Source: Saccharopolyspora gloriosae
Lineage (GTDB): Bacteria; Actinomycetota; Actinomycetes; Mycobacteriales; Pseudonocardiaceae
Reading direction: 5' to 3'
Length of the DNA: 64,000 nt
Assembly: GCF_014203325.1 (NCBI RefSeq)
Contig: NZ_JACHIV010000001.1
Span: 682,001-746,000 of the forward strand
Part shown: positions 1 through 64,000 of the stretch, piece by piece
Numbering within the stretch: position 1 is the first letter of the stretch
How the letters are laid out: each line of letters opens with the position of its first letter
The notes under the pieces: generated by a model
Database searches by the model: none
What the model was told of the DNA's origin: nothing
Seen by the model: only the letters and a program-made list of their open reading frames with translations
Made by a program: the position numbers and the translations under genes

Positions 1-273
1 GACCTGCCGTGGCTGGCGTCCCCGATCGAACCGTTCGCCTGATCGCGGCGATCAGTTCCCGATCAGCGCCAGGGCCTCGGCGGCCGGGAGCGGTCCGGCG
101 GTCCACGACATCGGCGGATCTCCGCTCAGGGACGCGGAAGCGGCGTGCTTCCCCACCGCGTACGGCACCGCACTGGGGATGCTGGGGCGTGGAACTGCTC
201 GCGTTCCCGTTCGCTCAGCGCCATGCCGGTGACCGCAGGACGCACTCGCAGCAGTCGCGAGGCGGTCGGGGGC

Positions 274-660
274 TCAGTCCGCCAACAGGTGTTCGCGACC
301 GAACATCGCGGCTGCGGCGCGGGCCGTGGGGGTTCCGGCGTCGAGGTCCGCGCCCGCGTCGCGGAGCACGGCCACGACGTCCTCCGCCCCCTTGAACAGC
401 GCCCCCGCGATCGGGGTCTGGTCCCGGGCGTTGCGCAGGTCGGGGTCCGCGCCGTGGTCGAGCAGCGCGCGCACCGCGCCCGCGTGCCCGTGGTAGGCGG
501 CGAGCATGAGCGGTGTGTTCCCGCCCGCGTCGGCGACGTCCACCGGCAGCCCGTGCGCGACGAAGTCGAGCAGTTGCCCGGAGTCTCCCTCGCGTGCCAG
601 GTCCATCGCGATCGCCACGATCCGCTCGACCTGCTCCGGGGTGAGTCCGCCTTCGGTCAT
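274..660 (-). CDS. Ankyrin-repeat protein next to catalase
   Basis: A 128-residue protein whose middle holds two to three ankyrin repeats. The diagnostic strings GNTPLMLAAYHGHAGAVRALL and DHGADPDLRNARDQTPIAGA are visible at roughly residues 48-90, followed by a weaker third repeat. No signal peptide or membrane segment is seen, so it should be cytoplasmic. It lies 65 bases downstream of the catalase on the same strand and is probably the last gene of a fur-catalase-ankyrin operon. In Pseudomonas aeruginosa the ankyrin protein AnkB is encoded next to catalase KatB and supports its activity; a similar accessory role is an inference from position. The family is clear, the function is not. Confidence 0.85.
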   Translation of the reverse strand: MTEGGLTPEQVERIVAIAMDLAREGDSGQLLDFVAHGLPVDVADAGGNTPLMLAAYHGHAGAVRALLDHGADPDLRNARDQTPIAGALFKGAEDVVAVLRDAGADLDAGTPTARAAAAMFGREHLLAD

Positions 661-725
661 GACCGCTGCTCCTCGATGCGGGGCCCCGGCGCGGTGCCGC
701 GCCGGGGCCCGGTCGACGTCCGGGC

Positions 726-2189
726 TCAGAGGGTCCCGGCCGCCAGGGCCTCGATGGCCTTGCGAACACCTTCGCCGTAGGCCGGGTCGGCCTGGGTGCA
801 GTTGTGGATGTGGCGCTCCACGGTCGCCTGGGAGGCACCGTCGATGGCCCGCGCGGTGTTCGCGAAGAGCACCTGCTGCTGCTCGGGCGACATGTTCCGG
901 AACAGGTTGCCGGGCTGCTCGAAGTAGTTGGCGTCGTCCTCGCGGTAGTTGAACCGGTCGGCGACACCGCCCACGGCCTGCTGCGGCTCGCGGTAGGAGG
1001 GCTGCTCCTGCCAGCGGCCGTAGGAGTTCGGCTCGATCGCCGGGGTGGCCCCCTGGTTGCCGTCGACGCGCATCGCGCCGTCGCGGTGGAAGGAGTTCAC
1101 CGGGTTCTTCGGCGCGTTGACCGGGATCTGGTGGTGGTTCACGCCGAGGCGGTAGCGCTGCGCGTCACCGTAGGAGAACAGCCGGCCCTGCAGCATCTTG
1201 TCCGGCGAGTAGCTGATGCCGGGCACCAGGTTGCTCGGCGCGAACGCGGCCTGCTCCACGTCGGCGTGGTAGTTCTCGGGGTTGCGGTTGAGCTCCCACT
1301 CGCCGACCTCGATCAGCGGGTAGTCCTTCTTCGACCACACCTTGGTGAGGTCGAAGGGGTGGAAGCGGTAGCCGTCGGCGTCGGCCTCCGGCATGACCTG
1401 CACGTACAGCTTCCACTTGGGGAAGTCGCCGTTCTCGATCGAGTCGAACAGGTCGCGCTGGTGCGACTCGCGGTCCTTGCCGACGAGGGCCTCGGCCTCG
1501 GCGTCGGTGAGGTTCTTGATGCCCTGCTGGGTGCGGTGGTGGAACTTCACCCAGAACCGCTCGCCGTCGGCGTTGATCAGGCTGTAGGTGTGCGAGCCGA
1601 AACCGTGCATGTGCCGGTACGACGCGGGGATGCCGCGGTCCGACATGACGATCGTGACCTGGTGCAGCGCCTCGGGGAGGTTCGTCCAGAAGTCCCAGTT
1701 GTTCTCGGCGTCGCGCATGTTGGTGCGCGGGTCGCGCTTGACCGCGTGGTTGAGGTCGGGGAACTTCAGCGGGTCGCGGAAGAAGAACACCGGGGTGTTG
1801 TTGCCGACGAGGTCCCAGTTTCCTTCGTCGGTGTAGAACTTCAGCGCGAAGCCGCGGATGTCGCGCTCGGCGTCGGCCGCGCCGCGCTCACCGGCGACGG
1901 TCGAGAAGCGGGCGAACATCTCGGTCTTCTTGCCGACCTCGGAGAAGATGTCGGCCGCGGTGTAGCGAGTGATGTCGTTGGTCACCGTGAAGGTGCCGAA
2001 CGCGCCCGACCCCTTGGCGTGCATCCGGCGCTCGGGGATGACCTCGCGGTCGAAGTGGGCCAGCTTCTCCAGGAACCACAGGTCCTGCAGCAGCATCGGG
2101 CCGCGGGCGCCCGCGGTCATCGAGTTCTGGTTGTCCGTGACCGGCGCGCCGGCCGCGGTCGTCAACGGCTTCTGGTTGTTCTCGGGCAA
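726..2189 (-). CDS. katA: Monofunctional haem catalase
   Basis: Decomposes hydrogen peroxide to water and oxygen in the cytoplasm. At 487 residues it has the size of small-subunit (clade 3 type) catalases. The distal haem His57 lies in [12 protein letters not shown], the distal Asn130 in [13 protein letters not shown], and the proximal haem ligand Tyr340 in [15 protein letters not shown]. The start is TTG, chosen because AGGAGC lies 7 bases upstream and the N-terminus ([16 protein letters not shown]) is typical of the family. It begins 20 bases after the stop of a Fur-family regulator, so the two are almost certainly cotranscribed and Fur-controlled, as in streptomycete catR/catA and furS loci. 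All catalytic residues are present. Confidence 0.97.
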
Positions 2190-2208
2190 AACTCGCTCCT
2201 GTTCGGGA

Positions 2209-2634
2209 TCATTCGTCGCGTGCGAGGCAGGCCGGGCACCTTCCCCAGAAGGTCACCTCGGCCTCGTCGAGGTCGAAACCCCACGAGTCCTGGACGTCGA
2301 GGCACGCAGCCTCGCCGACCGCACTGCTGACGTCGGTGACGGCGCCACAGGCGCGGCACACCAAGTGGTGGTGGTGATCGCCCACGCGGGTCTCGAACCG
2401 GGCGGGCGAACCCGCCGGTTCGATGCGACGGACCAGGCCCGCTTCGGTGAGCGCGCGCAGCACGTCGTAGACCGCCTGGGTCGACACCGAACCCAGATCG
2501 CGGCGAACGGCCGTCGCGATGGTGTCGGTGTCCGAGTGGGGGTTGTCCGCGACCATCGCCAGCACCGCGACCCGCGGGCGCGTCACCCGCAGCTCGGCTT
2601 CCCGCAGGAGAGCGGTGGCGTCGATGGCCGACAT
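2209..2634 (-). CDS. furA: Fur-family peroxide or metal-responsive repressor (FurA/CatR type)
   Basis: A Fur/PerR family repressor of 141 residues. A winged helix (residues about 1-80, with [20 protein letters not shown]) is followed by a dimer and metal domain with the [12 protein letters not shown] segment and a second CxxC near the C-terminus (RCPACLA), which looks like a structural zinc site. It sits immediately upstream of katA, the arrangement of actinobacterial furA-katG and catR-catA pairs, so it most likely senses peroxide through a bound metal and represses its own operon. ATG at 2634 is chosen; an in-frame TTG at 2646 is an alternative, and neither has a good ribosome site. A near-perfect FurA box lies directly upstream. 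Confidence 0.93.
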
Positions 2635-2650
2635 GGCACGAGCCAAGCAG

Positions 2651-2670
2651 CTTTTCTGGAATTAGTCAAA
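2651..2670 (-). promoter_or_regulatory. FurA box upstream of furA-katA
   Basis: Read on the minus strand the segment is TTTGACTAATTCCAGAAAAG. This matches the AT-rich FurA operator known upstream of mycobacterial furA and streptomycete furA genes (core TTGACTAATTCC). It lies 17 bases before the furA ATG and inside an otherwise GC-rich region, so it probably overlaps the promoter and mediates autorepression of the furA-katA-ankyrin operon. The match is seen directly; the role is inferred from the known boxes. Confidence 0.75.
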
Positions 2671-2849
2671 TTTAGGCGAGGCGTGGCATGGCGCGCCGAA
2701 CCGCTCGCGGCGCTAGGTGGCGACCACGGTCGGGGACCCTTGTTTTCGCAGATCATAGCGCCATATCAAGATCATCTCGGGGTTGCCTCAGGCGCGGGAG
2801 ATCGTCACCGATCGTTCGCCGCGCGTCCACCGAACGGGTGGGCTGGGGC

Positions 2850-3704
2850 TCAGCGGGCCAGGTAGGCGCTGCGGGTCCACAGGTGGAACACCCCGTAAGA
2901 CCGGTACGGCGACCACGCGTGCGCGCGCTCGCGGGCCTCGGCGGCGGTGGCCGCGCCGAGAGCTCGCCGCAGGACCAGATCGCCTGCCGGGCACGCGTCC
3001 CGATCCCCGAAGGCGCGCAACGCCAAGTAGTCCACCGTCCACGGTCCGACTCCGGGCAGCGCCAGCAGCGCGCGCCGCTGCCGCTCGACGTCGCCGTCCG
3101 GGTGCAGCGCCAAGCCGCCGGCGAACGCCTCCGCGAGCGCGTGCAGCGTCCGCGCCCGAGCCCCCGTGATGCCGACGGCGGCGCGCAGCTCGTCGACCGC
3201 GACCCCCGCCAGCGCGTCCGGAGCGGGGAACTCGACCAGCCCGCACGACCGCGGCGTGCCGTAGGCGGCGAGCAGCCGGGACGTGAAGGTGCGGGCGGCG
3301 GCCAGGCTGACCTGCTGGCCGAGCACCGTGCTCAGCGCCGCCTCGAACCCGTCCGCGTAGCCGACGATCCGCAGTCCCGGCCGGGCGCGGACCAGCGGCC
3401 GCAGCGTCGGATCGGCGGCGAGGACGGCGTCGACCCGCTCCACGTCGGCGTCCAGGTCCAGCCACCGCCGCGTGATCGCCACCGCCTCGTGCTCGCCGCC
3501 GTCGAAGTCCGCGGTCAGCTCCACGTGCTCGGCGGTGAGCCGCGCGGTGACCCGGGTGGAGCCGCCGGGCAGCCGCAGCAGCCGGGTGACGGTCCGGGCG
3601 TCCCGGTCGACCTGCTCGACGCCGGGCACGGCGTGCGCCGCGAGCGCGGCCATCGCGGGCTCCACCGCGAACGGGCCGCCCGTGGCGAGCCGCAGCGCGG
3701 TCAC
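2850..3704 (-). CDS. alkA: DNA-3-methyladenine glycosylase II (AlkA family)
   Basis: Excises 3-methyladenine and other alkylated purines or pyrimidines from DNA. Residues 1-110 form the AlkA N-terminal domain and residues about 110-284 the HhH-GPD fold. The helix-hairpin-helix reads LPGVGPWTVDYLALRAFG (216-233) and the catalytic Asp is D242 in CPAGDLVLRRAL. Length 284 is close to the 282 of E. coli AlkA. The GTG start overlaps the tag stop codon by 4 bases (GTGA), indicating translational coupling. It is the last gene of an alkB-tag-alkA operon. There is no Ada methyltransferase domain fused or adjacent. Confidence 0.93.
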   Translation of the reverse strand: MTALRLATGGPFAVEPAMAALAAHAVPGVEQVDRDARTVTRLLRLPGGSTRVTARLTAEHVELTADFDGGEHEAVAITRRWLDLDADVERVDAVLAADPTLRPLVRARPGLRIVGYADGFEAALSTVLGQQVSLAAARTFTSRLLAAYGTPRSCGLVEFPAPDALAGVAVDELRAAVGITGARARTLHALAEAFAGGLALHPDGDVERQRRALLALPGVGPWTVDYLALRAFGDRDACPAGDLVLRRALGAATAAEARERAHAWSPYRSYGVFHLWTRSAYLAR

Positions 3705-4330
3705 GGCCGCTGCCAGATCCCGGAGGAACCGCGGCGGTGGCTGCCGACCAAGTGGGTGTCGACGATGCCGACGGCCTCCATCAGCGCGAACATCGTGGTC
3801 GGCCCGACGAACCGGAAACCCTTGCGGCGCAACGCCTTCGACAGCGCCACCGACTCCGGTGAGGTGGTCGGGACCTCTTCGGGGGTGCGCGGGCGCGGAG
3901 TCGTCTCCGGCTGGAACGACCACACGAACTCCGCCAGCCCGCCCTCCGCGCGAAGGTCCGCGGTGGCGCGGGCGTTGCTGATCGTGGCGCGGATCTTGGC
4001 CTGGTTGCGCACGATTCCCGCGTCCGCGAGCAGCCGGGCGACGTCGTGCTCGGTGTAGGCGGCCACCGCATCCGGGTCGAAGTGGTCGAACGCCGCCCGG
4101 AACGCGGGGCGCTTGCGCAGGATCGTCGCCCACGACAAACCCGCCTGGAACCCCTCCAGCGAGACCCGCTCGAACATCGCCTGCTCGCCGCGCACCGGCA
4201 GGCCCCACTCGGTGTCGTAGTACTCCCGCAGCAGCGGGTCGCGCGCCGCCCACGGCGTGCGGGCCAGGCCGTCCTCGCCGATGATCACGCCGTTGTCCGC
4301 AGGTACGTCGATGGGACTCACGCCCTCCAT
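3701..4330 (-). CDS. tag: DNA-3-methyladenine glycosylase I
   Basis: Tag family glycosylase of 209 residues, close to the usual 187-200, removing 3-methyladenine from alkylated DNA. Family signatures include PLLREYYDTEWGLPVRGEQAMFE near the N-terminus, LEGFQAGLSWATILRKR around residues 58-75 and RKGFRFVGPTTMFALMEAVG near the C-terminus, followed by the VDTHLVGSHR zinc-site segment. It begins 9 bases after alkB and overlaps alkA by 4 bases, so all three alkylation repair genes form one unit. The initiation codon ATG at 4330 gives the expected N-terminus. Confidence 0.95.
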   Translation of the reverse strand: MEGVSPIDVPADNGVIIGEDGLARTPWAARDPLLREYYDTEWGLPVRGEQAMFERVSLEGFQAGLSWATILRKRPAFRAAFDHFDPDAVAAYTEHDVARLLADAGIVRNQAKIRATISNARATADLRAEGGLAEFVWSFQPETTPRPRTPEEVPTTSPESVALSKALRRKGFRFVGPTTMFALMEAVGIVDTHLVGSHRRGSSGIWQRP

Positions 4331-4339
4331 GATCCGGGG

Positions 4340-4990
4340 TCAGCCCAGGCCGGTGACCCGCAGGGTGATGTTGATGCGCCCGCTGCTCAACCCGGTCTCC
4401 GGGTCCGCGGTGCCGGGGCGGACGGCAGGCACGCCGTGGAACGCCAGCCGCGACGGGCCGCCGAAGACGAACAGATCACCCGAGCCCAGTTCCACATCGG
4501 TGTAGGGCTGCCCGCGCGACTCCGGATTGCCGAAGCGGAACACGCAGGTGTCGCCGATGCTCAACGACACCACCGGTTCCCGCGACCGCTCGTCCTTGTC
4601 CTGGTGCATGCCCATCTTCGCGTGCTCGTCGTAGAAGTTGATCAGCGCGGTGTCCGGGTCGTAGGCGTCGGCCGGTTCACCGGCGGCGGCCAGCGCCGCG
4701 CGGCCGAGCTCACCGAGCCACTCCGGGAACGGGGCCACCCGCGTCCCGTCCACGTCGTCGGCGGTGCGGCTGTAGGCGTACGGGTACCAGTGCCAGCCCA
4801 AGCACACCGTGCGCACCGACATCCGGTGCCCGCTGGGCAACCGCGCCGCCCGCATCGGAACCGGGCCGCGCGCCCAACCCCGGCAGGCGTCCACCAGCTC
4901 CCGCTGCCGCCCGACGTCCAACCACCCCGGCACGTGCACCGCGCCAGGGGCGACGGTTCGCGTGGGCAGGGGGAACAGGGGTGAGCTCAT
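4340..4990 (-). CDS. alkB: AlkB-like Fe(II)/2-oxoglutarate dioxygenase
   Basis: Oxidative demethylase repairing 1-methyladenine and 3-methylcytosine. The double-stranded beta helix core carries the HxD...H iron triad H129 and D131 (MGMHQDKDE) and H185 (LAFHGV), and the 2-oxoglutarate Arg pair R205 and R211 (GRINITLR). The NFYDEHAKMGMHQDKD string is typical of bacterial AlkB. ATG 4990 (216 residues) is chosen; the open frame continues upstream to 5104 but that extension runs into an intergenic palindrome and is not protein-like. First gene of alkB-tag-alkA. Confidence 0.95.
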   Translation of the reverse strand: MSSPLFPLPTRTVAPGAVHVPGWLDVGRQRELVDACRGWARGPVPMRAARLPSGHRMSVRTVCLGWHWYPYAYSRTADDVDGTRVAPFPEWLGELGRAALAAAGEPADAYDPDTALINFYDEHAKMGMHQDKDERSREPVVSLSIGDTCVFRFGNPESRGQPYTDVELGSGDLFVFGGPSRLAFHGVPAVRPGTADPETGLSSGRINITLRVTGLG

Positions 4991-5082
4991 CGGCTCGATT
5001 CTCCTCCCCGCAGCCTTCGTTGCACCCGACTGCGCCGCACTGGGGAGCACCGCAGTGCCCGCCGAGGCGGAACTCCGATGCG

Positions 5083-5131
5083 AGTGAACGGACCGCTTGT
5101 CCAACGGGATTGGTCGAACGGTCCGTTCACT
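5083..5131. repeat. 49-base palindrome, single copy, inverted loop
   Basis: A copy of the dispersed palindrome: arms start AGTGAACGGACCGCTTGTCC and end GGTCGAACGGTCCGTTCACT. The 5-base centre is CGGGA, the reverse complement of the TCCCG seen in the other copies, so this copy alone is in the opposite orientation. It sits between the divergent alkB and the SNase-like gene, where a simple terminator is not expected. Confidence 0.9.
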
Positions 5132-5291
5132 CTCGCGAAGTTGCCGGGCGGGCGGTAGAACGGCCGATCATCCGTGCCGGATGCTCTGTTTGCCGGAGTC
5201 GGGCGACACTGCGAGTGATCGAACCAGTACGGTGCGTCCTGTTGCGTCGCCTGGCGGGCAGGCGTTCCACATCTCGTGAACTGGAGCAGCG

Positions 5292-6446
5292 GTGCAGGAC
5301 TTGGTCCCCTTCCTGGGGTGCGGAGGCATGGGGCTGATGCTCTGGGGTGCTTGGTACGGGTTCTTCCGTCGGGGCAAGGGAGATCCGGCCGTGCCGCGGA
5401 ACTTCTGGATCCGCTTCGGCGTCGGCTACGCGTTGTTCGCCCTCGCGCTCACCGTTGACCCCGCGATTCCACTCGCCGACGCGTTGATCGGCCTGGTGTT
5501 CTTGACCGGAGTCGGAGTGCTGGGCTGGGGCGTCGCCTTCGGAGCGCGGCGGGTGGGCAGGCGGGGCCGTGGTGCGGCTCGCGGTTCTTTGACGAGGGCC
5601 GGGGTGGGGATCGCGCTGATGGCCCTCTCGTTCGCGCTCGTCCCGTTCGTGTCGACGGACGAACCGGAGGGCGGCTCGCGGCAAGCAGCGGCGGCGCCCG
5701 CGACGCCACTGCCGGACTCGCCCGCGCCCGTGCCGATTCCGCCCGAGTCGTCCCCGGTCGCCCCGGCCGGTGCGCCGCGCGATGCGCAGCAGGCCGTGGT
5801 GGTGTCGGTCGACGACGGTGACGAGCTCCAGTTGGCGGCGCACGCGGCCGGAACGATCCTCCCGAGCACCGACGCGGTCCGCGTGCGCTTGCTGAACATC
5901 GAAGCGACCGATCCCGGCGAGTGCTCGCACCAGGAATCCGTGGACCACCTGCGGGAGCTGGCTCCAGTGGGAAGCACGGTGTGGGTCCGGCATGATCAGC
6001 GGCCGCAGGACCAGGAAGGCCGGTTCTTGCTCCATGTCTGGAACGACTCCGGGGTGTTCACGAACAAGTCGATGGTCGCGGACGGGTTCGCGCAGGCCCA
6101 GGCCGACCACCCGAACACGACGCGCTGGTCCGAGATCGCGGCCGAGCAGCACTCGGCGCAGGCCCGGAGCGTCGGTGTCTGGGCCGAATGCCCGTACTTC
6201 GGTGCACCGGAATCGGGGGACCCGAGTCCGAAACCGCGCCCGAACCCGGAACCTGACCCGCGGCCGAGCCCGGAACCGAGCCCGGCCGAAACCTCGGACT
6301 CGGATTCGGCCGACGAAAGCGGCAGCGCGTATTACCGGAACTGCACGGCGGCGAAGAACGCCGGTGTCGCCCCGCTGCACCGAGGTGAACCTGGATACGG
6401 CTCGCACCTCGACCGGGACGGCGACGGCACCGCCTGCGAGAGCTAG
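5292..6446 (+). CDS. Membrane-anchored SNase-like nuclease with Excalibur domain
   Basis: A 384-residue protein built of three parts. Residues 1-125 contain three hydrophobic helices, then a Pro/Ala-rich linker. Residues about 165-305 resemble staphylococcal nuclease: VRVRLLNIEATDPGEC matches the strand with Arg35 and the catalytic Glu region, and DQEGRFLLHVW matches the GR loop with Arg87. After a Pro-rich linker (PSPKPRPNPEPDPRP) the C-terminus is an Excalibur calcium-binding motif, YRNCTAAKNAG...LDRDGDGTACES. It should be displayed outside the membrane and degrade nucleic acid, though activity is uncertain because the acidic catalytic position is shifted (EATD). The start ATG has no strong ribosome site; the first in-frame codons give a plausible membrane helix. 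Confidence 0.85.
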   Translation: MQDLVPFLGCGGMGLMLWGAWYGFFRRGKGDPAVPRNFWIRFGVGYALFALALTVDPAIPLADALIGLVFLTGVGVLGWGVAFGARRVGRRGRGAARGSLTRAGVGIALMALSFALVPFVSTDEPEGGSRQAAAAPATPLPDSPAPVPIPPESSPVAPAGAPRDAQQAVVVSVDDGDELQLAAHAAGTILPSTDAVRVRLLNIEATDPGECSHQESVDHLRELAPVGSTVWVRHDQRPQDQEGRFLLHVWNDSGVFTNKSMVADGFAQAQADHPNTTRWSEIAAEQHSAQARSVGVWAECPYFGAPESGDPSPKPRPNPEPDPRPSPEPSPAETSDSDSADESGSAYYRNCTAAKNAGVAPLHRGEPGYGSHLDRDGDGTACES

Positions 6447-6497
6447 CGGTTCGCGCGCGTGCACGAAACCGGCGCTCAGCAGTGGTAGTGGTTCGGA

Positions 6498-6970
6498 TTG
6501 CACGGTCCGCCGAGGTCCCGCCTTACGCGGGCGTCTCGCTGCTCGCCGTCCGCTTCGACAACGACGCTGTCCGCTGCACGCGCTGCCGGCTCCGCTGGTC
6601 TGGGACGGTGTGTCCGGGATGACGCTGCTCGGCGACGCGGCGCACCTCATGTCGCAGTTCGGTGGTTTCGGCGTGAACCTGGCGCTGCTCGATGCCGTGG
6701 AACTCGCCCGCGCGCTCGCTGGATCATCCACAGTGGACTCGCCGATCTTCCGCTGCGAGAAGATCATGATGGTCCGATCCGACCCGCTCGCAGGGGGGCA
6801 ACGAGGCTCTTGTCGACTTGTTCGCGCCCGAAGAGTGCGACCTGTCCGACATCCCCGACTGTGCGGAGGAGGAGCGTTGCTACAAGGAGTCCGTGGCCGA
6901 ATATCGCCGCGCCCACGTGGAATCCGCGCCGCGCCCGATCGACCAGCTCCGCGCGCTGCTGTCCTGGCCC
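6498..6970 (+). pseudogene. Remnant of FAD-dependent monooxygenase
   Basis: No intact gene occupies this stretch, but pieces of a flavin monooxygenase of the PHBH/TetX type survive in different frames. The clearest is MTLLGDAAHLMSQFGGFGVN, then LALLDAVELARALAG, around 6600-6720, which is the conserved GD motif and following helix of the family. Upstream, VPPYAGVSLLAVRFDN is in another frame at about 6510-6560. A third frame (6790-6970) reads LVDLFAPEECDLSDIPDC and continues open without a recognisable family. The central FAD/substrate region is missing and frames shift at least twice, so this is a decayed gene or fusion of fragments. Confidence 0.6.
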
Positions 6971-6974
6971 GGCA

Positions 6975-7547
6975 TCACGGGTGCAGGTGGGATCGCTGGC
7001 CGTCGTGGTCGAGGATGGTGAGGATCTCCGCCGGGCCGCCGTGGGCGCCGAAGGCGTGCGGGGTCATCGTGGAGAACTGGGCGGCCTGACCGGTTTCGAC
7101 GAGGATGGTCCGTTCGCCGAGCACCAGCAGCACCGTGCCGGACAGCACGGTGAACCAGTCCTTGCCGGGGTGCACGCCGAGCTTCCCGGAGTCGGGCGCC
7201 GGTGCCGGTTCGGTGAGGCGCATCTTGGCGACGGTCATCCCGTGCGGGCCCGAATCCTTGCTGAGCAGCCAGGTCGTGGCACCCCGGTTCTCGTCGTGCA
7301 CGGGCCGGATCACCACGTCCTCGTCGGTCGCCGATTCGACGAGCTGGTCGAGCGTCGTGCCCAGCGCGCGCGCCAGCGGCGCGAGCTGGTCGAGGCTGAT
7401 GCGCCGGTGCCCGGTCTCGATGCGGCTGAGCGTGGAGGTGCTCAGGTAGCAGCGCGTGGCCAGCTCGTCGAGCGACAGGCCGCGGGCCGTGCGCAGGCTC
7501 TTGATCCGCTGGCGGACCAGGGCGTCCAGATCTCCGTCTTGCTTCAT
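6975..7547 (-). CDS. XRE-family regulator with C-terminal cupin
   Basis: A 190-residue transcription regulator. Residues 8-65 form a helix-turn-helix of the Cro/C1 type (LDELATRCYLSTSTLSRIETG), and residues about 95-180 a small cupin barrel (LGVHPGKDWFTVLSGTVLLV) likely to bind a small ligand. This architecture is common in repressors of neighbouring metabolic genes. ATG at 7547 is preferred to an upstream start because it sits just before the HTH. It is divergent from a methyltransferase with only 47 bases between the starts, so it probably controls that gene and itself from the shared region, which includes the partial palindrome ATGGTATGCCAT (7556-7567). Confidence 0.9.
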   Translation of the reverse strand: MKQDGDLDALVRQRIKSLRTARGLSLDELATRCYLSTSTLSRIETGHRRISLDQLAPLARALGTTLDQLVESATDEDVVIRPVHDENRGATTWLLSKDSGPHGMTVAKMRLTEPAPAPDSGKLGVHPGKDWFTVLSGTVLLVLGERTILVETGQAAQFSTMTPHAFGAHGGPAEILTILDHDGQRSHLHP

Positions 7548-7594
7548 GCGCAAAATGGTATGCCATCGGAGCAAAGCGCGGCTAGCTTGGAGGC

Positions 7595-8443
7595 ATGGCA
7601 CACCACGAACACCAGCACTCCACCGCGGCCGACGACGCGACGCAGCTCGAGATGCTCGACCTCGACGCGGAAGTCCTGCACGAACACCTCGCCGAGATCA
7701 CCGCCTCGCTGCGTGAGCTCGCCGCACCACCCGTCCGCCGCGTCCTCGACCTCGGCAGCGGATCCGGCACGGGCACCTTCGCCCTGCTCGACGGTTTCGA
7801 GGCGGCCACCGCGATCGCCGTGGACGCCTCCGAGCCGATGCTGGCCCACCTCGCCGAGAAGGCCGCCGCGCGCGGCGTGGGCGACCGGGTCCGCACCGTG
7901 CAGGCCGACCTCGACGAATCGTTCCCGCGGCTCGACGGCCCCATCGACCTGGCGTGGGCCTCCGCGTCGATGCACCACCTGTCCGACCCCGCCCGCGTCC
8001 TGTCCGAGGTCTTCGCCGCCTTGCGCCCCGGCGGACTGCTCGCGGTGGCGGAACTGGAAGGCTTCCCGCGCTTCCTGCCCGACGACCTCGGCTTCGGGCG
8101 GCCCGGCTTCGAACAGCGCTGCCACGACCTGCTCGCCGCGAAGCGCGCCGAACACCTCCCGCACATCAGCGCCGACTGGCGGACGCTGCTGGCCGAAGCC
8201 GGATTCACCGTGGCGGCGGACCGGACCTTCGACATCCACCTGTCTGCGCCGCTACCCGCCGCGACCGCCCGCTACGCCGAGGTCACGCTGCGCCGCATGC
8301 ACCCGTTCCTCGCCGCCCGCCTCGACGCCGACGACGTGGCCACCCTCGACACCCTGCTCGCCGACGGCCCCGGCGGAGTCCTCCACCGCGACGACCTCGC
8401 GGTCCGCACCACCCGAACCTTCCTGGCAGCCACCCGCCCGTGA
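7595..8443 (+). CDS. Class I SAM-dependent methyltransferase
   Basis: A 282-residue methyltransferase with the Rossmann SAM-binding motif VLDLGSGSGTGTFALLD (about residues 49-65), the acidic post-I motif IAVDASEPML and motif IV region IDLAWASASMHHLSDP, typical of UbiE/Methyltransf_25 type enzymes. The His-rich N-terminus (MAHHEHQHST) is unusual and could bind metal. The substrate cannot be told from sequence. It shares its promoter region with the divergent XRE/cupin regulator, and an array of four palindromes follows its stop. Confidence 0.9.
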   Translation: MAHHEHQHSTAADDATQLEMLDLDAEVLHEHLAEITASLRELAAPPVRRVLDLGSGSGTGTFALLDGFEAATAIAVDASEPMLAHLAEKAAARGVGDRVRTVQADLDESFPRLDGPIDLAWASASMHHLSDPARVLSEVFAALRPGGLLAVAELEGFPRFLPDDLGFGRPGFEQRCHDLLAAKRAEHLPHISADWRTLLAEAGFTVAADRTFDIHLSAPLPAATARYAEVTLRRMHPFLAARLDADDVATLDTLLADGPGGVLHRDDLAVRTTRTFLAATRP

Positions 8444-8487
8444 AGCCGCATCCCTCCGAGGCGAGGTGACCGCCGAAAGCGATGTGG

Positions 8488-8870
8488 GGTGAACGGACCG
8501 TTCGTCCAATCCCGTTGGGCGAACGGGCCGTTCACTCGGTCCCGGAGCAGAGGCAGGTGGGTGCCCCGTCCGACCCATCCGGCGGCGACCGAGTTCGTGG
8601 ATGGAGTGAACGGACTGTTCGTCCGATCTGGTTGGGCGAACGGTCCGTTCACTCGTCGCTGGGTGCAGCGTGCTGGGTCGGTGGGGGTGCAGCTCGTGGT
8701 GTGAGGCGGGCGGGTTCGCGGCTCGGAGTGAACGGACCGTTTGCCCAATGCCGTTGGGCGGACGGTCCGTTCACTCAACGGCGGGTGGGCGGCGGCGTGC
8801 TGCGGGTGAGTTCGCGGCTGGGGTGAGCGGACCGTTCGTCCAGTCTCGTTGGGCTAACGGTCCGTTCACT
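8488..8870. repeat. Array of four 49-base palindromes
   Basis: Copies at 8488-8536, 8605-8653, 8727-8775 and 8822-8870, each with two 22-base arms and a 5-base centre (TCCCG, TCTGG, TGCCG, TCTCG). Start-to-start spacing is 117, 122 and 95 bases. The array fills most of the 561-base gap between the methyltransferase and the DUF4232 gene, which are codirectional. No coding region is supported here; open frames through it only reflect the repeat sequence. Confidence 0.95.
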
Positions 8871-9004
8871 CCTCCCCTGTGGTCGGCGGCCGGGACGTGG
8901 GTGGGCTTCGGGTTGCTTCGGGGTGGGGAAGCGCACTCGGGAGCATCCTCGGCGGTCGCGGGACGTCTTCAGGGGTGAGAAGCGAGTCGAGCTTGGAGGA
9001 CGAC

Positions 9005-9505
9005 ATGACCACGAAGTTCCGCCGCATCGCCGCCGCCACCGCCGTCGCGGGTGCCGCGTTCGGCATCACCGCGCTGACCGCGGGCCCGGCCGTGGCGAAC
9101 CCCAGCGACGCGCTGTGCACGAGCGACGACGTCAACGTCACGGTGACGAAGGACCCCGAGCACGCCGCCGGGCACGAGGCGTTCCTCGTCGACTACACCG
9201 CGGCGAGCCCGACGACGAACTGCAAGCTCCAGGGCGTCCCGGCCGGGGTGAGCTTCCACGGCGGTGAGGCTCCGATCCCGGGCGTGACGGTGAACCCGGA
9301 GTCGAGTCCCGCCGCGCCGGTGAACCTGACCGCGTCGAAGCCCGCGTTCTCGCGGTTCGTGCAGCAGACCGGGGCGCCGGCGAATCCGACCGTGCCGGCC
9401 TCCGTCGAGTTCGACCTGGAGAACGGGCACGTGGCCGCCGTGTGGCCCGCCGGGGAGTCGATCAAGGGCGACGTCCTGACCGCGACGCCGATCGCGCAGC
9501 GCTGA
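9005..9505 (+). CDS. Secreted DUF4232-like protein
   Basis: A 166-residue exported protein. A Tat- or Sec-like signal peptide begins MTTKFRRIAAATAVAG and ends with a predicted cleavage at AVA-NPSDA (about residue 30). The mature part resembles DUF4232, a beta-sandwich common in actinobacterial cell-envelope proteins, with two Cys (LCTSDD, TTNCKL) likely forming a disulphide and the phrase CKLQGVPAGVSF where the family usually has a CxLxGxP motif. ATG 9005 is chosen for the GGAGG ribosome site 6 bases upstream. No function is known for the family. Confidence 0.85.
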   Translation: MTTKFRRIAAATAVAGAAFGITALTAGPAVANPSDALCTSDDVNVTVTKDPEHAAGHEAFLVDYTAASPTTNCKLQGVPAGVSFHGGEAPIPGVTVNPESSPAAPVNLTASKPAFSRFVQQTGAPANPTVPASVEFDLENGHVAAVWPAGESIKGDVLTATPIAQR

Positions 9506-9568
9506 AACCGCAGGTGGCCGCGCGCTCACGACGAGCTCGATCACCTCGGGCACCCGGCGATGTCGCGG

Positions 9569-9617
9569 GGTGAACGGACCGTTCGTCCGATCCGATTGGA
9601 CGAACGGTCCGTTCACC
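9569..9617. repeat. 49-base palindrome, single copy
   Basis: One copy with centre TCCGA, between the convergent DUF4232 and P450 genes. The outermost base pair is G-C (starts GGTGAAC, ends GTTCACC) where most copies have A-T, a compensatory change that keeps the stem. Confidence 0.93.
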
Positions 9618-9660
9618 CCACGACGCGTTTCCGCCTGGAGGCAAGGGATAACGCGCGCGT

Positions 9661-10836
9661 TCAGCCCTTCGGCTCGGCGGGTTCGAACGTCACCGGCAGG
9701 TCGCGCAGGCCGCGGTTGCGGAACGACGGGCGCCAGCGCAGTTCGTCGGGGCGCGCCGCCGGCGCCAGGCCGGGCAGCCGCCGCAGCGCGGTCTCGAAAC
9801 CGACTTCGGCCTCCATCCGGGCCAGCGGCGCGCCCAGGCAGAAGTGCGCGCCGTGGCCGAAGGCGAGGTGCGGGTTGTCCGCGCGGGTCAGGTCCAGCGC
9901 GTCCGGGTCGGCGAACACCTCCGGGTCGTGCTGCGCCGACACCAGCGACAGCAGCACGGTCGCGCCCGCGGGCACCGTCACCCCGCCGATCTCGACGTCG
10001 GTGATGGGGAATCGGCGGATCGCCGTCTGCGGCGGCGGGTCGAAGCGCAGCAGCTCGTCCACCGCGGACCGCAGCAGCTCCGGTTCGGTGCGCATCGCGG
10101 TGAGCTGGTCGGGATGCGACAGCAGGGCGGCGAAGCCGTTGCCCAGCAGGTTCACCGTGTTCTCGTAGCCCGCGAACAGCATCAGGAACGCGGCGGAGGT
10201 CAGTTCGTCGGCGGAGAGCCGGTCGTGCTGGGCGAGCAGCGAGCTGATGAAGTCCTCGCCGGGATCGGTGCGCTTGGCGGCGACGAGTTCCAGCAGGAAC
10301 CGGTGCAGCGAGCGCAACGCTTCGCCCGCGGACTCGCGGGAGGTGGGCGCGAGCATCTCGTCGGTCCACGCGCGGAAATCGGGCCGGTCGGCCTGCGGGA
10401 CGCCGAGCAGCTCGGAGATCACCAGGATCGGCAGCGGTCCCGCGTAGGACGCGATCAGGTCTGCGGCGCCCGCCGGGGTGATCGCGTCGAGGAGTTCGTC
10501 GGCGATCTGCTGCACGCGGGGGCGCAGGTGGTGCACGCGGAACGCCTGCGCGGTGATCCGCCGCAGCCGGGTGTGGTCCGGGGCGTCCATGTTGAGCAGG
10601 TTCGCGTCGAGCTCCGGGGGCAGCGAGAACCCCCGGTAGCCGTCCCGCGCGTGCGCTTTGTCCAGCGACAGCCGCGGATCGGCCAATCCGGCGCGCACGT
10701 CCTCGTAGCGGGTCACCAGCCACACCTCGGTGCCGTCGGGGGTGATCGCCCGGTGCACCGAGCCCTGTTCCCGGAGCCGCGCGTACGTCGCCAGCGGCGC
10801 GGTCACGAACTCACCGCCGAGCTCAACTGCTCCCAT
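9661..10836 (-). CDS. Cytochrome P450 (CYP107-like)
   Basis: A 391-residue soluble bacterial P450. The I-helix oxygen-activation motif is FAGYENT (221-227), the ExxR pair is E261-R264 (DELLR), and the haem Cys is C333 in AFGHGAHFCLGAPLAR. The substrate is unknown; such enzymes hydroxylate macrolides, steroids or other small molecules with ferredoxin partners, none of which is encoded beside it. It starts 47 bases downstream of a molybdenum-hydroxylase FAD subunit on the same strand, so the three genes may be cotranscribed. A single palindrome follows the stop. Confidence 0.95.
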   Translation of the reverse strand: MGAVELGGEFVTAPLATYARLREQGSVHRAITPDGTEVWLVTRYEDVRAGLADPRLSLDKAHARDGYRGFSLPPELDANLLNMDAPDHTRLRRITAQAFRVHHLRPRVQQIADELLDAITPAGAADLIASYAGPLPILVISELLGVPQADRPDFRAWTDEMLAPTSRESAGEALRSLHRFLLELVAAKRTDPGEDFISSLLAQHDRLSADELTSAAFLMLFAGYENTVNLLGNGFAALLSHPDQLTAMRTEPELLRSAVDELLRFDPPPQTAIRRFPITDVEIGGVTVPAGATVLLSLVSAQHDPEVFADPDALDLTRADNPHLAFGHGAHFCLGAPLARMEAEVGFETALRRLPGLAPAARPDELRWRPSFRNRGLRDLPVTFEPAEPKG

Positions 10837-10883
10837 GCGGCGAATCTACGACACGTCCTCGCCCGCCCGGCGGCGACAAGCGG

Positions 10884-11693
10884 TCAGGCCCGGGAGTTCT
10901 CCAGAGCGCGCCGGACGAGGACGCGGGCGAGGTGGCGGCGGTAGTCGGCGGAGGCTGCGGGCTCGTCGGCGGGGGAGGTGCCGTCGGCCGCGCGCTCCGC
11001 GGCCTCGGCGAGCGGGGCACCGGCGGCCAGCGCGGTTTCGACGGCGGTGGCGCGCAGCGGCGTCGCGCCCATGTTCACCAGCGCCACCGCGTCCCCGGCG
11101 ACGGCGACGCCGACCACGGCCCAGTCGATGGCGCGGCGGGTGAACTTCTGGAAGTCCCATCCGGCGGTCTGCTTCGGCACCCGGACCTCGGTGATGATCT
11201 CGCCCGGTTCCAGCGCGGTTTCGAAGAAGTCCACGAAGAACTCCGCGGCGGGAACGTCCCGCGTCCCGTCGGGTCCGCGCAGCACCAGCACCGCGTCCAG
11301 CGCCAGCACCACCGCGGGCAGGTCGGCCGCCGCGTCGCCGTGCGCGAGCGATCCGCCGAGGGTGCCGCGGTGGCGGACCTGCGGGTCACCGATGGTGCCA
11401 GCGGCGTGCGCCAGCAGCGGCACCGCGCGGGCCAGCAGCGCCGAGTTCGCCAGGTCGTGGTGCCGGGTCAGCGCGCCGATCCGCACTTCGGGCCCCGCGT
11501 CCTCGACGAACGCGAGTTCGCGCAGCGCGGTCACGTCGACGAGCAGTTCGGGCACGGCGAGGCGCAGTTTCATCAGCGGCAGCAACGAATGCCCGCCTGC
11601 CAGCAGCTTCGCGTCGTCGCCGTGCTCGGCGAGCAGCCGCAGCGCGTCGTCCACGGATTCCGCGCGGTGGTAGGTGAACGCGGCGGGGATCAC
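10884..11693 (-). CDS. FAD-binding subunit of molybdenum hydroxylase (CoxM type)
   Basis: The medium, FAD-binding subunit of a xanthine or CO-dehydrogenase-like enzyme, 269 residues. The FAD motifs [15 protein letters not shown] (about residues 32-46) and [20 protein letters not shown] (about 100-119) are those of the CoxM/XdhB family. GTG at 11693 overlaps the upstream 2Fe-2S subunit stop by 4 bases. The partner large molybdopterin subunit is not present anywhere in the window, so the enzyme must use a subunit encoded elsewhere or the locus has lost it. Confidence 0.92.
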
Positions 11694-12157
11694 CGGGCGG
11701 TCTCCTCGCGCGAGGCGGTGAGCACCGAATCGACGATGTTCTGGTAGCCGGTGCAGCGGCAGAGGTTGCCCTCCAGGCCGTCGCGCACTTCCCGCTCGGT
11801 CGGTGAGGGGTTCTCCTGCAACAGCGACACCGAGGCCAGCACCATGCCGGGCGTGCAGAATCCGCACTGCAGGCCGTGGCACTCCTGGAAGGCCCGCTGC
11901 ACCGGGTGCAGCCGCTCGTCGGTGGAGAGCCCTTCGATGGTCGTGACGTCGTGCCCGTCGGCCTGCGCGGCCAGGACGGTGCAGGACTTCACCGACTCAC
12001 CGTCGAGCAGCACCGTGCACGCGCCGCACGAAGTGGTGTCGCAACCGGTGTTCGTGCCGGTCAGTCCGCAGGTCTCGCGCAGGAAGTGCACGAGCAGGGT
12101 GCGGTCCTCGACCTCGTGCCGTTGCTCGGTGTCGTTGACGGTGATCGTGACTCGCAA
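11690..12157 (-). CDS. 2Fe-2S subunit of molybdenum hydroxylase (CoxS type)
   Basis: Small electron-transfer subunit of 155 residues with two [2Fe-2S] clusters. The plant ferredoxin-like cluster is bound by the Cys of [14 protein letters not shown] and SVKSC, and the C-terminal helical cluster by CGFCTPGM and NLCRCTGY. Start TTG at 12157 gives the canonical N-terminus [12 protein letters not shown] and has AGGGAG upstream; no ATG or GTG fits. It is coupled to the FAD subunit downstream. As noted there, no large Mo-binding subunit is adjacent. Confidence 0.92.
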
Positions 12158-12311
12158 CCGGTGCTCCCTCGCGAAGACTGGCCGCCACCCTACCGGGAAA
12201 ACGGCGGATTTGATCAATTTTTCGTCCGTTGGCCATGCGTCGGAACGGCCCCGGCACATGCCTATACTGGTTATGACAGTCCGAGTGTCGTGATCCGCTG
12301 CGAGGTGTTCG

Positions 12312-13202
12312 ATGTCTGATCGCCCCGGTGTCGATCCCGTCCGTCGAGGGTGGACGTGTTCCCGCGACGTCGCGGCGGTGGACTCCACGACCGGGCCGCT
12401 GGACATGCGGCTGTTGAACACCAGGAGCCCCAGCGTGGCGCGCTGCTTCGACGCGCTGCTCGGCGGCAAGGACAACTACGCGGTGGATCGCGCCGTCGTC
12501 GACGCCGCCCTGGAGGTGTCCCCCGGGCTGGTCACCGCCACCGTGGACCACCGGGAATGGCTGATGCGGGTGGTCCGCTACCTGGCGCAGAACGTGGGCA
12601 TCGACCAGTTCTTGGACATCGGTTCGGGCCTGCCCGCGCCGGAGAACACCCACCAGGTGGCGCAGCGGGCCAATCCGGACGCCGTCGTGGTGTACGTGGA
12701 CCACGACCCGATGGTGCACTCGCACGGCCAGGCGCTGCTCGCGGACAACGACCACACGCACTTCGCCTTCGCCGACCTGACCCGCCCCGCGGAACTGCTG
12801 GCGATGCCCGCCATCGCGCGCAACATCGACCTGTCCCGGCCGGTGGCGTTGCTGCAGGGCGCGACGTTGCAGCACGTGTCGGACGGGCAGCGTCCGCACC
12901 GCGTGATGGCGGAGTACGTGGCCGCGTTGGCGCCGGGTTCGTACGTGGCGGTGAGCCACCTGCACCGTCCGGAGGAGGCCGCGCACGCCGAAACGGCCGC
13001 ACGGCTGGAAAAGCTGATGCTCGCCGAGCTCGGCACCGGCTGGTTCCGGGACCGCGAGGAGATCACCGCGCTGTTCGACGGCACCGAGATCACCGAGCCG
13101 GGCCTGACGCGGGCCGCGGACTGGTGGCCGGACGGCCCGCGGCTGCGTTCGCTGGTGCCCGCGCAGAACCTGCTGCTGTGCGGAGTCGGCCGCAAGCCCT
13201 GA
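12312..13202 (+). CDS. DUF574-type S-adenosylmethionine methyltransferase
   Basis: A 296-residue member of the actinobacterial methyltransferase family Methyltransf_19 (DUF574). The hallmark [15 protein letters not shown] is at about residues 54-68, followed by the SAM motif [16 protein letters not shown] and the [18 protein letters not shown] segment. These proteins are abundant in actinomycetes but their substrates are mostly unknown. A possible -10 element TATACT (12263-12268) lies 44 bases before the ATG. It faces away from the CoxS/CoxM operon and is separated from xylB by 121 bases. Confidence 0.9.
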
Positions 13203-13323
13203 TACCGGGAACGGGACGGTCGACGCGGGAGCCGCCTCGCGGGCTCGGGACGGACTCCACCGGCCGGTTTCGGGGATCTGGCAGGATTTCGTCGTGGCGA
13301 CCGCAGCGCAGAGAGGCTGAACC

Positions 13324-14736
13324 GTGTTCGTTCTCGGCATCGACAGTTCGACCCAGTCCACCAAGGCCGTGGTCGCCGACGCGGAAACCGGCCGGATCGT
13401 GGCCGAGGGGAAAGCGCACCACCCGGCGGGAACCGAAGTGGACCCGTGGGCGTGGTGGACGGCGGCGCAGGAAGCCGTCGCGCACGCCGCCGCCGGCGCT
13501 CCCGGCAAGATCGAAGCGGTGTCCGTCGCGGGCCAGCAGCACGGCATGGTCGCGTTGGACGGCGCGGGGAACCCGGTGCGGGACGCGTTGCTGTGGAACG
13601 ACACCCGCTCCGCGCCGCAGGCCCGCGCGCTGATCGACGCGCACGGCGCGGCGACGCTCGCCGAGCGCACCGGGCTGGTGCCGGTCGCGAGCTTCACCCT
13701 CACGAAACTGGCGTGGCTGGCGCAGAACGAACCGCACCACGCCGACCGCGTCGACCGGGTGCTGCTCCCGCACGACTGGTTGACCTGGCTGTTCGCCGGT
13801 CGCCCCGAACGGGCCTGCACCGACCGCGGCGACGCTTCCGGCACCGGCTACTACGCGCCCGCGACGGGACGGTGGCTGCCGGACCTGCTCCGCGAGGCCA
13901 TGGGCGGCCGGACCCCGCGGTTGCCGGACGTGCTGGGACCGGCCGAATCCGCCGGTCGCGCCTCCGGATTCGCCCCGCTGGAGGGCGCGCTGCTCGGCGC
14001 GGGCACCGGCGACAACATGGCCGGTGCGCTGGGGATCGGCGCGGGACCGGGCGATGTGGTCGTGTCGCTGGGGACCTCGGGCACGGCGTTCGCCGTCGCC
14101 GACCATCCCTGCGCCGACCCGTCGGGCCTCGTCGCGGGATTCTGCGACGCCACCGGCCGGTACCTGCCGCTGGTGTGCACGCTCAACGCGGCCAGGGTGC
14201 TCAGCGGCACGGCGAGCATGCTCGGCACGGACCTCGCAGGGCTGGACCGGCTCGCCCTGGAGGCGGCACCGGGCGCGGGCGGGCTCTCCCTGCTGCCCTA
14301 CTTGGAGGGCGAGCGGACCCCGGACCTGCCGGACGCCACCGGCACCCTCACCGGCCTCCGCGGCACCAACATGACCCCGGAGAACCTGGCGCGGGCCGCG
14401 GTCGAAGGCATGCTGTGCGGCCTCGCCGACGGCGTCGAGGCGCTGCGCGCCGTCGGCGTGGAGGTCCGCAGGGTGCTGCTGATCGGCGGCGCGAGCGAAT
14501 CCGCCGCGGTGCGCGCGGTCGCCCCCTCGCTGTTCGGGGTCCCGGTGGAGATCCCGGAGGCCACCGAGTACGTCGCGCTCGGCGCGGCGAAGCAGGCCGC
14601 GTGGGCGATCTCCGGTTCGACCACCCCGCCGGACTGGGAACTGCGCTCCCAGCCGTGCCCGGCGGCGAACATCTACCAGGGCGAAGCGGTCCGCCACACC
14701 TACCGCACCGCCCGCGAACAGATCCACGGCTTCTGA
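13324..14736 (+). CDS. xylB: Xylulokinase (FGGY family)
   Basis: Phosphorylates D-xylulose with ATP, feeding the pentose phosphate pathway. The 470-residue protein opens with the FGGY phosphate loop FVLGIDSSTQSTKAVVAD, has GQQHGMVALD (substrate loop, about residues 74-83) and LLWNDTRS, and carries the ATP-domain motifs VSLGTSGTAF and LLIGGASESAAVR. No xylose isomerase or sugar transporter is adjacent, so it stands alone here and may act on another ketose. GTG at 13324 follows the AGAGAGG ribosome site. Confidence 0.92.
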   Translation: MFVLGIDSSTQSTKAVVADAETGRIVAEGKAHHPAGTEVDPWAWWTAAQEAVAHAAAGAPGKIEAVSVAGQQHGMVALDGAGNPVRDALLWNDTRSAPQARALIDAHGAATLAERTGLVPVASFTLTKLAWLAQNEPHHADRVDRVLLPHDWLTWLFAGRPERACTDRGDASGTGYYAPATGRWLPDLLREAMGGRTPRLPDVLGPAESAGRASGFAPLEGALLGAGTGDNMAGALGIGAGPGDVVVSLGTSGTAFAVADHPCADPSGLVAGFCDATGRYLPLVCTLNAARVLSGTASMLGTDLAGLDRLALEAAPGAGGLSLLPYLEGERTPDLPDATGTLTGLRGTNMTPENLARAAVEGMLCGLADGVEALRAVGVEVRRVLLIGGASESAAVRAVAPSLFGVPVEIPEATEYVALGAAKQAAWAISGSTTPPDWELRSQPCPAANIYQGEAVRHTYRTAREQIHGF

Positions 14737-15000
14737 GCAGCCCGCTGCCGCCCGAGAGGTGAACGCGCGCAGCTGGTCGTGCCCGCTCGCGCCTGCTGGA
14801 TCGGATCTCCGCGATGAGCGGAGGTGCGCGGGCACAGCGCAGCGGTGGAAACCGGAGGATTCCCCGATGAACTGGAGCCGGACGGTGTCCGCGCAGAGGT
14901 CGGAGCGGTCTTCGGCGGCGCTGCGGTTGATAGCTTCGGAAGACGTCCGCTCGTGCTCCCGCGAGCGGCTCTGCGCCCGAGACTACGGAGGTCGGTCGGC

Positions 15001-15138
15001 ATGACCACAGCAGTGATAGCCATCGGGATCGTGGTCTTCCTGGTGGTGATCTTGTTCGGTCGGAACCGTTCATCGGGTGGCGCCGGAGGTGGCTACAGCG
15101 GTGACAGCGGTAGTGGCGACGGGGGCGGTGGCTGCTGA
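15001..15138 (+). CDS. Tiny membrane protein with Gly/Ser-rich GGGGC tail
   Basis: A 45-residue protein: an N-terminal membrane helix (MTTAVIAIGIVVFLVVILFG) followed by a short basic turn and a Gly/Ser/Asp tail ending GDGGGGC. Start ATG 15001 is preceded by a purine-rich AGGT stretch. A second protein with the same plan lies 229 bases further on. The ending on Cys after Gly repeats recalls the C-termini of other actinobacterial small membrane proteins, but I do not recognise a function. Its short length lowers confidence; the paralogy with the next gene supports it. Confidence 0.6.
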   Translation: MTTAVIAIGIVVFLVVILFGRNRSSGGAGGGYSGDSGSGDGGGGC

Positions 15139-15366
15139 TCGTCCCGACAGCGACAGCGGCAGGCGCGTTCAGGTCGGCACCACCGGCAGCTGACCGAAGC
15201 GGGCTGCCGGGTGCCGTAGGTCGGATTTCCGCTGCGGGACAAGGAGAACGGCGGCGATTTCACCGAACGAGGTGATAGGTTGCCGGATCACTCGCGCGCA
15301 ACGGGTATCGGGCTCCGGCGTGCGAATGGTGTGCACCGAGCCCGAGATGGTGGGGGAGTGATCGTC

Positions 15367-15609
15367 GTGATCTCGGCGGTAGCGTTCGTCGTGCTCGCAC
15401 TCGCAGTGGTGATCAGCATGGTCGCCCGGCGCCGTCCCCCGCGCCGTGGCGGCGACACGGTCGCGCCGTTCATCGGAGCCGGCGGCGCCCACCACTCCAC
15501 GCACGGCCACTCCGTGCACGGCGGAGGATTCGACGGGGGCGGCGTCAGCGGCGGTGTCGACGGCGGCGGCTGCGGTGGCGACAGCGGTGACGGTGGCGGC
15601 GGCTGCTGA
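15367..15609 (+). CDS. Small membrane protein with Gly-rich GGGGC tail (paralog)
   Basis: An 80-residue protein with an N-terminal membrane helix (VISAVAFVVLALAVVISMV), a basic stop-transfer (ARRRPPRRGG), a His-containing segment (GGAHHSTHGHSVHGGG) and a Gly-rich tail ending GDSGDGGGGC. It has the same architecture and C-terminal residues as the 45-residue protein just upstream, so the two are tandem paralogs. GTG 15367 is chosen because GGGGGAG lies 8 bases before it; GTG 15358 is also possible. The His/Cys content suggests metal binding, which is inference only. It ends one base before the end of a convergent membrane-protein gene. Confidence 0.65.
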   Translation: MISAVAFVVLALAVVISMVARRRPPRRGGDTVAPFIGAGGAHHSTHGHSVHGGGFDGGGVSGGVDGGGCGGDSGDGGGGC

Positions 15610-16902
15610 TCAGCCCGAGAGCAACAGCAGCAGGCCCGTTCCGGTCAGCAGCACCATCGCCACCACCACCGGCAGCTGACCGAGGCGGGCCGCGCGCGCG
15701 TCGAACGAGCGCAACGCCTGGTCGTGGGCGGCGGCGGTGCTCGCGAGGTGGCCGAGCACGATCGCGTTGATCTGCACCATCGCGACCGCGCCGGGGGAGA
15801 GCACCGAGTAGTCCGGCGCGTCGCCCGCCGACCCGAACAGGTCCAGCCCGGTGCCGAACGGATCACCGGCCAGGATGAACGGCTGCTGGCCCTCGATCAC
15901 GAAGAACGAGAAGTAGTGCGCCACGCCGTAGCCCACGGCGATCGGCAGCAGCGTCGCGGCGAACCGGGCGGCCAACGGCTCCGAGCTGCCCGAGACGACC
16001 GCGCTCAGCCGCATCGAACCGAAGTACAGCACCGAGATCCCCGCGATCGACACCACCAGGCCGCCGGTCGCCACGAGCACGTCCGGCAGGGGCGTCGCGT
16101 TCAGCAGCGCCTGCCACCAGCTGGTGCGGGTGAGCCCGTCGAACGCGGTCGACCCGATCAGCACGCACGCCAACCCGGCAAGACCGGGCACCGGGTCGGG
16201 ACGCACCAGGCCCGCCAGCGGATTGCGCAGGATCAGCCGCCCGTCCGAGCGGCGTCCCAGCGGCGCGCACCGGGCCAGCAGCGTCGAGTACACCTCGAAA
16301 CCGTCGCCGCGCTCGAACCACGCGGGGCCGTAGCGGGCGGCGGCGGCCAGGTTCAGCAGCGCGTAGCCGAGGATCAGCGCGGCGACCAGTCGCGGATCGG
16401 CGCGGTTCGGCGCGACCAGCTCCAGCCACACGAAACCCAGCAGCCAGGCCGTCGCCACCCGGTAGCCGAGCCACCCCGGCACCGGTCGCGGATCGCGCCC
16501 CAGCCGCAGCGCGCTCAGCACGGTGCGCAGCGGGTTCACCGCTCGCCACACGGGTCCCAGCAGCACGCTCGCGGGGATCAGCCCGACCCAGAACGTCACG
16601 AACAACGCCCACGGCGCCAGGTTCGCGTTCGTCTCCGCCGGGCCGAAGAAGCCGACGGCCACCACGAAGACCGCGAGCAGCAGCACCACGATCCGGGCGG
16701 CACCGCGCAGCCGGGCGGAGTTCACCGCGGCGAACCGCACCGGTCGACCGGCCTCCGGGTCCAGCCACGGCTTCGACCACAGCGCGAGCAGCGCGACGAA
16801 CGACACGGCGACCGCCAGCGCCCCGCCGACGACCGCGGCGGCGCCGTTGAGCGGCAGGTCGGTGCGGCCGCCGAGGCCGTGCGCGAGGAACTCGGTGCTC
16901 AC
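15610..16902 (-). CDS. Uncharacterised polytopic membrane protein
   Basis: A 430-residue integral membrane protein with about ten to twelve hydrophobic segments, the first after FLAHGLGGRTDLPLNG and the last at the C-terminus (MVLLTGTGLLLLLSG). A His-containing helix (GYGVAHYFSFFVIEG) and conserved polar loops are visible, but I recognise no named family. GTG 16902 overlaps the stop of the upstream cupredoxin-like lipoprotein gene by 4 bases, so the two are coupled. Together with the divergent pair on the other side they form a four-gene cluster; a role tied to copper or another metal is suggested only by the cupredoxin neighbour. Confidence 0.85.
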   Translation of the reverse strand: MSTEFLAHGLGGRTDLPLNGAAAVVGGALAVAVSFVALLALWSKPWLDPEAGRPVRFAAVNSARLRGAARIVVLLLAVFVVAVGFFGPAETNANLAPWALFVTFWVGLIPASVLLGPVWRAVNPLRTVLSALRLGRDPRPVPGWLGYRVATAWLLGFVWLELVAPNRADPRLVAALILGYALLNLAAAARYGPAWFERGDGFEVYSTLLARCAPLGRRSDGRLILRNPLAGLVRPDPVPGLAGLACVLIGSTAFDGLTRTSWWQALLNATPLPDVLVATGGLVVSIAGISVLYFGSMRLSAVVSGSSEPLAARFAATLLPIAVGYGVAHYFSFFVIEGQQPFILAGDPFGTGLDLFGSAGDAPDYSVLSPGAVAMVQINAIVLGHLASTAAAHDQALRSFDARAARLGQLPVVVAMVLLTGTGLLLLLSG

Positions 16903-17264
16903 CGCACTTCCAGGCTGGGCAGCGAGAGCCCTGACTCGTGCAGTTCGGCCTCGTACACGCCGGGGAGGTCGGCGGTGAACTCGACGACGCCGACCTCGCC
17001 GGGGGTCAGCGGCGCCGACTCGTCGTAGCCGTGGATGTGCAGCTCGTCGGGGCGGTCGCTGCGCACCTGGTACCGGACCTGGCCGCCGAGCGGGACCGAC
17101 ACCCGCTCCGTGCCGGTGCGGACCTGCCCGCCCGCGACCTCCGCGTCGACGACCACCGGCGGCGCGTCCGGCGCGGCGGGCTCGGGCGGGGGAGCGCCGC
17201 AACCCGCGAGCAGCAGGGCCGAGGCGGTGAGCGCGCATCCGATGAGCGGCGCCGTCGTTGTCAT
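16899..17264 (-). CDS. Cupredoxin-like lipoprotein
   Basis: A 121-residue lipoprotein. The signal peptide ends in the lipobox LLLAGC, so the mature protein is anchored to the outer face of the membrane. After a Pro-rich stretch the domain contains VRSDRPDELHIHGYDESAPL and ends with VVEFTADLPGVYEAELHESG, the arrangement of small cupredoxin-like folds whose HxHGYD motif often marks a metal-site region. A classic blue-copper Cys ligand is absent. ATG 17264 is chosen because AGGAGG lies 9 bases upstream; an upstream ATG at 17285 would place that ribosome site inside the gene. Confidence 0.85.
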   Translation of the reverse strand: MTTTAPLIGCALTASALLLAGCGAPPPEPAAPDAPPVVVDAEVAGGQVRTGTERVSVPLGGQVRYQVRSDRPDELHIHGYDESAPLTPGEVGVVEFTADLPGVYEAELHESGLSLPSLEVR

Positions 17265-17304
17265 CGCAGTGGTCCTCCTGGTCACGCCGAATGTTTACAA
17301 CAAT

Positions 17305-17330
17305 CAATGTCACATTGAGGGATGACATTG
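17305..17330. promoter_or_regulatory. Candidate operator in divergent promoter region
   Basis: CAATGTCA (17305-17312) and TGACATTG (17323-17330) form a perfect 8-base inverted repeat with a 10-base spacer. It lies between the starts of the two divergent membrane-protein operons in a locally AT-rich stretch, so it is a natural site for a dimeric regulator acting on both. No regulator gene is adjacent. Confidence 0.5.
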
Positions 17331-17348
17331 TCCAGTTTCTGGTGTTCC

Positions 17349-19190
17349 ATGGCCCGCATGAACCAGACCGCCGCCGAGTGGCACCGGGCGCTGCTGATGC
17401 AAGAGGTGCGGCCCACGGGAGGCGCCGCGCTCGACCAGATCTTCATCGCCTCCGGTGGCGCGACCGTGCTGACCCTGCTGCTCCTGCTGCTCGGCTACGC
17501 GCACCGCACCGGCCGCACCCGGCTCCTCGAACGAGCCGCCGCGCTGTCCCAGCGCGTGCTGCCGCGCGGGCTGCCCGGCTGGGTCGCGCTGCCGCAGATC
17601 GTCGCGATGATCTCGCTGCTCACGGCGCTGCTCGGGATGTACTGGGACATCTCGCTGCACATCACCCAGGGCCGGGACGAAGGCCCGCTGGCCAACATCG
17701 CGCACTACCCGATCCTCATCGGCCTGTTCGGCCTGTTCACCGCGGGCATGTTGGCCGTCGTGCTGCCCAAGGACGAACCCGTCGGCGGCGCGGCCGTGCG
17801 CATCACCCGCGACTGGTACGCCCCGGTCAGCGGACTGCTGCTGGCCGGAGCCGGGTTCTACGCGCTGCTCGGGTTCCCGCTCGACGACGTGTGGCACCGC
17901 ATCTTCGGCCAGGACGTGACGCTGTGGGGGCCGACGCACCTGATGCTCATCGGCGGCGCCGGTCTGTCCCTGGTCGCCGTCGCGCTGCTCGAACGCGAAG
18001 GCAGGCTCGCCCGCTCCGACCTCGGTGAACCGGGCGCGCTGCCGCGGTTCGCGCACCGCGGCATGGCGATCGGCGGCCTGCTCGTCGGCCTTTCGGTGTT
18101 CCAAGCGGAGTTCGACTTCGGCGTGCAGCAGTTCCGCATGGTGCACCAGCCGTTCCTGATCGCCGTGGCCGTCGGCTGCGCGCTGGTCGTCGCGCGGTTG
18201 TGGGCCGGGCGCGGCGCGGCGCTGTTCGTCGTCGGGTTCTACGTGCTGGTGCGCGGCGGCGTCGCCGTGCTCGTGGGCCCGGTGCTCGGGGAGCAGTTCG
18301 CCACCATCCCGCTGCACGTCGTGGAAGCGCTCTGCGTCGAAGCCGCCGCGCTGCTGCTGGCCCGCCGCGCGCTGGCGCTCGGCGTGGTGTCCGGCCTGCT
18401 CATCGGCACCGTCGGGTACGCGTCCGAGTACGCGTGGACCCAGCTCGCCTTCCCGTTGCCGTGGACCCCGGACATGGCCCTCGAAGGCGCCGCCATGGCG
18501 GTGGCCGGCGGTGTCGCGGGCGGTGTGCTCGGCGCGCTGCTCGCCGGTGCGCTGCGCGGTGCGCTGCCGCGCCGCCAGGTCTCGGTGCCGCTGTTCGGCG
18601 GCGCGCTCGTGGTGATCGCGCTCGCCGTGACCAACGCGCTCGTCGGCACCGCGCCCCCGGTGCAGGCCACCGTCACGCTCACCGACGTGCGGGGCGGGCC
18701 GCAGGACCGCACCGGCCACGCCGTCGTGCGGATGAGCCCGGCAGGCACCGGGCAGGACTCCACCTGGCTCACCATGACCGGCTGGCAAGGCGGTGACCTG
18801 CACGTCGACCGGCTCACCCCGATCGGCCCGGACACCTACCGCACCAACGAGCCGATGCCGCTGCACGGCACCTGGAAGACCATGATCCGGTTCCACGAAG
18901 GCCGCGCGATGGTCGCCGTCCCGGTCTACATGCCCGCCGACGAGGCGCTGGGCGTGCCCGCGGTGACCGCGGACCCGCAGTTCACCCGCGACTCGCAACC
19001 GGAGTGGCAGGTGCTGCAGCGCGAGACGAAGCAGGACATCCCGTCCTGGCTGTGGGTGACCTGCTCGCTGGTGGTGCTGGCGTGCTCGCTGGCCCTGGTG
19101 CTGTCGCTGGGCTGGGGCGCGCAGCGGATCGGGCGCGTCGGAGCCGGTGCGCCGGAGCCGTCGCCGGAGCCGGAGAGGACGGCGACGTGA
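17349..19190 (+). CDS. Large uncharacterised membrane protein with extracytoplasmic C-terminal domain
   Basis: A 613-residue membrane protein. About ten hydrophobic helices span residues 25-430; several contain His in or next to the membrane (YWDISLHITQG, WGPTHLMLIGG, FRMVHQPFL), which is reminiscent of haem- or copper-binding membrane proteins but not diagnostic. Residues about 440-565 form a soluble domain (VRMSPAGTGQDSTWLTMTGW, LHGTWKTMIRFHEG) resembling YtkA/FixH-like beta domains, then a final helix. Start is uncertain: ATG 17349, ATG 17358 or an upstream ATG at 17322 that lies within the inverted repeat. It is divergent from the cupredoxin-like lipoprotein and overlaps a small membrane protein downstream. 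Confidence 0.85.
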   Translation: MARMNQTAAEWHRALLMQEVRPTGGAALDQIFIASGGATVLTLLLLLLGYAHRTGRTRLLERAAALSQRVLPRGLPGWVALPQIVAMISLLTALLGMYWDISLHITQGRDEGPLANIAHYPILIGLFGLFTAGMLAVVLPKDEPVGGAAVRITRDWYAPVSGLLLAGAGFYALLGFPLDDVWHRIFGQDVTLWGPTHLMLIGGAGLSLVAVALLEREGRLARSDLGEPGALPRFAHRGMAIGGLLVGLSVFQAEFDFGVQQFRMVHQPFLIAVAVGCALVVARLWAGRGAALFVVGFYVLVRGGVAVLVGPVLGEQFATIPLHVVEALCVEAAALLLARRALALGVVSGLLIGTVGYASEYAWTQLAFPLPWTPDMALEGAAMAVAGGVAGGVLGALLAGALRGALPRRQVSVPLFGGALVVIALAVTNALVGTAPPVQATVTLTDVRGGPQDRTGHAVVRMSPAGTGQDSTWLTMTGWQGGDLHVDRLTPIGPDTYRTNEPMPLHGTWKTMIRFHEGRAMVAVPVYMPADEALGVPAVTADPQFTRDSQPEWQVLQRETKQDIPSWLWVTCSLVVLACSLALVLSLGWGAQRIGRVGAGAPEPSPEPERTAT

Positions 19191-19336
19191 TCCTCGCGCA
19201 GGCGCAGGTCCTGGCCAGCCACCCCATCATCACGGCGGTGCCGTTCTTCGTGCCCACCTTCGCGGTCGTCGGCGTCGTCGCGGTGATCGTCTACCGGGAC
19301 CGCCGACGTTCCCGGGACGACGCCGACGACGACTGA
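19187..19336 (+). CDS. Small single-helix membrane protein
   Basis: A 49-residue protein starting at a GTG that overlaps the stop codon of the preceding large membrane protein (GTGA). One hydrophobic helix (ITAVPFFVPTFAVVGVVAVI) is followed by a basic then acidic tail (YRDRRRSRDDADDD), giving an N-out, C-in orientation. Translational coupling implies it is a small partner subunit of the upstream membrane protein. No family recognised. Confidence 0.7.
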   Translation: MILAQAQVLASHPIITAVPFFVPTFAVVGVVAVIVYRDRRRSRDDADDD

Positions 19337-19430
19337 GCCCGGTCACCGCGGGTGGGCGGAACCCGGCCCGAACCGCTCGCGAGTCGGGTGAAATCCGGGC
19401 TCGGTCGAGGGAAATCCTGGAAGTCGACCG

Positions 19431-19446
19431 TGTGGCTCTTGTCACA
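19431..19446. promoter_or_regulatory. Rex-like box upstream of the succinate dehydrogenase region
   Basis: TGTGGCTCTTGTCACA has the TGTG-N8-CACA layout of the Rex (NADH/NAD sensor) operator described in Streptomyces coelicolor (TGTGAACGCGTTCACA). The inner bases match poorly. It lies 64 bases before a small gene that precedes sdh. Assigned from pattern only. Confidence 0.35.
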
Positions 19447-19509
19447 ATTGTGGGCTCGGGGCACTCTCGGAGAGGTCGATGCGACGACCCGTACGAGAGG
19501 TGTTCGCCC

Positions 19510-19791
19510 ATGTCTTCGACGACTGAACTGACCGACGTGCAGCGCGTACTGGGGCAGCTGCGCAGCAGCGTCGGCATGCTCCGATCGCGCTACGGAAACG
19601 CTGCGGCCGTGCGCCGCCTGAGCAACGATGTGGAACGGCTCGAGATCGACCTGGCCGAACTGTCCGCACTGCCAGCCCCGCGCCGGGAGATGAACCGCGG
19701 CGACACGGTGATGGTGCCGGACACGCCCTACGACCCGTCGTTGTGGCGCGACGCCGACGACGAAGGAGTCGGTGGCAGGCAGCAGCACTGA
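19510..19791 (+). CDS. Hypothetical coiled-coil protein upstream of sdh
   Basis: A 93-residue soluble protein. Residues 8-52 (VQRVLGQLRSSVGMLRSRYG, then LSNDVERLEIDLAEL) have a heptad-like pattern suggesting a short coiled coil; the C-terminus is polar (VMVPDTPYDPSLWRDADD). I do not recognise a family. It is preceded by AGAGG near the ATG and lies 124 bases before the succinate dehydrogenase membrane subunit on the same strand, so it may be in the same transcript. Confidence 0.7.
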   Translation: MSSTTELTDVQRVLGQLRSSVGMLRSRYGNAAAVRRLSNDVERLEIDLAELSALPAPRREMNRGDTVMVPDTPYDPSLWRDADDEGVGGRQQH

Positions 19792-19915
19792 TCGAACCGG
19801 CGCGGTGGCTCCGGCAACGCCGCCGCGGCCCGCGCCGGCACGAGTGGACGACCCAGCACCGGCAAGAACGATCGAGCCACCCAGGCCGAACCGGACACCG
19901 ACAACGAGGTCACCC

Positions 19916-20740
19916 ATGTCCGCACTCCCCGGTATCGATCCGTCCAGCGCCGAACCCGCCCACCCGCCCGGTCGTGCCGACCCGCGCACGCGGCGCACCG
20001 ACCGGTGGTGGCTCGGACCGCTGATCACGGTGGTCGGCCTGGGGCTGTTCCTGATCTACGGCCTGATCCGCACGTTCATGAACACCGCCTACTGGGTGCC
20101 CGAGTACCACTACCTGGCGCCGTTCTACTCGCCGTGCCTGAGCGCGGCGTGCGTACCGGGGGCGAGCCACTGGGGGCAGTGGCTCCCCGCGATGGGGCCG
20201 TTCCTGCCGCCCCCGGTGATCGTGCTGCCGTTCGTGTTCGGGTTCCGGCTGACCTGCTACTACTACCGCAAGGCCTACTACCGCTCGTTCTGGGCGGCGC
20301 CGCCGGCGTGCGCGGTCGCCGAACCGCACCGCCGCTACACCGGCGAGACGCGGTTCCCGCTGGTGATGCAGAACGTGCACCGGTACTTCTTCTACGTCGC
20401 GCTGCTGGTCGCGGCCGTGCTCACCTACGACACCGTGATCGCGTTCCGCGGCGCCGACGGCGGTTTCGGCGTCGGGCTCGGCTCGCTGCTCATGGTGGTC
20501 AACGCGGTGCTGCTGTGGACGTACACGGTGTCCTGCCACTCGTGCAGGCACCTCATCGGCGGTCGCATCAACCACTTCTCCAAGCACCCCGTGCGCTACT
20601 GGCTGTGGACCAAGGTGAGCGCGCTCAACGCGCGGCACATGCAGCTCGCCTGGGCCTCGCTGCTGTCGGTCGCGCTGGTCGACCTGTACGTGCTGCTCAT
20701 CGCGGCCGGAGCCTTCCCCGATCCCCGACTGTTCAACTGA
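19916..20740 (+). CDS. sdhC: Succinate dehydrogenase / fumarate reductase membrane anchor
   Basis: A 274-residue cytochrome b-like anchor with about five membrane helices, similar in size to the anchor of the mycobacterial Sdh1 complex (Rv0249c). Candidate haem ligands are the His in QNVHRYFFYVALL and in SCHSCRHLIGG. A conserved YWVPEYHYLAPFYSPC segment precedes the second helix. ATG 19916 is preferred; a GTG at 19772 in the same frame would add 48 residues overlapping the preceding gene. It is followed after 10 bases by sdhA, forming a three-gene operon that passes electrons from succinate to quinone. Confidence 0.88.
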   Translation: MSALPGIDPSSAEPAHPPGRADPRTRRTDRWWLGPLITVVGLGLFLIYGLIRTFMNTAYWVPEYHYLAPFYSPCLSAACVPGASHWGQWLPAMGPFLPPPVIVLPFVFGFRLTCYYYRKAYYRSFWAAPPACAVAEPHRRYTGETRFPLVMQNVHRYFFYVALLVAAVLTYDTVIAFRGADGGFGVGLGSLLMVVNAVLLWTYTVSCHSCRHLIGGRINHFSKHPVRYWLWTKVSALNARHMQLAWASLLSVALVDLYVLLIAAGAFPDPRLFN

Positions 20741-20750
20741 AAGGCCCTCG

Positions 20751-22634
20751 ATGCGGATCGAGCAGCACGACTACGACGTCATCGTGATCGGCGCGGGCGG
20801 CGCGGGCCTGCGCGCGGCCATCGAGACCCGGCAGCGCGGACTGCGCACGGCGGTGGTGTGCAAGTCGTTGTTCGGCAAGGCCCACACGGTGATGGCCGAA
20901 GGCGGCATCGCGGCCTCCATGGGCAACGCCAACCCGCACGACGACTGGCAGGTGCACTTCCGCGACACCATGCGCGGCGGGAAGTTCCTGAACAACTGGC
21001 GGATGGCGGAGCTGCACGCGCGGGAGGCCCCGCAGCGGGTGTGGGAGCTGGAGACCTACGGTGCGCTGTTCGACCGCACCGCCGACGGCCGGATCAGCCA
21101 GCGCAACTTCGGCGGCCACGAGTACCCGCGGCTCGCGCACGTCGGCGACCGCACCGGGCTGGAGCTCATCCGCACCCTGCAGCAGAAGATCGTCTCGTTG
21201 CAGCAGGCCGACTTCGCCGAGCACGGTGAGCACGAGGCCCGGCTGAAGGTGTTCCAGGAGTGCACCGTCACCGAACTGCTCAAGGACGCTCCGGACGGAC
21301 GGATCGCCGGGGCGTTCGCCTATTGGCGGGAGAGCGGGCGCTACGTGCTGTTCCGGGCTCCGGTGGTGATCCTCGCGACCGGTGGCATCGGCAAGTCGTT
21401 CAAGGTCACGTCGAACTCCTGGGAGTACACCGGTGACGGCCACGCGCTGGCGCTGCGCGCGGGGGCCGCGCTGATCAACATGGAGTTCGTGCAGTTCCAC
21501 CCGACCGGCATGGTGTGGCCGCCGAGCGTGAAGGGCATCCTCGTCACCGAGTCCGTGCGCGGCGACGGGGGAGTGCTGCGCGACTCCGGCGGGCGCCGGT
21601 TCATGTTCGACTACATCCCCGACGTGTTCAAGGACAACTACGCCGACACCGAGGACGAGGCGGACCGCTGGTACGCCGACCCCGAGGCCAACCGCAGACC
21701 GCCGGAACTGCTGCCCCGCGACGAGGTGGCCCGTGCGATCAACAGCGAGATCAAGGCGGGCCGCGGCTCCGAGCACGGCGGGGTGTTCCTGGACATCGCG
21801 ACCCGGCTGACCCCGGACGAGATCACCCGGCGGTTGCCGTCGATGCACCACCAGTTCCGCGAACTGGCCGACGTGGACATCACCGGGGAGATGATGGAGG
21901 TCGGCCCCACCTGCCACTACGTGATGGGCGGGGTGGAGGTCGACCCGGACACCGCGGCCTCCGGGGTGCCGGGGCTGTTCGCGGCCGGTGAGGTCGCGGG
22001 CGGGATGCACGGGTCCAACCGGCTGGGCGGGAATTCGCTGTCGGACCTGCTCGTGTTCGGCAGGCGGGCCGGGCTGGGCGCCGCGGAATACCTGGCGGCC
22101 GGGCACGGGCCGGAACCCCGTCAGTCCGATGTGGACGATGCGGCCGAGCGCGCGGAGCAACCGTTCGCGCCCGCCGCGAACGCGGAGAACCCGTACGCGC
22201 TGCACTCCGAGCTGCAGCAGGTGATGAACGACCTCGTCGGCATCATCCGCGTCGGCGAGCAGATGCAGGACGCGTTGCGGCGCCTGGACGAACTGCGCGA
22301 ACGCGCCCGGAACCTGGTGGTCGAGGGCAACCGGCAGTTCAACCCCGGCTGGCACCTCGCCCTGGACCTGCGGAACATGCTCCTGGTCAGCGAATGCGTG
22401 GCGCGGGCGGCGGTGCTGCGCACCGAGAGCCGCGGCGGCCACACCCGCGACGACCACCCGGGCATGGCTCCCACGTGGCGGCGCACCCTGCTGGCCTGCT
22501 CGCTGAGCAGGGACGGCGTCCGCGTCGACGAGCAGCGCCAGCTCCCGGTGCGCCCGGACCTGCTGGAGCTGTTCGCGGCCGAGGAACTGCGCAAGTACTT
22601 CACCGACGAGGAACTCGCCGCCGCGGCGGGCTGA
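20751..22634 (+). CDS. sdhA: Succinate dehydrogenase flavoprotein subunit
   Basis: A 627-residue flavoprotein oxidising succinate to fumarate. It has the N-terminal dinucleotide motif YDVIVIGAGGAGLRAAIE, the covalent-FAD region KAHTVMAEGGIAASMGN with its His, the active-site strand VQFHPTGMVWPPSVKGILV and the C-terminal GSNRLGGNSLSDLLVFGRR. Length and motifs match the actinobacterial Sdh1 type (Rv0248c) rather than the 590-residue E. coli type. It sits between the anchor and iron-sulfur subunit genes and ends 11 bases before sdhB. Confidence 0.96.
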   Translation: MRIEQHDYDVIVIGAGGAGLRAAIETRQRGLRTAVVCKSLFGKAHTVMAEGGIAASMGNANPHDDWQVHFRDTMRGGKFLNNWRMAELHAREAPQRVWELETYGALFDRTADGRISQRNFGGHEYPRLAHVGDRTGLELIRTLQQKIVSLQQADFAEHGEHEARLKVFQECTVTELLKDAPDGRIAGAFAYWRESGRYVLFRAPVVILATGGIGKSFKVTSNSWEYTGDGHALALRAGAALINMEFVQFHPTGMVWPPSVKGILVTESVRGDGGVLRDSGGRRFMFDYIPDVFKDNYADTEDEADRWYADPEANRRPPELLPRDEVARAINSEIKAGRGSEHGGVFLDIATRLTPDEITRRLPSMHHQFRELADVDITGEMMEVGPTCHYVMGGVEVDPDTAASGVPGLFAAGEVAGGMHGSNRLGGNSLSDLLVFGRRAGLGAAEYLAAGHGPEPRQSDVDDAAERAEQPFAPAANAENPYALHSELQQVMNDLVGIIRVGEQMQDALRRLDELRERARNLVVEGNRQFNPGWHLALDLRNMLLVSECVARAAVLRTESRGGHTRDDHPGMAPTWRRTLLACSLSRDGVRVDEQRQLPVRPDLLELFAAEELRKYFTDEELAAAAG

Positions 22635-22645
22635 GGAGGCCGACG

Positions 22646-23404
22646 ATGAGTTACCTGGCGCATCTTCGCGTGTGGCACGGCGACGCCGACGGCGGCGAGC
22701 TGCGGGACCACGTCGTCGAGGCGGCCGAGGGCGAGGTGGTGCTCGACCTCGTGCACCGCCTGCAGGCCACCGAATGCCCCGACCTCGCGGTGCGGTGGAA
22801 CTGCAAGGCCGGCAAGTGCGGCTCCTGCTCGGCGGAGATCAACGGCAAGCCGAAGCTGATGTGCATGACGCGGATGTCGACGTTCGCCACCGACGAGGTC
22901 ATCACGGTGACGCCGATGCGCACCTTCCCGGTGATCAAGGACCTGGTGTGCGACGTGTCGTTCAACTACGTCAAAGCCCGCGAGGTGCCCGCGTTCGAGC
23001 CGCCCGCCGACCTCGAACCCGGCGAGTACCGCATGCAGCAGGTGGACGTGCAGCGCTCGCAGGAGTTCCGCAAGTGCATCGAATGCTTCCTGTGCCAGGA
23101 CGTCTGCCACGTGATCCGCGATCACGAGGACAACAAGGAGGCGTTCTCCGGGCCGAGGTTCCTGATGCGGGTGGCGGAACTGGAGATGCACCCGCTGGAC
23201 GCGCGCGGCGAGACCCGCGCGGACCGGCCTGACGAGGCGCGCGAGGAGCACGGGCTCGGGCTGTGCAACATCACCCGGTGCTGCACCGACGTGTGCCCGG
23301 AGCACATCCAGATCACCGACAACGCGCTCATCCCGTTGAAGGAACGCGCCGCCGATCGGTACTACGACCCGCTGCTGCGGCTGTTCCGGCGCAAGCGGGA
23401 CTGA
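22646..23404 (+). CDS. sdhB: Succinate dehydrogenase iron-sulfur subunit
   Basis: A 252-residue electron-transfer subunit. The [2Fe-2S] ligands are in WNCKAGKCGSCSAEI with the fourth Cys in LMCMTR, and the two C-terminal clusters are bound by CIECFLCQDVCHV and CNITRCCTDVCPEH. ATG 22646 follows a strong GAGGAGG site that overlaps the sdhA stop. Completes the sdhCAB operon. Confidence 0.96.
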   Translation: MSYLAHLRVWHGDADGGELRDHVVEAAEGEVVLDLVHRLQATECPDLAVRWNCKAGKCGSCSAEINGKPKLMCMTRMSTFATDEVITVTPMRTFPVIKDLVCDVSFNYVKAREVPAFEPPADLEPGEYRMQQVDVQRSQEFRKCIECFLCQDVCHVIRDHEDNKEAFSGPRFLMRVAELEMHPLDARGETRADRPDEAREEHGLGLCNITRCCTDVCPEHIQITDNALIPLKERAADRYYDPLLRLFRRKRD

Positions 23405-24091
23405 GGTCGGCCACCGCCCGGACCGGAAAGGGCCACCGCGCGGGCTCGGGCGGTTCCACCTGGCAGGCCGGTCCGGGCCGGGTCAAGGAGTCGCGCGCAT
23501 CGTTTCAAATGGCGGGAATCATTTACCGTGCGTGCCGAAGCCGCATGCGCACTGTTACTCAAATAGGAAAATCGGCCATTTCGGGCTCCCTCGGGATTGC
23601 TCGGCCGGGCGCGGCCGATCGGCGCGCGTCGCCATGGCCTCGCGCTGGGGCGGAAATCACTCCGATTTCGGGCGGGCCGCTCGACGTTCGGGCCGGCGGC
23701 TCGGCAAGTGTCCATGTCGTACGGTGCGTGAGCTGGGGCATCGCCAGGTTTACCGGCACTTCCTCCACGTTTTTCCCGCACTTTCCCGTGTTGAACAGTC
23801 ACCGCGCATTGCGGCCGTGTGAATGATGGCAAAGTCCCATTGCGTGCGTCATCACACTCCCGCTCGGATCGCTCCCAATTCTCGGGAAAACACCAGCTAA
23901 GGCCTGTCAAGATGCAGATCTTGGAAGGTGTCGACGCACGTCGCGAAGGGGTGGCGGGTTCTAGCCATGCCTTTGTTTCCAGCTGGGCCCGGTAGCTACG
24001 TTTTCGGCATCCGAGTCAATTAGAGCAATCGACTCCAGTGCCGGGCGGTGCGTCCGCCGGAAACGTGTCGGTTCGTGACGGAGGTAATCCC
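23405..24091. other. Long intergenic region before secreted protease
   Basis: 687 bases between sdhB and the subtilisin gene without a supported gene. The part from about 23505 to 24040 is distinctly lower in GC than its surroundings and has runs such as GAAAATCGGCCATTTCGGG. Open frames across it lack codon bias. It may hold the protease promoter and a long leader, or a non-coding RNA; I see no known riboswitch pattern. Confidence 0.5.
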
Positions 24092-25261
<1,170 letters not shown>

Positions 25262-25280
25262 CGCTCCGCAAGAAACCGGT

Positions 25281-25325
25281 GTGGCCGGGTATCGACCCGC
25301 GAGGCGATGCCCGGCCACCTTCTTG
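25281..25325 (+). terminator. Terminator after subtilisin gene
   Basis: A 14-base stem, GTGGCCGGGTATCG with CGATGCCCGGCCAC, around a 10-base loop, followed by CTTCTTG. It starts 20 bases after the protease stop. Confidence 0.75.
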
Positions 25326-25477
25326 ACCCTCTTCTTGATCGGTCAATGCCGACCGCCGATTCCCACGCGCGATGAGCGCGGACAGGTGGTCGTCCGTGGT
25401 GCCCCGCACCGCGTGGAACCACCTGATGCAGACATTGGTTCGCGGTCCTGGCACTGACCAGAGGAAGTGCGGCTGAG

Positions 25478-26434
25478 GTGTATCAACTCTTTCTGGCGTT
25501 CGACGGCTTCGTCCCGGCGCTGACGGTCCTGTTCCCGCTCGCGGTGCTCGTCGCCGCCGTGTCCGGCACGGTGCGCAGCAACAACCTCCGATCGGTCTCC
25601 CCGCTGCACGATCCGCTGATCGACGCGGTGCTCGTGTTCGCGGTGATGTTCACCGCCTACCTGGTGTTCTACCCGCAGCCCGAGATCGCGGAGCGGGTCC
25701 GGATGGAGATCGGCAACGACCTGTACACGGCGCTGCGGGCGGCTCCCGGCGATGTGCGGCCCTGGGTGCAGCTGGCCGGGAACCTGGTGCTGCTGCTGCC
25801 GATGGCGACCCTGGTGCCGCTGCGGGTCCGCTGGTTCGACAACCTCGGCAAGATCGTCATCGGCGGGCTGATGACGGCGCTGACGATCGAGACCGTGCAG
25901 TTCTTCTTCATCCCCGGCCGGGTCGCCTCCACCGACGACGTCGTGCTCAACACGCTCGGCGCGTCCATGGGCGGCCTCGTGGTGTGCGCCCGCTGGTGGC
26001 GCGCTCAGGGCCAGCTCCCCGGCCCCAACCACCGCAGCGTCGAGCCGGACGAGGCGCAGACGACGGTGTGGCGGATCATCGAGAAGATCGAGCAGGAGCG
26101 CGTTCCCGGCGTGCGGCGCCCGGACACCGCCACGGTGCGCGTCGCGACCCGGCAGAGCCGCGAGCGCAACGCGGTGCCGGTGCGCCGGCCCGGCGCCCCG
26201 CTCCCGGCCGAGGCGCGCGGAACCGCCGCGCGCCGCCCGGCGGTGGCGAACGTCCCGGCTCCCGCGAAGGCCCCGGCCCAGGACGGGCGCATCCCCGCGA
26301 ACGCGGCACCGCGCGAGGGACGGGTGCCGTCCCCCGCCGCCATCGAGCGGGCTTTCCCGGCCGCGGCGAACGCCTCGGGCGGGCGGCCCCGCCAGGGCGT
26401 GCCCGCCGGTCGCACTCCCGCGCGGCGTTCCTGA
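25478..26434 (+). CDS. VanZ-like membrane protein with long basic tail
   Basis: A 318-residue protein. Residues 1-175 contain four hydrophobic helices and the VanZ family strings LAGNLVLLLPMATLVPLR and ETVQFFFIPGRVASTDDVVLN followed by TLGASMGG. Residues 180-318 form a long Ala/Pro/Arg-rich, probably disordered cytoplasmic tail (VPVRRPGAPLPAEARG). VanZ proteins are linked to teicoplanin resistance and envelope physiology, but most have no proven role. GTG 25478 follows AGGAAG. The extended tail is unusual for the family. Confidence 0.85.
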   Translation: MYQLFLAFDGFVPALTVLFPLAVLVAAVSGTVRSNNLRSVSPLHDPLIDAVLVFAVMFTAYLVFYPQPEIAERVRMEIGNDLYTALRAAPGDVRPWVQLAGNLVLLLPMATLVPLRVRWFDNLGKIVIGGLMTALTIETVQFFFIPGRVASTDDVVLNTLGASMGGLVVCARWWRAQGQLPGPNHRSVEPDEAQTTVWRIIEKIEQERVPGVRRPDTATVRVATRQSRERNAVPVRRPGAPLPAEARGTAARRPAVANVPAPAKAPAQDGRIPANAAPREGRVPSPAAIERAFPAAANASGGRPRQGVPAGRTPARRS

Positions 26435-26436
26435 CA

Positions 26437-26477
26437 CCGGTGGCCGGGTGACCCGCGCCCGGCCACCCGGCCACCGG
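26437..26477. terminator. Bidirectional hairpin between convergent genes
   Basis: Perfect 14-base stem CCGGTGGCCGGGTG with CACCCGGCCACCGG and a 13-base loop, two bases after the VanZ-like stop and 50 bases from the end of the convergent SDR gene. No T-run; common in high-GC actinobacteria. Confidence 0.7.
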
Positions 26478-26529
26478 CACCACCCGGCCGGACGCGCCCT
26501 CGGCCGGATGGGGCTCAGCGGCGCCGCGC

Positions 26530-27432
26530 CTACTTCCCGCGCGGCGCCTGCTTCGGAGTTCCCTGCAAGGCCTGGTTGCGGGCGCTGAACGAGCGTCCGA
26601 GGGCGGCCACCTCCCGCTCCATCTCCGGCATGATCTTGCGCAGCGACGGGGCCATGATCCGCGCGACCAGCTTCGAGGCGGGCAGGTTGCGCAGCCAGTG
26701 CATCAGCATCACCGGGCGCGGCACGTACACCCGGCGGGAGCGGCGCTCCACGGCGTCGGCGAACGCGATGGCGCACTTCTCCACGGTCGTGGTGGCGTGC
26801 ATCGGCCACGGCAGGCGCTTGCGCATCTCCCGGAAGCTCGGCAGGTCCGCCTTCGCGTCGCGCACCAGGTCGGTGTCGATCCACGACGGGTGCGCGCTGC
26901 CGACCGCGACGCCGAGGTGGGCGACCTCGGAGCTCAGCGCGCTGGCCAGGGCCTCCGCGCCCGCCTTGCTCGCGGTGTAGGCGGCCATGCCGCCCATCGG
27001 GGCGAACGCCGACAGCGAGGACACGACCAGGACGTAGCCGCGCTGCTCGATCACGTGCGGCAGCGCGAGGCGCGCGGTGTGGAAGACGCCGTTGATGTTC
27101 ACGTCGATCGTCTTGGTGAACGCGTGCGGGTCGCCGTTCTGCACGGTGCCGAACGGCGCGATGCCCGCGTTGGCGATCACCACGTCGATCCGGCCGTGCG
27201 CGGCGACGGTGCCGTCGATGGCGGCCTGGAGGGAGTCGGGGTCGGTGACGTCGGCCTCGAACCAGGTGTGGCCGTCGCCGAGTTCGGCGGTGACGGCTTT
27301 GAGCTCATCGGGTTCGAGCCCGGTCAGCGAGAGCCGGGCGCCGCGACGGGCGAGCTCCCTGGCGGTCTGCGCACCGATGCCGCGCGCGGCACCGGTGATC
27401 AGGACGACTTTGCCGGACATCGTTGACGGCAT
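26530..27432 (-). CDS. Short-chain dehydrogenase/reductase
   Basis: A 300-residue SDR. The NAD(P) glycine motif is LITGAARGIGAQTARELARR near the N-terminus, NNAG is replaced by the variant IANAGIAPFG, and the catalytic Ser-Tyr-Lys are seen in VVSSLSAF and AAYTASKAGAEALA. The C-terminal extension (ARIMAPSLRKIMPEMEREV) is typical of the mycobacterial-type SDRs that act on lipids or steroids. ATG 27432 has GGGAG upstream. Inverted repeats in its promoter region suggest control by a TetR-type repressor. Confidence 0.92.
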   Translation of the reverse strand: MPSTMSGKVVLITGAARGIGAQTARELARRGARLSLTGLEPDELKAVTAELGDGHTWFEADVTDPDSLQAAIDGTVAAHGRIDVVIANAGIAPFGTVQNGDPHAFTKTIDVNINGVFHTARLALPHVIEQRGYVLVVSSLSAFAPMGGMAAYTASKAGAEALASALSSEVAHLGVAVGSAHPSWIDTDLVRDAKADLPSFREMRKRLPWPMHATTTVEKCAIAFADAVERRSRRVYVPRPVMLMHWLRNLPASKLVARIMAPSLRKIMPEMEREVAALGRSFSARNQALQGTPKQAPRGK

Positions 27433-27461
27433 GCGCACTCCCGGAACGTGGATCAGCGTCA

Positions 27462-27504
27462 CCTACTCCGAGGTAGGCTACCGGCAGTAGCTTACTTTCG
27501 GTAG
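27462..27504 (-). promoter_or_regulatory. Cluster of inverted repeats upstream of SDR
   Basis: CCTAC-N6-GTAGG (27462-27477), the palindrome GGTAGGCTACC (27472-27482) and CTACCG-N15-CGGTAG (27478-27504) overlap 30 to 70 bases before the SDR start. Such nested GTAGG/CCTAC palindromes are typical of TetR-family operators. The regulator is not identified. Confidence 0.5.
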
Positions 27505-27703
27505 GTCCAGGCGCGCGGACTCCGCTCAGCCTGTGGATGAACGCCGAACCTGTGGACGACTCCCGCGATTTCGCGAGAGATCGAACGCCCCCGGCCACGT
27601 CCCCTGCGCAGCCTCACCTGCGTCGATGCCGCTGCTGGCCGGACTCGTGCGGCGCTCCGGGTTCTCGCGAGATCGCGACGGGACGGACCAGGTTCAGAGC
27701 GGT

Positions 27704-28447
27704 TCAGAGGGCGGTGAGGTCGGCTCGCTCGACGTCGCGGCCGTCCAGGATCCGCTCCGCCAGCGAGCGCATCTGGGTCGCCGAACCCTCCTCCAACTCC
27801 GCCTGGGCCAATTGCTCCCCGCCGTCGTAGAGACCGGCCATGGCCTCCTTGAACGGCCCCGTGAACTCCGGGCCGCGGGCCTGCCGCAGCCGGTCCACCA
27901 GCTCCGCGCTCGGCATCCCCGGCACCCGGGACTCCCCGGCGACGAGATCCTCGGGCGCGCTGCCGGACGGAACGTCCTCGGTGTCGGTGAGCCAGCGGGT
28001 CAGCTCGTCGGCCTGGGCCTGCCGGTCCCGCTGGATCCCCGCCGCGTAGGCGGCGACCTCGGGATCGCCGGAGTCGGCCGCCAGCTCGGTCAGCTCCAGC
28101 AGCTGCTGGTGGTGCGCCAGCAGCTGCCGGGCGAACTCCTGATCGGTGCTCGTGTGCGCCGCGTCCTCCTGCTCCTCGGTCTCCGGCGCGTCCGCGCCGG
28201 GCGGCTCCGAGGAGTCCGCGGCCGGTGGCGGGGCGGGCTGCTCCGCGGGGCCGCAGCCGGTGAGCGCCAGCCCGCAGGCCAGCGCCGCGCCGACCAGTAG
28301 CCGCGGCGCTCGCGCCCGGCCCCGGGCGGGGGAAACGCCTGGTCCGGCGGTCGTCGGGCCGCCGGGCGCGTATCGGCTCGGCGACCACGCGCGGCCGGGC
28401 GGTGCGGTCCGCGTTGGCCGGTGCCGGTGGAACGAGGCTCGCTGCAC
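27704..28447 (-). CDS. DUF305 lipoprotein
   Basis: A 247-residue exported protein. A long N-terminal region is followed by a signal helix ending in the lipobox ACGLALTGC at about residue 65, then an acidic linker. The mature domain is DUF305, a four-helix ferritin-like fold, with the paired His of FARQLLAHHQQLLELTELA and further polar helices (FTGPFKEAMAGLYDGG). DUF305 proteins often accompany copper or metal handling genes; here the second HxxM-like motif is not obvious. GTG 28447 is chosen because GGGAGAGG precedes it, which leaves an unusually long region before the signal helix; a shorter start is possible. Confidence 0.82.
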   Translation of the reverse strand: MQRASFHRHRPTRTAPPGRAWSPSRYAPGGPTTAGPGVSPARGRARAPRLLVGAALACGLALTGCGPAEQPAPPPAADSSEPPGADAPETEEQEDAAHTSTDQEFARQLLAHHQQLLELTELAADSGDPEVAAYAAGIQRDRQAQADELTRWLTDTEDVPSGSAPEDLVAGESRVPGMPSAELVDRLRQARGPEFTGPFKEAMAGLYDGGEQLAQAELEEGSATQMRSLAERILDGRDVERADLTAL

Positions 28448-28814
28448 GTGCCGCCCTCTCCCAGGGTGGTGGTCGGGTCCGGCCGGGCCCGCAGGCATCG
28501 CCGACCGGGGCTGTCGCGCTCCAGGCTAACGATCGAGAAGCGCTCACCCGCCAGGGTGCGCCGCGCCGGTGGCCGACGCGAGGTGTCGCCTCGCTCTCAC
28601 CACGGATGACCTTGCGCGAGTCGATGACTAGGGTGGCTACGGCCCGGCCGCAGGCACGTGCGGCGGTCGGACTACTATCCGCAGACGGCAGCGATCGTGC
28701 CGGGCGCAGGCCACCTGGTACCTGGGCGCGTCGCAGCCGACGCGCCGACCCGACCGGGTCGGGCGGTCCCGTTCGCGGGCCCGCGCAATCACGAGGAACA
28801 GTGCAGGAGGCACC
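28448..28814. other. Intergenic region between DUF305 gene and ctaD
   Basis: 367 bases between divergent genes. No supported gene. It must contain both promoters; the ctaD ribosome site AGGAGG is at its right end. I see no clear -35/-10 pair or hairpin. Confidence 0.5.
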
Positions 28815-30590
28815 GTGACGGCCGTCGCGCCACAGCCGATAGCCACGCGCCCCTATCCGGCGCGCCAAACGGTCAAGGGGTCGTTCCTGGCGCGGATGTT
28901 CCGCACCACCGACCACAAGCAGATCGGCATCCTCTACCTCGTCACCTCGATCGCCTTCTTCATCGTGGGCGGGTTGATGGCGATGCTGATCCGCGGGGAG
29001 CTGGCCGTTCCCGGGATGCAGTTCTTGTCCCAGGAGCAGTACAACCAGCTGTTCACGATGCACGGCACGATCATGCTGCTGCTGTACGCGACGCCGATCT
29101 TGTTCGGCTTCGCGAACTACATCCTGCCGCTGCAGATCGGTTCGCCGGACGTCGCGTTCCCGCGCCTGAACGCGTTCGGCTACTGGCTCTACCTGTTCGG
29201 TGGGCTCGTGGTCGTCAGCGGGTTCCTGCTGCCGGGCGGTGCCGCGGACTTCGGCTGGTTCGCCTACACCCCGCTCTCGGACGCCCTGCACTCGCCGGGC
29301 CACGGCGCGGACTTCTGGGTCGCCGGCCTGGCCGTCTCCGGTCTGGGCACGATCCTCGGTGCGGTCAACATGATCACCACCGTGGTCTGCCTGCGCGCAC
29401 CGGGCATGACCATGTGGCGGATGCCGATCTTCACCTGGAACATCCTGGTGACGAGCGTGCTGATCCTGATGGCCTTCCCGATCCTCACCGCGGCCCTGAT
29501 GGGTCTGCTGGCGGACCGGCAGCTCGGTGCCCACGTGTTCGACCCCGCCAACGGCGGCGTGATCCTCTGGCAGCACCTGTTCTGGTTCTTCGGACACCCC
29601 GAGGTCTACATCGTCGCGCTGCCGTTCTTCGGCATCGTCTCGGAGATCTTCCCGGTGTTCAGCCGCAAGCCGCTGTTCGGCTACACCGGCCTGGTGTACG
29701 CGACGCTGGGCATCGCGGCCCTGTCGGTCGTCGTGTGGGCGCACCACATGTACGCGACCGGCGCGGTGCTGCTGCCGTTCTTCTCGTTCACCACGTTCCT
29801 CATCGCCATCCCGACGGGCATGAAGTTCTTCAACTGGATCGGCACCATGTGGCGCGGCCAGCTGACGTTCGAGACGCCGATGCTGTTCAGCGTCGGGTTC
29901 CTGGCGACGTTCCTGTTCGGCGGTCTGACCGGCGTCCTGCTGGCCGCCCCGCCGATCGACTTCCACGTCTCCGACACGTACTTCGTGGTCGCGCACTTCC
30001 ACTACGTGCTCTACGGCACGATCGTGTTCGCGACCTTCGCCGGCATCTACTTCTGGTTCCCGAAGATGACGGGCCGGATGATGGACGAGCGGCTCGGGAA
30101 GATCCACTTCTGGTTGACGTTCATCGGCTTCCACACCACGTTCCTGGTGCAGCACTGGCTGGGCAACGAGGGCATGGTCCGCCGGTACGCCGACTACCTG
30201 GAATCCGACGGCTTCACCGCGCTGAACACGCTGTCCACCGTGGGCGCGTTCATCCTCGGCGCGTCGATGCTGCCGTTCCTGTGGAACGTGTTCAAGAGCT
30301 ACCGCTACGGCGAGATCGTGAACGTCGACGACCCGTGGGGCTACGGCAACTCCCTGGAGTGGGCCACGTCCTGCCCGCCGCCGCGGCACAACTTCACCGA
30401 GCTGCCCCGGATCCGCTCCGAGCGCCCGGCCTTCGAACTGCACTATCCGCACGTCGCGGACCGGATGCGCCTCGAAGCCCACGTCGGCCTCACCGGCAAG
30501 CCGCTCGCGCACGCCGCTCCCTCGGAGAAGGCGGCGCAGGCCGTGGTCCCGCCCGAGCAAGGCGGGGACCGCGACGCCACCGAGAAGTAA
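28815..30590 (+). CDS. ctaD: Cytochrome c oxidase subunit I
   Basis: Catalytic subunit of the aa3-type terminal oxidase, 591 residues with twelve membrane helices. Haem a and CuB ligands are visible: TMHGTIM (low-spin haem His), [11 protein letters not shown] (CuB His with the cross-linked Tyr), WAHHMY (two CuB His) and [10 protein letters not shown] (haem a3 and low-spin His). The K-channel Tyr and Lys motifs are conserved. GTG 28815 follows AGGAGG by 6 bases. Followed by a terminator and then serB, the same order as ctaD-serB2 in Mycobacterium tuberculosis. Other oxidase subunits are not in this window. Confidence 0.97.
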
Positions 30591-30666
30591 CCGCTCACCG
30601 CGAGCGCAACGTGATGTGCGCGCTAGTGCCGCACCGCACGGCTGTGCCAAGGTGAGTCGGCTCTGA

Positions 30667-31974
<1,308 letters not shown>

Positions 31975-32047
31975 CGCGCAACGTGGCCCCACCCGCGCTC
32001 GTTCTCCAGGCGGGCACATCGATCACGACAGGGCAAGGGGCGCGAGC

Positions 32048-32500
32048 ATGACCGGGACCGAACTGGACGAGGTGTCGCTGCGCATCGAAGCGACGCCGGA
32101 ACAGGTCTGGGACCTGCTCTCCGACATCACCCGGATGCCGGAGTGGAGCCCGAACCTGGCCCGCTGCACGTGGCGCGGACGCGTCCGCGAACCGGTGGCG
32201 GGGGCGCGGTTCATCGGGTTCAACAAGCCCGGCATCCCCACGCCGAACGTCGTGGAGCGGGCCGAGCGCGGGCGGGAATTCACCTTCCGCACCACGCTGC
32301 ACAACACGGTGTGGCGCTACCTGCTCACCGAGGACGGCACCGGCACGCTGGTGACCGAGCAGCGGGACACGTCGCGGACGAAGCACGGGATGCTGGCGCC
32401 GCTGTACAAGCTCGTCGGCGGCCGCGAGAAGTTCGCCGAGAACTTCCGCACCGGCATGGAGCAGACCCTCCACCGCCTGAAGACGGCCGCGGAGTCCTAG
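32048..32500 (+). CDS. SRPBCC (polyketide cyclase/START-like) protein
   Basis: A 150-residue single-domain protein of the SRPBCC superfamily. The N-terminal strand and helix LRIEATPEQVWDLLSDITRMPEW is diagnostic, and the C-terminal helix LVGGREKFAENFRTGMEQTL closes the ligand pocket. These proteins bind hydrophobic ligands; most homologues in actinobacteria are uncharacterised. It is codirectional with serB, 73 bases downstream. Followed by an array of three palindromes and a convergent P450. Confidence 0.88.
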   Translation: MTGTELDEVSLRIEATPEQVWDLLSDITRMPEWSPNLARCTWRGRVREPVAGARFIGFNKPGIPTPNVVERAERGREFTFRTTLHNTVWRYLLTEDGTGTLVTEQRDTSRTKHGMLAPLYKLVGGREKFAENFRTGMEQTLHRLKTAAES

Positions 32501-32518
32501 CCGCGGGGCAGGTTTCGG

Positions 32519-32801
32519 AGTGAACGGACCGTCCGTCCAATCTCGTTGGACGAACGGTCCGTTCACTCATGCCAGGTGTCCTGCTCGGGCAGCCCTCCTG
32601 CGTGCCGCACCGCGCAACGGCACGGCGGTTTCTCGGAGTGAACGGACCGTCCGTCCAATCTCGTTGGGCAGACGGTCCGTTCACCCCGTGTCAGGTGTCC
32701 TGCCGAGCCCCGTGTGCGAGCAGCACTGGTACCGGGGCGTGACGGTTCCTGGAGTGAACGGACCGCTTGTCCAATCTGGTTGGGCAGACGGTCCGTTCAC
32801 T
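32519..32801. repeat. Array of three 49-base palindromes
   Basis: Copies at 32519-32567, 32637-32685 and 32753-32801, with centres TCTCG, TCTCG and TCTGG and start-to-start spacing of 118 and 116. The two spacers share the string CAGGTGTCCTGC near their left ends, showing that unit plus spacer was duplicated. The array lies between the convergent SRPBCC and P450 genes. Confidence 0.95.
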
Positions 32802-32809
32802 CCGGTGCG

Positions 32810-34036
32810 TCAGGTCGTCGTCGGGTTCGGGATCGCGGGCAGGTCGACGTGGCCGTTGGAGATGAACGACGGGCGTTGCTCCAGTTCGGTGAACGCCGGG
32901 GTCAGGTCCGGGAAGCGGTCGAACAGCGCGGACAACCCGATGCGGGCTTCCAGCCGGGCCAGCTGGGAGCCGACGCAGAAGTGCACCCCGTGGCCGAAGC
33001 TGAGGTGCGCCGAATCGGAACGGGCCGGATCGAACAGCTCCCCGTCGGGGTAGTGCGCGGCGTGCCGGTTCGCCGCCAGCAGCCCGGCCACGATCGCCTC
33101 GCCCGCCCGGATCGCGTCGCCGCCGGGCAGTGCGATCTCCTCGACGGCGAAGCGCAGCGGCAGGTTCGCGAGCGGCGGCTGCCAGCGCAACGTCTCCTCG
33201 ACGACCGCGTCCCAGCTCAGGTCGCCCGCTCGGACCGCGGCCAGGTGCCGGGGCTCGGTGAGCAGCTGCGCGATGGCGTGCCCGAGCAGGTTCACCGTCG
33301 TCTCGTGGCCCGCCGAGAACATCAGCATCAAGGTGTCGGTCAGCTCGCCGTCCGACAGGCGAGTCCCATCCTCGTCCCGCATCGCCAGCAGGTCGCTGGT
33401 CAGGTCGTCGCCCGGGGTCCGGCGGCGGGCGGCGACGTGGTCGCCGAACAACCGGTACAGGGTCTCCATCCCGGACACCATCTGCTCCGGGGTGGTCGTC
33501 GTGCTGAAGAAGGACTCCACCAGGCGGCGCATCTCGTCGAGGGCCGAGCGGTCGGTGATGCCGAGCAGTGAGCTGATCACCGCGACCGGCAACGGGTTCG
33601 CGAAGCGCTCGCGCAGGTCCACGGCCACACCCGGCGCGGCGGCGGCCACGTCGTCGAGCAGTTCGGTGGTGATCCGTTCGACGTGCGGCTGCAGCTCGCG
33701 GATGCGGCGGGCGGTGAACGCGGGTGCGATGAGAGCTCGGAGCCTGCGGTGCTCGGCGCCGTGCGAGTTGAACATGTTCCGCATCGAGACCCAGGTGTGC
33801 AGCGGCCAGTCCGGCGGCAGCTCGCGGTACGCGGGCCAGTGCCGGTGCGGATCCTTGGACACGCGGGGGTCGGCGAACAGGGACCGCAGCACGACCGGGT
33901 CGGTGACCAGCCACGCCTCCACCTCGCCGGGTAGCACCACGCGCGTCGCCGGACCTCGCCGGCTGAGGCGGGCCGCCTCGGCGTGCAGGTCGCTCCCGGT
34001 GGGGTCGAGCGGGTAGGGGCAGGTGGAAGGGTCCAT
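32810..34036 (-). CDS. Cytochrome P450 (second)
   Basis: A 408-residue soluble P450. I-helix motif SAGHETT (241-247), ExxR at E281-R284 (EETLRWQPP), and haem Cys C354 in FGHGVHFCVGSQLARLEA. Similar in size and motif to the CYP105/CYP107 classes, with substrate unknown. ATG 34036 has GGAG 8 bases upstream; the open frame extends to 34384 but the extra part is only translated palindrome. The gene is bracketed by palindrome arrays of three copies on both sides. Confidence 0.95.
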   Translation of the reverse strand: MDPSTCPYPLDPTGSDLHAEAARLSRRGPATRVVLPGEVEAWLVTDPVVLRSLFADPRVSKDPHRHWPAYRELPPDWPLHTWVSMRNMFNSHGAEHRRLRALIAPAFTARRIRELQPHVERITTELLDDVAAAAPGVAVDLRERFANPLPVAVISSLLGITDRSALDEMRRLVESFFSTTTTPEQMVSGMETLYRLFGDHVAARRRTPGDDLTSDLLAMRDEDGTRLSDGELTDTLMLMFSAGHETTVNLLGHAIAQLLTEPRHLAAVRAGDLSWDAVVEETLRWQPPLANLPLRFAVEEIALPGGDAIRAGEAIVAGLLAANRHAAHYPDGELFDPARSDSAHLSFGHGVHFCVGSQLARLEARIGLSALFDRFPDLTPAFTELEQRPSFISNGHVDLPAIPNPTTT

Positions 34037-34227
34037 CGATCGGCTCCGCGGTGTCGTCCTCGCACGTCGTGGATGACGCGAACCCAGCATGGGGCGATCA
34101 GGCTCCGCTCGGTGACCGTCGACGGGGTGAAGCTCCGTCGCCGTTCGGACGCATCGGTTCCACGCCCCGGCACGCCTGAACCCGTCCGAAGGCGGTGGAC
34201 GGCGCCCGGGTGGGCGGGACTTCGCGG

Positions 34228-34503
34228 AGTGAACGGACCGTTCGTCCAATCCCGTTGGACGAACGGTCCGTTCACTCAGATCGGAGCCCCGCTGGCGGCC
34301 CCCGGGTGAGCCCAGATGCGGGTGGCGAGGTTTTCGAGTGAACGGACCGTTTGTCCAGTCACGTTGGTCGAACGGTCCGTTCACTCGGTTCGGAGCCCTG
34401 CTGACGGCTCGGGCGATCGGTGTGTTGCGGGGCGAGCGGGTGGTGAGCTTTGTGAGTGAACGGACCGTTTGCCCAGTCGCGTTGGTCGAACGGTCCGTTC
34501 ACT
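34228..34503. repeat. Array of three 49-base palindromes
   Basis: Copies at 34228-34276, 34337-34385 and 34455-34503, centres TCCCG, TCACG and TCGCG, start-to-start spacing 109 and 118. The two spacers both begin near TCGGAGCCC and continue with related GC-rich sequence, so they are duplicates. The array lies between divergent genes, the P450 and the PTH2-domain gene. Confidence 0.95.
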
Positions 34504-34562
34504 CCGGTCGGGTGTGAGCGATCCCCTGTGGTCGGGGTGGGGTGGGCGCGGTCCGGGGTGGG

Positions 34563-34568
34563 GATAAT
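34563..34568 (+). promoter_or_regulatory. -10 element for leaderless PTH2-domain gene
   Basis: GATAAT ends 6 bases before the GTG start at 34575, the distance expected when transcription starts on the start codon. No ribosome site exists in that gap and no clear -35 is seen. Confidence 0.5.
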
Positions 34569-34574
34569 CGGGGT

Positions 34575-35372
34575 GTGTTCGATGCCGCTGTGCTGAATCC
34601 CTTGCTGACCCGCTACGCGTCCTGGCTGGCGATGCCGACGGAGCTGACCGCGGACACCTCCGACGAGGATCCGGAGCAGGTCGTGCTGATGCCGATGGTG
34701 CTGCGAATCGAGCGCGCCGAGCCGCCGCGCCGCACCGCGCTGCTGGAGGCCGCGGCGTCGGCGGCGCTCGCGGTGTGCCTGGACGAGCGGGCCAAGCCCG
34801 GCGGTGAGTGGCACGAGCCGGTGCACCACTGGATCTCGGGCCGCATCCGCAAGGTGTCGCGGCGGGCGCGGGGCGCGCACTGGGCGGCGGTGCAGGAGTT
34901 GCCGGGGCGCACGGTGGAGGTGGACGGAGCCGAGGTGCGGGCGTTCCTGCCGTCGCGGGTCGCGGACATGCCGAAGGAGCTGACGCGGCTGCAGATCTCC
35001 GGCAGCGAGCTCGACGCGGACGAGCCCGGCCCGCCCGCGGTGGGGGAGCCGGTGCTGTGGTTGAACCCGGACGTGGCGATGAGCGCGGGGAAGTCCGCTG
35101 CCCAGGTCGGTCACGCCACGATGTTCCTGGCTGCGTTGCTGCACGGCGAGCACCGCGATGACGAGGTGGCGCGGTGGTCGGCGGCGGGGCTGCCGTGCTC
35201 GGTCCGGGTGGCCGACGGGGCGACTTGGCGGCGGTTGCTGCCGGGCGAGGACGCGGAGACCGCGTGGCGCCGCCACGGTGTCGCGGCGGTCCGTGACGCG
35301 GGTTTCACCGAGATCGATCCCGGCACGGTCACCGTCCTCGCCCAGTGGCCGCGGCCGTCCGCAACGGCCTGA
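34575..35372 (+). CDS. PTH2-domain (peptidyl-tRNA hydrolase 2-like) protein
   Basis: A 265-residue protein. The C-terminal half (about residues 155-265) resembles archaeal/eukaryotic peptidyl-tRNA hydrolase 2: NPDVAMSAGKSAAQVGHA gives the conserved Lys and the AAQxGHA helix, and the C-terminus VRDAGFTEIDPGTVTVLA matches the last strand. The N-terminal 150 residues (VLMPMVLRIERAEPPRRTAL) are not recognised. In other organisms PTH2 releases peptides from tRNA; in bacteria this family is rare and its role is unclear. Start GTG at 34575 is supported by a leaderless promoter. It ends 10 bases from the convergent TetR gene. Confidence 0.85.
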   Translation: MFDAAVLNPLLTRYASWLAMPTELTADTSDEDPEQVVLMPMVLRIERAEPPRRTALLEAAASAALAVCLDERAKPGGEWHEPVHHWISGRIRKVSRRARGAHWAAVQELPGRTVEVDGAEVRAFLPSRVADMPKELTRLQISGSELDADEPGPPAVGEPVLWLNPDVAMSAGKSAAQVGHATMFLAALLHGEHRDDEVARWSAAGLPCSVRVADGATWRRLLPGEDAETAWRRHGVAAVRDAGFTEIDPGTVTVLAQWPRPSATA

Positions 35373-35390
35373 GCGGCGGCGTTCAGGCCG
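35365..35390. terminator. Shared hairpin at convergent stop codons
   Basis: CGGCCTGA (35365-35372) pairs with TCAGGCCG (35383-35390). The two arms contain the stop codons of the PTH2-domain gene and the TetR gene respectively, so one hairpin may end both transcripts. Confidence 0.55.
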
Positions 35391-36030
35391 TGGGGTGCGG
35401 GCTGCTCGCGCGGCGCGCGTTCAGGACGGCGTCGAGGAGGTCGAGGATCTGCCTGCGGAGTTCGGGCAGGTCGCCCAGCGCTTCGTCCTCGATGGCGACC
35501 AGCACTCGTTCGTTGACCGAGGCCAGCAGCGACTGCCATTGCGCGGCGGTGAACTCGGCGTCCGCGGAGTTGCGGGCGAGCATTTCGGCCCACTGCCGGT
35601 ACGCGTCCCGGCGGCGCCGCATCCCTTCCTGCCCGACGCGGACGATCTCGACGAGCAGCACCCGGGCCAGCTCCGGGTCGTCGAGGACGACGCGCAGGTA
35701 GACGTCCATGCCGGTGAGCATCCGGTGCTGCCCGTAGGGCTGGTCGCGGACGGCTTCGCTGATCGCGTCGACCAGTTTCGACGTGGCGGCCTCGTAGGCG
35801 TCGAGGAAGCACTCCTGCTTGTCCGCGAAGTGCTCGTAGAACGTGCGCCGCGAGACCTGCGCTTCGCGGACGATGTCGGCGACCTTCGCGCCGTCGTAGC
35901 CGTTCGCGGCGACGGCGCGGACCGCGCCGATGCGCAGCTTCCTGCGGTGGTGGTCCCACGCCCCTTCGGTGCGGGGGCCGGGCGGTAGCCGCGGGCCGCG
36001 CTCGGGAAACAGCGGGTCGACCTCGGTCAT
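35383..36030 (-). CDS. TetR-family transcriptional regulator
   Basis: A 215-residue TetR regulator. The HTH lies in residues 26-70 (GAVRAVAANGYDGAKVADIV then REAQVSRRTFYEHFADK). The ligand-binding domain is Leu/Arg-rich and unassigned. ATG 36030 is the first after the -10-like TATTTT (36042-36037, minus strand), 6 bases away, so the mRNA is probably leaderless. Likely target is itself or the codirectional F420-type nitroreductase upstream. Confidence 0.92.
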   Translation of the reverse strand: MTEVDPLFPERGPRLPPGPRTEGAWDHHRRKLRIGAVRAVAANGYDGAKVADIVREAQVSRRTFYEHFADKQECFLDAYEAATSKLVDAISEAVRDQPYGQHRMLTGMDVYLRVVLDDPELARVLLVEIVRVGQEGMRRRRDAYRQWAEMLARNSADAEFTAAQWQSLLASVNERVLVAIEDEALGDLPELRRQILDLLDAVLNARRASSPHPTA

Positions 36031-36268
36031 GCCTTCAAAATAGCGCCCCGGCCGCGTCCGATACGCGGCATTCGGGCTCGGTGCGGGCGGGCTCACGCCC
36101 GAGGCCGCGCATGAGTCCGCCCGAGAGCGTCTGCGACATCTCGTCGCGAAGGTCTGGCGGCCTGGAAGTCGTCAAGGCCAAGTGCTCTCGGGCGGCTCAT
36201 CCGGGTGATCCCGGCAACGCCGATGCTCCCGCGGCACGAGGTGGCGGGCCAGGGTCGAAAGTCCCAGT

Positions 36269-36742
36269 TCAGCGAGCGGGTTCGCAGACGACGACCGGGA
36301 TCGTGCGGTCGGTCCAGGACTGGTACGAGTCGAAATCGGCGTAGAGCTCCAAGAGCTTCGCCCACAGCTCGGCCCGTTCCGGTCCTTCGGCGACCCGTGC
36401 CCGCAGCCGCTGCACGTCCTTGCCGATTTGCACCGTGACCTCGGGGTTCGCGGTGATGTTGTGGTACCAGGCGGGATGCTTGGGCAGGCCGCCCTGGGAG
36501 GCGACGAGCACCACCCGCTGCCCGTCGCGCAGGTACAGCAGCGGCGTGGTGCGGTCCTGCCCGCTCTTGCGCCCGGTCGTGGTCAGCAGGCAGGTCGGCA
36601 CCCCGCGCCGCCAGGCGCTGCCGATGCGCCACCGGCCGCCGACGCGCCCGCCGGTGGCGCGGTACGCGCGCACGTGCGCCTGCGACATCACCCGCATCAC
36701 CTTGGGCACCAGCGGGGAATCGAGCTGCCGCGGTCTGCGCAT
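36269..36742 (-). CDS. F420-dependent deazaflavin nitroreductase family protein (Ddn/DUF385)
   Basis: A 157-residue split beta-barrel protein of the Ddn family. The family string LTTTGRKSGQDRTTPLLYL, followed by RVVLVASQGG and PAWYHNITANPEVTV, is unmistakable. These enzymes use reduced F420 to reduce quinones or nitro-compounds at the membrane. ATG 36742 has AGGAGG 7 bases upstream. It is divergent from an F420-type luciferase-like enzyme, making this a small F420-related locus. Confidence 0.93.
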   Translation of the reverse strand: MRRPRQLDSPLVPKVMRVMSQAHVRAYRATGGRVGGRWRIGSAWRRGVPTCLLTTTGRKSGQDRTTPLLYLRDGQRVVLVASQGGLPKHPAWYHNITANPEVTVQIGKDVQRLRARVAEGPERAELWAKLLELYADFDSYQSWTDRTIPVVVCEPAR

Positions 36743-36834
36743 GGCGAGTCCTCCTGCTCCTCGGCCTGGACGGACCGAGCAGGTCCGTCGGTGGCAAGCG
36801 GTGCTTTCGGCTGTGCGGCGGGGAGTCCGCGTCC

Positions 36835-36863
36835 TTGGGTCTCGGCCAAACGCTTGCTAGGGT
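36835..36863 (+). promoter_or_regulatory. Promoter of F420-type monooxygenase gene
   Basis: TTGGGT (36835-36840) and TAGGGT (36858-36863) with an exact 17-base spacer. Transcription would start near 36870, giving a leader of about 95 bases before the TTG start. Confidence 0.55.
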
Positions 36864-36964
36864 CATTGAAGCAGCTGCAGCAAGGCGCGTCGATCTCCAT
36901 CCGGGCTCCGTCCACGCATCGCCGCCGCGGGCTCCGCCGAACCCCGGCGCGGAGAGGAAATTCC

Positions 36965-37825
36965 TTGCGACACGGCATCGTGCTGTTCACCAGTGATCGC
37001 GGGATCACGCCGGGACCGGCCGCGCAGGCGGCCGAGCAGGCCGGTTTCGACACGTTCTACGTCCCCGAGCACACCCACATCCCGATCAAGCGGACGGCCG
37101 CGCACCCCGGTACCGGTGGCGCCGACCTGCCCGACGACCGCTACCTGCGCACCTTGGACCCCTGGGTGAGCCTGAGCGCCGCGGCCGCGCTGACCTCGCG
37201 GATCCGGCTGGCCACGGCGGTGGCGCTGCCGGTCGAGTCCGATCCGATCACGCTCGCCAAGACGATCGCCTCGCTGGACTGGCTCTCCGGCGGGCGGGTC
37301 GTGCTCGGGGCGGGGTTCGGCTGGAACACCGATGAGCTAGCCGACCACCACGTGCCCGCGCACCGGCGGCGGGCCGCGCTGCGCGAGCACCTCGAGGCGA
37401 TGCGCGCGCTGTGGACCGAGGAAGAGGCCTCCTACTCCGGCGAATTCGTCCACTTCGGACCGTCGTGGGCGTTCCCGAAGCCCGCGCGCATCCCCGTCCT
37501 GATCGGCGCGGGCGCGGGACCGAAGACGTTCGCCTGGATCGCCGCGCACGCCGACGGCTGGATCACGACGCCCGCCGACACCGACGTGGCCGCGAACGCG
37601 GAGCGGTTGCGCGCGGCGTGGACGGGGGCGGGGCGGACCGGTGCACCGGAGATCCACGTGCTGGCGACCCGCAAACCGACGCCGGACCTGCTCGCGGAAT
37701 GGGCGGGCTGCGGCGTCACCGAAGCGATCTGGGGACTGCCGGACAAGTCCGCAGACGAGGTGCGGGCGTTCCTCCCCCGGCACGCCGAGCGGCTCGGCAT
37801 CGGCCCTCCGGCACCGGGGGAGTGA
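36965..37825 (+). CDS. LLM-class F420-dependent oxidoreductase
   Basis: A 286-residue luciferase-like monooxygenase of the F420-dependent type. The TIM-barrel opening RHGIVLFTSDRGITP, EHTHIPI, ATAVALPVESDPITLAKTIA and FGWNTDELADH are characteristic (TIGR03619-like). Substrate is unknown. Start TTG 36965 is used because GGAGAGG lies 7 bases before it and it gives the usual family N-terminus; a GTG at 36980 would lose five residues of the first strand. Confidence 0.9.
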   Translation: MRHGIVLFTSDRGITPGPAAQAAEQAGFDTFYVPEHTHIPIKRTAAHPGTGGADLPDDRYLRTLDPWVSLSAAAALTSRIRLATAVALPVESDPITLAKTIASLDWLSGGRVVLGAGFGWNTDELADHHVPAHRRRAALREHLEAMRALWTEEEASYSGEFVHFGPSWAFPKPARIPVLIGAGAGPKTFAWIAAHADGWITTPADTDVAANAERLRAAWTGAGRTGAPEIHVLATRKPTPDLLAEWAGCGVTEAIWGLPDKSADEVRAFLPRHAERLGIGPPAPGE

Positions 37826-37835
37826 GCGTGGTCCG

Positions 37836-38441
37836 TCAGTCGTCGCCGACGCCGCGGGCCGCGAGCGCCTCGCCCAGCTCGTCGGAGTGGCGCAAGGTGC
37901 GGACCAGGAACGGGACCGCGAACGCCGACAGCGATCGCTCGGCGTTGCGGGCGCGCTGCGCCTCGCGGGTCTCCGTCGCGATGCTCGACAGGGCCGTGAC
38001 GGCCTGCAACGTCAGCCCCACCAGCAGGCCCACCCGCTCCGGGCGGACGCCGACCCGGCGCAGCGGCCCGAGCCCGCGCTCCACCGCGGTGACCAGGTCG
38101 TCCACCCGGGTGGTGAGGGTGAACAGGTTGGCGGCGCCGAGTGCGGCGACCAGCCGCAGCGCCACCACCGCGGCCTGGTCCGGACCGAGCATCCACCACT
38201 GCAGCAGGAAGATCACCGCGAGCAGCGGCAGCAGCAACCGGGAGGCCTGCCAGCACCGGCGCGGCGGGATCCGGGCGAGCGCGTAGCCCGCGACCACGAC
38301 CGCCGCCACCACGGCCAGCGGCAGCGCCGAACCGAGCAGGAAGATCAGCACCGCGAAGCCGAGCAGCAGCACGAACTTCACCCCGGCAGGCGTCCGGTGC
38401 ACCGGGCTGGACCCGGGTTCGTACAGGCCGAGGGGGCTCAC
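37836..38441 (-). CDS. bioN: ECF transporter transmembrane subunit (BioN/EcfT)
   Basis: A 201-residue EcfT-type membrane protein, the scaffold joining the biotin-binding BioY to the ATPase. It has four to five helices and the coupling motifs ATETREAQRARNAE (ARN, about residue 166) and LGEALAARGV (ARG, near the C-terminus), which contact the ATPase. GTG start overlaps the BioM stop by 4 bases (GTGA). Last gene of the biotin operon. Confidence 0.92.
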   Translation of the reverse strand: MSPLGLYEPGSSPVHRTPAGVKFVLLLGFAVLIFLLGSALPLAVVAAVVVAGYALARIPPRRCWQASRLLLPLLAVIFLLQWWMLGPDQAAVVALRLVAALGAANLFTLTTRVDDLVTAVERGLGPLRRVGVRPERVGLLVGLTLQAVTALSSIATETREAQRARNAERSLSAFAVPFLVRTLRHSDELGEALAARGVGDD

Positions 38442-39112
38442 CCGATCAGCTCCCGGTAGTGCGACAGCGCGGCCTCCGGGACGTCGTCGGCGACGATCCG
38501 CCCCTGGTCGAGCACCACGACCCGGTCGAAACCGTCCAGCAGGTGCAGGTCGTGGGTCACCAGCACCACCTGCTGCGGCAGCTCCCGCAGCAGCTCCATG
38601 AAGTGGCGCTTGTTGCGCAGGTCCAGCAGCGTCGTCGGCTCGTCGCAGACCAGCACGTCCGGTTCCAGCACCAGCATCGAGCACAGCGCCAGCAGCTGCT
38701 TCTGCCCGCCGGAGAGCTGGTGCGCGGGGTGCTCGGCGTAGCCCGCGAGGCCGTGCCGGGCCAGCACCTCGGCGGCCCGGCGTTCCCGCTCGACTTTCGG
38801 GATGCCGTGCCTGCGCAATGAGAACGCCACGTCCTCACCGGCGGTCGGCATCACGATCTGGCTGTCCGGATTGGTGAACACGAAACCGACGCGCTTGCGC
38901 ACCGCGCGCCCGTCGCGCGCCGGGTCGAGCCCGTCGACCAGCACCCGGCCGCTCGTCGGCGCCACCAGGCCGTTGATCATGCGGGCCAGCGTGGACTTGC
39001 CGGAGCCGTTCGCTCCGACGAACGCCACCCGCTTCTCGCCCAGCCGCAGATCGACGCCCTCCAGCACCGAGTGCTCGCCGTAGGCGTGCGCGATGTTCTC
39101 GAACTCGATCAA
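38438..39112 (-). CDS. bioM: ECF transporter ATPase (BioM/EcfA)
   Basis: A 224-residue ABC ATPase. Walker A is VGANGSGKSTLAR, the signature HQLSGGQKQLLALC, Walker B VLVCDEPTT and the switch His VLVTHDLH. The Q-loop carries FVFTNPDSQI, typical of EcfA proteins. Start TTG 39112 overlaps the thiolase stop (TTGA); a GTG at 39127 would add five residues. Energises biotin uptake with BioY and BioN. Confidence 0.93.
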   Translation of the reverse strand: MIEFENIAHAYGEHSVLEGVDLRLGEKRVAFVGANGSGKSTLARMINGLVAPTSGRVLVDGLDPARDGRAVRKRVGFVFTNPDSQIVMPTAGEDVAFSLRRHGIPKVERERRAAEVLARHGLAGYAEHPAHQLSGGQKQLLALCSMLVLEPDVLVCDEPTTLLDLRNKRHFMELLRELPQQVVLVTHDLHLLDGFDRVVVLDQGRIVADDVPEAALSHYRELIG

Positions 39113-40233
39113 TCCACTCGCTCCCACACCGTCGCCACGCCCAGCCCTCCGCCGGAGGACAAGGCCGCCACCCCGGTGCGCGGCCCGTTCTCGCGCACCA
39201 TGCGGCTGAACAATCGCACCACCAGGACCGCGCCCGACGCTCCCCAGGGGTGGCCGAGCGCGATGGCGCCGCCGTCCGGGCTCACGACGCGCTCGTCGAT
39301 GCCTGCCGCGTCCGCGCAGGCCAGCACCTGCCCGGCGAAGGCCTCCGTGAACTCGACGAGCTCCGGAACCGGACGATCCCGCAGCACGTGGCGCAGCGCG
39401 GGCACCGCGCCCAGGCCGAGGCGGTTCGGATCCACGCCCGACGTGCGCTCGGCGACCAGGCGCAGCCCCGGCACGCCCAGGCGGCGGCGTTCCCGCTCGG
39501 TGGTGAGCAGCACGGCCGCGGCCCCGTCGCTGACGCCGCAGGAGTTCGCGGCGGTCGCGGTGCCGTCGGGGGTGAACGCGGGCCGGAACCGCGCCAGCCG
39601 CTGCGGGACGAACCCGCGCCGGGGCCGTTCGTCGCGCCCACCGCCCACGTCGACCAGTTCCGCGTCGAACCGGCCCGCGTCCTGCGCGGCGACCGCGCGG
39701 GCGTGGCTGCGCGCCGCGAACTCGTCCTGCCGCTCGCGGGAGATCCCGGCCTCGGCCGCGACCACGTCCGCCGCCGGACCCATGTCCGGATCGCCGAGAT
39801 CGGCGGGCGCGAACGGGGCGCGCGAGTAGAACCGCGGCGGTTCCCCAGCGGACCGCGGCCGGTGCGCCCGCCACGGCGCGGTCGACGCGCTCTCCACCCC
39901 GCCCGCCAGGTAGTGCTCACCGGCGCCGCCGCGCAGCATCGCGGCGGCCGTGAGGATCGAGCTGAGGCCGCTGGCGCACTGCCGGTCCACCGTCATGCCG
40001 GGGACGCCGACCCCGAACCCGGCGCGCAACGCCGCCACCCGCGCCGGATTGCCGCCCGGCCCCATCACGTTGCCGAGCAGCACGTCGTCCACCGACTCCA
40101 AGCCCGCATCGTGCAGGGCGGCGGTGAGCACGGGCGCGGCGAGCCGTTCCGCGGTCAGGTTCCGCAGCACGCCGCCCACCTCGCCGATGGGGCTGCGCCG
40201 AGCGGCGATCACCACCGGGTCGCGATCGTTCAC
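39109..40233 (-). CDS. Thiolase-like protein of the biotin operon (YhfS-like)
   Basis: A 374-residue thiolase-fold protein. The nucleophile C86 is present (TVDRQCASGLSS) and the His motif is intact as H328 (GGAIALGHPWGASG). The usual NEAF Asn is Thr296 (EFTEAFAGQ), and the second catalytic Cys of the C-terminal CxGGGxG loop is replaced by Ser (ALSSGGGLG, 358-365). Such changes suggest an altered or non-thiolytic reaction. It overlaps the ligand-type gene upstream (ATGA) and bioM downstream. In Bacillus subtilis yhfS (thiolase), yhfT (ligase) and yhfU (BioY) also sit together; a role in biotin precursor metabolism is inferred. Confidence 0.88.
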   Translation of the reverse strand: MNDRDPVVIAARRSPIGEVGGVLRNLTAERLAAPVLTAALHDAGLESVDDVLLGNVMGPGGNPARVAALRAGFGVGVPGMTVDRQCASGLSSILTAAAMLRGGAGEHYLAGGVESASTAPWRAHRPRSAGEPPRFYSRAPFAPADLGDPDMGPAADVVAAEAGISRERQDEFAARSHARAVAAQDAGRFDAELVDVGGGRDERPRRGFVPQRLARFRPAFTPDGTATAANSCGVSDGAAAVLLTTERERRRLGVPGLRLVAERTSGVDPNRLGLGAVPALRHVLRDRPVPELVEFTEAFAGQVLACADAAGIDERVVSPDGGAIALGHPWGASGAVLVVRLFSRMVRENGPRTGVAALSSGGGLGVATVWERVD

Positions 40234-41579
40234 CGCAGCTCCTCCGCGTCGAGAGCGCTCTCGCGCAGCGCCTCGGCGATGTCGGCGCGCGCCGGTTTGC
40301 CGGAGCCGGTGCGGGGCAGGGCGGACATCGCGAGCCAGCGCCTCGGCCGCTTCGCGGGTTCCAGGTGGCGCGTCCCGGCGCGCAGCTCGGCGCGCGTCGG
40401 CGCGGCGAGCGGGTCAACCTCCAGCACGGCCGTGACCAGCGCGCCGAGCCGCCGGTGCGGCGTGCCCGCCACCACCACGTCCCGCACGCCGCCGCAGGCG
40501 CGCAGCGCCGACTCGACCTCTTCGGCGACGACGAGGGAGCCGCCGGTGCTGATCGTGGAACCGGTCCGGCCCAGCACGCTCACCGTGCCGTCCTCGTGGC
40601 GCACCGCGCGGTCGCCGACGCTGGACCAGCCCGGTTCCGCCGCGTCGAGCACGCCGCGGCGCAGGTGGCCGACGAAGGTCAGCTCCGAGCGGACCCACAG
40701 CACGCCGCCGGTCTCCGCGGGCAGCGAATTCCCCGCCGCGTCCCGGACGTCGACGTCCACCAGCGGGCGCAACCGCGGCGCACCGCGGCGCGCGGCGATC
40801 AGCGAATGCTCCGCGGAGCCGTAGTACTCCAGCAGCTCGCAGCCCGGCAGCAGCCGCCGCAGCCGCTGCTCCAGCACGCCGTCCACCCCGGCGCCGCCGC
40901 AGACGATCAACCGCAGCGCGCATGCCGCGCGCAGCTCCGGGCGGCGCTCCCACACCGACAGCAGCGCGGCGAGCATCGCCGGAACCAGGTGAACCACGGT
41001 GGCGTCCCGGCACTGCTCGGCGGCGGCGGTCGCCGACCACTTCGGCAGCAGCCGCACCTCGCGGTCCTGGTGCAGGGAGTGCAGCGCCCCGAACAGGAAC
41101 AACGAGGAGCTCAGCGGTCCGGGCACCAGCACCACGTCGTCGCGGCGCAGCGCCACGTCCAGCGCCGCGAAGCTCGCCAGCCACGACGCGCGGGTGCGGA
41201 CCAGCACCTTCGGCGAGCCGCTGCTGCCGGAGGTCGTGGGCAGGTAGAACTGCGTGCGCTCATCACCGCGCGCCGCGACGGGCTCCGCCTCCGCAGGAGC
41301 GCCCGACACGACCGCACCGGGACTCGCGTCGGCCAGCACCGACTCCGGACGCGACCACTCCGGGCCCACGACCAGCGTCGCCGCGCCCGCCAAGTCCGCG
41401 CCCAGCAGCCAGCACAGGCGGTGCACCGGATTCGGCTCGTCCACCGCGATCCGCGCCACCCCGTCCAGCCGCCGCGCGGCGCCGTGCGCGCGGCGCAGCA
41501 GCTCCGCGCCGGTGAGCGCGGTCCCCGGCGACGACACCCCCGCCGTGAGCGGGCCGGTGCCCAGGATCGGCGGGATCAT
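40230..41579 (-). CDS. AMP-dependent acyl-CoA ligase of the biotin operon (YhfT-like)
   Basis: A 449-residue adenylate-forming enzyme, short for the family. The phosphate loop is PTTSGSSGSPKVLVRT (about residues 114-129), the A5 region YYGSAEHSLIAAR, the ADP motif GWSSVGDRAVRHEDG and the C-terminal catalytic Lys in PRTGSGKPARADI. It activates a carboxylate to its CoA ester, plausibly a fatty acid or dicarboxylate such as a pimelate-like precursor. ATG immediately follows bioY and its stop overlaps the thiolase start. Confidence 0.9.
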   Translation of the reverse strand: MIPPILGTGPLTAGVSSPGTALTGAELLRRAHGAARRLDGVARIAVDEPNPVHRLCWLLGADLAGAATLVVGPEWSRPESVLADASPGAVVSGAPAEAEPVAARGDERTQFYLPTTSGSSGSPKVLVRTRASWLASFAALDVALRRDDVVLVPGPLSSSLFLFGALHSLHQDREVRLLPKWSATAAAEQCRDATVVHLVPAMLAALLSVWERRPELRAACALRLIVCGGAGVDGVLEQRLRRLLPGCELLEYYGSAEHSLIAARRGAPRLRPLVDVDVRDAAGNSLPAETGGVLWVRSELTFVGHLRRGVLDAAEPGWSSVGDRAVRHEDGTVSVLGRTGSTISTGGSLVVAEEVESALRACGGVRDVVVAGTPHRRLGALVTAVLEVDPLAAPTRAELRAGTRHLEPAKRPRRWLAMSALPRTGSGKPARADIAEALRESALDAEELR

Positions 41580-42152
41580 TCAGCTCCCGGCCGGGCGGGA
41601 CGTCGCGACCGGCAGCGCGCGGTGCACAGCCGCCGCCACCAGCGACACCAGCACCAGCTTCACCGTGTCGCCCGGCAGGAACACCAGCGACTGCACCGCG
41701 GCGGCACCGAGATCACCCGTGAACGCCGCCCAGTACGGGATGCCCACCAGGTAGTCCACCGCGATGCCCGCGAAGTTCGCCACCAGCAGCAGCGGCAGAC
41801 CCGGGCGCGGCAGCCCGCGCTGGACGATCAACCCCACCACGACCGCCGACAGCAGCCAGCCCAGCACGAACCCGCCGCTCGGGCCCGCGAACGGGGCGAT
41901 GCCGCCGCGCCCGCCCGACAGCAGCGGCAGGCCGATCGCCACCAGGGCCAAGAACAGCAGCACCGACGCGCCGGCGCGCCGGGCGCCGAGGATGCTGCCC
42001 GCCAGCAGCGGCCCCATGTTCTGCAGCACCACCGGTACCGCGGCGCCCGCGATGAACAGACCGGGGAACAGTCCGAGCACGGCGATGAACGCCGCGAACA
42101 CCACTGTCCTGGCCAGGTCAGCGGCCGGTTGGGCGGTGCGTTGTCCAGGCAC
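41580..42152 (-). CDS. bioY: Biotin transporter substrate-binding protein
   Basis: A 190-residue BioY S component with six membrane helices. Family motifs include GPLLAGSILGARRAGASVLL, FAGPSGGFVLGWLLSAVVVG and FLPGDTVKLVLVSLVAAAVH. It binds biotin with high affinity and works with BioM and BioN encoded at the other end of the same operon. A palindrome GGAAC-N6-GTTCC lies 55 bases upstream. First gene of the operon; its stop abuts the ligase start. Confidence 0.95.
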   Translation of the reverse strand: MPGQRTAQPAADLARTVVFAAFIAVLGLFPGLFIAGAAVPVVLQNMGPLLAGSILGARRAGASVLLFLALVAIGLPLLSGGRGGIAPFAGPSGGFVLGWLLSAVVVGLIVQRGLPRPGLPLLLVANFAGIAVDYLVGIPYWAAFTGDLGAAAVQSLVFLPGDTVKLVLVSLVAAAVHRALPVATSRPAGS

Positions 42153-42206
42153 GACGACTCCTCACGCCGATCACGGGTCGATGCGAACGTACCCGGCTCA
42201 CCACTG

Positions 42207-42222
42207 GGAACAGAAAAGTTCC
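42207..42222 (-). promoter_or_regulatory. Candidate operator upstream of bioY
   Basis: GGAAC-AGAAAA-GTTCC, a 5-base inverted repeat with a 6-base AT-rich centre, 55-70 bases before bioY. A second palindrome CCACATTGTGG follows at 42226-42236. Could bind a biotin-responsive repressor; no regulator is adjacent. Confidence 0.4.
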
Positions 42223-42299
42223 GACCACATTGTGGACGCCCCACACCCCGCCCCCGCCCACCCGGAGACCCAGCCCACACCAGCCCCACCCGCGATCGG

Positions 42300-42830
42300 A
42301 GTGAACGGACCGTTCGTCCAATCCCCTTGGACGAACGGTCCGTTCACCCCACGTCGAGCACGGCCTCCGCACCGTCGGCTCCCGCTGCGATCCGGAGGCC
42401 GGATTGAGTGAACGGACTGTTCGTCCAATCCCGTTGGACAAGCGGTCCGTTCACTCCGAGAAGCTCCGCCGATCGGTGAGCGCTGCCGGAGTGGGGGCCG
42501 GGTTGAGTGAACGGACTGTTCGACCGATGCCGTTGGACAAGCGGTCCGGTCGCTGCGCGAAGCTCCGCGCCGATCAGTGAGCGTGGCCGTGGCCGGTTGA
42601 GTGAACGGACTGTTCGTCCAATGCCGTTGGACGAACAGTCCGTTCACTCGCATCGGCGTTCCGTCGCTGTGGCGCTGCGGTGTGCCGGGGACGGTGGGGT
42701 TTTGAGTGAACGGACCGTTTGCCTGATCTCGTTGGTCGAATGGTCCGTTCACTCCGGGGGAGCGAGGCGTGGCGCGGGCAGGGTGGGCGGACCGTTCGTC
42801 CAGTGCCGTTGGACGAGCGGTCCGTTCACT
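42300..42830. repeat. Array of six 49-base palindromes
   Basis: Copies at 42300-42348, 42407-42455, 42506-42554 (degenerate right end), 42600-42648, 42705-42753 and 42782-42830, spacing 107, 99, 94, 105 and 77. The copy at 42600 has ACT in the left arm and AGT in the right, a C-G to T-A compensatory change. The spacers before the third and fourth copies share GAAGCTCCGC and TGAGCG, showing local duplication. The array separates bioY from dinG, both on the minus strand. Confidence 0.96.
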
Positions 42831-42844
42831 CCGGGGAGCGGGCG

Positions 42845-45016
42845 TCAGGTGGTGGCGTTGAGGCGGGTGAGGGCGCCGCGGACGACCTGCGGGTCGTAGG
42901 TGGTCCAGAACGGCGGCAGCGACGCGCGCAGGAATCCGCCGTAGCGGGCGGTGGCCAGCCTCGGGTCGAGCACGGCGATCACGCCGCGGTCGTTCGAGGA
43001 CCGCAGCAGCCGCCCGGCGCCTTGGGCGAGCAGCAGCGCGGCGTGGGTGCCCGCGACGGTGAGGAAGCCGTTGCCGCCGTGCGCCGACACGGCCTTCTGC
43101 CGCGCCGAGGCCAGCGGATCGTCGGGCCGCGGGAACGGGATCCGATCCATGATCACGAGTTGCAGCGATTCGCCGGGCACGTCCACGCCCTGCCACAGCG
43201 ACAGCGTCCCGAACAGCGAGGTCTCCGGGTCGGCCGCGAACTTGGCGACGAGCTGCGCCGTGTTGTCCTCGCCTTGGCACAGCACGGGGGTCTTGAGCCG
43301 TTCCCGCAGTTCCTCCGCGGCCTGCCGCGCGGCGCGCATCGAGGAGAACAGCCCGAGGGTGCGCCCACCGGCGGATTCGACGAGTTCGGTGAGCTCGTCG
43401 AGGTATTCCGGCGGCAGCCCGTCCCGTCCCGGCTGCGGCAGGTGCCGGGCGATGTAGAGGATGCCGCTGCGCTGGTGCTCGAACGGTGAGCCGACGTCGA
43501 GCCCGGTCCACTTCGGCCCGCCGGTGTCCGACGGGGGTTCCTTGCCGCTGGCCATGTCGGCGGCGGGCGCCGCCTTGCGCTCCGGCGGCAGCCCCCATTG
43601 CCGGGCGAGGGTGTCGAAGGAGCCCCCGAGCGCCAGCGTCGCCGAGGTCAGCACCGTGGTGCGCTGCCCGAACAGCCGCTCGCGCAGCAGTCCGCCGACG
43701 CCGAGCGGCGCGACCTTCATCGTCGGCGGCCGGTTCGGTTCGCTGCTGATCCACACCACGTCGCGGCGCTGCCCTTCGGGCTCGTCGAACGCGTCGAGCA
43801 GCCGCACGGCGTTGTCGTGGAGTTCTTCGGTGAGCGCGAGGGCGAGCTTGCGGGCGCTGCTGCCTTCGGGATCTTCCTTGCGCTCCGGCCCGAGCGCGGT
43901 CATGCACGCGGCGGACGCGTCGCGCAGCGCGGTGAGCGAGCCGCCGAGCGCCTGCGGCATCTCCTCGAGCCGTTGCGGGCGGGCGTCCTGGAGGACGAGT
44001 TCGATGCCTTCGGCGGCCTCGTCGAGGCGGTCGGCGATGCTCTGGTCGATGGCCCGGCCGCAACGCCGCGCGGCGAGCTTCGCCTGGTTCGCGGACAGCT
44101 CCCCGGTGGCGGCGGAGGTGACCCGGTCGACTAGGTCGTGCGCCTCGTCGATCATGACCACGTCGTGCTCGGGCAGCACGGGCCGGTCGTCGAGGGCGTC
44201 GATGGCGAGCAGCGCGTGGTTGGTGACGACGACGTCGGCCCGGCCCGCTTCGCCGCGGGCGCGTTCGGCGAAGCAGTCGGTGCCGATGGGGCAGCGGTGC
44301 ACGCCGAGGCATTCCTTCGCGGTCACCGACAGCTGCCGCCACGCCTGGTCGGTGACACCGGGCACGAGCTCGTCGCGGTCCCCGGTGTCGGTTTCGGTGG
44401 ACCACTCGCGGATCCGCTTGATCTGGCGTTCCAGCGCGGAAGCGGCGAACGGGTCGAACAGCGCGCCCTCTTCGGGTTCTTCGGGGGCGCCGCCGTGGAT
44501 CCGGTTGAGGCACAGGTAGTTGCGGCGGCCCTTGAGGATCGCGAACGTCGGCGGCCGTCCGAGCGCGTCGGCGAGCGCCTTCGACAGCCGGGGCAGGTCG
44601 CGGTCGACGAGCTGGCGCTGCAGCGCGATGGTCGCCGTGGAGATGACGACGGTGGTCGCTTCGACCACGGCGTGCCGGATGGCGGGCACCAGGTAGGCGA
44701 GCGATTTCCCGGTGCCGGTCCCGGCTTGCACCGCGAGGTGCTCACCGGAGCCGATGGAGTGCTCCACGGCCGCCGCCATCCGCGACTGCCCTTCGCGCTC
44801 GGAGCCGCCGACGGACCCCACGGCGATCCCGAGCAGCGTCGCCAGGTCGGGGATCTGCTCCGGTGGTTTCGCGGTGATCGGCTCGTCGCGGCGGCGCTTC
44901 TTGTCGCCGGGAGCTCCCTTCAGCGCCAGGTCGGCGGCGATCTCAGGGGGGAGCTCGTCGGTCTCGTCGAGCTCGAACACATCCGGATCGGACCACTGCG
45001 GAACAGAACCTGGCAC
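42845..45016 (-). CDS. dinG: DinG-family ATP-dependent DNA helicase
   Basis: A 723-residue XPD/DinG superfamily 2 helicase. Walker A is QAGTGTGKSLAY (about 97-108), the DEAH box MIDEAHDLVDR, and motif VI QGAGRLLRS. Iron-sulfur cluster ligands are likely the Cys of YLCLNR, KECLGVHRC and TDCFAER. It unwinds DNA 5' to 3' in repair and is the homologue of Rv1329c, keeping its place beside pncB. ATG/GTG at 45016 gives an acidic N-terminus typical of actinobacterial forms. Confidence 0.93.
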   Translation of the reverse strand: MPGSVPQWSDPDVFELDETDELPPEIAADLALKGAPGDKKRRRDEPITAKPPEQIPDLATLLGIAVGSVGGSEREGQSRMAAAVEHSIGSGEHLAVQAGTGTGKSLAYLVPAIRHAVVEATTVVISTATIALQRQLVDRDLPRLSKALADALGRPPTFAILKGRRNYLCLNRIHGGAPEEPEEGALFDPFAASALERQIKRIREWSTETDTGDRDELVPGVTDQAWRQLSVTAKECLGVHRCPIGTDCFAERARGEAGRADVVVTNHALLAIDALDDRPVLPEHDVVMIDEAHDLVDRVTSAATGELSANQAKLAARRCGRAIDQSIADRLDEAAEGIELVLQDARPQRLEEMPQALGGSLTALRDASAACMTALGPERKEDPEGSSARKLALALTEELHDNAVRLLDAFDEPEGQRRDVVWISSEPNRPPTMKVAPLGVGGLLRERLFGQRTTVLTSATLALGGSFDTLARQWGLPPERKAAPAADMASGKEPPSDTGGPKWTGLDVGSPFEHQRSGILYIARHLPQPGRDGLPPEYLDELTELVESAGGRTLGLFSSMRAARQAAEELRERLKTPVLCQGEDNTAQLVAKFAADPETSLFGTLSLWQGVDVPGESLQLVIMDRIPFPRPDDPLASARQKAVSAHGGNGFLTVAGTHAALLLAQGAGRLLRSSNDRGVIAVLDPRLATARYGGFLRASLPPFWTTYDPQVVRGALTRLNATT

Positions 45017-45101
45017 GCCCTGGGACGCTACCGCCCACCCCTGTCAACCCCCCGCCCGCATCCCCTGGCGAGTCCGCCCGCGATCGACGACGCGGGGCCG
45101 C

Positions 45102-45683
45102 TCAGACGACGATCGGGGTGCCCGTGGTCGTCACGCCCGCGGCGCGCAGGTCGGTCAGCGCCGACTCGACGGTGGCGCGGGAGACGCCCGCGGTCAGGTC
45201 CAGCAGGACCGAGGTGGTGAACCCGGCCTTCGCCGCGTCCAGCGCGGTCGCGCGCACGCAGTGGTCCATGGCGATGCCGACCACGTCGACGTCGGTGACC
45301 TCGTGCGCGTTGAGCCACTCCGTGAGGGTGTGCTCGGTGCCGTCGACGCCTTCGAACCCCGAGTAGCCGTCGCTGTACTGGCCCTTGAAGAACACCTCGT
45401 GGAGCGGGCCGACCTCCAACCGCGGGTGGAACTCGGCGCCCGCAGTGCCCGCCACGCAGTGCACCGGCCAGGACCGCACGAAATCCGGCTTCGAGCTGAA
45501 GTGGGCCCCCGGATCGATGTGGTGGTCGCGCGTCGCCACCACGTGCGCGTAACCGGATTCCGCCACGTGCCGGGAGATCGCCCCCGCCACCTCGGCCCCA
45601 CCGGCCACGGCCAGCGCGCCGCCCTCGCAGAAGTCGACCTGCACGTCCACGATCACCAGCGCCTTGCGCACCTCTGAGCTCAT
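45102..45683 (-). CDS. pncA: Nicotinamidase
   Basis: Hydrolyses nicotinamide to nicotinate in NAD salvage, 193 residues. The catalytic triad is D13 (IVDVQVDF), K100 (FFKGQY) and C142 ([13 protein letters not shown]); metal ligands D53, H55 and H61 are in [14 protein letters not shown] and H75 in WPVHC. It overlaps pncB by 4 bases (ATGA) and provides its substrate directly, so the two form a salvage operon. In Mycobacterium tuberculosis pncA is elsewhere; its insertion between dinG and pncB is a difference in this genome. Confidence 0.95.
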
Positions 45684-46990
45684 ATCGACTCCTCAGCGTG
45701 GAAGACCGTCGAGATCGCCGGTTCTCCGCTGGACAACTTCAGGCCCTCCCACGGCAGGCTCACCAGGGCGTGCCGCAGGCGCTGCCGATTGTCCTCCAAC
45801 GACGGCAGGTCATCGACCCGCTTCCCGCCGCGGACCAGCGGGATCGGCACCACCCGGTCGTGAGGGCCCGCCTTCGGCTCCGCGAAGCCGGGGCCGGTGC
45901 GGTGCACGACCTCCTCCAGCGCGGTGCCGGTGTCCTTGTGCCTGCGCAGCGCGGACTTGGTGCCGCCGCGGGACCCCTTGCGGGTGCTGCGCTTGGCCAC
46001 CGGGCGGCCCTCCACCTCGGTGAGCTTGTAGACCATGCCCGCCGTCGGCGCCCCGGAACCCGTCACCAGCGAGGTGCCCACGCCGTAGCCGTCGACGGGT
46101 TCCGCGCGCAGCGAAGCGATCGCGTACTCGTCCAGATCACCCGACACGACGATGCGGGTGCCGGTGGCACCCAGCGAATCCAGCTGCTCCCGCGCCTGCC
46201 GCGCCAGCACGCCGACGTCGCCCGAGTCGATGCGCACCGCGCCCAGGCCGGTCCCGGCGACCTCCACCGCCGTGGCGATGCCCCGCGAAATGTCGTAGGT
46301 GTCCACCAGCAGTGTCGTGTCCGCGCCAAGTGCGGCGATCTGCGACTCGAACGCGGCACGCTCGGAATCGTGCAGCAACGTGAACGAATGCGCCGACGTG
46401 CCCGTGGTGGGGATGCGGTAGCGGCGGCCCGCCTCCAGGTTCGACGTCGCGGTGAAACCGGCCAGGTAGGCGGCGCGGGCCGCGGCGACGGCGGACTCCT
46501 CGTGAGTGCGCCGCGAACCCATCTCGATGATCCGGCGGCCGTTGGCGGCCGAGACCATCCGGGCCGCGGCGGCGGCGATCGCGCTGTCGTGATTCATGAT
46601 CGACAGCAGTACGGTCTCCAGCAGGACCGCTTCGGCGAACGTGCCGCGCACCGTCAGCAGCGGCGAACCGGGGAAGTAGAGCTCACCTTCGGGGTAACCG
46701 TCCACGTCGCCGCGGAACCTGTAGTCGCGCAGCCACGCCAAGGTGGTCTCATCGACCACATGATCCTCGGCAAGGCGCTCCAGCTCGGATTCGTCGAAGC
46801 GGAAGTTCTCGATCGCCTCCAGCACCCGCTCGGTGCCACCGACCACGCCGTAGCGGCGGCCGTCCGGCAACCGCCGGGTGAACGCCTCGAACACGCACCG
46901 GCGCTCCGCGGTCCCATCCCGCAAGGCGCTGGCCAGCATGGTCAGCTCGTAATGATCTGTGCGCAACGCGGTACTGGCAGCGGCCGTCAT
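45680..46990 (-). CDS. pncB: Nicotinate phosphoribosyltransferase
   Basis: A 436-residue enzyme converting nicotinate and PRPP to nicotinate mononucleotide. [16 protein letters not shown] marks the N-terminus, the phosphorylated-His region is seen in [16 protein letters not shown], and the PRPP site in [18 protein letters not shown] and [14 protein letters not shown]. Length and motifs fit the actinobacterial class (Rv1330c, pncB1). Divergent from clpS with 105 bases between. Confidence 0.96.
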
Positions 46991-47095
46991 GGATCAGAGG
47001 TTACGTGCCCGCGACGGCCCGTCTCGCCCGCAGGTCGTGCCCGATTTGGCCGTGCGGTCGTCACCGCCCCCGTGCCCACGTGCGAACATGGGGAC

Positions 47096-47389
47096 ATGAC
47101 CTCGCCCGCTGAACTGGAGCGCGCGCAACTGGAACCGGCTGAACTCGGAGACGAGGACAAGCCGTGGGTCACCGTCGTCTGGAACGACCCGGTGAACCTG
47201 ATGTCCTACGTGACCTACGTTCTGCAGAAGATCTTCGGTTACAGCCGGGACCACGCGACCAAGCTGATGCTCGACGTCCACAACAAGGGCCGGGCCGCCG
47301 TGTCCTCGGGCGCGAAGGAGAAGGTCGAGGGCGACGTCGCGAAACTGCACGCCGCAGGCCTGTGGGCCACGATGCAGAAAGACTCGTGA
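47096..47389 (+). CDS. clpS: ATP-dependent Clp protease adaptor ClpS
   Basis: A 97-residue adaptor that delivers N-end-rule substrates to ClpAP or ClpCP. Conserved strings are [19 protein letters not shown] and [17 protein letters not shown], with the substrate pocket residues N-D-P. ATG 47096 gives the usual length. It is directly followed by a DUF2017 gene, as in all actinobacterial genomes I know. Confidence 0.96.
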
Positions 47390-47393
47390 TCAC

Positions 47394-47957
47394 GTGAACG
47401 GCTGGACTCGCAAGAACGGGCACGTGGTCGCCGAGCTGTCCCAGCAGGAAGCGGCCGTGATCCGCGGGCTCGTCGGCCAGATCAAGGACATGCTCACGGC
47501 ACGCGCCGAGGAGACGCCGCAGGACGAACTGGCCGAACTCACCGGAATTCGCACCGGCCCGTCCACGCCGCCCGAAGATCGGGTGCTCGGACGGCTGCTG
47601 CCCGACTTCTACCGGCGCGACCCCGACACCGGCGAGACCGACGAGGAGCAGCCCGAGGCCGCCGGCGCGATGCGCTCCCTGTACGAGCCGGAACTGCTCG
47701 ACACCAAGACCGGCGTCGCCTCCGTCGTCCTCGACACCTGCCCCCGCGAAGGCGGGCGGGTCGTGCTCAGCGGCGAACAGGCCGACAACTGGATGGCCGC
47801 GCTCAACGACGTCCGGCTCGCGCTCGGGACCGCCCTCGACGTGCAGGACGAGATGCCGGAAGAACCCCCGGAAGACGACCTCCGGCGCGAACATCTCGGC
47901 GTGTACCAGTGGCTCACCTGGGTCCAAGACAGCTTGGTCGACGCGGTTTCTTCTTGA
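47394..47957 (+). CDS. DUF2017 protein
   Basis: A 187-residue acidic protein of family DUF2017, homologue of Rv1332. GTG 47394 follows the clpS stop by 4 bases, so they are cotranscribed. The sequence is Asp/Glu-rich with a central AMRSLYEPELLD segment. Function is unknown; the constant pairing with clpS suggests a role in Clp proteolysis. A structured repeat follows its stop. Confidence 0.88.
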   Translation: MNGWTRKNGHVVAELSQQEAAVIRGLVGQIKDMLTARAEETPQDELAELTGIRTGPSTPPEDRVLGRLLPDFYRRDPDTGETDEEQPEAAGAMRSLYEPELLDTKTGVASVVLDTCPREGGRVVLSGEQADNWMAALNDVRLALGTALDVQDEMPEEPPEDDLRREHLGVYQWLTWVQDSLVDAVSS

Positions 47958-47969
47958 GGTTGCCCGCCC

Positions 47970-48200
47970 GGTCGGTTTGCTTTGGTGGTCGGGTGGCGGA
48001 ACCTCAGCGTCCTTCTCACTGCGGGATCTTTTTCCCGAGTGGCTCCGCCACGAGGGAAAAAGCCGTCCTCGCGAGAAGGAAGCTGAGAACCCGCGGGTGG
48101 TCGGCTTTGTGACGTGGGCTATTCGCTTCGCGAATACAGGCACGGCCTTCGGCCGCCGAGCAGGTTTTGCTTCGCCGCCCACTGCACGGCTTCGCCGCGA
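47970..48200 (+). repeat. Structured dispersed repeat, copy 1
   Basis: First copy of a second repeat family, starting about 13 bases after the DUF2017 stop. It contains a long hairpin: outer arms CTCAGC-CCTTCTC and GAGAAGG-GCTGAG (48003-48017, 48073-48087), inner arms TTTTTCCC with GGGAAAAA and the tip GTGGCTCCGCCAC. After it come ATTCGCTTCGCGAAT (48121-48135) and GGCCTTCGGCC. The block CACGGCCTTCGGCCGC is repeated about 60 bases further. The same architecture occurs after cysM. Confidence 0.85.
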
Positions 48201-48454
48201 AGGCACGGCCTTCGGCCGCAAGGCAGGTGTGGCTTCGCCTTCCCTAGTGCGCGGCTTCGTTGCTAGGTGCGGGATTCGGGTGTTGGGGAGGCTTGGTTCG
48301 CCGCCCAGGGCGTGGCGTTTGGTCGTAGGGCGCGGGTTCGCTGTTCAGGGTGCCGCTTCGCTTTGATGTGCGGGGTTCGGTTGGGCTGGGTTGGCTTCGT
48401 CTCTGGCTGAGCGGGGGCGGTGGGGGTTCGTCTTGTGCCGGGGAGGATGGGGGC
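48201..48454. other. Low-complexity GGCTTCG-rich intergenic tract
   Basis: The rest of the gap before the P1 peptidase gene is built from many short related units such as GGCTTCGCC, GCGGCTTCGTTG and GTGCCGCTTCGCTT. It looks like a degenerate tandem continuation of the structured repeat. No gene supported. Confidence 0.5.
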
Positions 48455-49492
48455 ATGGGGTTCGGGGTGCGGGATTCGATCGTGGACGTCGCGGGGGTGC
48501 TCGTCGGGCATCACCAGCGGCTGGACGAGCAGTGGGCCACGGGGACCAGCGTGGTGCTGGTGCCGCGCGGGGCGGTGGCCGCGGTCGATGTGCGGGGTGG
48601 TGGGCCCGGTACGCGGGAGACCGATGTGCTGGAGCCGACGCACCTGGTCTCGCAGGCGCACGGCGTGGTCCTCACCGGTGGCAGCGCCTACGGGCTCGCC
48701 GCCGCCGACGGCGCGATGCGGTGGCTGGCGGAACGCGGGCACGGGCTCCAGGTGGGCGCCCAAGCCCACGAAGTGGTGCCGGTCGTGCCCGCCGCCGTGC
48801 TGTTCGACCTGCCGATGAGCGACTGGGGCAACCGGCCCGACGCCGAGTTCGGCCGCCTCGCCTGCGAGGCCGCGACCGCGCACGAGACCCGCGAGGGCAA
48901 CGTCGGCGCGGGCACCGGGGCCGTGGCGGGTGCGGTCAAGGGCGGCATCGGCACCGCGAGCGCCGTGTTCCGCAGCGCCGCGCTCGGCGTCGACGTCACC
49001 GTGGGCGCGCTGTTCGCGGTCAACTCGCTCGGCTCCGTGATCGACCCGGAGACGGGTCTGCCGTGGGAACCCGAACCCGGCCTGCGCGCTCCGGCGGACG
49101 CGGAGATCGCCGCCGCCCGAGGCCGCCACGACCCCGCCGCCGGCCGGCCCGGCCGGCACGGCACCGCGTCCCGCCCCTTGAACACCACCATCGGCACCGT
49201 CGCCGTCGACCTGGCGCTGACCAAGGCGCACTGCCGCCGGATCGCGGTCGCCGCCCACGACGGCCTGGCCAGGGCGATCCGCCCGGCGCACACGATGCTC
49301 GACGGGGACACCGCGTTCGTCCTCGCCACCGGTGACCGGGAACCCGGTGCGCAGTGGGTTCCGGTGCTCGACGAGGTGTGCGCGGTGGCCGCGCGGGTCG
49401 TGCGGCGGGCCGTCGTGCGGGCCGTGCTCGCGGCCGAACCCGTCGGCGAGGTGACGTCCTACACGCGCCTCTACCCCTCGGCGCGGGAATGA
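48455..49492 (+). CDS. P1-family (DmpA/NylC-like) peptidase
   Basis: A 345-residue N-terminal-nucleophile peptidase of family S58/P1, homologue of Rv1333. VTVGALFAVNSLGSVIDP and LTGGSAYGLAAADGAMRWL are family strings; self-cleavage should occur before the Thr of PLNTTIGTVAVDLAL, leaving Thr as nucleophile. Members include D-aminopeptidase and nylon oligomer hydrolase. ATG 48455 is used; the open frame extends upstream into the Ser/Gly-rich repeat tract without protein character. Confidence 0.9.
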   Translation: MGFGVRDSIVDVAGVLVGHHQRLDEQWATGTSVVLVPRGAVAAVDVRGGGPGTRETDVLEPTHLVSQAHGVVLTGGSAYGLAAADGAMRWLAERGHGLQVGAQAHEVVPVVPAAVLFDLPMSDWGNRPDAEFGRLACEAATAHETREGNVGAGTGAVAGAVKGGIGTASAVFRSAALGVDVTVGALFAVNSLGSVIDPETGLPWEPEPGLRAPADAEIAAARGRHDPAAGRPGRHGTASRPLNTTIGTVAVDLALTKAHCRRIAVAAHDGLARAIRPAHTMLDGDTAFVLATGDREPGAQWVPVLDEVCAVAARVVRRAVVRAVLAAEPVGEVTSYTRLYPSARE

Positions 49493-49549
49493 ACCATTGT
49501 GGGCGAACGTTGATCCCGCAAACGGCACCGGACAGCGAAGTTCCGCATG

Positions 49550-49578
49550 TTGGACACCGGTGCCTCACATAGTAGGAT
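49550..49578 (+). promoter_or_regulatory. Promoter for leaderless mec transcript
   Basis: TTGGAC (49550-49555), exactly 17 bases, then TAGGAT (49573-49578). Seven bases later is GTG 49586, so transcription probably begins on the start codon. This sets the mec start. Confidence 0.6.
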
Positions 49579-49585
49579 GGTGCCT

Positions 49586-50041
49586 GTGCTGGTGATTCGA
49601 CGTGACCTCGTGGACGCGATGGTCGCGCACGCTCGACGGGACCACCCGGACGAGGCGTGCGGCGTCATTGCCGGTCCCGACGGGTCGGACCGCCCCGAGC
49701 GGCTCATCGAAATGATCAATGCGGAGCGCTCGCCGACGTTCTACCGGTTCGACTCGGGTGAGCAGCTCAAGGTGTGGCGCGGGATGGACGAGGCCGACGA
49801 AGAGCCGATCGTCATCTACCACTCGCACACCGCTACCGAGGCGTACCCGTCGCGGACCGACGTGGCCTACGCCTCGGAGCCGAACGCGCACTACGTTCTC
49901 GTGTCCACCAGGGACCCGGAGACCCACGAGCTGCGCTCGTACCGCATCCTCGACGGCGTGGTGACCGAGGAGCCGGTGGAGATCGTGGAGTCGTACATGT
50001 TCGCCCACACCGGCACCGACGAGGTGCCCGACCAGGGCTGA
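49586..50041 (+). CDS. mec: JAMM/MPN+ metalloprotease acting on CysO (Mec)
   Basis: A 151-residue zinc peptidase of the JAMM family, strongly similar to mycobacterial Mec (Rv1334): VIRRDLVDAMVAHARRDHPD and SPTFYRFDSGEQLKVWRGM. The metal motif HSHTATEAYPSRTD (HxH...D) and a conserved upstream Glu are present. In mycobacteria Mec removes cysteine from the C-terminus of CysO. GTG 49586 is chosen from the leaderless promoter; an in-frame ATG at 49577 lies within the -10 element. Followed by cysO and cysM, the same order as in M. tuberculosis. Confidence 0.94.
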   Translation: MLVIRRDLVDAMVAHARRDHPDEACGVIAGPDGSDRPERLIEMINAERSPTFYRFDSGEQLKVWRGMDEADEEPIVIYHSHTATEAYPSRTDVAYASEPNAHYVLVSTRDPETHELRSYRILDGVVTEEPVEIVESYMFAHTGTDEVPDQG

Positions 50042-50126
50042 TCCGCACCTGCCGCCCCGCACGCGGCGGGTTTCGGCGTGCGAAAGTTCCGTTCAGAAGT
50101 CCTTGTGGACAGGGAGGTTCCTCAAC

Positions 50127-50405
50127 ATGGCAATCAAGGTCTCGATCCCCACCATCCTGCGCACCCACACCGACGGGCAGAAGTCCGTCGAAGCCAGTGG
50201 CAGCACCGTCGCCGAGGTCATCAACGACCTCGACAACAAGCACAACGGCCTCAAGGACCGCCTGGTCAAGGAAGGCTCGCTGCACCGCTTCGTCAACATC
50301 TACGTCAACGACGAGGACGTGCGCTTCTCCGGCGGCCTGGAGGCCAGCGTCGCCGACGGTGACAACGTCACCATCCTGCCCGCCGTCGCCGGCGGCATGC
50401 GCTGA
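50127..50405 (+). CDS. cysO: Sulfur carrier protein CysO with extended C-terminus
   Basis: A 92-residue ubiquitin-like sulfur carrier of the ThiS/MoaD type, close to Rv1335: KVSIPTILRTHTDGQKSVEA and FVNIYVNDEDVRFSGGLEA. The carrier C-terminus should be GlyGly, which becomes a thiocarboxylate. Here the protein ends AVAGGMR, so two residues follow the GlyGly and must be removed before use, probably by the adjacent Mec protease. It passes sulfur to O-phosphoserine on CysM. ATG 50127 follows GGAGG. Confidence 0.94.
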   Translation: MAIKVSIPTILRTHTDGQKSVEASGSTVAEVINDLDNKHNGLKDRLVKEGSLHRFVNIYVNDEDVRFSGGLEASVADGDNVTILPAVAGGMR

Positions 50406-50419
50406 GTCCGACCGGCTGA

Positions 50420-51385
<966 letters not shown>

Positions 51386-51399
51386 GCTCGGGCTTGTGC

Positions 51400-51610
51400 G
51401 GTCGTTTTGCTCGGGTGTCCGGGTGGCGGAACCTCAGTTGGTCTCTCGCTGCGGGATCTTTTTCCCTAGTGGCTCCGCCACGAGGGAAAAGCCGTCCTCG
51501 CGAGAGACCGACTGAGAACCCGCTGGTGACCGGTTTTTCGACGTGGGCTATTCGCTGCGCGAATACAGGCACGGCCTTCGGCCGCAAGGCAGGCTTCGCT
51601 TCGTCGTTGA
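51400..51610 (+). repeat. Structured dispersed repeat, copy 2
   Basis: Second copy of the family seen after DUF2017. The arms differ in sequence but keep pairing: CTCAGT-TGGTCTCTC (51433-51447) with GAGAGACC-ACTGAG (51502-51516), the inner TTTTTCCC/GGGAAAA stem and the GTGGCTCCGCCAC tip are unchanged, and the ATTCGC-TGC-GCGAAT hairpin (51550-51564) follows, then GGCCTTCGGCC. It lies between cysM and a convergent response regulator. Confidence 0.85.
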
Positions 51611-51708
51611 CGAGAGAAGGCTCAAAATCTCCTCGGGTGAGCGAGGAGTTCGGCGACACGGCGGCCGGGAACATCGCGATTCCCGCGAGGTGGCTCGCGG
51701 CCGCGACC

Positions 51709-52368
51709 TCAGCGGTGGGTGAGGCCCGCTTCGTAGGCGATCAGCCCCGCCTGGACGCGGTTGGTGCAGTCGAGCTTCACCAGGGTCCGGGAGACGTAGC
51801 CCTTCACCGTGGCCTCCGACAGGTAGAGGCGTTCGCCGATCTGCGCGTTGGACAGGCCCTCGCCGATGCCGGTGAGCACTTCCCGTTCGCGTTCGGTGAG
51901 CTCGCGGATCGAGGCCAGCGCGCGCTGCCTGCCGGTCTGCTGCCCGGAGGACGCGGTGATCAGCCGCTTCGCCGCCTCCGGCGACAGCACGGTGTGCCCG
52001 TCCGCGGCGACCCGCACCAGCCCGATCAGATCTTCCGGCGGCGTCGACTTCACCAGGAACCCGGAAGCCCCGGCCCGCAACGCCCGCAGCACGTACTGGT
52101 CGGCGTCGAACGTCGTCAGCGCGACCACCGCGGGCGGGTTCGGCAGCTCGCTGATCCGCTCCGTCGCGGTCAGCCCGTCCACGCCCGGCATCCGCAGGTC
52201 CATCAGCACCACGTGCGGCCGGTGCCGGACCACGGCCTCCACGGCCGCGGCGCCGTCCTGGGCGTCGTCGACGACCTCGATGTCCGGCGCCGAACCGAGG
52301 ATGGTGCGCAGGTGCGCGCACACCATCGGCTCGTCGTCGACCAGCACGACGCGGATCGGTTCGCTCAC
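51709..52368 (-). CDS. NarL/LuxR-type response regulator
   Basis: A 219-residue regulator. The receiver has the acidic pocket in VVLVDDEPMV, the phospho-acceptor in VVLMDLRMPGVDG and the Lys in FLVKSTPPED. The LuxR HTH is LTEREREVLTGIGEGLSNAQ followed by IGERLYLSEATVKGYVSR. GTG 52368 gives the normal N-terminus. It is 25 bases after the sensor kinase stop, forming a two-component pair. Confidence 0.94.
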   Translation of the reverse strand: MSEPIRVVLVDDEPMVCAHLRTILGSAPDIEVVDDAQDGAAAVEAVVRHRPHVVLMDLRMPGVDGLTATERISELPNPPAVVALTTFDADQYVLRALRAGASGFLVKSTPPEDLIGLVRVAADGHTVLSPEAAKRLITASSGQQTGRQRALASIRELTEREREVLTGIGEGLSNAQIGERLYLSEATVKGYVSRTLVKLDCTNRVQAGLIAYEAGLTHR

Positions 52369-52393
52369 CCCAGAGTCCCCGTTCGGCAAGGCA

Positions 52394-53635
52394 CTAGCCG
52401 GAAACGGCTTCGGCCGTGGGCACGTACCCCGGAAGTATGGCACTCACCTCGAACCCGCCATCGCCGGTCGGACCGGAGTGGAAGGTGCCGCCGACGAGTT
52501 CCACCCGCTGCCGCAGCCCGAGCAGGCCCGCGCCCGCGCCGTGCCCCGCTAGTTCCCCGGTCGATTCCGGTCGCGTGTTGCGCACCGCCAGCCGCACCCG
52601 GTCCGGGCCGTACTCCACGTGCACCTCGACGGAGGTGCCGGGAGCGTGCTTGTGCACGTTCGTCAACGCTTCCTGCACGACGCGGTAAGCGGCGCGGCCC
52701 ACCGACGGGGAGACCTGGGTGGTGCTGCCGAGCTCGGTGAGCCGGACCGGGACGCCCACCGCCTCCGTCTCGGCGACCAGCCCGGCCAGGTCCGGAGCCG
52801 GGGCGCTCGAAGTCCGATCGACCCGCTCGTCCCCGGAGCGCAGCACGCCGAGGAAGTCGCGCAGCTCGTCCAGCGCCTGGCAGCCGCCGGTGCGAAGCTC
52901 CTCGGCGGCGGTCCGGGTCGCGGCGTCCCGGGCGGTCACGCCCAGCGCGCCCGCCTGCAGCACCATCAGGCTCACCCGGTGGGTCACCACGTCGTGCATC
53001 TCGGTGGCCATCTTCGCCCGCTCGTCCGCGCGGGCCTGCTCGGTCAGCAGGTGCTGTTCTCGTTCCGCGCGGTCGGCCCGGTCGCGCAGCGCGGCGACGA
53101 GCCGCCGCCGCGCACCGATCCACAACCCGAGCACCGCGGGGAACACGGTGATCCAGAAAGCGTTGCTGAGCGTTTCGCCGTCCGGGTGCGTCCACGGCCG
53201 CAGCGCGGTGAACACGATGACGGCGACCAGTATCCAGCCGAGGACCCGCCACCGGTGGCGGGTTTCGTACGCGGCGAACGCGTAGACGGCGAACATCAGG
53301 TCCGCGGGCATCCACGGGTCGGTCCGCATGTTCATCACCAGGAACGCACCGATGCCCGCCGACAACGTGATCACGTGGACGAGCATCGACGCCGTTCCGA
53401 CGGCCAGCAGCACCACCGAGAAGCGACGGCGCACCAGCAGGCTCACCGTGAACAGGTTCACCAGCACGACCGCGACCCACCGGCCGCCCATCCAGCCGTA
53501 GTCCTGCGGCGGCAGGTCCGACCGGTACAGCGAAGCGAGGATCGGGCCGAGCGGCAGCAGGACGGCGACCAGCACCACGTCGAACACCGCGGCCCGCGGC
53601 GTGTCCCACAGGTGTCGCCATAGCGGGCGTTGCAC
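52394..53635 (-). CDS. Sensor histidine kinase of the NarL/DesK-like class
   Basis: A sensor kinase of 413 residues from the chosen start. Six membrane helices occupy residues 15-175, followed by a coiled region and the phospho-acceptor His in MATEMHDVVTHRVSLMVLQA (HisKA_3). The ATP domain has LTNVHKHAPGTSV (N-box) and GAGAGLLGLRQRVE (G-box). GTG 53635 sits 7 bases after TACCGT, suggesting a leaderless start; GTG 53644 and an upstream ATG at 53683 are alternatives. Signal unknown. Confidence 0.9.
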   Translation of the reverse strand: MQRPLWRHLWDTPRAAVFDVVLVAVLLPLGPILASLYRSDLPPQDYGWMGGRWVAVVLVNLFTVSLLVRRRFSVVLLAVGTASMLVHVITLSAGIGAFLVMNMRTDPWMPADLMFAVYAFAAYETRHRWRVLGWILVAVIVFTALRPWTHPDGETLSNAFWITVFPAVLGLWIGARRRLVAALRDRADRAEREQHLLTEQARADERAKMATEMHDVVTHRVSLMVLQAGALGVTARDAATRTAAEELRTGGCQALDELRDFLGVLRSGDERVDRTSSAPAPDLAGLVAETEAVGVPVRLTELGSTTQVSPSVGRAAYRVVQEALTNVHKHAPGTSVEVHVEYGPDRVRLAVRNTRPESTGELAGHGAGAGLLGLRQRVELVGGTFHSGPTGDGGFEVSAILPGYVPTAEAVSG

Positions 53636-53820
53636 AACGCACACGGTAGCCGCGTCACGGGCCCGTTCGGCCCGCATCCGCACCGGTCGGCGGCGATGAA
53701 CCTACGAAAGTCGCACGTCGGCACGACTTCGGTGCGGCCGGAACCAGACCGAACGCCGTCGCGGTGATCCCCGCCGCTGCCGTGGAATGGACATCGTCCA
53801 CGGCAGTCCTGGGGGAGAAC

Positions 53821-55308
53821 ATGCACACAGCGGTGCCCACCACCACGAGCCCACCGTCCAGAACCGAATCCCCGCCGGTGTTCGCGAGCAGGCCGCTCCT
53901 GCTCATCGCCGCGGTGTTCACGGCGGCTCACCTGAGCGTCAGCGCGTTCGGCGGGTACTGGATCGACGAGGTCTACATGCTGGCCATCGGCCGGTACCAC
54001 CCGGACTGGGGGTACGTGGACCAGCCGCCGCTGGCGCCGCTGCTGGCCGGCGCGATGGAGTGGCTCGCGCCGAACTCCATGCTGCTGCTGCGGTTGCCCG
54101 CGACGCTGATCTCGGCGAGCGGGATCTTCCTCGCCGGGCTGCTGGCGAAGGAGCTCGGCGGCGACCGGCGCAGCCAGGTGATCACGGGGCTGGCGTTCGC
54201 GACCGGGTTGTGGACGTCGCTGATCGCGCACTGGATCACGCCGTACACCCTGGAAGTGCCGCTGTGGATGCTGCTGTGCCAGCTGCTGGTGCGCTGGTGC
54301 AGGCAGCACGCGGAGGGTCGCGCCGACGACCGGTTGCTGCTCGCGCTCGGCGTCGTCATCGGTGTGGCGATGCAGACGAAGGTCCACGTCGCCGTGCTGT
54401 GCGCGGCGTTGCTGGGATGCCTGCTGGTGTTCGGTCCGCGTGATCTGCTGCGACGCCCGATGTTCTGGGGGTGCGCCGGGATCGCGCTGGTCATCGCGGC
54501 ACCGACGTTGACCTGGCAGGCGTTGCACGGGTGGCCGCAGCTCGCGATGCGAGAGGTGGTCGTGTCGGAGACGCCGACGCTCAGCGGTGGCCGTTCGGGG
54601 GAGGCCGTCCAGATGATCCTCTTCGCGGGCGTGCTCGGCACCGTCCTGTGCCTGTACGGCACGGCGCGGCTGCTGTCCGCAGCCGAGTTCCGCCCGTACC
54701 GGTTCATCGGGGCTGCGGCCCTCGTGCAGTACGCGTTCTACATCGCCACCAGCGGGCGACCGTACTACGTCATCGGCATGTACGGCGTGCTGATGGCGGC
54801 GGGCGCGGTGGCCTTCCAGCGCAGGCGCGAAGCGCGGGTCGCGTCGGAGCGCCGCGGCCTGAGCTGGGTGGTCTGGCCCGCCACCGCGCTGTCGGTGCTC
54901 GCGGCGGGCGGCGTGGTGGCGATGTCGACGCTGCTGACCTCGGCGTTCGGGGTGCCCGCGGACCGGACGCTCGCGCAGGACGTGTCGGCGGCCTACCGGC
55001 GGCTGCCCGCCGACGTCCGCGAGCACACCGCCGTGGTCGGGGAGAGCTACATCCTGGCGGCGATGCTCGACGCGCGGTCCGACGAGTACGGGCTGCCGCT
55101 GGCGCACAGCCCGCACCGCGGCTACGGGTACTTCGGCCCACCGGATCCGTCCGCCGAGAACGTGCTGATCGTCGGCAACGATCCGGCGAAGTGGCGGCCG
55201 TACTTCGCGGAGATGCGGCAGGTCGGCCACGGCGGCATCCCGGTGTGGCTGCTGACCGATCGGCAGGAACCGTGGCCGCGGCTGTGGGAACAGGTCCGCG
55301 AGCTGTAG
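53821..55308 (+). CDS. GT39/ArnT-like membrane glycosyltransferase
   Basis: A 495-residue integral membrane enzyme of the PMT/ArnT superfamily. After helix 1, the extracytoplasmic loop GGYWIDEVYMLAIGRYHPDW, then GYVDQPPLAPLLAG, contains the DE and DQPP acidic/loop residues typical of the catalytic site. About ten helices follow and a soluble C-terminal domain (about residues 390-495). It would transfer a sugar from a polyprenyl carrier outside the membrane. ATG 53821 with GGGGGAG upstream is used. Followed by the bPH2 pair. Confidence 0.88.
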   Translation: MHTAVPTTTSPPSRTESPPVFASRPLLLIAAVFTAAHLSVSAFGGYWIDEVYMLAIGRYHPDWGYVDQPPLAPLLAGAMEWLAPNSMLLLRLPATLISASGIFLAGLLAKELGGDRRSQVITGLAFATGLWTSLIAHWITPYTLEVPLWMLLCQLLVRWCRQHAEGRADDRLLLALGVVIGVAMQTKVHVAVLCAALLGCLLVFGPRDLLRRPMFWGCAGIALVIAAPTLTWQALHGWPQLAMREVVVSETPTLSGGRSGEAVQMILFAGVLGTVLCLYGTARLLSAAEFRPYRFIGAAALVQYAFYIATSGRPYYVIGMYGVLMAAGAVAFQRRREARVASERRGLSWVVWPATALSVLAAGGVVAMSTLLTSAFGVPADRTLAQDVSAAYRRLPADVREHTAVVGESYILAAMLDARSDEYGLPLAHSPHRGYGYFGPPDPSAENVLIVGNDPAKWRPYFAEMRQVGHGGIPVWLLTDRQEPWPRLWEQVREL

Positions 55309-55422
55309 CGGACCGCGGCTCTCGCGTGCGGGGGCTCGCGGTGGGCGGGAAGCCGACCGGCCCGCGCGCGAAAGCTGACACCATGGCCACCACCACCTCA
55401 CCAGCGGATCGGAGACCGCGAA

Positions 55423-55938
55423 GTGTCCACAGCAGACAGTCCGGCGAGCTCGGCGGTGCGGTTGCGCCCGCCTCGCCACCGCATCGAACGCAGAGCCATC
55501 GGCTGGTGGTCCGCGCAGGCCGCGACGCTGGTGTTACCGCCGCTGATCGCCCTCGCGGTGCTCGCCGCGCTGATCGCACCCGCCCGGCCCTGGTTGTTGC
55601 TGGGACTGGCCGCGGTGGCCGTGCTCGGCGTGCCCTACCTGGTCGTGATGCCGCAATGGCGCTACCGGGTGCACCGCTGGGAGAACACCGACGACGCCGT
55701 CTACACGGCCGCCGGCTGGTTGCGGCAGGAGTGGCGGGTGGCGCCGATGTCGCGGATCCAGACCGTGGACACCGTGCGCGGCCCGCTGCAGCGGATGTTC
55801 GGGCTCTCCAGCGTCACCGTCACCACGGCCTCGGCGGCCGGGCCGCTGCGCATCGACGGGCTCGACCACCGGGTGGCCGCCGAACTCGTCGACGTGCTCA
55901 CCGCCACCACGCAGGCCGCGCGCGGGGACGCGACATGA
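55423..55938 (+). CDS. Membrane protein with bacterial PH domain (YdbS-like)
   Basis: A 171-residue protein. Two helices (residues 28-75) are followed by a bPH2 domain: RYRVHRWENTDDAVYTAAGW, IQTVDTVRGPLQRMFGLSSV. GTG 55423 is used. Its stop overlaps the start of a larger PH-domain protein by 4 bases (ATGA), matching the ydbS-ydbT pair of Bacillus subtilis, which affects sensitivity to a bacteriocin-like factor. Molecular function is unknown. Confidence 0.9.
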   Translation: MSTADSPASSAVRLRPPRHRIERRAIGWWSAQAATLVLPPLIALAVLAALIAPARPWLLLGLAAVAVLGVPYLVVMPQWRYRVHRWENTDDAVYTAAGWLRQEWRVAPMSRIQTVDTVRGPLQRMFGLSSVTVTTASAAGPLRIDGLDHRVAAELVDVLTATTQAARGDAT

Positions 55939-57413
55939 CGGCGGCGACCGACTGGCGGCGGCTCGACGCCAAGATCGTGCTGGTGCTGCTGATCCTGGTG
56001 CTGGCACCGCTGATCCCGACCGCGGGCGTGATGCTCATCGCGGGGGCGAACCCGGTGGTGGTCGCCTCGATGTCCGGGATCTGGGCGGGCGCCGCCGCCG
56101 TGCTCACCGGGATGGCCGCGCTGGACTGGTGGTTCACCACCTACCGGATCAGCGACGAACGGGTGGAGCTGCGCAAGGGGGCGCTCTCGCGCAGCCACCG
56201 GTCGCTGCCCCGGGATCGCGTGCGCAGCGTCGACCTCACCGCCGACCCGGTGCACCGGCTGCTCGGGCTGTCCGTCGTGAAGATCGGCACCGGGGCCCAG
56301 GCGGACGGTGAGCTCAAGCTCGACGGCATCGCCCGGCCGGACGCGGAGCGGATCCGGGCGGCCCTGCTGCTGCGCGAGTCCACTTCGGACCCGGAAGCGG
56401 CGGACGGGGCGCTGGCCCGGTTGCGCCCGGTGTGGCTGCTCTACTCCGGCGTGACGATGTCGCTGATCCTGGCCGTGTGGGGCGCGATCGCCTCGGCGTT
56501 CGGCTCGTTCTCCGAGCTGTTCGTGAAATTCGGGCTGTACCGGGCGATCGGGGAGGAGTTCCGCGCGGTGCCGCTGTGGCTGGGCATCGGCGTTCCCGCG
56601 CTGGGGGCGGTGCTGATCGGGGTGCTCGGGTCGTTCCTGCTGTCGCTGGAGCTGTGGTGGAACTTCACGCTCACCCGGGAGTCCTCCGGGACGCTGCGGG
56701 TGCGGCGCGGACTGCTCACCAAGCGGTCGATCTCGCTGGAGGAGAAGCGGCTGCGCGGTGTCGAGGTGTCCGAACCGCTGCTGCTGCGCTGGACCCGCGG
56801 TGCCCGCACCAACGCGGTCGCCACCGGCCTCAGCGACACCAAGGACGGCAGCCAGCCGGACGCGAAGACGCTGCTGCCGCCCGCTCCGCGCGCCGAAGCG
56901 CGGCGGGTCGCCGCCGAAGTCCTAGGGGAGGACCGGTTCCCTTCCGAGGGCTTCACCGGGCATCCGGTCGCGGCGCTGCGCAGGCGGATCACCTGGGCGC
57001 TGCTGTCGGCGCTGCCGTTCGCGGCGGCGGCGATCACCTGCGCGGTGCTCGGCTGGATCCCCGCCGGACCGGCCGTGGCGGTGGTGGTGCTCAGCGCGCT
57101 GATCGCGGTGGCGTTCGGCGTCGACGCCTACCGGAACCTGGGGCACCGGCTGCACGGGCGGTACCTGCTCAGCAGGCGCGGTACCGCGGTGCGGCGGACC
57201 GTCGCGCTGCAGCGCGCCGGGATCATCGGCTGGCGGTTCGAGCAGTCGGTGTTCCAGCGCCGGTCCGGGCTGATGGACGTCGTCGCCACCACCGCCGCGG
57301 GTTCGGGGCGCTACGCGGTGCCGGACGTGCGCACCGGGGACGGTCTCGCGTTCGCCGACGAAGCGGTGCCGGAGTTGCTCGCGCCATTCCTCGAACCCGT
57401 TCCCGACGATTAA
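55935..57413 (+). CDS. Membrane protein with tandem bacterial PH domains (YdbT-like)
   Basis: A 492-residue membrane protein with three bPH2 repeats separated by paired helices. Repeats are visible as YRISDERVELRKGALSRSHR, LRVRRGLLTKRSISLEEKRL and YLLSRRGTAVRRTVALQRAG; each is followed by a SVDLTADPVHRLLG-like or equivalent strand. Coupled to the YdbS-like gene by ATGA. A strong terminator follows. Confidence 0.92.
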   Translation: MTAATDWRRLDAKIVLVLLILVLAPLIPTAGVMLIAGANPVVVASMSGIWAGAAAVLTGMAALDWWFTTYRISDERVELRKGALSRSHRSLPRDRVRSVDLTADPVHRLLGLSVVKIGTGAQADGELKLDGIARPDAERIRAALLLRESTSDPEAADGALARLRPVWLLYSGVTMSLILAVWGAIASAFGSFSELFVKFGLYRAIGEEFRAVPLWLGIGVPALGAVLIGVLGSFLLSLELWWNFTLTRESSGTLRVRRGLLTKRSISLEEKRLRGVEVSEPLLLRWTRGARTNAVATGLSDTKDGSQPDAKTLLPPAPRAEARRVAAEVLGEDRFPSEGFTGHPVAALRRRITWALLSALPFAAAAITCAVLGWIPAGPAVAVVVLSALIAVAFGVDAYRNLGHRLHGRYLLSRRGTAVRRTVALQRAGIIGWRFEQSVFQRRSGLMDVVATTAAGSGRYAVPDVRTGDGLAFADEAVPELLAPFLEPVPDD

Positions 57414-57528
57414 TACCGGAAGCAGGTAGGACCATTCGGGTGAGATGTGTTTCGCATTGAACCGGAACCAGCCAGGAAGCGGGCGGAAAGCAACCCGATC
57501 AGGAGATCAACTGCAGGATTAATCCGAC

Positions 57529-57580
57529 TTGAAGAATCGGAGCCGAGCGGGTGCGGATCGTGCCACCCGCTCGGTTCTTC
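57529..57580. terminator. Bidirectional terminator between convergent genes
   Basis: GAAGAA plus CCGAGCGGGTG pair with CACCCGCTCGG plus TTCTTC around a 10-base loop. The 11-base inner stem is perfect. It lies midway between the PH-domain gene and the DUF397 gene, with A-rich and T-rich flanks suited to both directions. Confidence 0.85.
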
Positions 57581-57633
57581 AGTTGGTTCCCGCGACGCGG
57601 CCGGTGCGGCCCGCGGACGCGGTCAAGCCAGGG

Positions 57634-57825
57634 TCAGCGGTCGAACTCGCCGCGCTTGAGGACTCCGAGGAAGTCCCCCCACCGCGCGGGGTCGACGGCG
57701 AAGTAGCCACCCGGTCGGTCCTTCGTATCGCGCACGCCGACGCGCCCGCTCCCGAAGCCGACCTCCACGCATTGCCCTTGGTGCGTGCTACGGGTGCTGG
57801 TCCGCCAACCCGTGAGGTATTCCAT
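57634..57825 (-). CDS. DUF397 small protein
   Basis: A 63-residue DUF397 protein: WRTSTRSTHQGQCVEVGF and VRDTKDRPGGYFAVDPARW are the family pattern. Such proteins pair with XRE/DUF5753 regulators in actinobacteria (BldB/AbaA/WhiJ-like systems) and often act on development or antibiotic production. It abuts the regulator gene immediately upstream. Confidence 0.93.
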   Translation of the reverse strand: MEYLTGWRTSTRSTHQGQCVEVGFGSGRVGVRDTKDRPGGYFAVDPARWGDFLGVLKRGEFDR

Positions 57826-58674
57826 CTACAGCTCTCCTATGCGCTCGTGAATCACTTGAATAGACCCTTCCGGGTCGATCGCGTGTGCGCGTAGATGGTC
57901 CATCATCGTCACGTATTTGGACAGCTCGTTATCTCGTTCGAGGTATAACCCGCCCACGTGGGTTTCCAGATAGACGACATCCGGATCCACGTGATTGGAG
58001 TAGCGCAGGATGACGAATGGACCTGCCTGCGCGGGATGCGCGCCCGCGTCCAGCGGCATGACCTGCAACGTCACGTTCGGCAGTTCCGCCAAAGTGAGCA
58101 AGTGCTCCAATTGGCGGCGCAGTACGGCCGAACCGCCCACGCCGCGCCGCAACGCCGTCTCGCCGATCACCGCCCACAGGTCCAAGGGCTGAGAGCCGGT
58201 GATCCGGTCCTGGCGCTGCATCCGCAGCTCCACGCGGCGCCCGATCTCCGGTTCGTTGGCCCGGATCAAGGTGGACTTGGTGATGGCGTAGGCGTATTCC
58301 GCGGTCTGCAGCAGGCCGGGGACGGCCTCCGACTCCCAGGTGTGCATGGACGAGGCCTCGGCCTCCAGCCCCACGTACGTCTCGTACCACTCGGGCAGCA
58401 CGTCGCTGTAGGAATGCCACCAGCCGCGCTTGCGCGCGTCCCTGGCCAGGTTGATCAATTGCTCGCGTTCGGCGCCGTTGACGGCGTAGAAGTCCAGCAG
58501 AGCGCTGACGTCCCCGATGGAGGGTGAGCGCTTCGCCGTTTCGAATCTGCCTATTTTCGCCTGGGTGCAACCGAGGTGGGTGGCGGCCTGCTGCTGCGTG
58601 ACCTCCGCCAGTCCTCGAAGCCTGCGCAGCTCCGCAGCGAGGCGGCGACGGCGCACGGTGGGACTCACTGTCAT
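57826..58674 (-). CDS. XRE regulator with DUF5753 domain
   Basis: A 282-residue WhiJ-like regulator. HTH in residues 15-65 (VTQQQAATHLGCTQAKIGRFE) and DUF5753 from about residue 100, with ESEAVPGLLQTAEYAYAIT and LPNVTLQVMPLDAGAHPA diagnostic. It forms a pair with the DUF397 gene that follows with no gap. Likely regulates itself or a morphological or metabolic target; ligand unknown. Confidence 0.93.
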   Translation of the reverse strand: MTVSPTVRRRRLAAELRRLRGLAEVTQQQAATHLGCTQAKIGRFETAKRSPSIGDVSALLDFYAVNGAEREQLINLARDARKRGWWHSYSDVLPEWYETYVGLEAEASSMHTWESEAVPGLLQTAEYAYAITKSTLIRANEPEIGRRVELRMQRQDRITGSQPLDLWAVIGETALRRGVGGSAVLRRQLEHLLTLAELPNVTLQVMPLDAGAHPAQAGPFVILRYSNHVDPDVVYLETHVGGLYLERDNELSKYVTMMDHLRAHAIDPEGSIQVIHERIGEL

Positions 58675-59012
58675 GGAGATCAGTGTCCACCCTGCGAACC
58701 GAGCGTCACCATCGTGTCACCCAACCGACATCCGCGCGGGCGGATTCGAGGAGTGTCCCCGGCCTCGATCAGCCCCGCCGGCGTGCTCGACGAGCGCCCC
58801 GCCGCCCGGTTCCGGCATCGGTTCCGCGCGGTCCGGCGGCAGGTCCCGGCGCGGGACCTGGCTTTCCCGGCCGACGCTCGCTCGGCTGCCAGATCGAGGC
58901 CGACGCGGGTGACCGGTCCGCACGAGTGCGGCATGCGCTCACGCAGAGCGACGAACCGGCCTACCGCGCCGAAACCGGCGCCCTGGGACGAGTGACGCCC
59001 ACCCGCCGACGG
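58675..59012. other. Intergenic region without a supported gene
   Basis: 338 bases between the XRE gene start and the poxB stop. Plus-strand reading near 58880-58990 gives GDRSARVRHALTQSDEPAYR, which looks protein-like but has no start or stop that makes a gene. Possibly a decayed fragment. Confidence 0.4.
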
Positions 59013-60746
59013 TCAAGGCCGCGGCACGTTGCGCAGGTTGCTGCGCGCCAGCTGCACCATCTTGCCCACCCCGCCGGAGAGCACCGTCCGGCTCACCGCC
59101 AGCGCGAAGCCTTTCACCTGGGTGCCGGTGATGCGCGGCGGAATGGACAGCGCGTTCGGGTCGGTGACCACGTCGACGAGCGCGGGCCCCGGATGCGCCA
59201 GCGCCCCCGCCAGCGCGTCGCGCACCTGAGCGGGCTGGTCCACCCGCACCGAATGGATCCCCGCCGCCGCGGCCACGGCCGCGAAGTCGATCGAATCGTG
59301 GTCGGTGCCGAAATCCGGCATGCCGTCCACCAGCATCTCCAGCTTCACCATGCCCAGCGAGGAGTTGTTGAACACCACCAGCTTCACCGGCAGCCGATGC
59401 GTGCGGAGGGTGAACAGGTCTCCCAGCAGCATGGACAACCCGCCGTCACCCGACATCGAGATGACCTGCCTGTTCCGGTCGACGACCTGCGCGCCGATCG
59501 CCTGCGGCAAGGCGTTGGCCATCGACCCGTGCACGAACGAGCCCAGCACCCGGCGGTGCTCGTTCGGCGTGACGTACCGGGCCGCCCACACGTTGCACAT
59601 CCCGGTGTCCACGGTGAACACGGCGTCCTCGGCGGCCAGGTCGTCGAGCACGTCGGCGACGTACTCGGGGTGGATCGGGACCTGGTTGTGCACGTTCGTG
59701 GTGTAGGACTCGACGACCTGCTCCAACTGGTCCGCGTGCTCGCGCAGCATCCGGTCCAGGAAGCTCCGGTCGGTCTTCTGGCGCAGCTTCGGCAGCACCG
59801 CCCGGATCGTCTCCCGCACGTCGCCCTGCACCGCCAGGTCCAGCACCGTGCGCCTGCCCAGGTGCGTCGGGTCGATGTCGACCTGGACGGTGTTGGCCTG
59901 CGGCAGGAAGTTGTCGTACGGGAAGTCGGTGCCCAGCAGCACCACCCGATCCGCCTTCTGCATCGCCTGCTGACAGGCGCCGTAGCCGAGCAGACCGCTC
60001 ATGCCCACGTCGTAGGGGTTGTCGTACTGGATCCACTCCTTGCCGCGCAGCGCGTGCCCGACCGGGGAATGCAGGGTGCCCGCCAGCTCCATCACCTCGG
60101 GGTGCGCGCCGCGGGTTCCCGCACCGCAGAACAACATCACCCGCTCCGCCGAGTTCAGCGACTCCGCGAGCAGTTCCACCTGCGTCGGCGAGGGCACCAC
60201 CGTCGGCGGCTCGGAGTGCACCGTGCCGCTGCCGGTGGGGCGAGCGGCCGACTTGTGCGCGACGTCGCCCGGCAGCACCAGCACCGACACCCCGCGGTGC
60301 CCGACGGCGGTCTGCATCGCGCTGCGCAGCAGTCGCGGCATCTGCTCCGGCTGCGAGAGCAGTTCGCAGAAGTGGCTGCACTCGTTGAACAGCTCCTCCG
60401 GGTGGGTCTCCTGGAAGAAGCCGGTGCCGATCTGCTCCGACGGGATGTGCGAGGCCAGTGCGAGCACCGGTGCACTGCTGCGATGCGCGTCGTAGAGCCC
60501 GTTGATCAAGTGCAGGTTGCCCGGCCCGCAACTGCCCGCGCAGACCGCCAGCCGCCCGGTGAGCTGGGCCTCGGCGCTCGCCGCGAACGCCGCCGCCTCC
60601 TCGTGCCGGACGTGCACCCATTCGATGCCCTCGGTGCGGCGGACCGCGTCCACCACCGGGTTGAGGCTGTCCCCGACGATCCCGTAGATCCGTTGCACGC
60701 CTGCTTGCACGAGCACTTCGATGAACTGGTCGGCCACGGTCGGCAT
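59013..60746 (-). CDS. poxB: Pyruvate dehydrogenase (quinone) / thiamine-diphosphate oxidase
   Basis: A 577-residue PoxB-type flavoenzyme oxidising pyruvate to acetate and CO2. ThDP binding is shown by the Glu in HVRHEEAAAFAAS (about residue 50) and the GDGGLSMLLGDLFTLR...NNSSLG motif, and VCAGSCGPGNLHLINGLYD matches the family. The C-terminal membrane/quinone tail is present (VSRTVLSGGVGKMVQLARS). ATG 60746 with GGGAGAG upstream. FAD residues are inferred from the family. Confidence 0.93.
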   Translation of the reverse strand: MPTVADQFIEVLVQAGVQRIYGIVGDSLNPVVDAVRRTEGIEWVHVRHEEAAAFAASAEAQLTGRLAVCAGSCGPGNLHLINGLYDAHRSSAPVLALASHIPSEQIGTGFFQETHPEELFNECSHFCELLSQPEQMPRLLRSAMQTAVGHRGVSVLVLPGDVAHKSAARPTGSGTVHSEPPTVVPSPTQVELLAESLNSAERVMLFCGAGTRGAHPEVMELAGTLHSPVGHALRGKEWIQYDNPYDVGMSGLLGYGACQQAMQKADRVVLLGTDFPYDNFLPQANTVQVDIDPTHLGRRTVLDLAVQGDVRETIRAVLPKLRQKTDRSFLDRMLREHADQLEQVVESYTTNVHNQVPIHPEYVADVLDDLAAEDAVFTVDTGMCNVWAARYVTPNEHRRVLGSFVHGSMANALPQAIGAQVVDRNRQVISMSGDGGLSMLLGDLFTLRTHRLPVKLVVFNNSSLGMVKLEMLVDGMPDFGTDHDSIDFAAVAAAAGIHSVRVDQPAQVRDALAGALAHPGPALVDVVTDPNALSIPPRITGTQVKGFALAVSRTVLSGGVGKMVQLARSNLRNVPRP

Positions 60747-61022
60747 GCGCTCTCCCGGTACGTCGGGTTGCTGGTTCCTCCCGTCTACGCGGGGCGGTGC
60801 GAGCCCGCAACTTCGTCGCAGGCCGGCGACCTGCCGTGCGCGGCAGGCCGACCCGTGGGCGTTTCCGGCGCGGGCGACCGCCGTGACGAAGGCGAGTGCG
60901 GGCCGTAGCACGACGTTCACCGCCCGTTCGGGGGAAAGGGGTAACGTCTCCCCTTCAGCCGACGATCACTCTGTAGTCGACGTCGACGAGTTCCTCGAAA
61001 ACCCAGCAGGGAAGGAAAAACG

Positions 61023-61184
61023 GTGAGCCTGCGCCTTTACACCGTTTGCGCGCTGTCCGTGACCGCCTCGGCATTGGCCGGGTTGTTGTTCGGTGGGTTC
61101 ATCGCCTCGGACGATCAGGATGAGGCCGTTTCCGTGAACACCGTCTCGCAGACGGTGCCGGAGACCGCACCTCGACTGCCCTGA
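61023..61184 (+). CDS. Small membrane or secreted protein (53 residues)
   Basis: A 53-residue protein opening with a hydrophobic segment (LYTVCALSVTASALAGLLFG) and ending with an acidic and polar tail (DDQDEAVSVNTVSQTVPETA). GTG 61023 is preceded by AGGGAAGGA at 8 bases, a strong site, in a purine-rich leader. The terminal residues could be a short signal peptide with an exported tail. No family recognised. Confidence 0.55.
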   Translation: MSLRLYTVCALSVTASALAGLLFGGFIASDDQDEAVSVNTVSQTVPETAPRLP

Positions 61185-61254
61185 TCCCGCGCGGCCTGGG
61201 CGGTCGGTGGCCGCCCAGGCGAACGGGGTCCTCCGCGTGGACTAACGTCGAACC

Positions 61255-61728
61255 ATGAGCGAACAGCAGCGACTCTCAGCGGGCGACGCCGCGCCCGACT
61301 TCTCCCTGCCGGACGCCGACGGCAAGACCGTGGCGCTGGCCGACTACCGGGGCCGGTCCCTGGTCGTCTACTTCTACCCCGCGGCGAGCACCCCGGGCTG
61401 CACCAAGGAGGCCTGCGACTTCCGGGACAGCCTGGCGGAGCTCGACGACGCCGGATTCGACGTCGTCGGCATCTCACCCGACAAGCCGGAGAAGCTCGCG
61501 AAGTTCCGCGACGCCGAAGGCCTCACCTTCCCGCTGCTGTCCGATGTGGACAAATCGGTGATGACCGCGTGGGGCGCGTTCGGGGAGAAGAAGAACTACG
61601 GCAAGGTCGTGCAGGGCGTGATCCGCTCGACCTTCGTCGTCGGCCCCGAAGGCAAGATCGACAAGGCGCTGTACAACGTCAAGGCCACCGGCCACGTCGA
61701 ACGCCTCCGCAAAGACCTCAACGTCTGA
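61255..61728 (+). CDS. bcp: Thiol peroxidase of the Bcp/PrxQ type
   Basis: A 157-residue peroxiredoxin reducing peroxides with thioredoxin. The peroxidatic Cys is C49 in AASTPGCTKEACDFRD and the likely resolving Cys is C54, 5 residues later, the PrxQ alpha-type pattern. LPDADGKTVALADYRGRSLV is the usual N-terminal strand. It ends in a good terminator; an array of palindromes follows. Confidence 0.96.
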   Translation: MSEQQRLSAGDAAPDFSLPDADGKTVALADYRGRSLVVYFYPAASTPGCTKEACDFRDSLAELDDAGFDVVGISPDKPEKLAKFRDAEGLTFPLLSDVDKSVMTAWGAFGEKKNYGKVVQGVIRSTFVVGPEGKIDKALYNVKATGHVERLRKDLNV

Positions 61729-61740
61729 CCCTCGCGACAA

Positions 61741-61774
61741 GGGGACGCCTCCACCCGGAGACGTCCCCTTTTCT
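61741..61774 (+). terminator. Intrinsic terminator after bcp
   Basis: GGGGACG pairs with CGTCCCC, with CCTCC/GGAG pairing inside, followed by TTTTCTC. It begins 12 bases after the stop codon. Confidence 0.85.
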
Positions 61775-61787
61775 CATGCCCGAACCA

Positions 61788-62148
61788 AGTGAACGGACCG
61801 CTTGTCCAATCCCGTTGGACGAACGGTCCGTTCACTCGGACTTCGCCACCCGCATGGCAGCACCGCACAGCGGGGAGGTTTTCGGAGTGAACGGACCGCT
61901 TGTCCAATCTCGTTGGACGAACGGTCCGTTCACTCCATCTCGCCTTACCTGGAGGCGCAGACGCGAGGTATCGGAGCGGGGGGCTTTCGAGGTGAACGGA
62001 CCGTTCGCCCAATCCCGTTGGTCCAACGGTCCGTTCACTCCAACTCGGCGTCGGCCGGCGGGGTGCGGAGGTGAGTGCGCGAAGCGGGGAGGTGTTCGGG
62101 GTGAACGGACCGCTTGTCCGATCCCGTTGGACGAACGGTCCGTTCACT
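61788..62148. repeat. Array of four 49-base palindromes
   Basis: Copies at 61788-61836, 61886-61934, 61991-62039 and 62100-62148, centres TCCCG, TCTCG, TCCCG and TCCCG; start-to-start spacing 98, 105 and 109. The first, second and fourth have the GCTTGTCC variant in the left arm. Two spacers end in related GGGGAGGTNTTCGG sequence. It lies between convergent bcp and TauE-like genes, behind a conventional terminator. Confidence 0.95.
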
Positions 62149-62157
62149 CCGAACCGG

Positions 62158-62916
62158 TCAGTCGAGGGTCATGTAGACGGCGACTCCGGCGGCGATGACC
62201 ACTACGAGGTAGCGCAGCAGGGTCGCGGGCAGCCGTTGGGCGATCTTGCCGCCGACGAAGCCGCCGAGCACCGTCGTCGGCACCAGCATCAGCACCGCCG
62301 TCCAGTCGACCGGCGCGATCAGCGCGTACACGACGAACGTGACGGCGCTGCCGATCAGCCCGAGCCAGCTCTTGAGCGCGTTGAGCCGCCGCATGGAGTC
62401 GTTCACCGCGAGCACCAGGATCGCGATGAGGATGACGCTGCGGGCGCCGCCGAAGTAGCCGCCGTAGATCGAGGCGAAGAAGATCCCGACGGTGAGCCAC
62501 ACCGTGCGGTCGGGTTCGCCCGCTTCCGGGTGCCCGAGCCATCGCTTGATCGTGTTCTGGAACGCCATCAGCACCGCGGACAGCCCGACCAGCGCGGGTA
62601 CGACGGCGTCGAACACTTCGCCCGGTAGCACGAGCAGCAGCACGCAGCCGATCACGGAGCCGACGCCCGCCGCGAGCGACGTCCACAGCAGCCGTTGCGG
62701 GGTGCCCTTGAGGTCGTCGCGCTGGCTGACGGCGGCGCCGACGAACCCCGGCCCTTGCGCCACGGAGTTCGTGACGTTGGCGACCAGTGGCGGCATGCCG
62801 GTGGCGAGCAGCGCCGGGAACACCAGCAGCGAGCCGCCGCCGGCGACGGCGTTGATCGCGCCGGACAGGAATCCGACGACGACCAGCACCACCAGCTCTA
62901 TCCATTCGCTGAACAC
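62158..62916 (-). CDS. TauE/SafE-family sulfite or anion exporter
   Basis: A 252-residue membrane protein with seven to eight helices. Motifs FLSGAINAVAGGGSLLVFPA (about residues 16-35) and FASIYGGYFGGARSVILI are diagnostic of the TauE/SafE family. These export sulfite, sulfoacetate or similar anions; the substrate here is not identifiable. The protein ends at the end of a palindrome array. Confidence 0.93.
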   Translation of the reverse strand: MFSEWIELVVLVVVGFLSGAINAVAGGGSLLVFPALLATGMPPLVANVTNSVAQGPGFVGAAVSQRDDLKGTPQRLLWTSLAAGVGSVIGCVLLLVLPGEVFDAVVPALVGLSAVLMAFQNTIKRWLGHPEAGEPDRTVWLTVGIFFASIYGGYFGGARSVILIAILVLAVNDSMRRLNALKSWLGLIGSAVTFVVYALIAPVDWTAVLMLVPTTVLGGFVGGKIAQRLPATLLRYLVVVIAAGVAVYMTLD

Positions 62917-62995
62917 CAGCGGAACCTAACCGCCACCGGCCGCGCTCCGGCCCCCGGGGCGACCGCCATCACAAGAGGATCTTGTGCACCGGCCG

Positions 62996-63199
62996 TCAGC
63001 TGTGCGCGACGAGCTCCGGGCGGACCGCGGACCCCGCGAGGTGCGCCACCTGTTCACCGGCGTCCACCGGATCACCGGCCGCCGCGCGGCGCGGCGCGGG
63101 CGCGCCGAGCGAGTTCGCGGCGTGCAGCACGGTGAGGACGCTGAAGGTGACGGCGGCGGAGGCGATGCCGACGGAGGCGTACACGAGCCAGGGCTTCAT
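62996..63199 (-). CDS. Small membrane protein
   Basis: A 67-residue protein with one N-terminal membrane helix (WLVYASVGIASAAVTFSVLTV) and a soluble tail (DPVDAGEQVAHLAGSAVRPE). ATG 63199 is preceded by GGAGA at 7 bases, and the helix directly follows. No family recognised. Confidence 0.55.
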   Translation of the reverse strand: MKPWLVYASVGIASAAVTFSVLTVLHAANSLGAPAPRRAAAGDPVDAGEQVAHLAGSAVRPELVAHS

Positions 63200-63829
63200 C
63201 AAGGGTCTCCTGCGACGAGAGCAACGGATGGCCGAGCGGACCACGGGGTGCGGTGATCCGCCCGATGAGGGCCACTGCTGTGCTCGCGGCCCGGCGTCGT
63301 CCCCACCTGTCGGGACCGCGGGGACGTCGGGAGCGCGGCCGGTTCGCGGTCGCACTCCCGGCAGGAGCGGGTCGAACGTCATCCCGCCCTGATCACGAAG
63401 TGCTCGGGCCCGGCCCCGATCGCCGGACCCACTCGGCACTTCGCCCGATCACGCACGGTCGTTACGACTTTCCCCGCGCAAGTCATCCGCAGGTCATCGA
63501 CGTCACACTCGACCACCGGGCGAGCTTGGTGCGGATCGGCGCCGCACGATTCCCCCGGCCCGCCGCCACCACTACCCGAACCCGCCGAACGCTTCCGCCA
63601 TCCGCGTGACACGGGCCTGATTCCGGACGGAGACCATTTCCGGGTGCGCTCGAAGCGAGGGCGGCGGGTGCGCGAGCCGGTGCCGCGGATCTCGCCGAAC
63701 GTCCGCGCTCGAAGGCGCAGGACGAGCTGATCGATCCCAGGACGTCATCCGCCCGGGAAGAAGCGCGCGCCGTGCTGACGCATCGCTGACGAGAGAGCGC
63801 TCCCGCCGTGCGAGACCGATCGCCTACCG
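63200..63829. other. Intergenic region before rdgB end
   Basis: 630 bases between the small membrane gene and the end of rdgB. Open frames are present in several frames but none shows clear family similarity or a convincing start. I see no hairpin or repeat of the families above. Confidence 0.45.
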
Positions 63830-64000
63830 CTACTGACCCGCCAGCTTGCGCAGCGTCGGCAGGAGAAGCCGCAGCGCCCGGCCGCGGTGGGAGCCGGCGT
63901 CCTTCTCCTCCGCTGCGAGCTCCGCCGCGGTTCGGGTTTCGCCTTCGGGGACGAAGATCGGGTCGTAGCCGAAGCCGTTGGTGCCGCGTTCGGCGCGGGC
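63830..64000 (-). CDS. rdgB: RdgB/HAM1 NTP pyrophosphatase, 3' end only
   Basis: Truncated at the right edge; 56 residues plus a TAG stop are visible. [19 protein letters not shown] and [15 protein letters not shown] are the conserved C-terminal strings of the non-canonical purine NTP pyrophosphatase (dITP/XTP), with the phosphate-contacting SHR. In Mycobacterium tuberculosis rdgB (Rv1341) lies just downstream of the mec-cysO-cysM region, so this may be the continuation of that syntenic block, displaced by about 12 kb here. Confidence 0.9.

Follow-up and report, generated by a model that had tools for sequence, protein, structure and literature searches.

Helically phased arrays of an intergenic 49-bp palindrome, densest in a conserved chromosome domain of Saccharopolyspora

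Genomes of Saccharopolyspora carry a 49-bp palindrome, singly or in arrays, that lies between genes and mostly right past stop codons, keeps a helical phase from one copy to the next, and fills one sharp-edged chromosome domain whose borders are conserved between species, with array positions retained across genomes as copies and spacings turn over. We see an even chance that these palindromes are REP-like, sequence-specific sites acting on double-stranded DNA, phased and protein-bound, that shape the chromosome or relieve supercoiling.

The window, that is, the whole stretch of 64,000 nucleotides of Saccharopolyspora gloriosae DNA that was analysed, holds 42 arm matches at three or fewer mismatches, where 0.02 are expected. 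Reading every copy individually bore out the preliminary description of 22 near-perfect palindromes in seven intergenic sites, with a usual TNNCG centre (most copies; that at 5083 is reversed), mixed gene contexts, and a start-to-start period of about 95-120 bases (measured, 94-122 bp, plus one distance of 77). Judged from called genes and Pfam, three of the gaps are convergent (9569, one copy; 32519-32801, three; 61788-62148, four), two codirectional (8488-8870, four; 42300-42830, six) and two divergent (5083, one; 34228-34503, three). Pairing extends to 51 bp through a G at -1 and a C at +50, and in Saccharopolyspora each arm is nearly palindromic on its own, with an inner 13-bp palindrome, GAACGGACCGTTC. 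The features are as follows (a dot marks no assigned strand):

5083..64000,., part within the window of the dense domain; the whole domain is contig positions 687,083-918,399, extending beyond the window's right end
5083..5131, -, single palindrome (copy 1), divergent gap between a 2OG-Fe oxygenase gene and an SNase-Excalibur gene; no copy of the dense domain lies further left
8488..8536, +, array of 4, copy 1; between codirectional genes, downstream of a methyltransferase gene
8605..8653, +, array of 4, copy 2
8727..8775, +, array of 4, copy 3
8822..8870, +, array of 4, copy 4
9569..9617,., single palindrome, convergent gap between a DUF4232 gene and a P450 gene; centre TCCGA compatible with either orientation
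32519..32567, +, array of 3, copy 1; between convergent genes, 18 bp past one stop codon
32637..32685, +, array of 3, copy 2
32753..32801, +, array of 3, copy 3; the other stop codon at 8 bp
34228..34276, +, array of 3, copy 1; between divergent genes (a P450 gene and a PTH2 domain gene); consensus sequence in both arms
34337..34385, +, array of 3, copy 2
34455..34503, +, array of 3, copy 3
42300..42348, +, array of 6, copy 1; between codirectional genes, a DinG/YoaA-like helicase gene and bioY
42407..42455, +, array of 6, copy 2
42506..42554, +, array of 6, copy 3; divergence in the right arm
42600..42648, +, array of 6, copy 4; ACT/AGT in both arms
42705..42753, +, array of 6, copy 5
42782..42830, +, array of 6, copy 6; helicase stop codon at 14 bp, with the array behind it
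61788..61836, +, array of 4, copy 1; between convergent genes, downstream of an AhpC/TSA gene
61886..61934, +, array of 4, copy 2
61991..62039, +, array of 4, copy 3
62100..62148, +, array of 4, copy 4; TauE gene stop codon at 9 bp

Copies were defined by at least 30 matches over the 44 arm positions (at least 28 in genome G005), and covariance-model matches were those among up to 150 candidates listed per genome. In the parts of three genomes that were read first there are 279 copies in all. As had been claimed for the window, copies keep out of genes: where any of the 98 arrays overlaps a called gene, it does so by 8 bp at most, the genes being those of a home-made caller (69-88% coding) that missed at least one gene (5292-6446, recovered by Pfam). 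Because of that miss our script labelled the array at 5083 codirectional when it is divergent; it is one of the 18 arrays with distant flanking genes that were dropped from the distance counts, which use the other 80. Among these 80, 35 are convergent, at a median of 18 bp from stop codons, and 9 divergent. Codirectional arrays lie closer to the upstream stop codon than to the downstream start in 35 of 36 cases, with medians of 16 and 133 bp. Loop orientation showed no tie to gene strand (co+ 13/10, co- 8/4).

Distances between neighbouring copies follow a period of about 11 bp: 188 distances from four genomes give R = 0.409 at 11.3 bp, where 2000 jittered sets never exceed 0.249, and with a single distance per array (87 arrays) R was 0.445, the 99.9% level being 0.351. 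The S. gloriosae period and phase, held fixed, also fitted G003 (p = 0.006) and G005 (p = 0.05), and for G002 and NFXS83 were reached by none of 5000 null sets each. Phasing is present both within the domain (n = 68) and beyond it (n = 50), and is absent from stop-to-palindrome distances (n = 101). The best-fit period varies by subset (10.7 beyond the domain and 11.1 within it, 11.35 for G003 and 12.05 for G002), and the smoothed distance peaks are not perfectly even, with an additional peak at 77.5. This period nearly matches the helical repeat of DNA in living cells; loop spacings in vivo, in the parts of the two sources drawn on here, give 11.08-11.60 bp per turn (PMC1762422) and about 11 bp (PMC8501960). 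Individual S. gloriosae distances recur in the orthologous array at the rate of permutations (5 of 30 vs. 4.3 in G003, 4 of 17 vs. 3.9 in G002); they are thus not simply inherited, and the phase outlives their turnover. Phasing, which the preliminary description did not have, strengthens its suggestion that a function at the DNA level deserves consideration, although it could reflect array growth rather than function.

A single domain of 200-231 kb is filled with copies in three species (97, 61 and 65 copies), with borders that agree to within one gene. The flanks read around it in these species contain no copies, nor do 11 windows of 20 kb away from it, which form the unbiased set (10 windows plus 4.40-4.42 Mb); apart from 4.40-4.42 Mb, the other regions outside the domain had been selected for known matches there. 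The domain lies about 1 Mb from dnaA. Exact K-pattern sites number 81, with 32 in the 231 kb and 49 outside, and G005 is sparse, with 22 copies over the 320 kb surrounding the orthologous region. That copies might be restricted to the window, which the preliminary description had raised against itself, is clearly not so.

Two candidate bases for the domain were rejected. An rRNA operon does lie mid-domain in G003 (5.311 Mb) and in G002 (5.755 Mb), but the three others of G003 (1.04, 4.27 and 4.78 Mb) lie apart from the dense run of matches listed; the S. gloriosae sequence is N near 805 kb, where a fourth rRNA operon would be invisible. Nor did a shared gene theme emerge from 20 named proteins (17 inside, 3 outside), among which are cytochrome oxidase, LysRS, IlvD, encapsulin and an NRPS.

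Comparable gaps that hold an array in S. gloriosae have one at the common position in 13 of 14 cases for G003, 7 of 7 for G002 and 3 of 9 for G005, and arrays occur where S. gloriosae has none in two gaps of G003 and one of G005. Positions are kept at 87% median protein identity, with spacers saturated: orthologous spacers resemble each other no more than randomly paired ones do, and spacers are more alike within an array than between arrays (13.2 vs. 9.6). For G003 and G005, two of the three comparisons, copies are closer to others of the same genome than to the orthologous array, and centres are species-specific (CGGGA vs. CTAGA, on one strand). Related hairpins were found in further genera of the family, Pseudonocardiaceae, to which the preliminary description had rightly pointed; G042 has arrays of a single palindrome of about 20 bp, and in many hairpins of G018, G056 and G089 the inner palindrome is broken with the large one retained.

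The preliminary description also held that arm variants are conserved as pairs and that their covariation implies selection for pairing. Its named examples, at 42600 and 9569, are real, but in total the covariation does not rise above that of shuffles: the 22 window copies show 5 changes on both sides vs. 3.4 (reached by 71 of 500 shuffles) and 95.7% paired cells vs. 95.3% (140 of 500). Summed over the 22 pairs, 136 oriented S. gloriosae copies give 2610 Watson-Crick cells vs. 2608.9 (235 of 500), and the sums for G003 (1014 vs. 1019.0) and G002 (633 vs. 636.6) likewise do not exceed shuffles; arm covariation does not show selection for pairing. At single positions S. gloriosae shows an excess at 3 (131 vs. 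129.1), 4 (127 vs. 125.4), 10 (108 vs. 99.4) and 12 (122 vs. 119.1) and a deficit at 16 (80 vs. 87.2) and 18 (58 vs. 63.5). Across genera the block after GAACGG is altered on both arms together; arm pairing appears supported at this range by 20 hairpins, hand-picked among hairpins selected for pairing, whose pair counts are biased because they were found by that very property.

A position past stop codons is equally expected of an RNA hairpin, and the palindromes might instead be 3'-end elements, transcribed hairpins that end or protect the preceding mRNA, in both directions in convergent gaps, with no need of a U-tract. We think this rather unlikely. It would account for the codirectional and convergent placement and for arms changing jointly across genera, the hairpin is stable (median dG -35.0, consensus about -41 kcal/mol), and REP placement near gene ends is likewise interpreted as a sign of RNA function in the part of PMC3733652 consulted. 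Intrinsic terminators also offer a stable hairpin past stop codons, bidirectional in convergent gaps, but the palindromes differ from them in conserved sequence, phased arrays and a missing U-tract: five or more T in the 8 bases behind the hairpin, on either strand, occur in only 1 of 301 copies, which speaks against an intrinsic terminator, agrees with the earlier remark that a plain terminator role is not enough, and weighs on the RNA reading. Moreover, gene ends outside the domain have other hairpins of comparable strength (median -33.9, n = 54, vs. -39.5, n = 35, where the element is present), divergent arrays exist, sequence rather than pairing alone is conserved with no arm covariation within genomes, and such an element would leave both the helical phasing and the domain unexplained. 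Searched against Rfam at the gathering score, the window gave no match; seven matches far below that score fell in one array, mostly to microRNA models.

High copy number and relatives throughout the family would also suit non-autonomous mobile repeats (MITE- or REP-like), decaying or spreading with no present function, local spread having produced the dense region and gene conversion its homogeneity. Homogeneity within genomes, species-specific centres and the likeness of spacers within arrays are what such repeats would produce, as is a head-to-tail arrangement: adjacent copies, counting those of clear orientation, have the same vs. opposite orientation in 61/10 cases in S. gloriosae, 30/0 in G003, 13/5 in G002 and 5/2 in G005. 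Even so we judge this improbable, since positions persist despite saturated spacers, and phasing and fixed borders are unexpected under neutral spread. No clean insertion or empty site was seen in four aligned orthologous gaps, whose divergence is too high to reveal a target-site duplication. Mobilisation by a RAYT was rejected: the Y1 transposase model (PF01797; controls were detected) has no match in S. gloriosae and matches 2 of 6 genomes of the genus, and of three matches in those two (L048, L049 and L050) only L048, an IS200/IS605 element with Y1_Tnp and OrfB_IS605, adjoins a palindrome. Far less probable is that the 13-bp palindrome of each arm is a TetR-type dimer site through which a regulator controls nearby genes; the near-palindromic arms and the short single palindromes of G042 would fit, but arrays avoid gene starts and often lie in convergent gaps, and many hairpins of G018, G056 and G089 keep the large palindrome with the inner one broken.

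Being intergenic, of high copy number and close to 3' ends, the palindromes are REPs by broad criteria. According to the part of PMC3733652 consulted, REPs of convergent gaps lie within about 20 bp of both 3' ends and those of unidirectional gaps near the upstream 3' end, and REPs occur as singles and groups, with block clustering in one genome, T. roseum; the main text does not name Saccharopolyspora, Amycolatopsis or Actinobacteria. As far as the consulted parts of PMC3733652 and PMC2817692 go, GTAG and CGTC REPs with their RAYTs share with our palindromes extragenic repetition near 3' ends, singly and in groups, but measure 20-40 bp rather than 49 and have many families in opposite orientation, whereas here arrays are phased head to tail and one domain has borders conserved between species. 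An unpaired GTAG or CGTC tag is absent, flank information being confined to the paired -1 G and +50 C and elsewhere under 0.4 bit. Escherichia coli BIMEs are likewise intergenic palindrome arrays, with protein binding (IHF at BIME-1, gyrase at BIME-2) and a topological role known or suggested in the same part of PMC2817692, but they alternate in orientation, whereas neighbours mostly share it in S. gloriosae, G003, G002 and G005. The consulted part of PMC3610266 has nothing on these palindromes, and no description was found in the open-access literature, even with 15- and 13-base sequence pieces; to the extent of that literature and Rfam, the earlier statement that the family has no name holds.

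Sites concentrated in one chromosome domain recall matS and MatP, which define the Ter macrodomain of E. coli, but the domain here, sharp in three species, is about 1 Mb from dnaA, with most K-pattern sites elsewhere, and no MatP homologue (PF06303) was found in six genomes, the E. coli control being detected. The ram sites of RacA in Bacillus subtilis are also palindromes clustered in one chromosome region of a sporulating bacterium, and differ in sequence and length.

For the sites acting on double-stranded DNA, we envisage that arrays of one to six, mostly right past stop codons, would leave promoters undisturbed. Neighbouring sites hold a fixed rotational phase on the helix, from which we infer a putative protein that may bind several sites cooperatively or bridge them. 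Its role would be architectural or topological, as of a nucleoid protein or gyrase, and the assemblies would shape the chromosome or relieve supercoiling, most densely in the conserved domain, which may be a physical one. More tentatively, and on balance doubtfully, the phased arrays and their binding protein might define and organise the 200-231 kb domain in at least three species of Saccharopolyspora, a matS/MatP-like logic, by analogy, built on REP-like sites at gene ends, in which position and phase would be kept as copies and spacings are replaced.

The function of REP-type palindromes has been a matter of debate for decades. The present family combines placement, helical phase and a sharp-edged conserved domain, which opens a role in DNA architecture to direct testing, in a genus with antibiotic producers among its members. 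The array map is a source of strain markers and of pull-down bait for the putative protein, and if the domain is physical, Saccharopolyspora would have a macrodomain-like system without MatP.

The palindrome occurs as 22 copies at seven intergenic sites in the window (682,001–746,000 of a one-contig, 6.83-Mb genome), as the preliminary description had it, with only 0.02 arm matches expected by chance. The element had no Rfam match in the window, and its 13- and 15-base arm pieces were not found in open-access full texts; 11-base pieces do occur in eight such texts, seven of which have titles concerning animals, people or plants. A strict palindrome pattern had matches in all six genomes of the genus and in none of 35 other relatives, and a covariance model (E ≤ 0.001) was positive for 45 genomes among 150 of the family; 39 of these 45 belong to other genera. 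Hairpins read from other genera follow a common template, drawn from some of the covariance-model hairpins: GAACGG (mostly preceded by G and one variable base), then a block that varies between genera (among its forms ACCG, CACT, AACT, ACTG and ACCA), then TTC and a short loop, after which the sequence is mirrored. The loop, read on one strand, is CGGGA in 68 of 176 copies read in the S. gloriosae genome and CTAGA in 27 of 61 read in G003, another Saccharopolyspora genome; in other genera it often matches NNRGA, as judged by eye.

Other palindromes were seen in the genomes of relatives. One (G010) has two copies of a palindrome made of GGTTTCGCGCGAAA units (L191:6244-6289 and L193:14513-14556), and another (G042) has a run of short palindromes of ~20 bp, type GGTTGAACGGWCCGTTCAACC (L095:1059-1600), whose unit looks as if it were half of the 49-bp element. 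A third (G018) carries a second, unrelated repeated palindrome of 44 bp, of the GCGTGAGCCTTTT...AAAGGCTCACGC type, likewise at gene ends:

L184:15631-15674, 44-bp palindrome of G018
L185:13896-13939, 44-bp palindrome of G018
L186:17381-17424, 44-bp palindrome of G018
L188:3198-3241, 44-bp palindrome of G018

Arrays of the 49-bp element avoid genes and mostly lie behind them. In none of the 98 arrays from three species did the overlap with a called gene exceed 8 bp. After the exclusion of 18 arrays, 80 remained that had a called gene no further than 700 bp away on each side; of these, 36 were codirectional, 35 convergent and 9 divergent. The upstream stop was closer than the next start for 35 of the 36 codirectional arrays (medians 16 bp vs. 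133 bp), and 69% of them lay ≤25 bp from the stop, vs. 19% under random placement. A U-tract followed the hairpin in only 1 of 301 copies. PMC3733652 reports the same placement behind genes for REPs. Among genes of the window, that at 57826-58674 (HTH_31 and DUF5753) had a low score in the gene caller.

Copies are concentrated in one chromosomal domain. Per 20 kb of the S. gloriosae genome there were no copies at 600–680 kb, 3–16 at 680–920 kb and none at 920–940 kb, the copies running from 687,083 to the end of the last array at 918,399; 11 further 20-kb windows of this genome had none. Orthologous domains were found in G003 (5,220,574 to 5,420,594, 61 copies) and in a further Saccharopolyspora genome, G002 (5,655,330 to 5,870,693, 65 copies), and the flanks read, 109 kb in S. 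gloriosae, 40 kb in G003 and 144 kb in G002, were empty. In all three the left border adjoins the ortholog of the gene at 686,340; the right border lies at the gene at 918,400, beyond which the gap is also occupied in G003 and G002. The fully listed distinct sites matching one half of the exact palindrome pattern number 81, 32 inside the domain and 49 outside, a density ~19-fold higher within it. With dnaA at 6,469,614 (S. gloriosae), 880 (G003) and 895 (G002), the domain lies 0.92–1.27 Mb from this gene. For S. gloriosae, the genes of a home-made caller give 34 convergent gaps in the domain, 12 of them with arrays; the codirectional gaps number 130, likewise 12 with arrays, and the divergent ones 34, of which 3 have arrays. 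The more distant species G005 had 22 copies across 320 kb surrounding the orthologous region. In the G005 genome an IS200/IS605 element (Y1_Tnp and OrfB_IS605 domains, L048:1332-3127) directly adjoins a palindrome with two arms of unlike types. The dense domain also holds a family 2B encapsulin shell gene (L115:8234-9649). A 362-aa ORF (L115:12572-13660), absent from the home-made gene calls and matching no Pfam family, has palindrome pairs at both ends.

S. gloriosae arrays were also present in 13 of 14 comparable orthologous gaps of G003, 7 of 7 of G002 and 3 of 9 of G005; conversely, arrays stood where the S. gloriosae gap was empty in two gaps of G003 and one of G005. Copy number varies between orthologous arrays, and spacers were no more similar between orthologous than between random pairs (11.9 vs. 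11.9; 12.6 vs. 12.9). Copies differed less from non-local copies of their own genome than from the orthologous array in the comparisons with G003 (5.87 vs. 6.90; own closer in 38 of 48) and G005 (6.07 vs. 12.15; 13 of 13), while that with G002 was not clear (6.02 vs. 6.61; 13 of 28). Array places thus persist while the copies turn over or undergo homogenisation.

The covariation between arms claimed in the preliminary description did not exceed shuffles among the window copies, nor when summed across all pairs in S. gloriosae, G003 and G002; individual arm positions showed an excess (3, 4, 10, 12) or a deficit (16, 18). Between genera, three block positions with two or three pair types were complementary in 19, 20 and 19 of 20 hairpins that we picked from ten genomes; these had themselves been detected via pairing, so that their complementarity supports arm pairing from a biased sample.

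Neighbouring copies are helically phased. Start-to-start distances cluster near 63, 73, 85, 95, 108, 119 and 130 bp, and 188 neighbour distances gave a periodicity strength R of 0.409 at 11.3 bp, vs. 0.249 for the highest of 2000 jittered sets. With one distance per array R was 0.445 (99.9% level 0.351), and for S. gloriosae alone (46 arrays) 0.423 (99% level 0.384). Fixing period and phase beforehand from S. gloriosae, we recovered the phasing in G003 (p = 0.006 for all distances, 0.017 per array), G002 (0/5000, 0.0002), Saccharopolyspora sp. NFXS83 (0/5000, 0.0008) and G005 (0.05, 0.048). It is present separately in the domain (best 11.1 bp) and outside (best 10.7 bp); stop-to-palindrome distances showed none. 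S. gloriosae distances recurred within 1 bp in the orthologous array about as often as with arrays permuted (G003, 5 of 30 vs. 4.3; G002, 4 of 17 vs. 3.9); thus, phasing in the other genomes is not mere inheritance of identical distances. Best periods ranged from 10.7 to 12.05 between subsets, which puts the period only approximately at 11; in vivo helical repeats, given as 11.08–11.60 from lac repression loops (PMC1762422) and as ~11 bp (PMC8501960), agree with this. The data establish a constant relative rotation between copies, not that copies share one face.

Comparison with known kinds of element was negative on several counts: no RAYT was found in the S. gloriosae genome, unlike a RAYT-mobilised REP; the palindrome ends carry no tag, unlike a tagged REP; the units do not alternate in orientation, unlike BIME-type arrays; and no MatP was found, unlike a matS/MatP-like system. 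REP-like elements more broadly fit the placement behind genes and the cross-genus pairing, and the main rival, a function at the RNA level, is compatible with the same two observations; neither alone explains a domain with fixed borders. Phasing is a feature of double-stranded DNA and speaks for an action between adjacent copies that a protein mediates. In the boldest reading, the palindromes may have a domain-marking or topological role.
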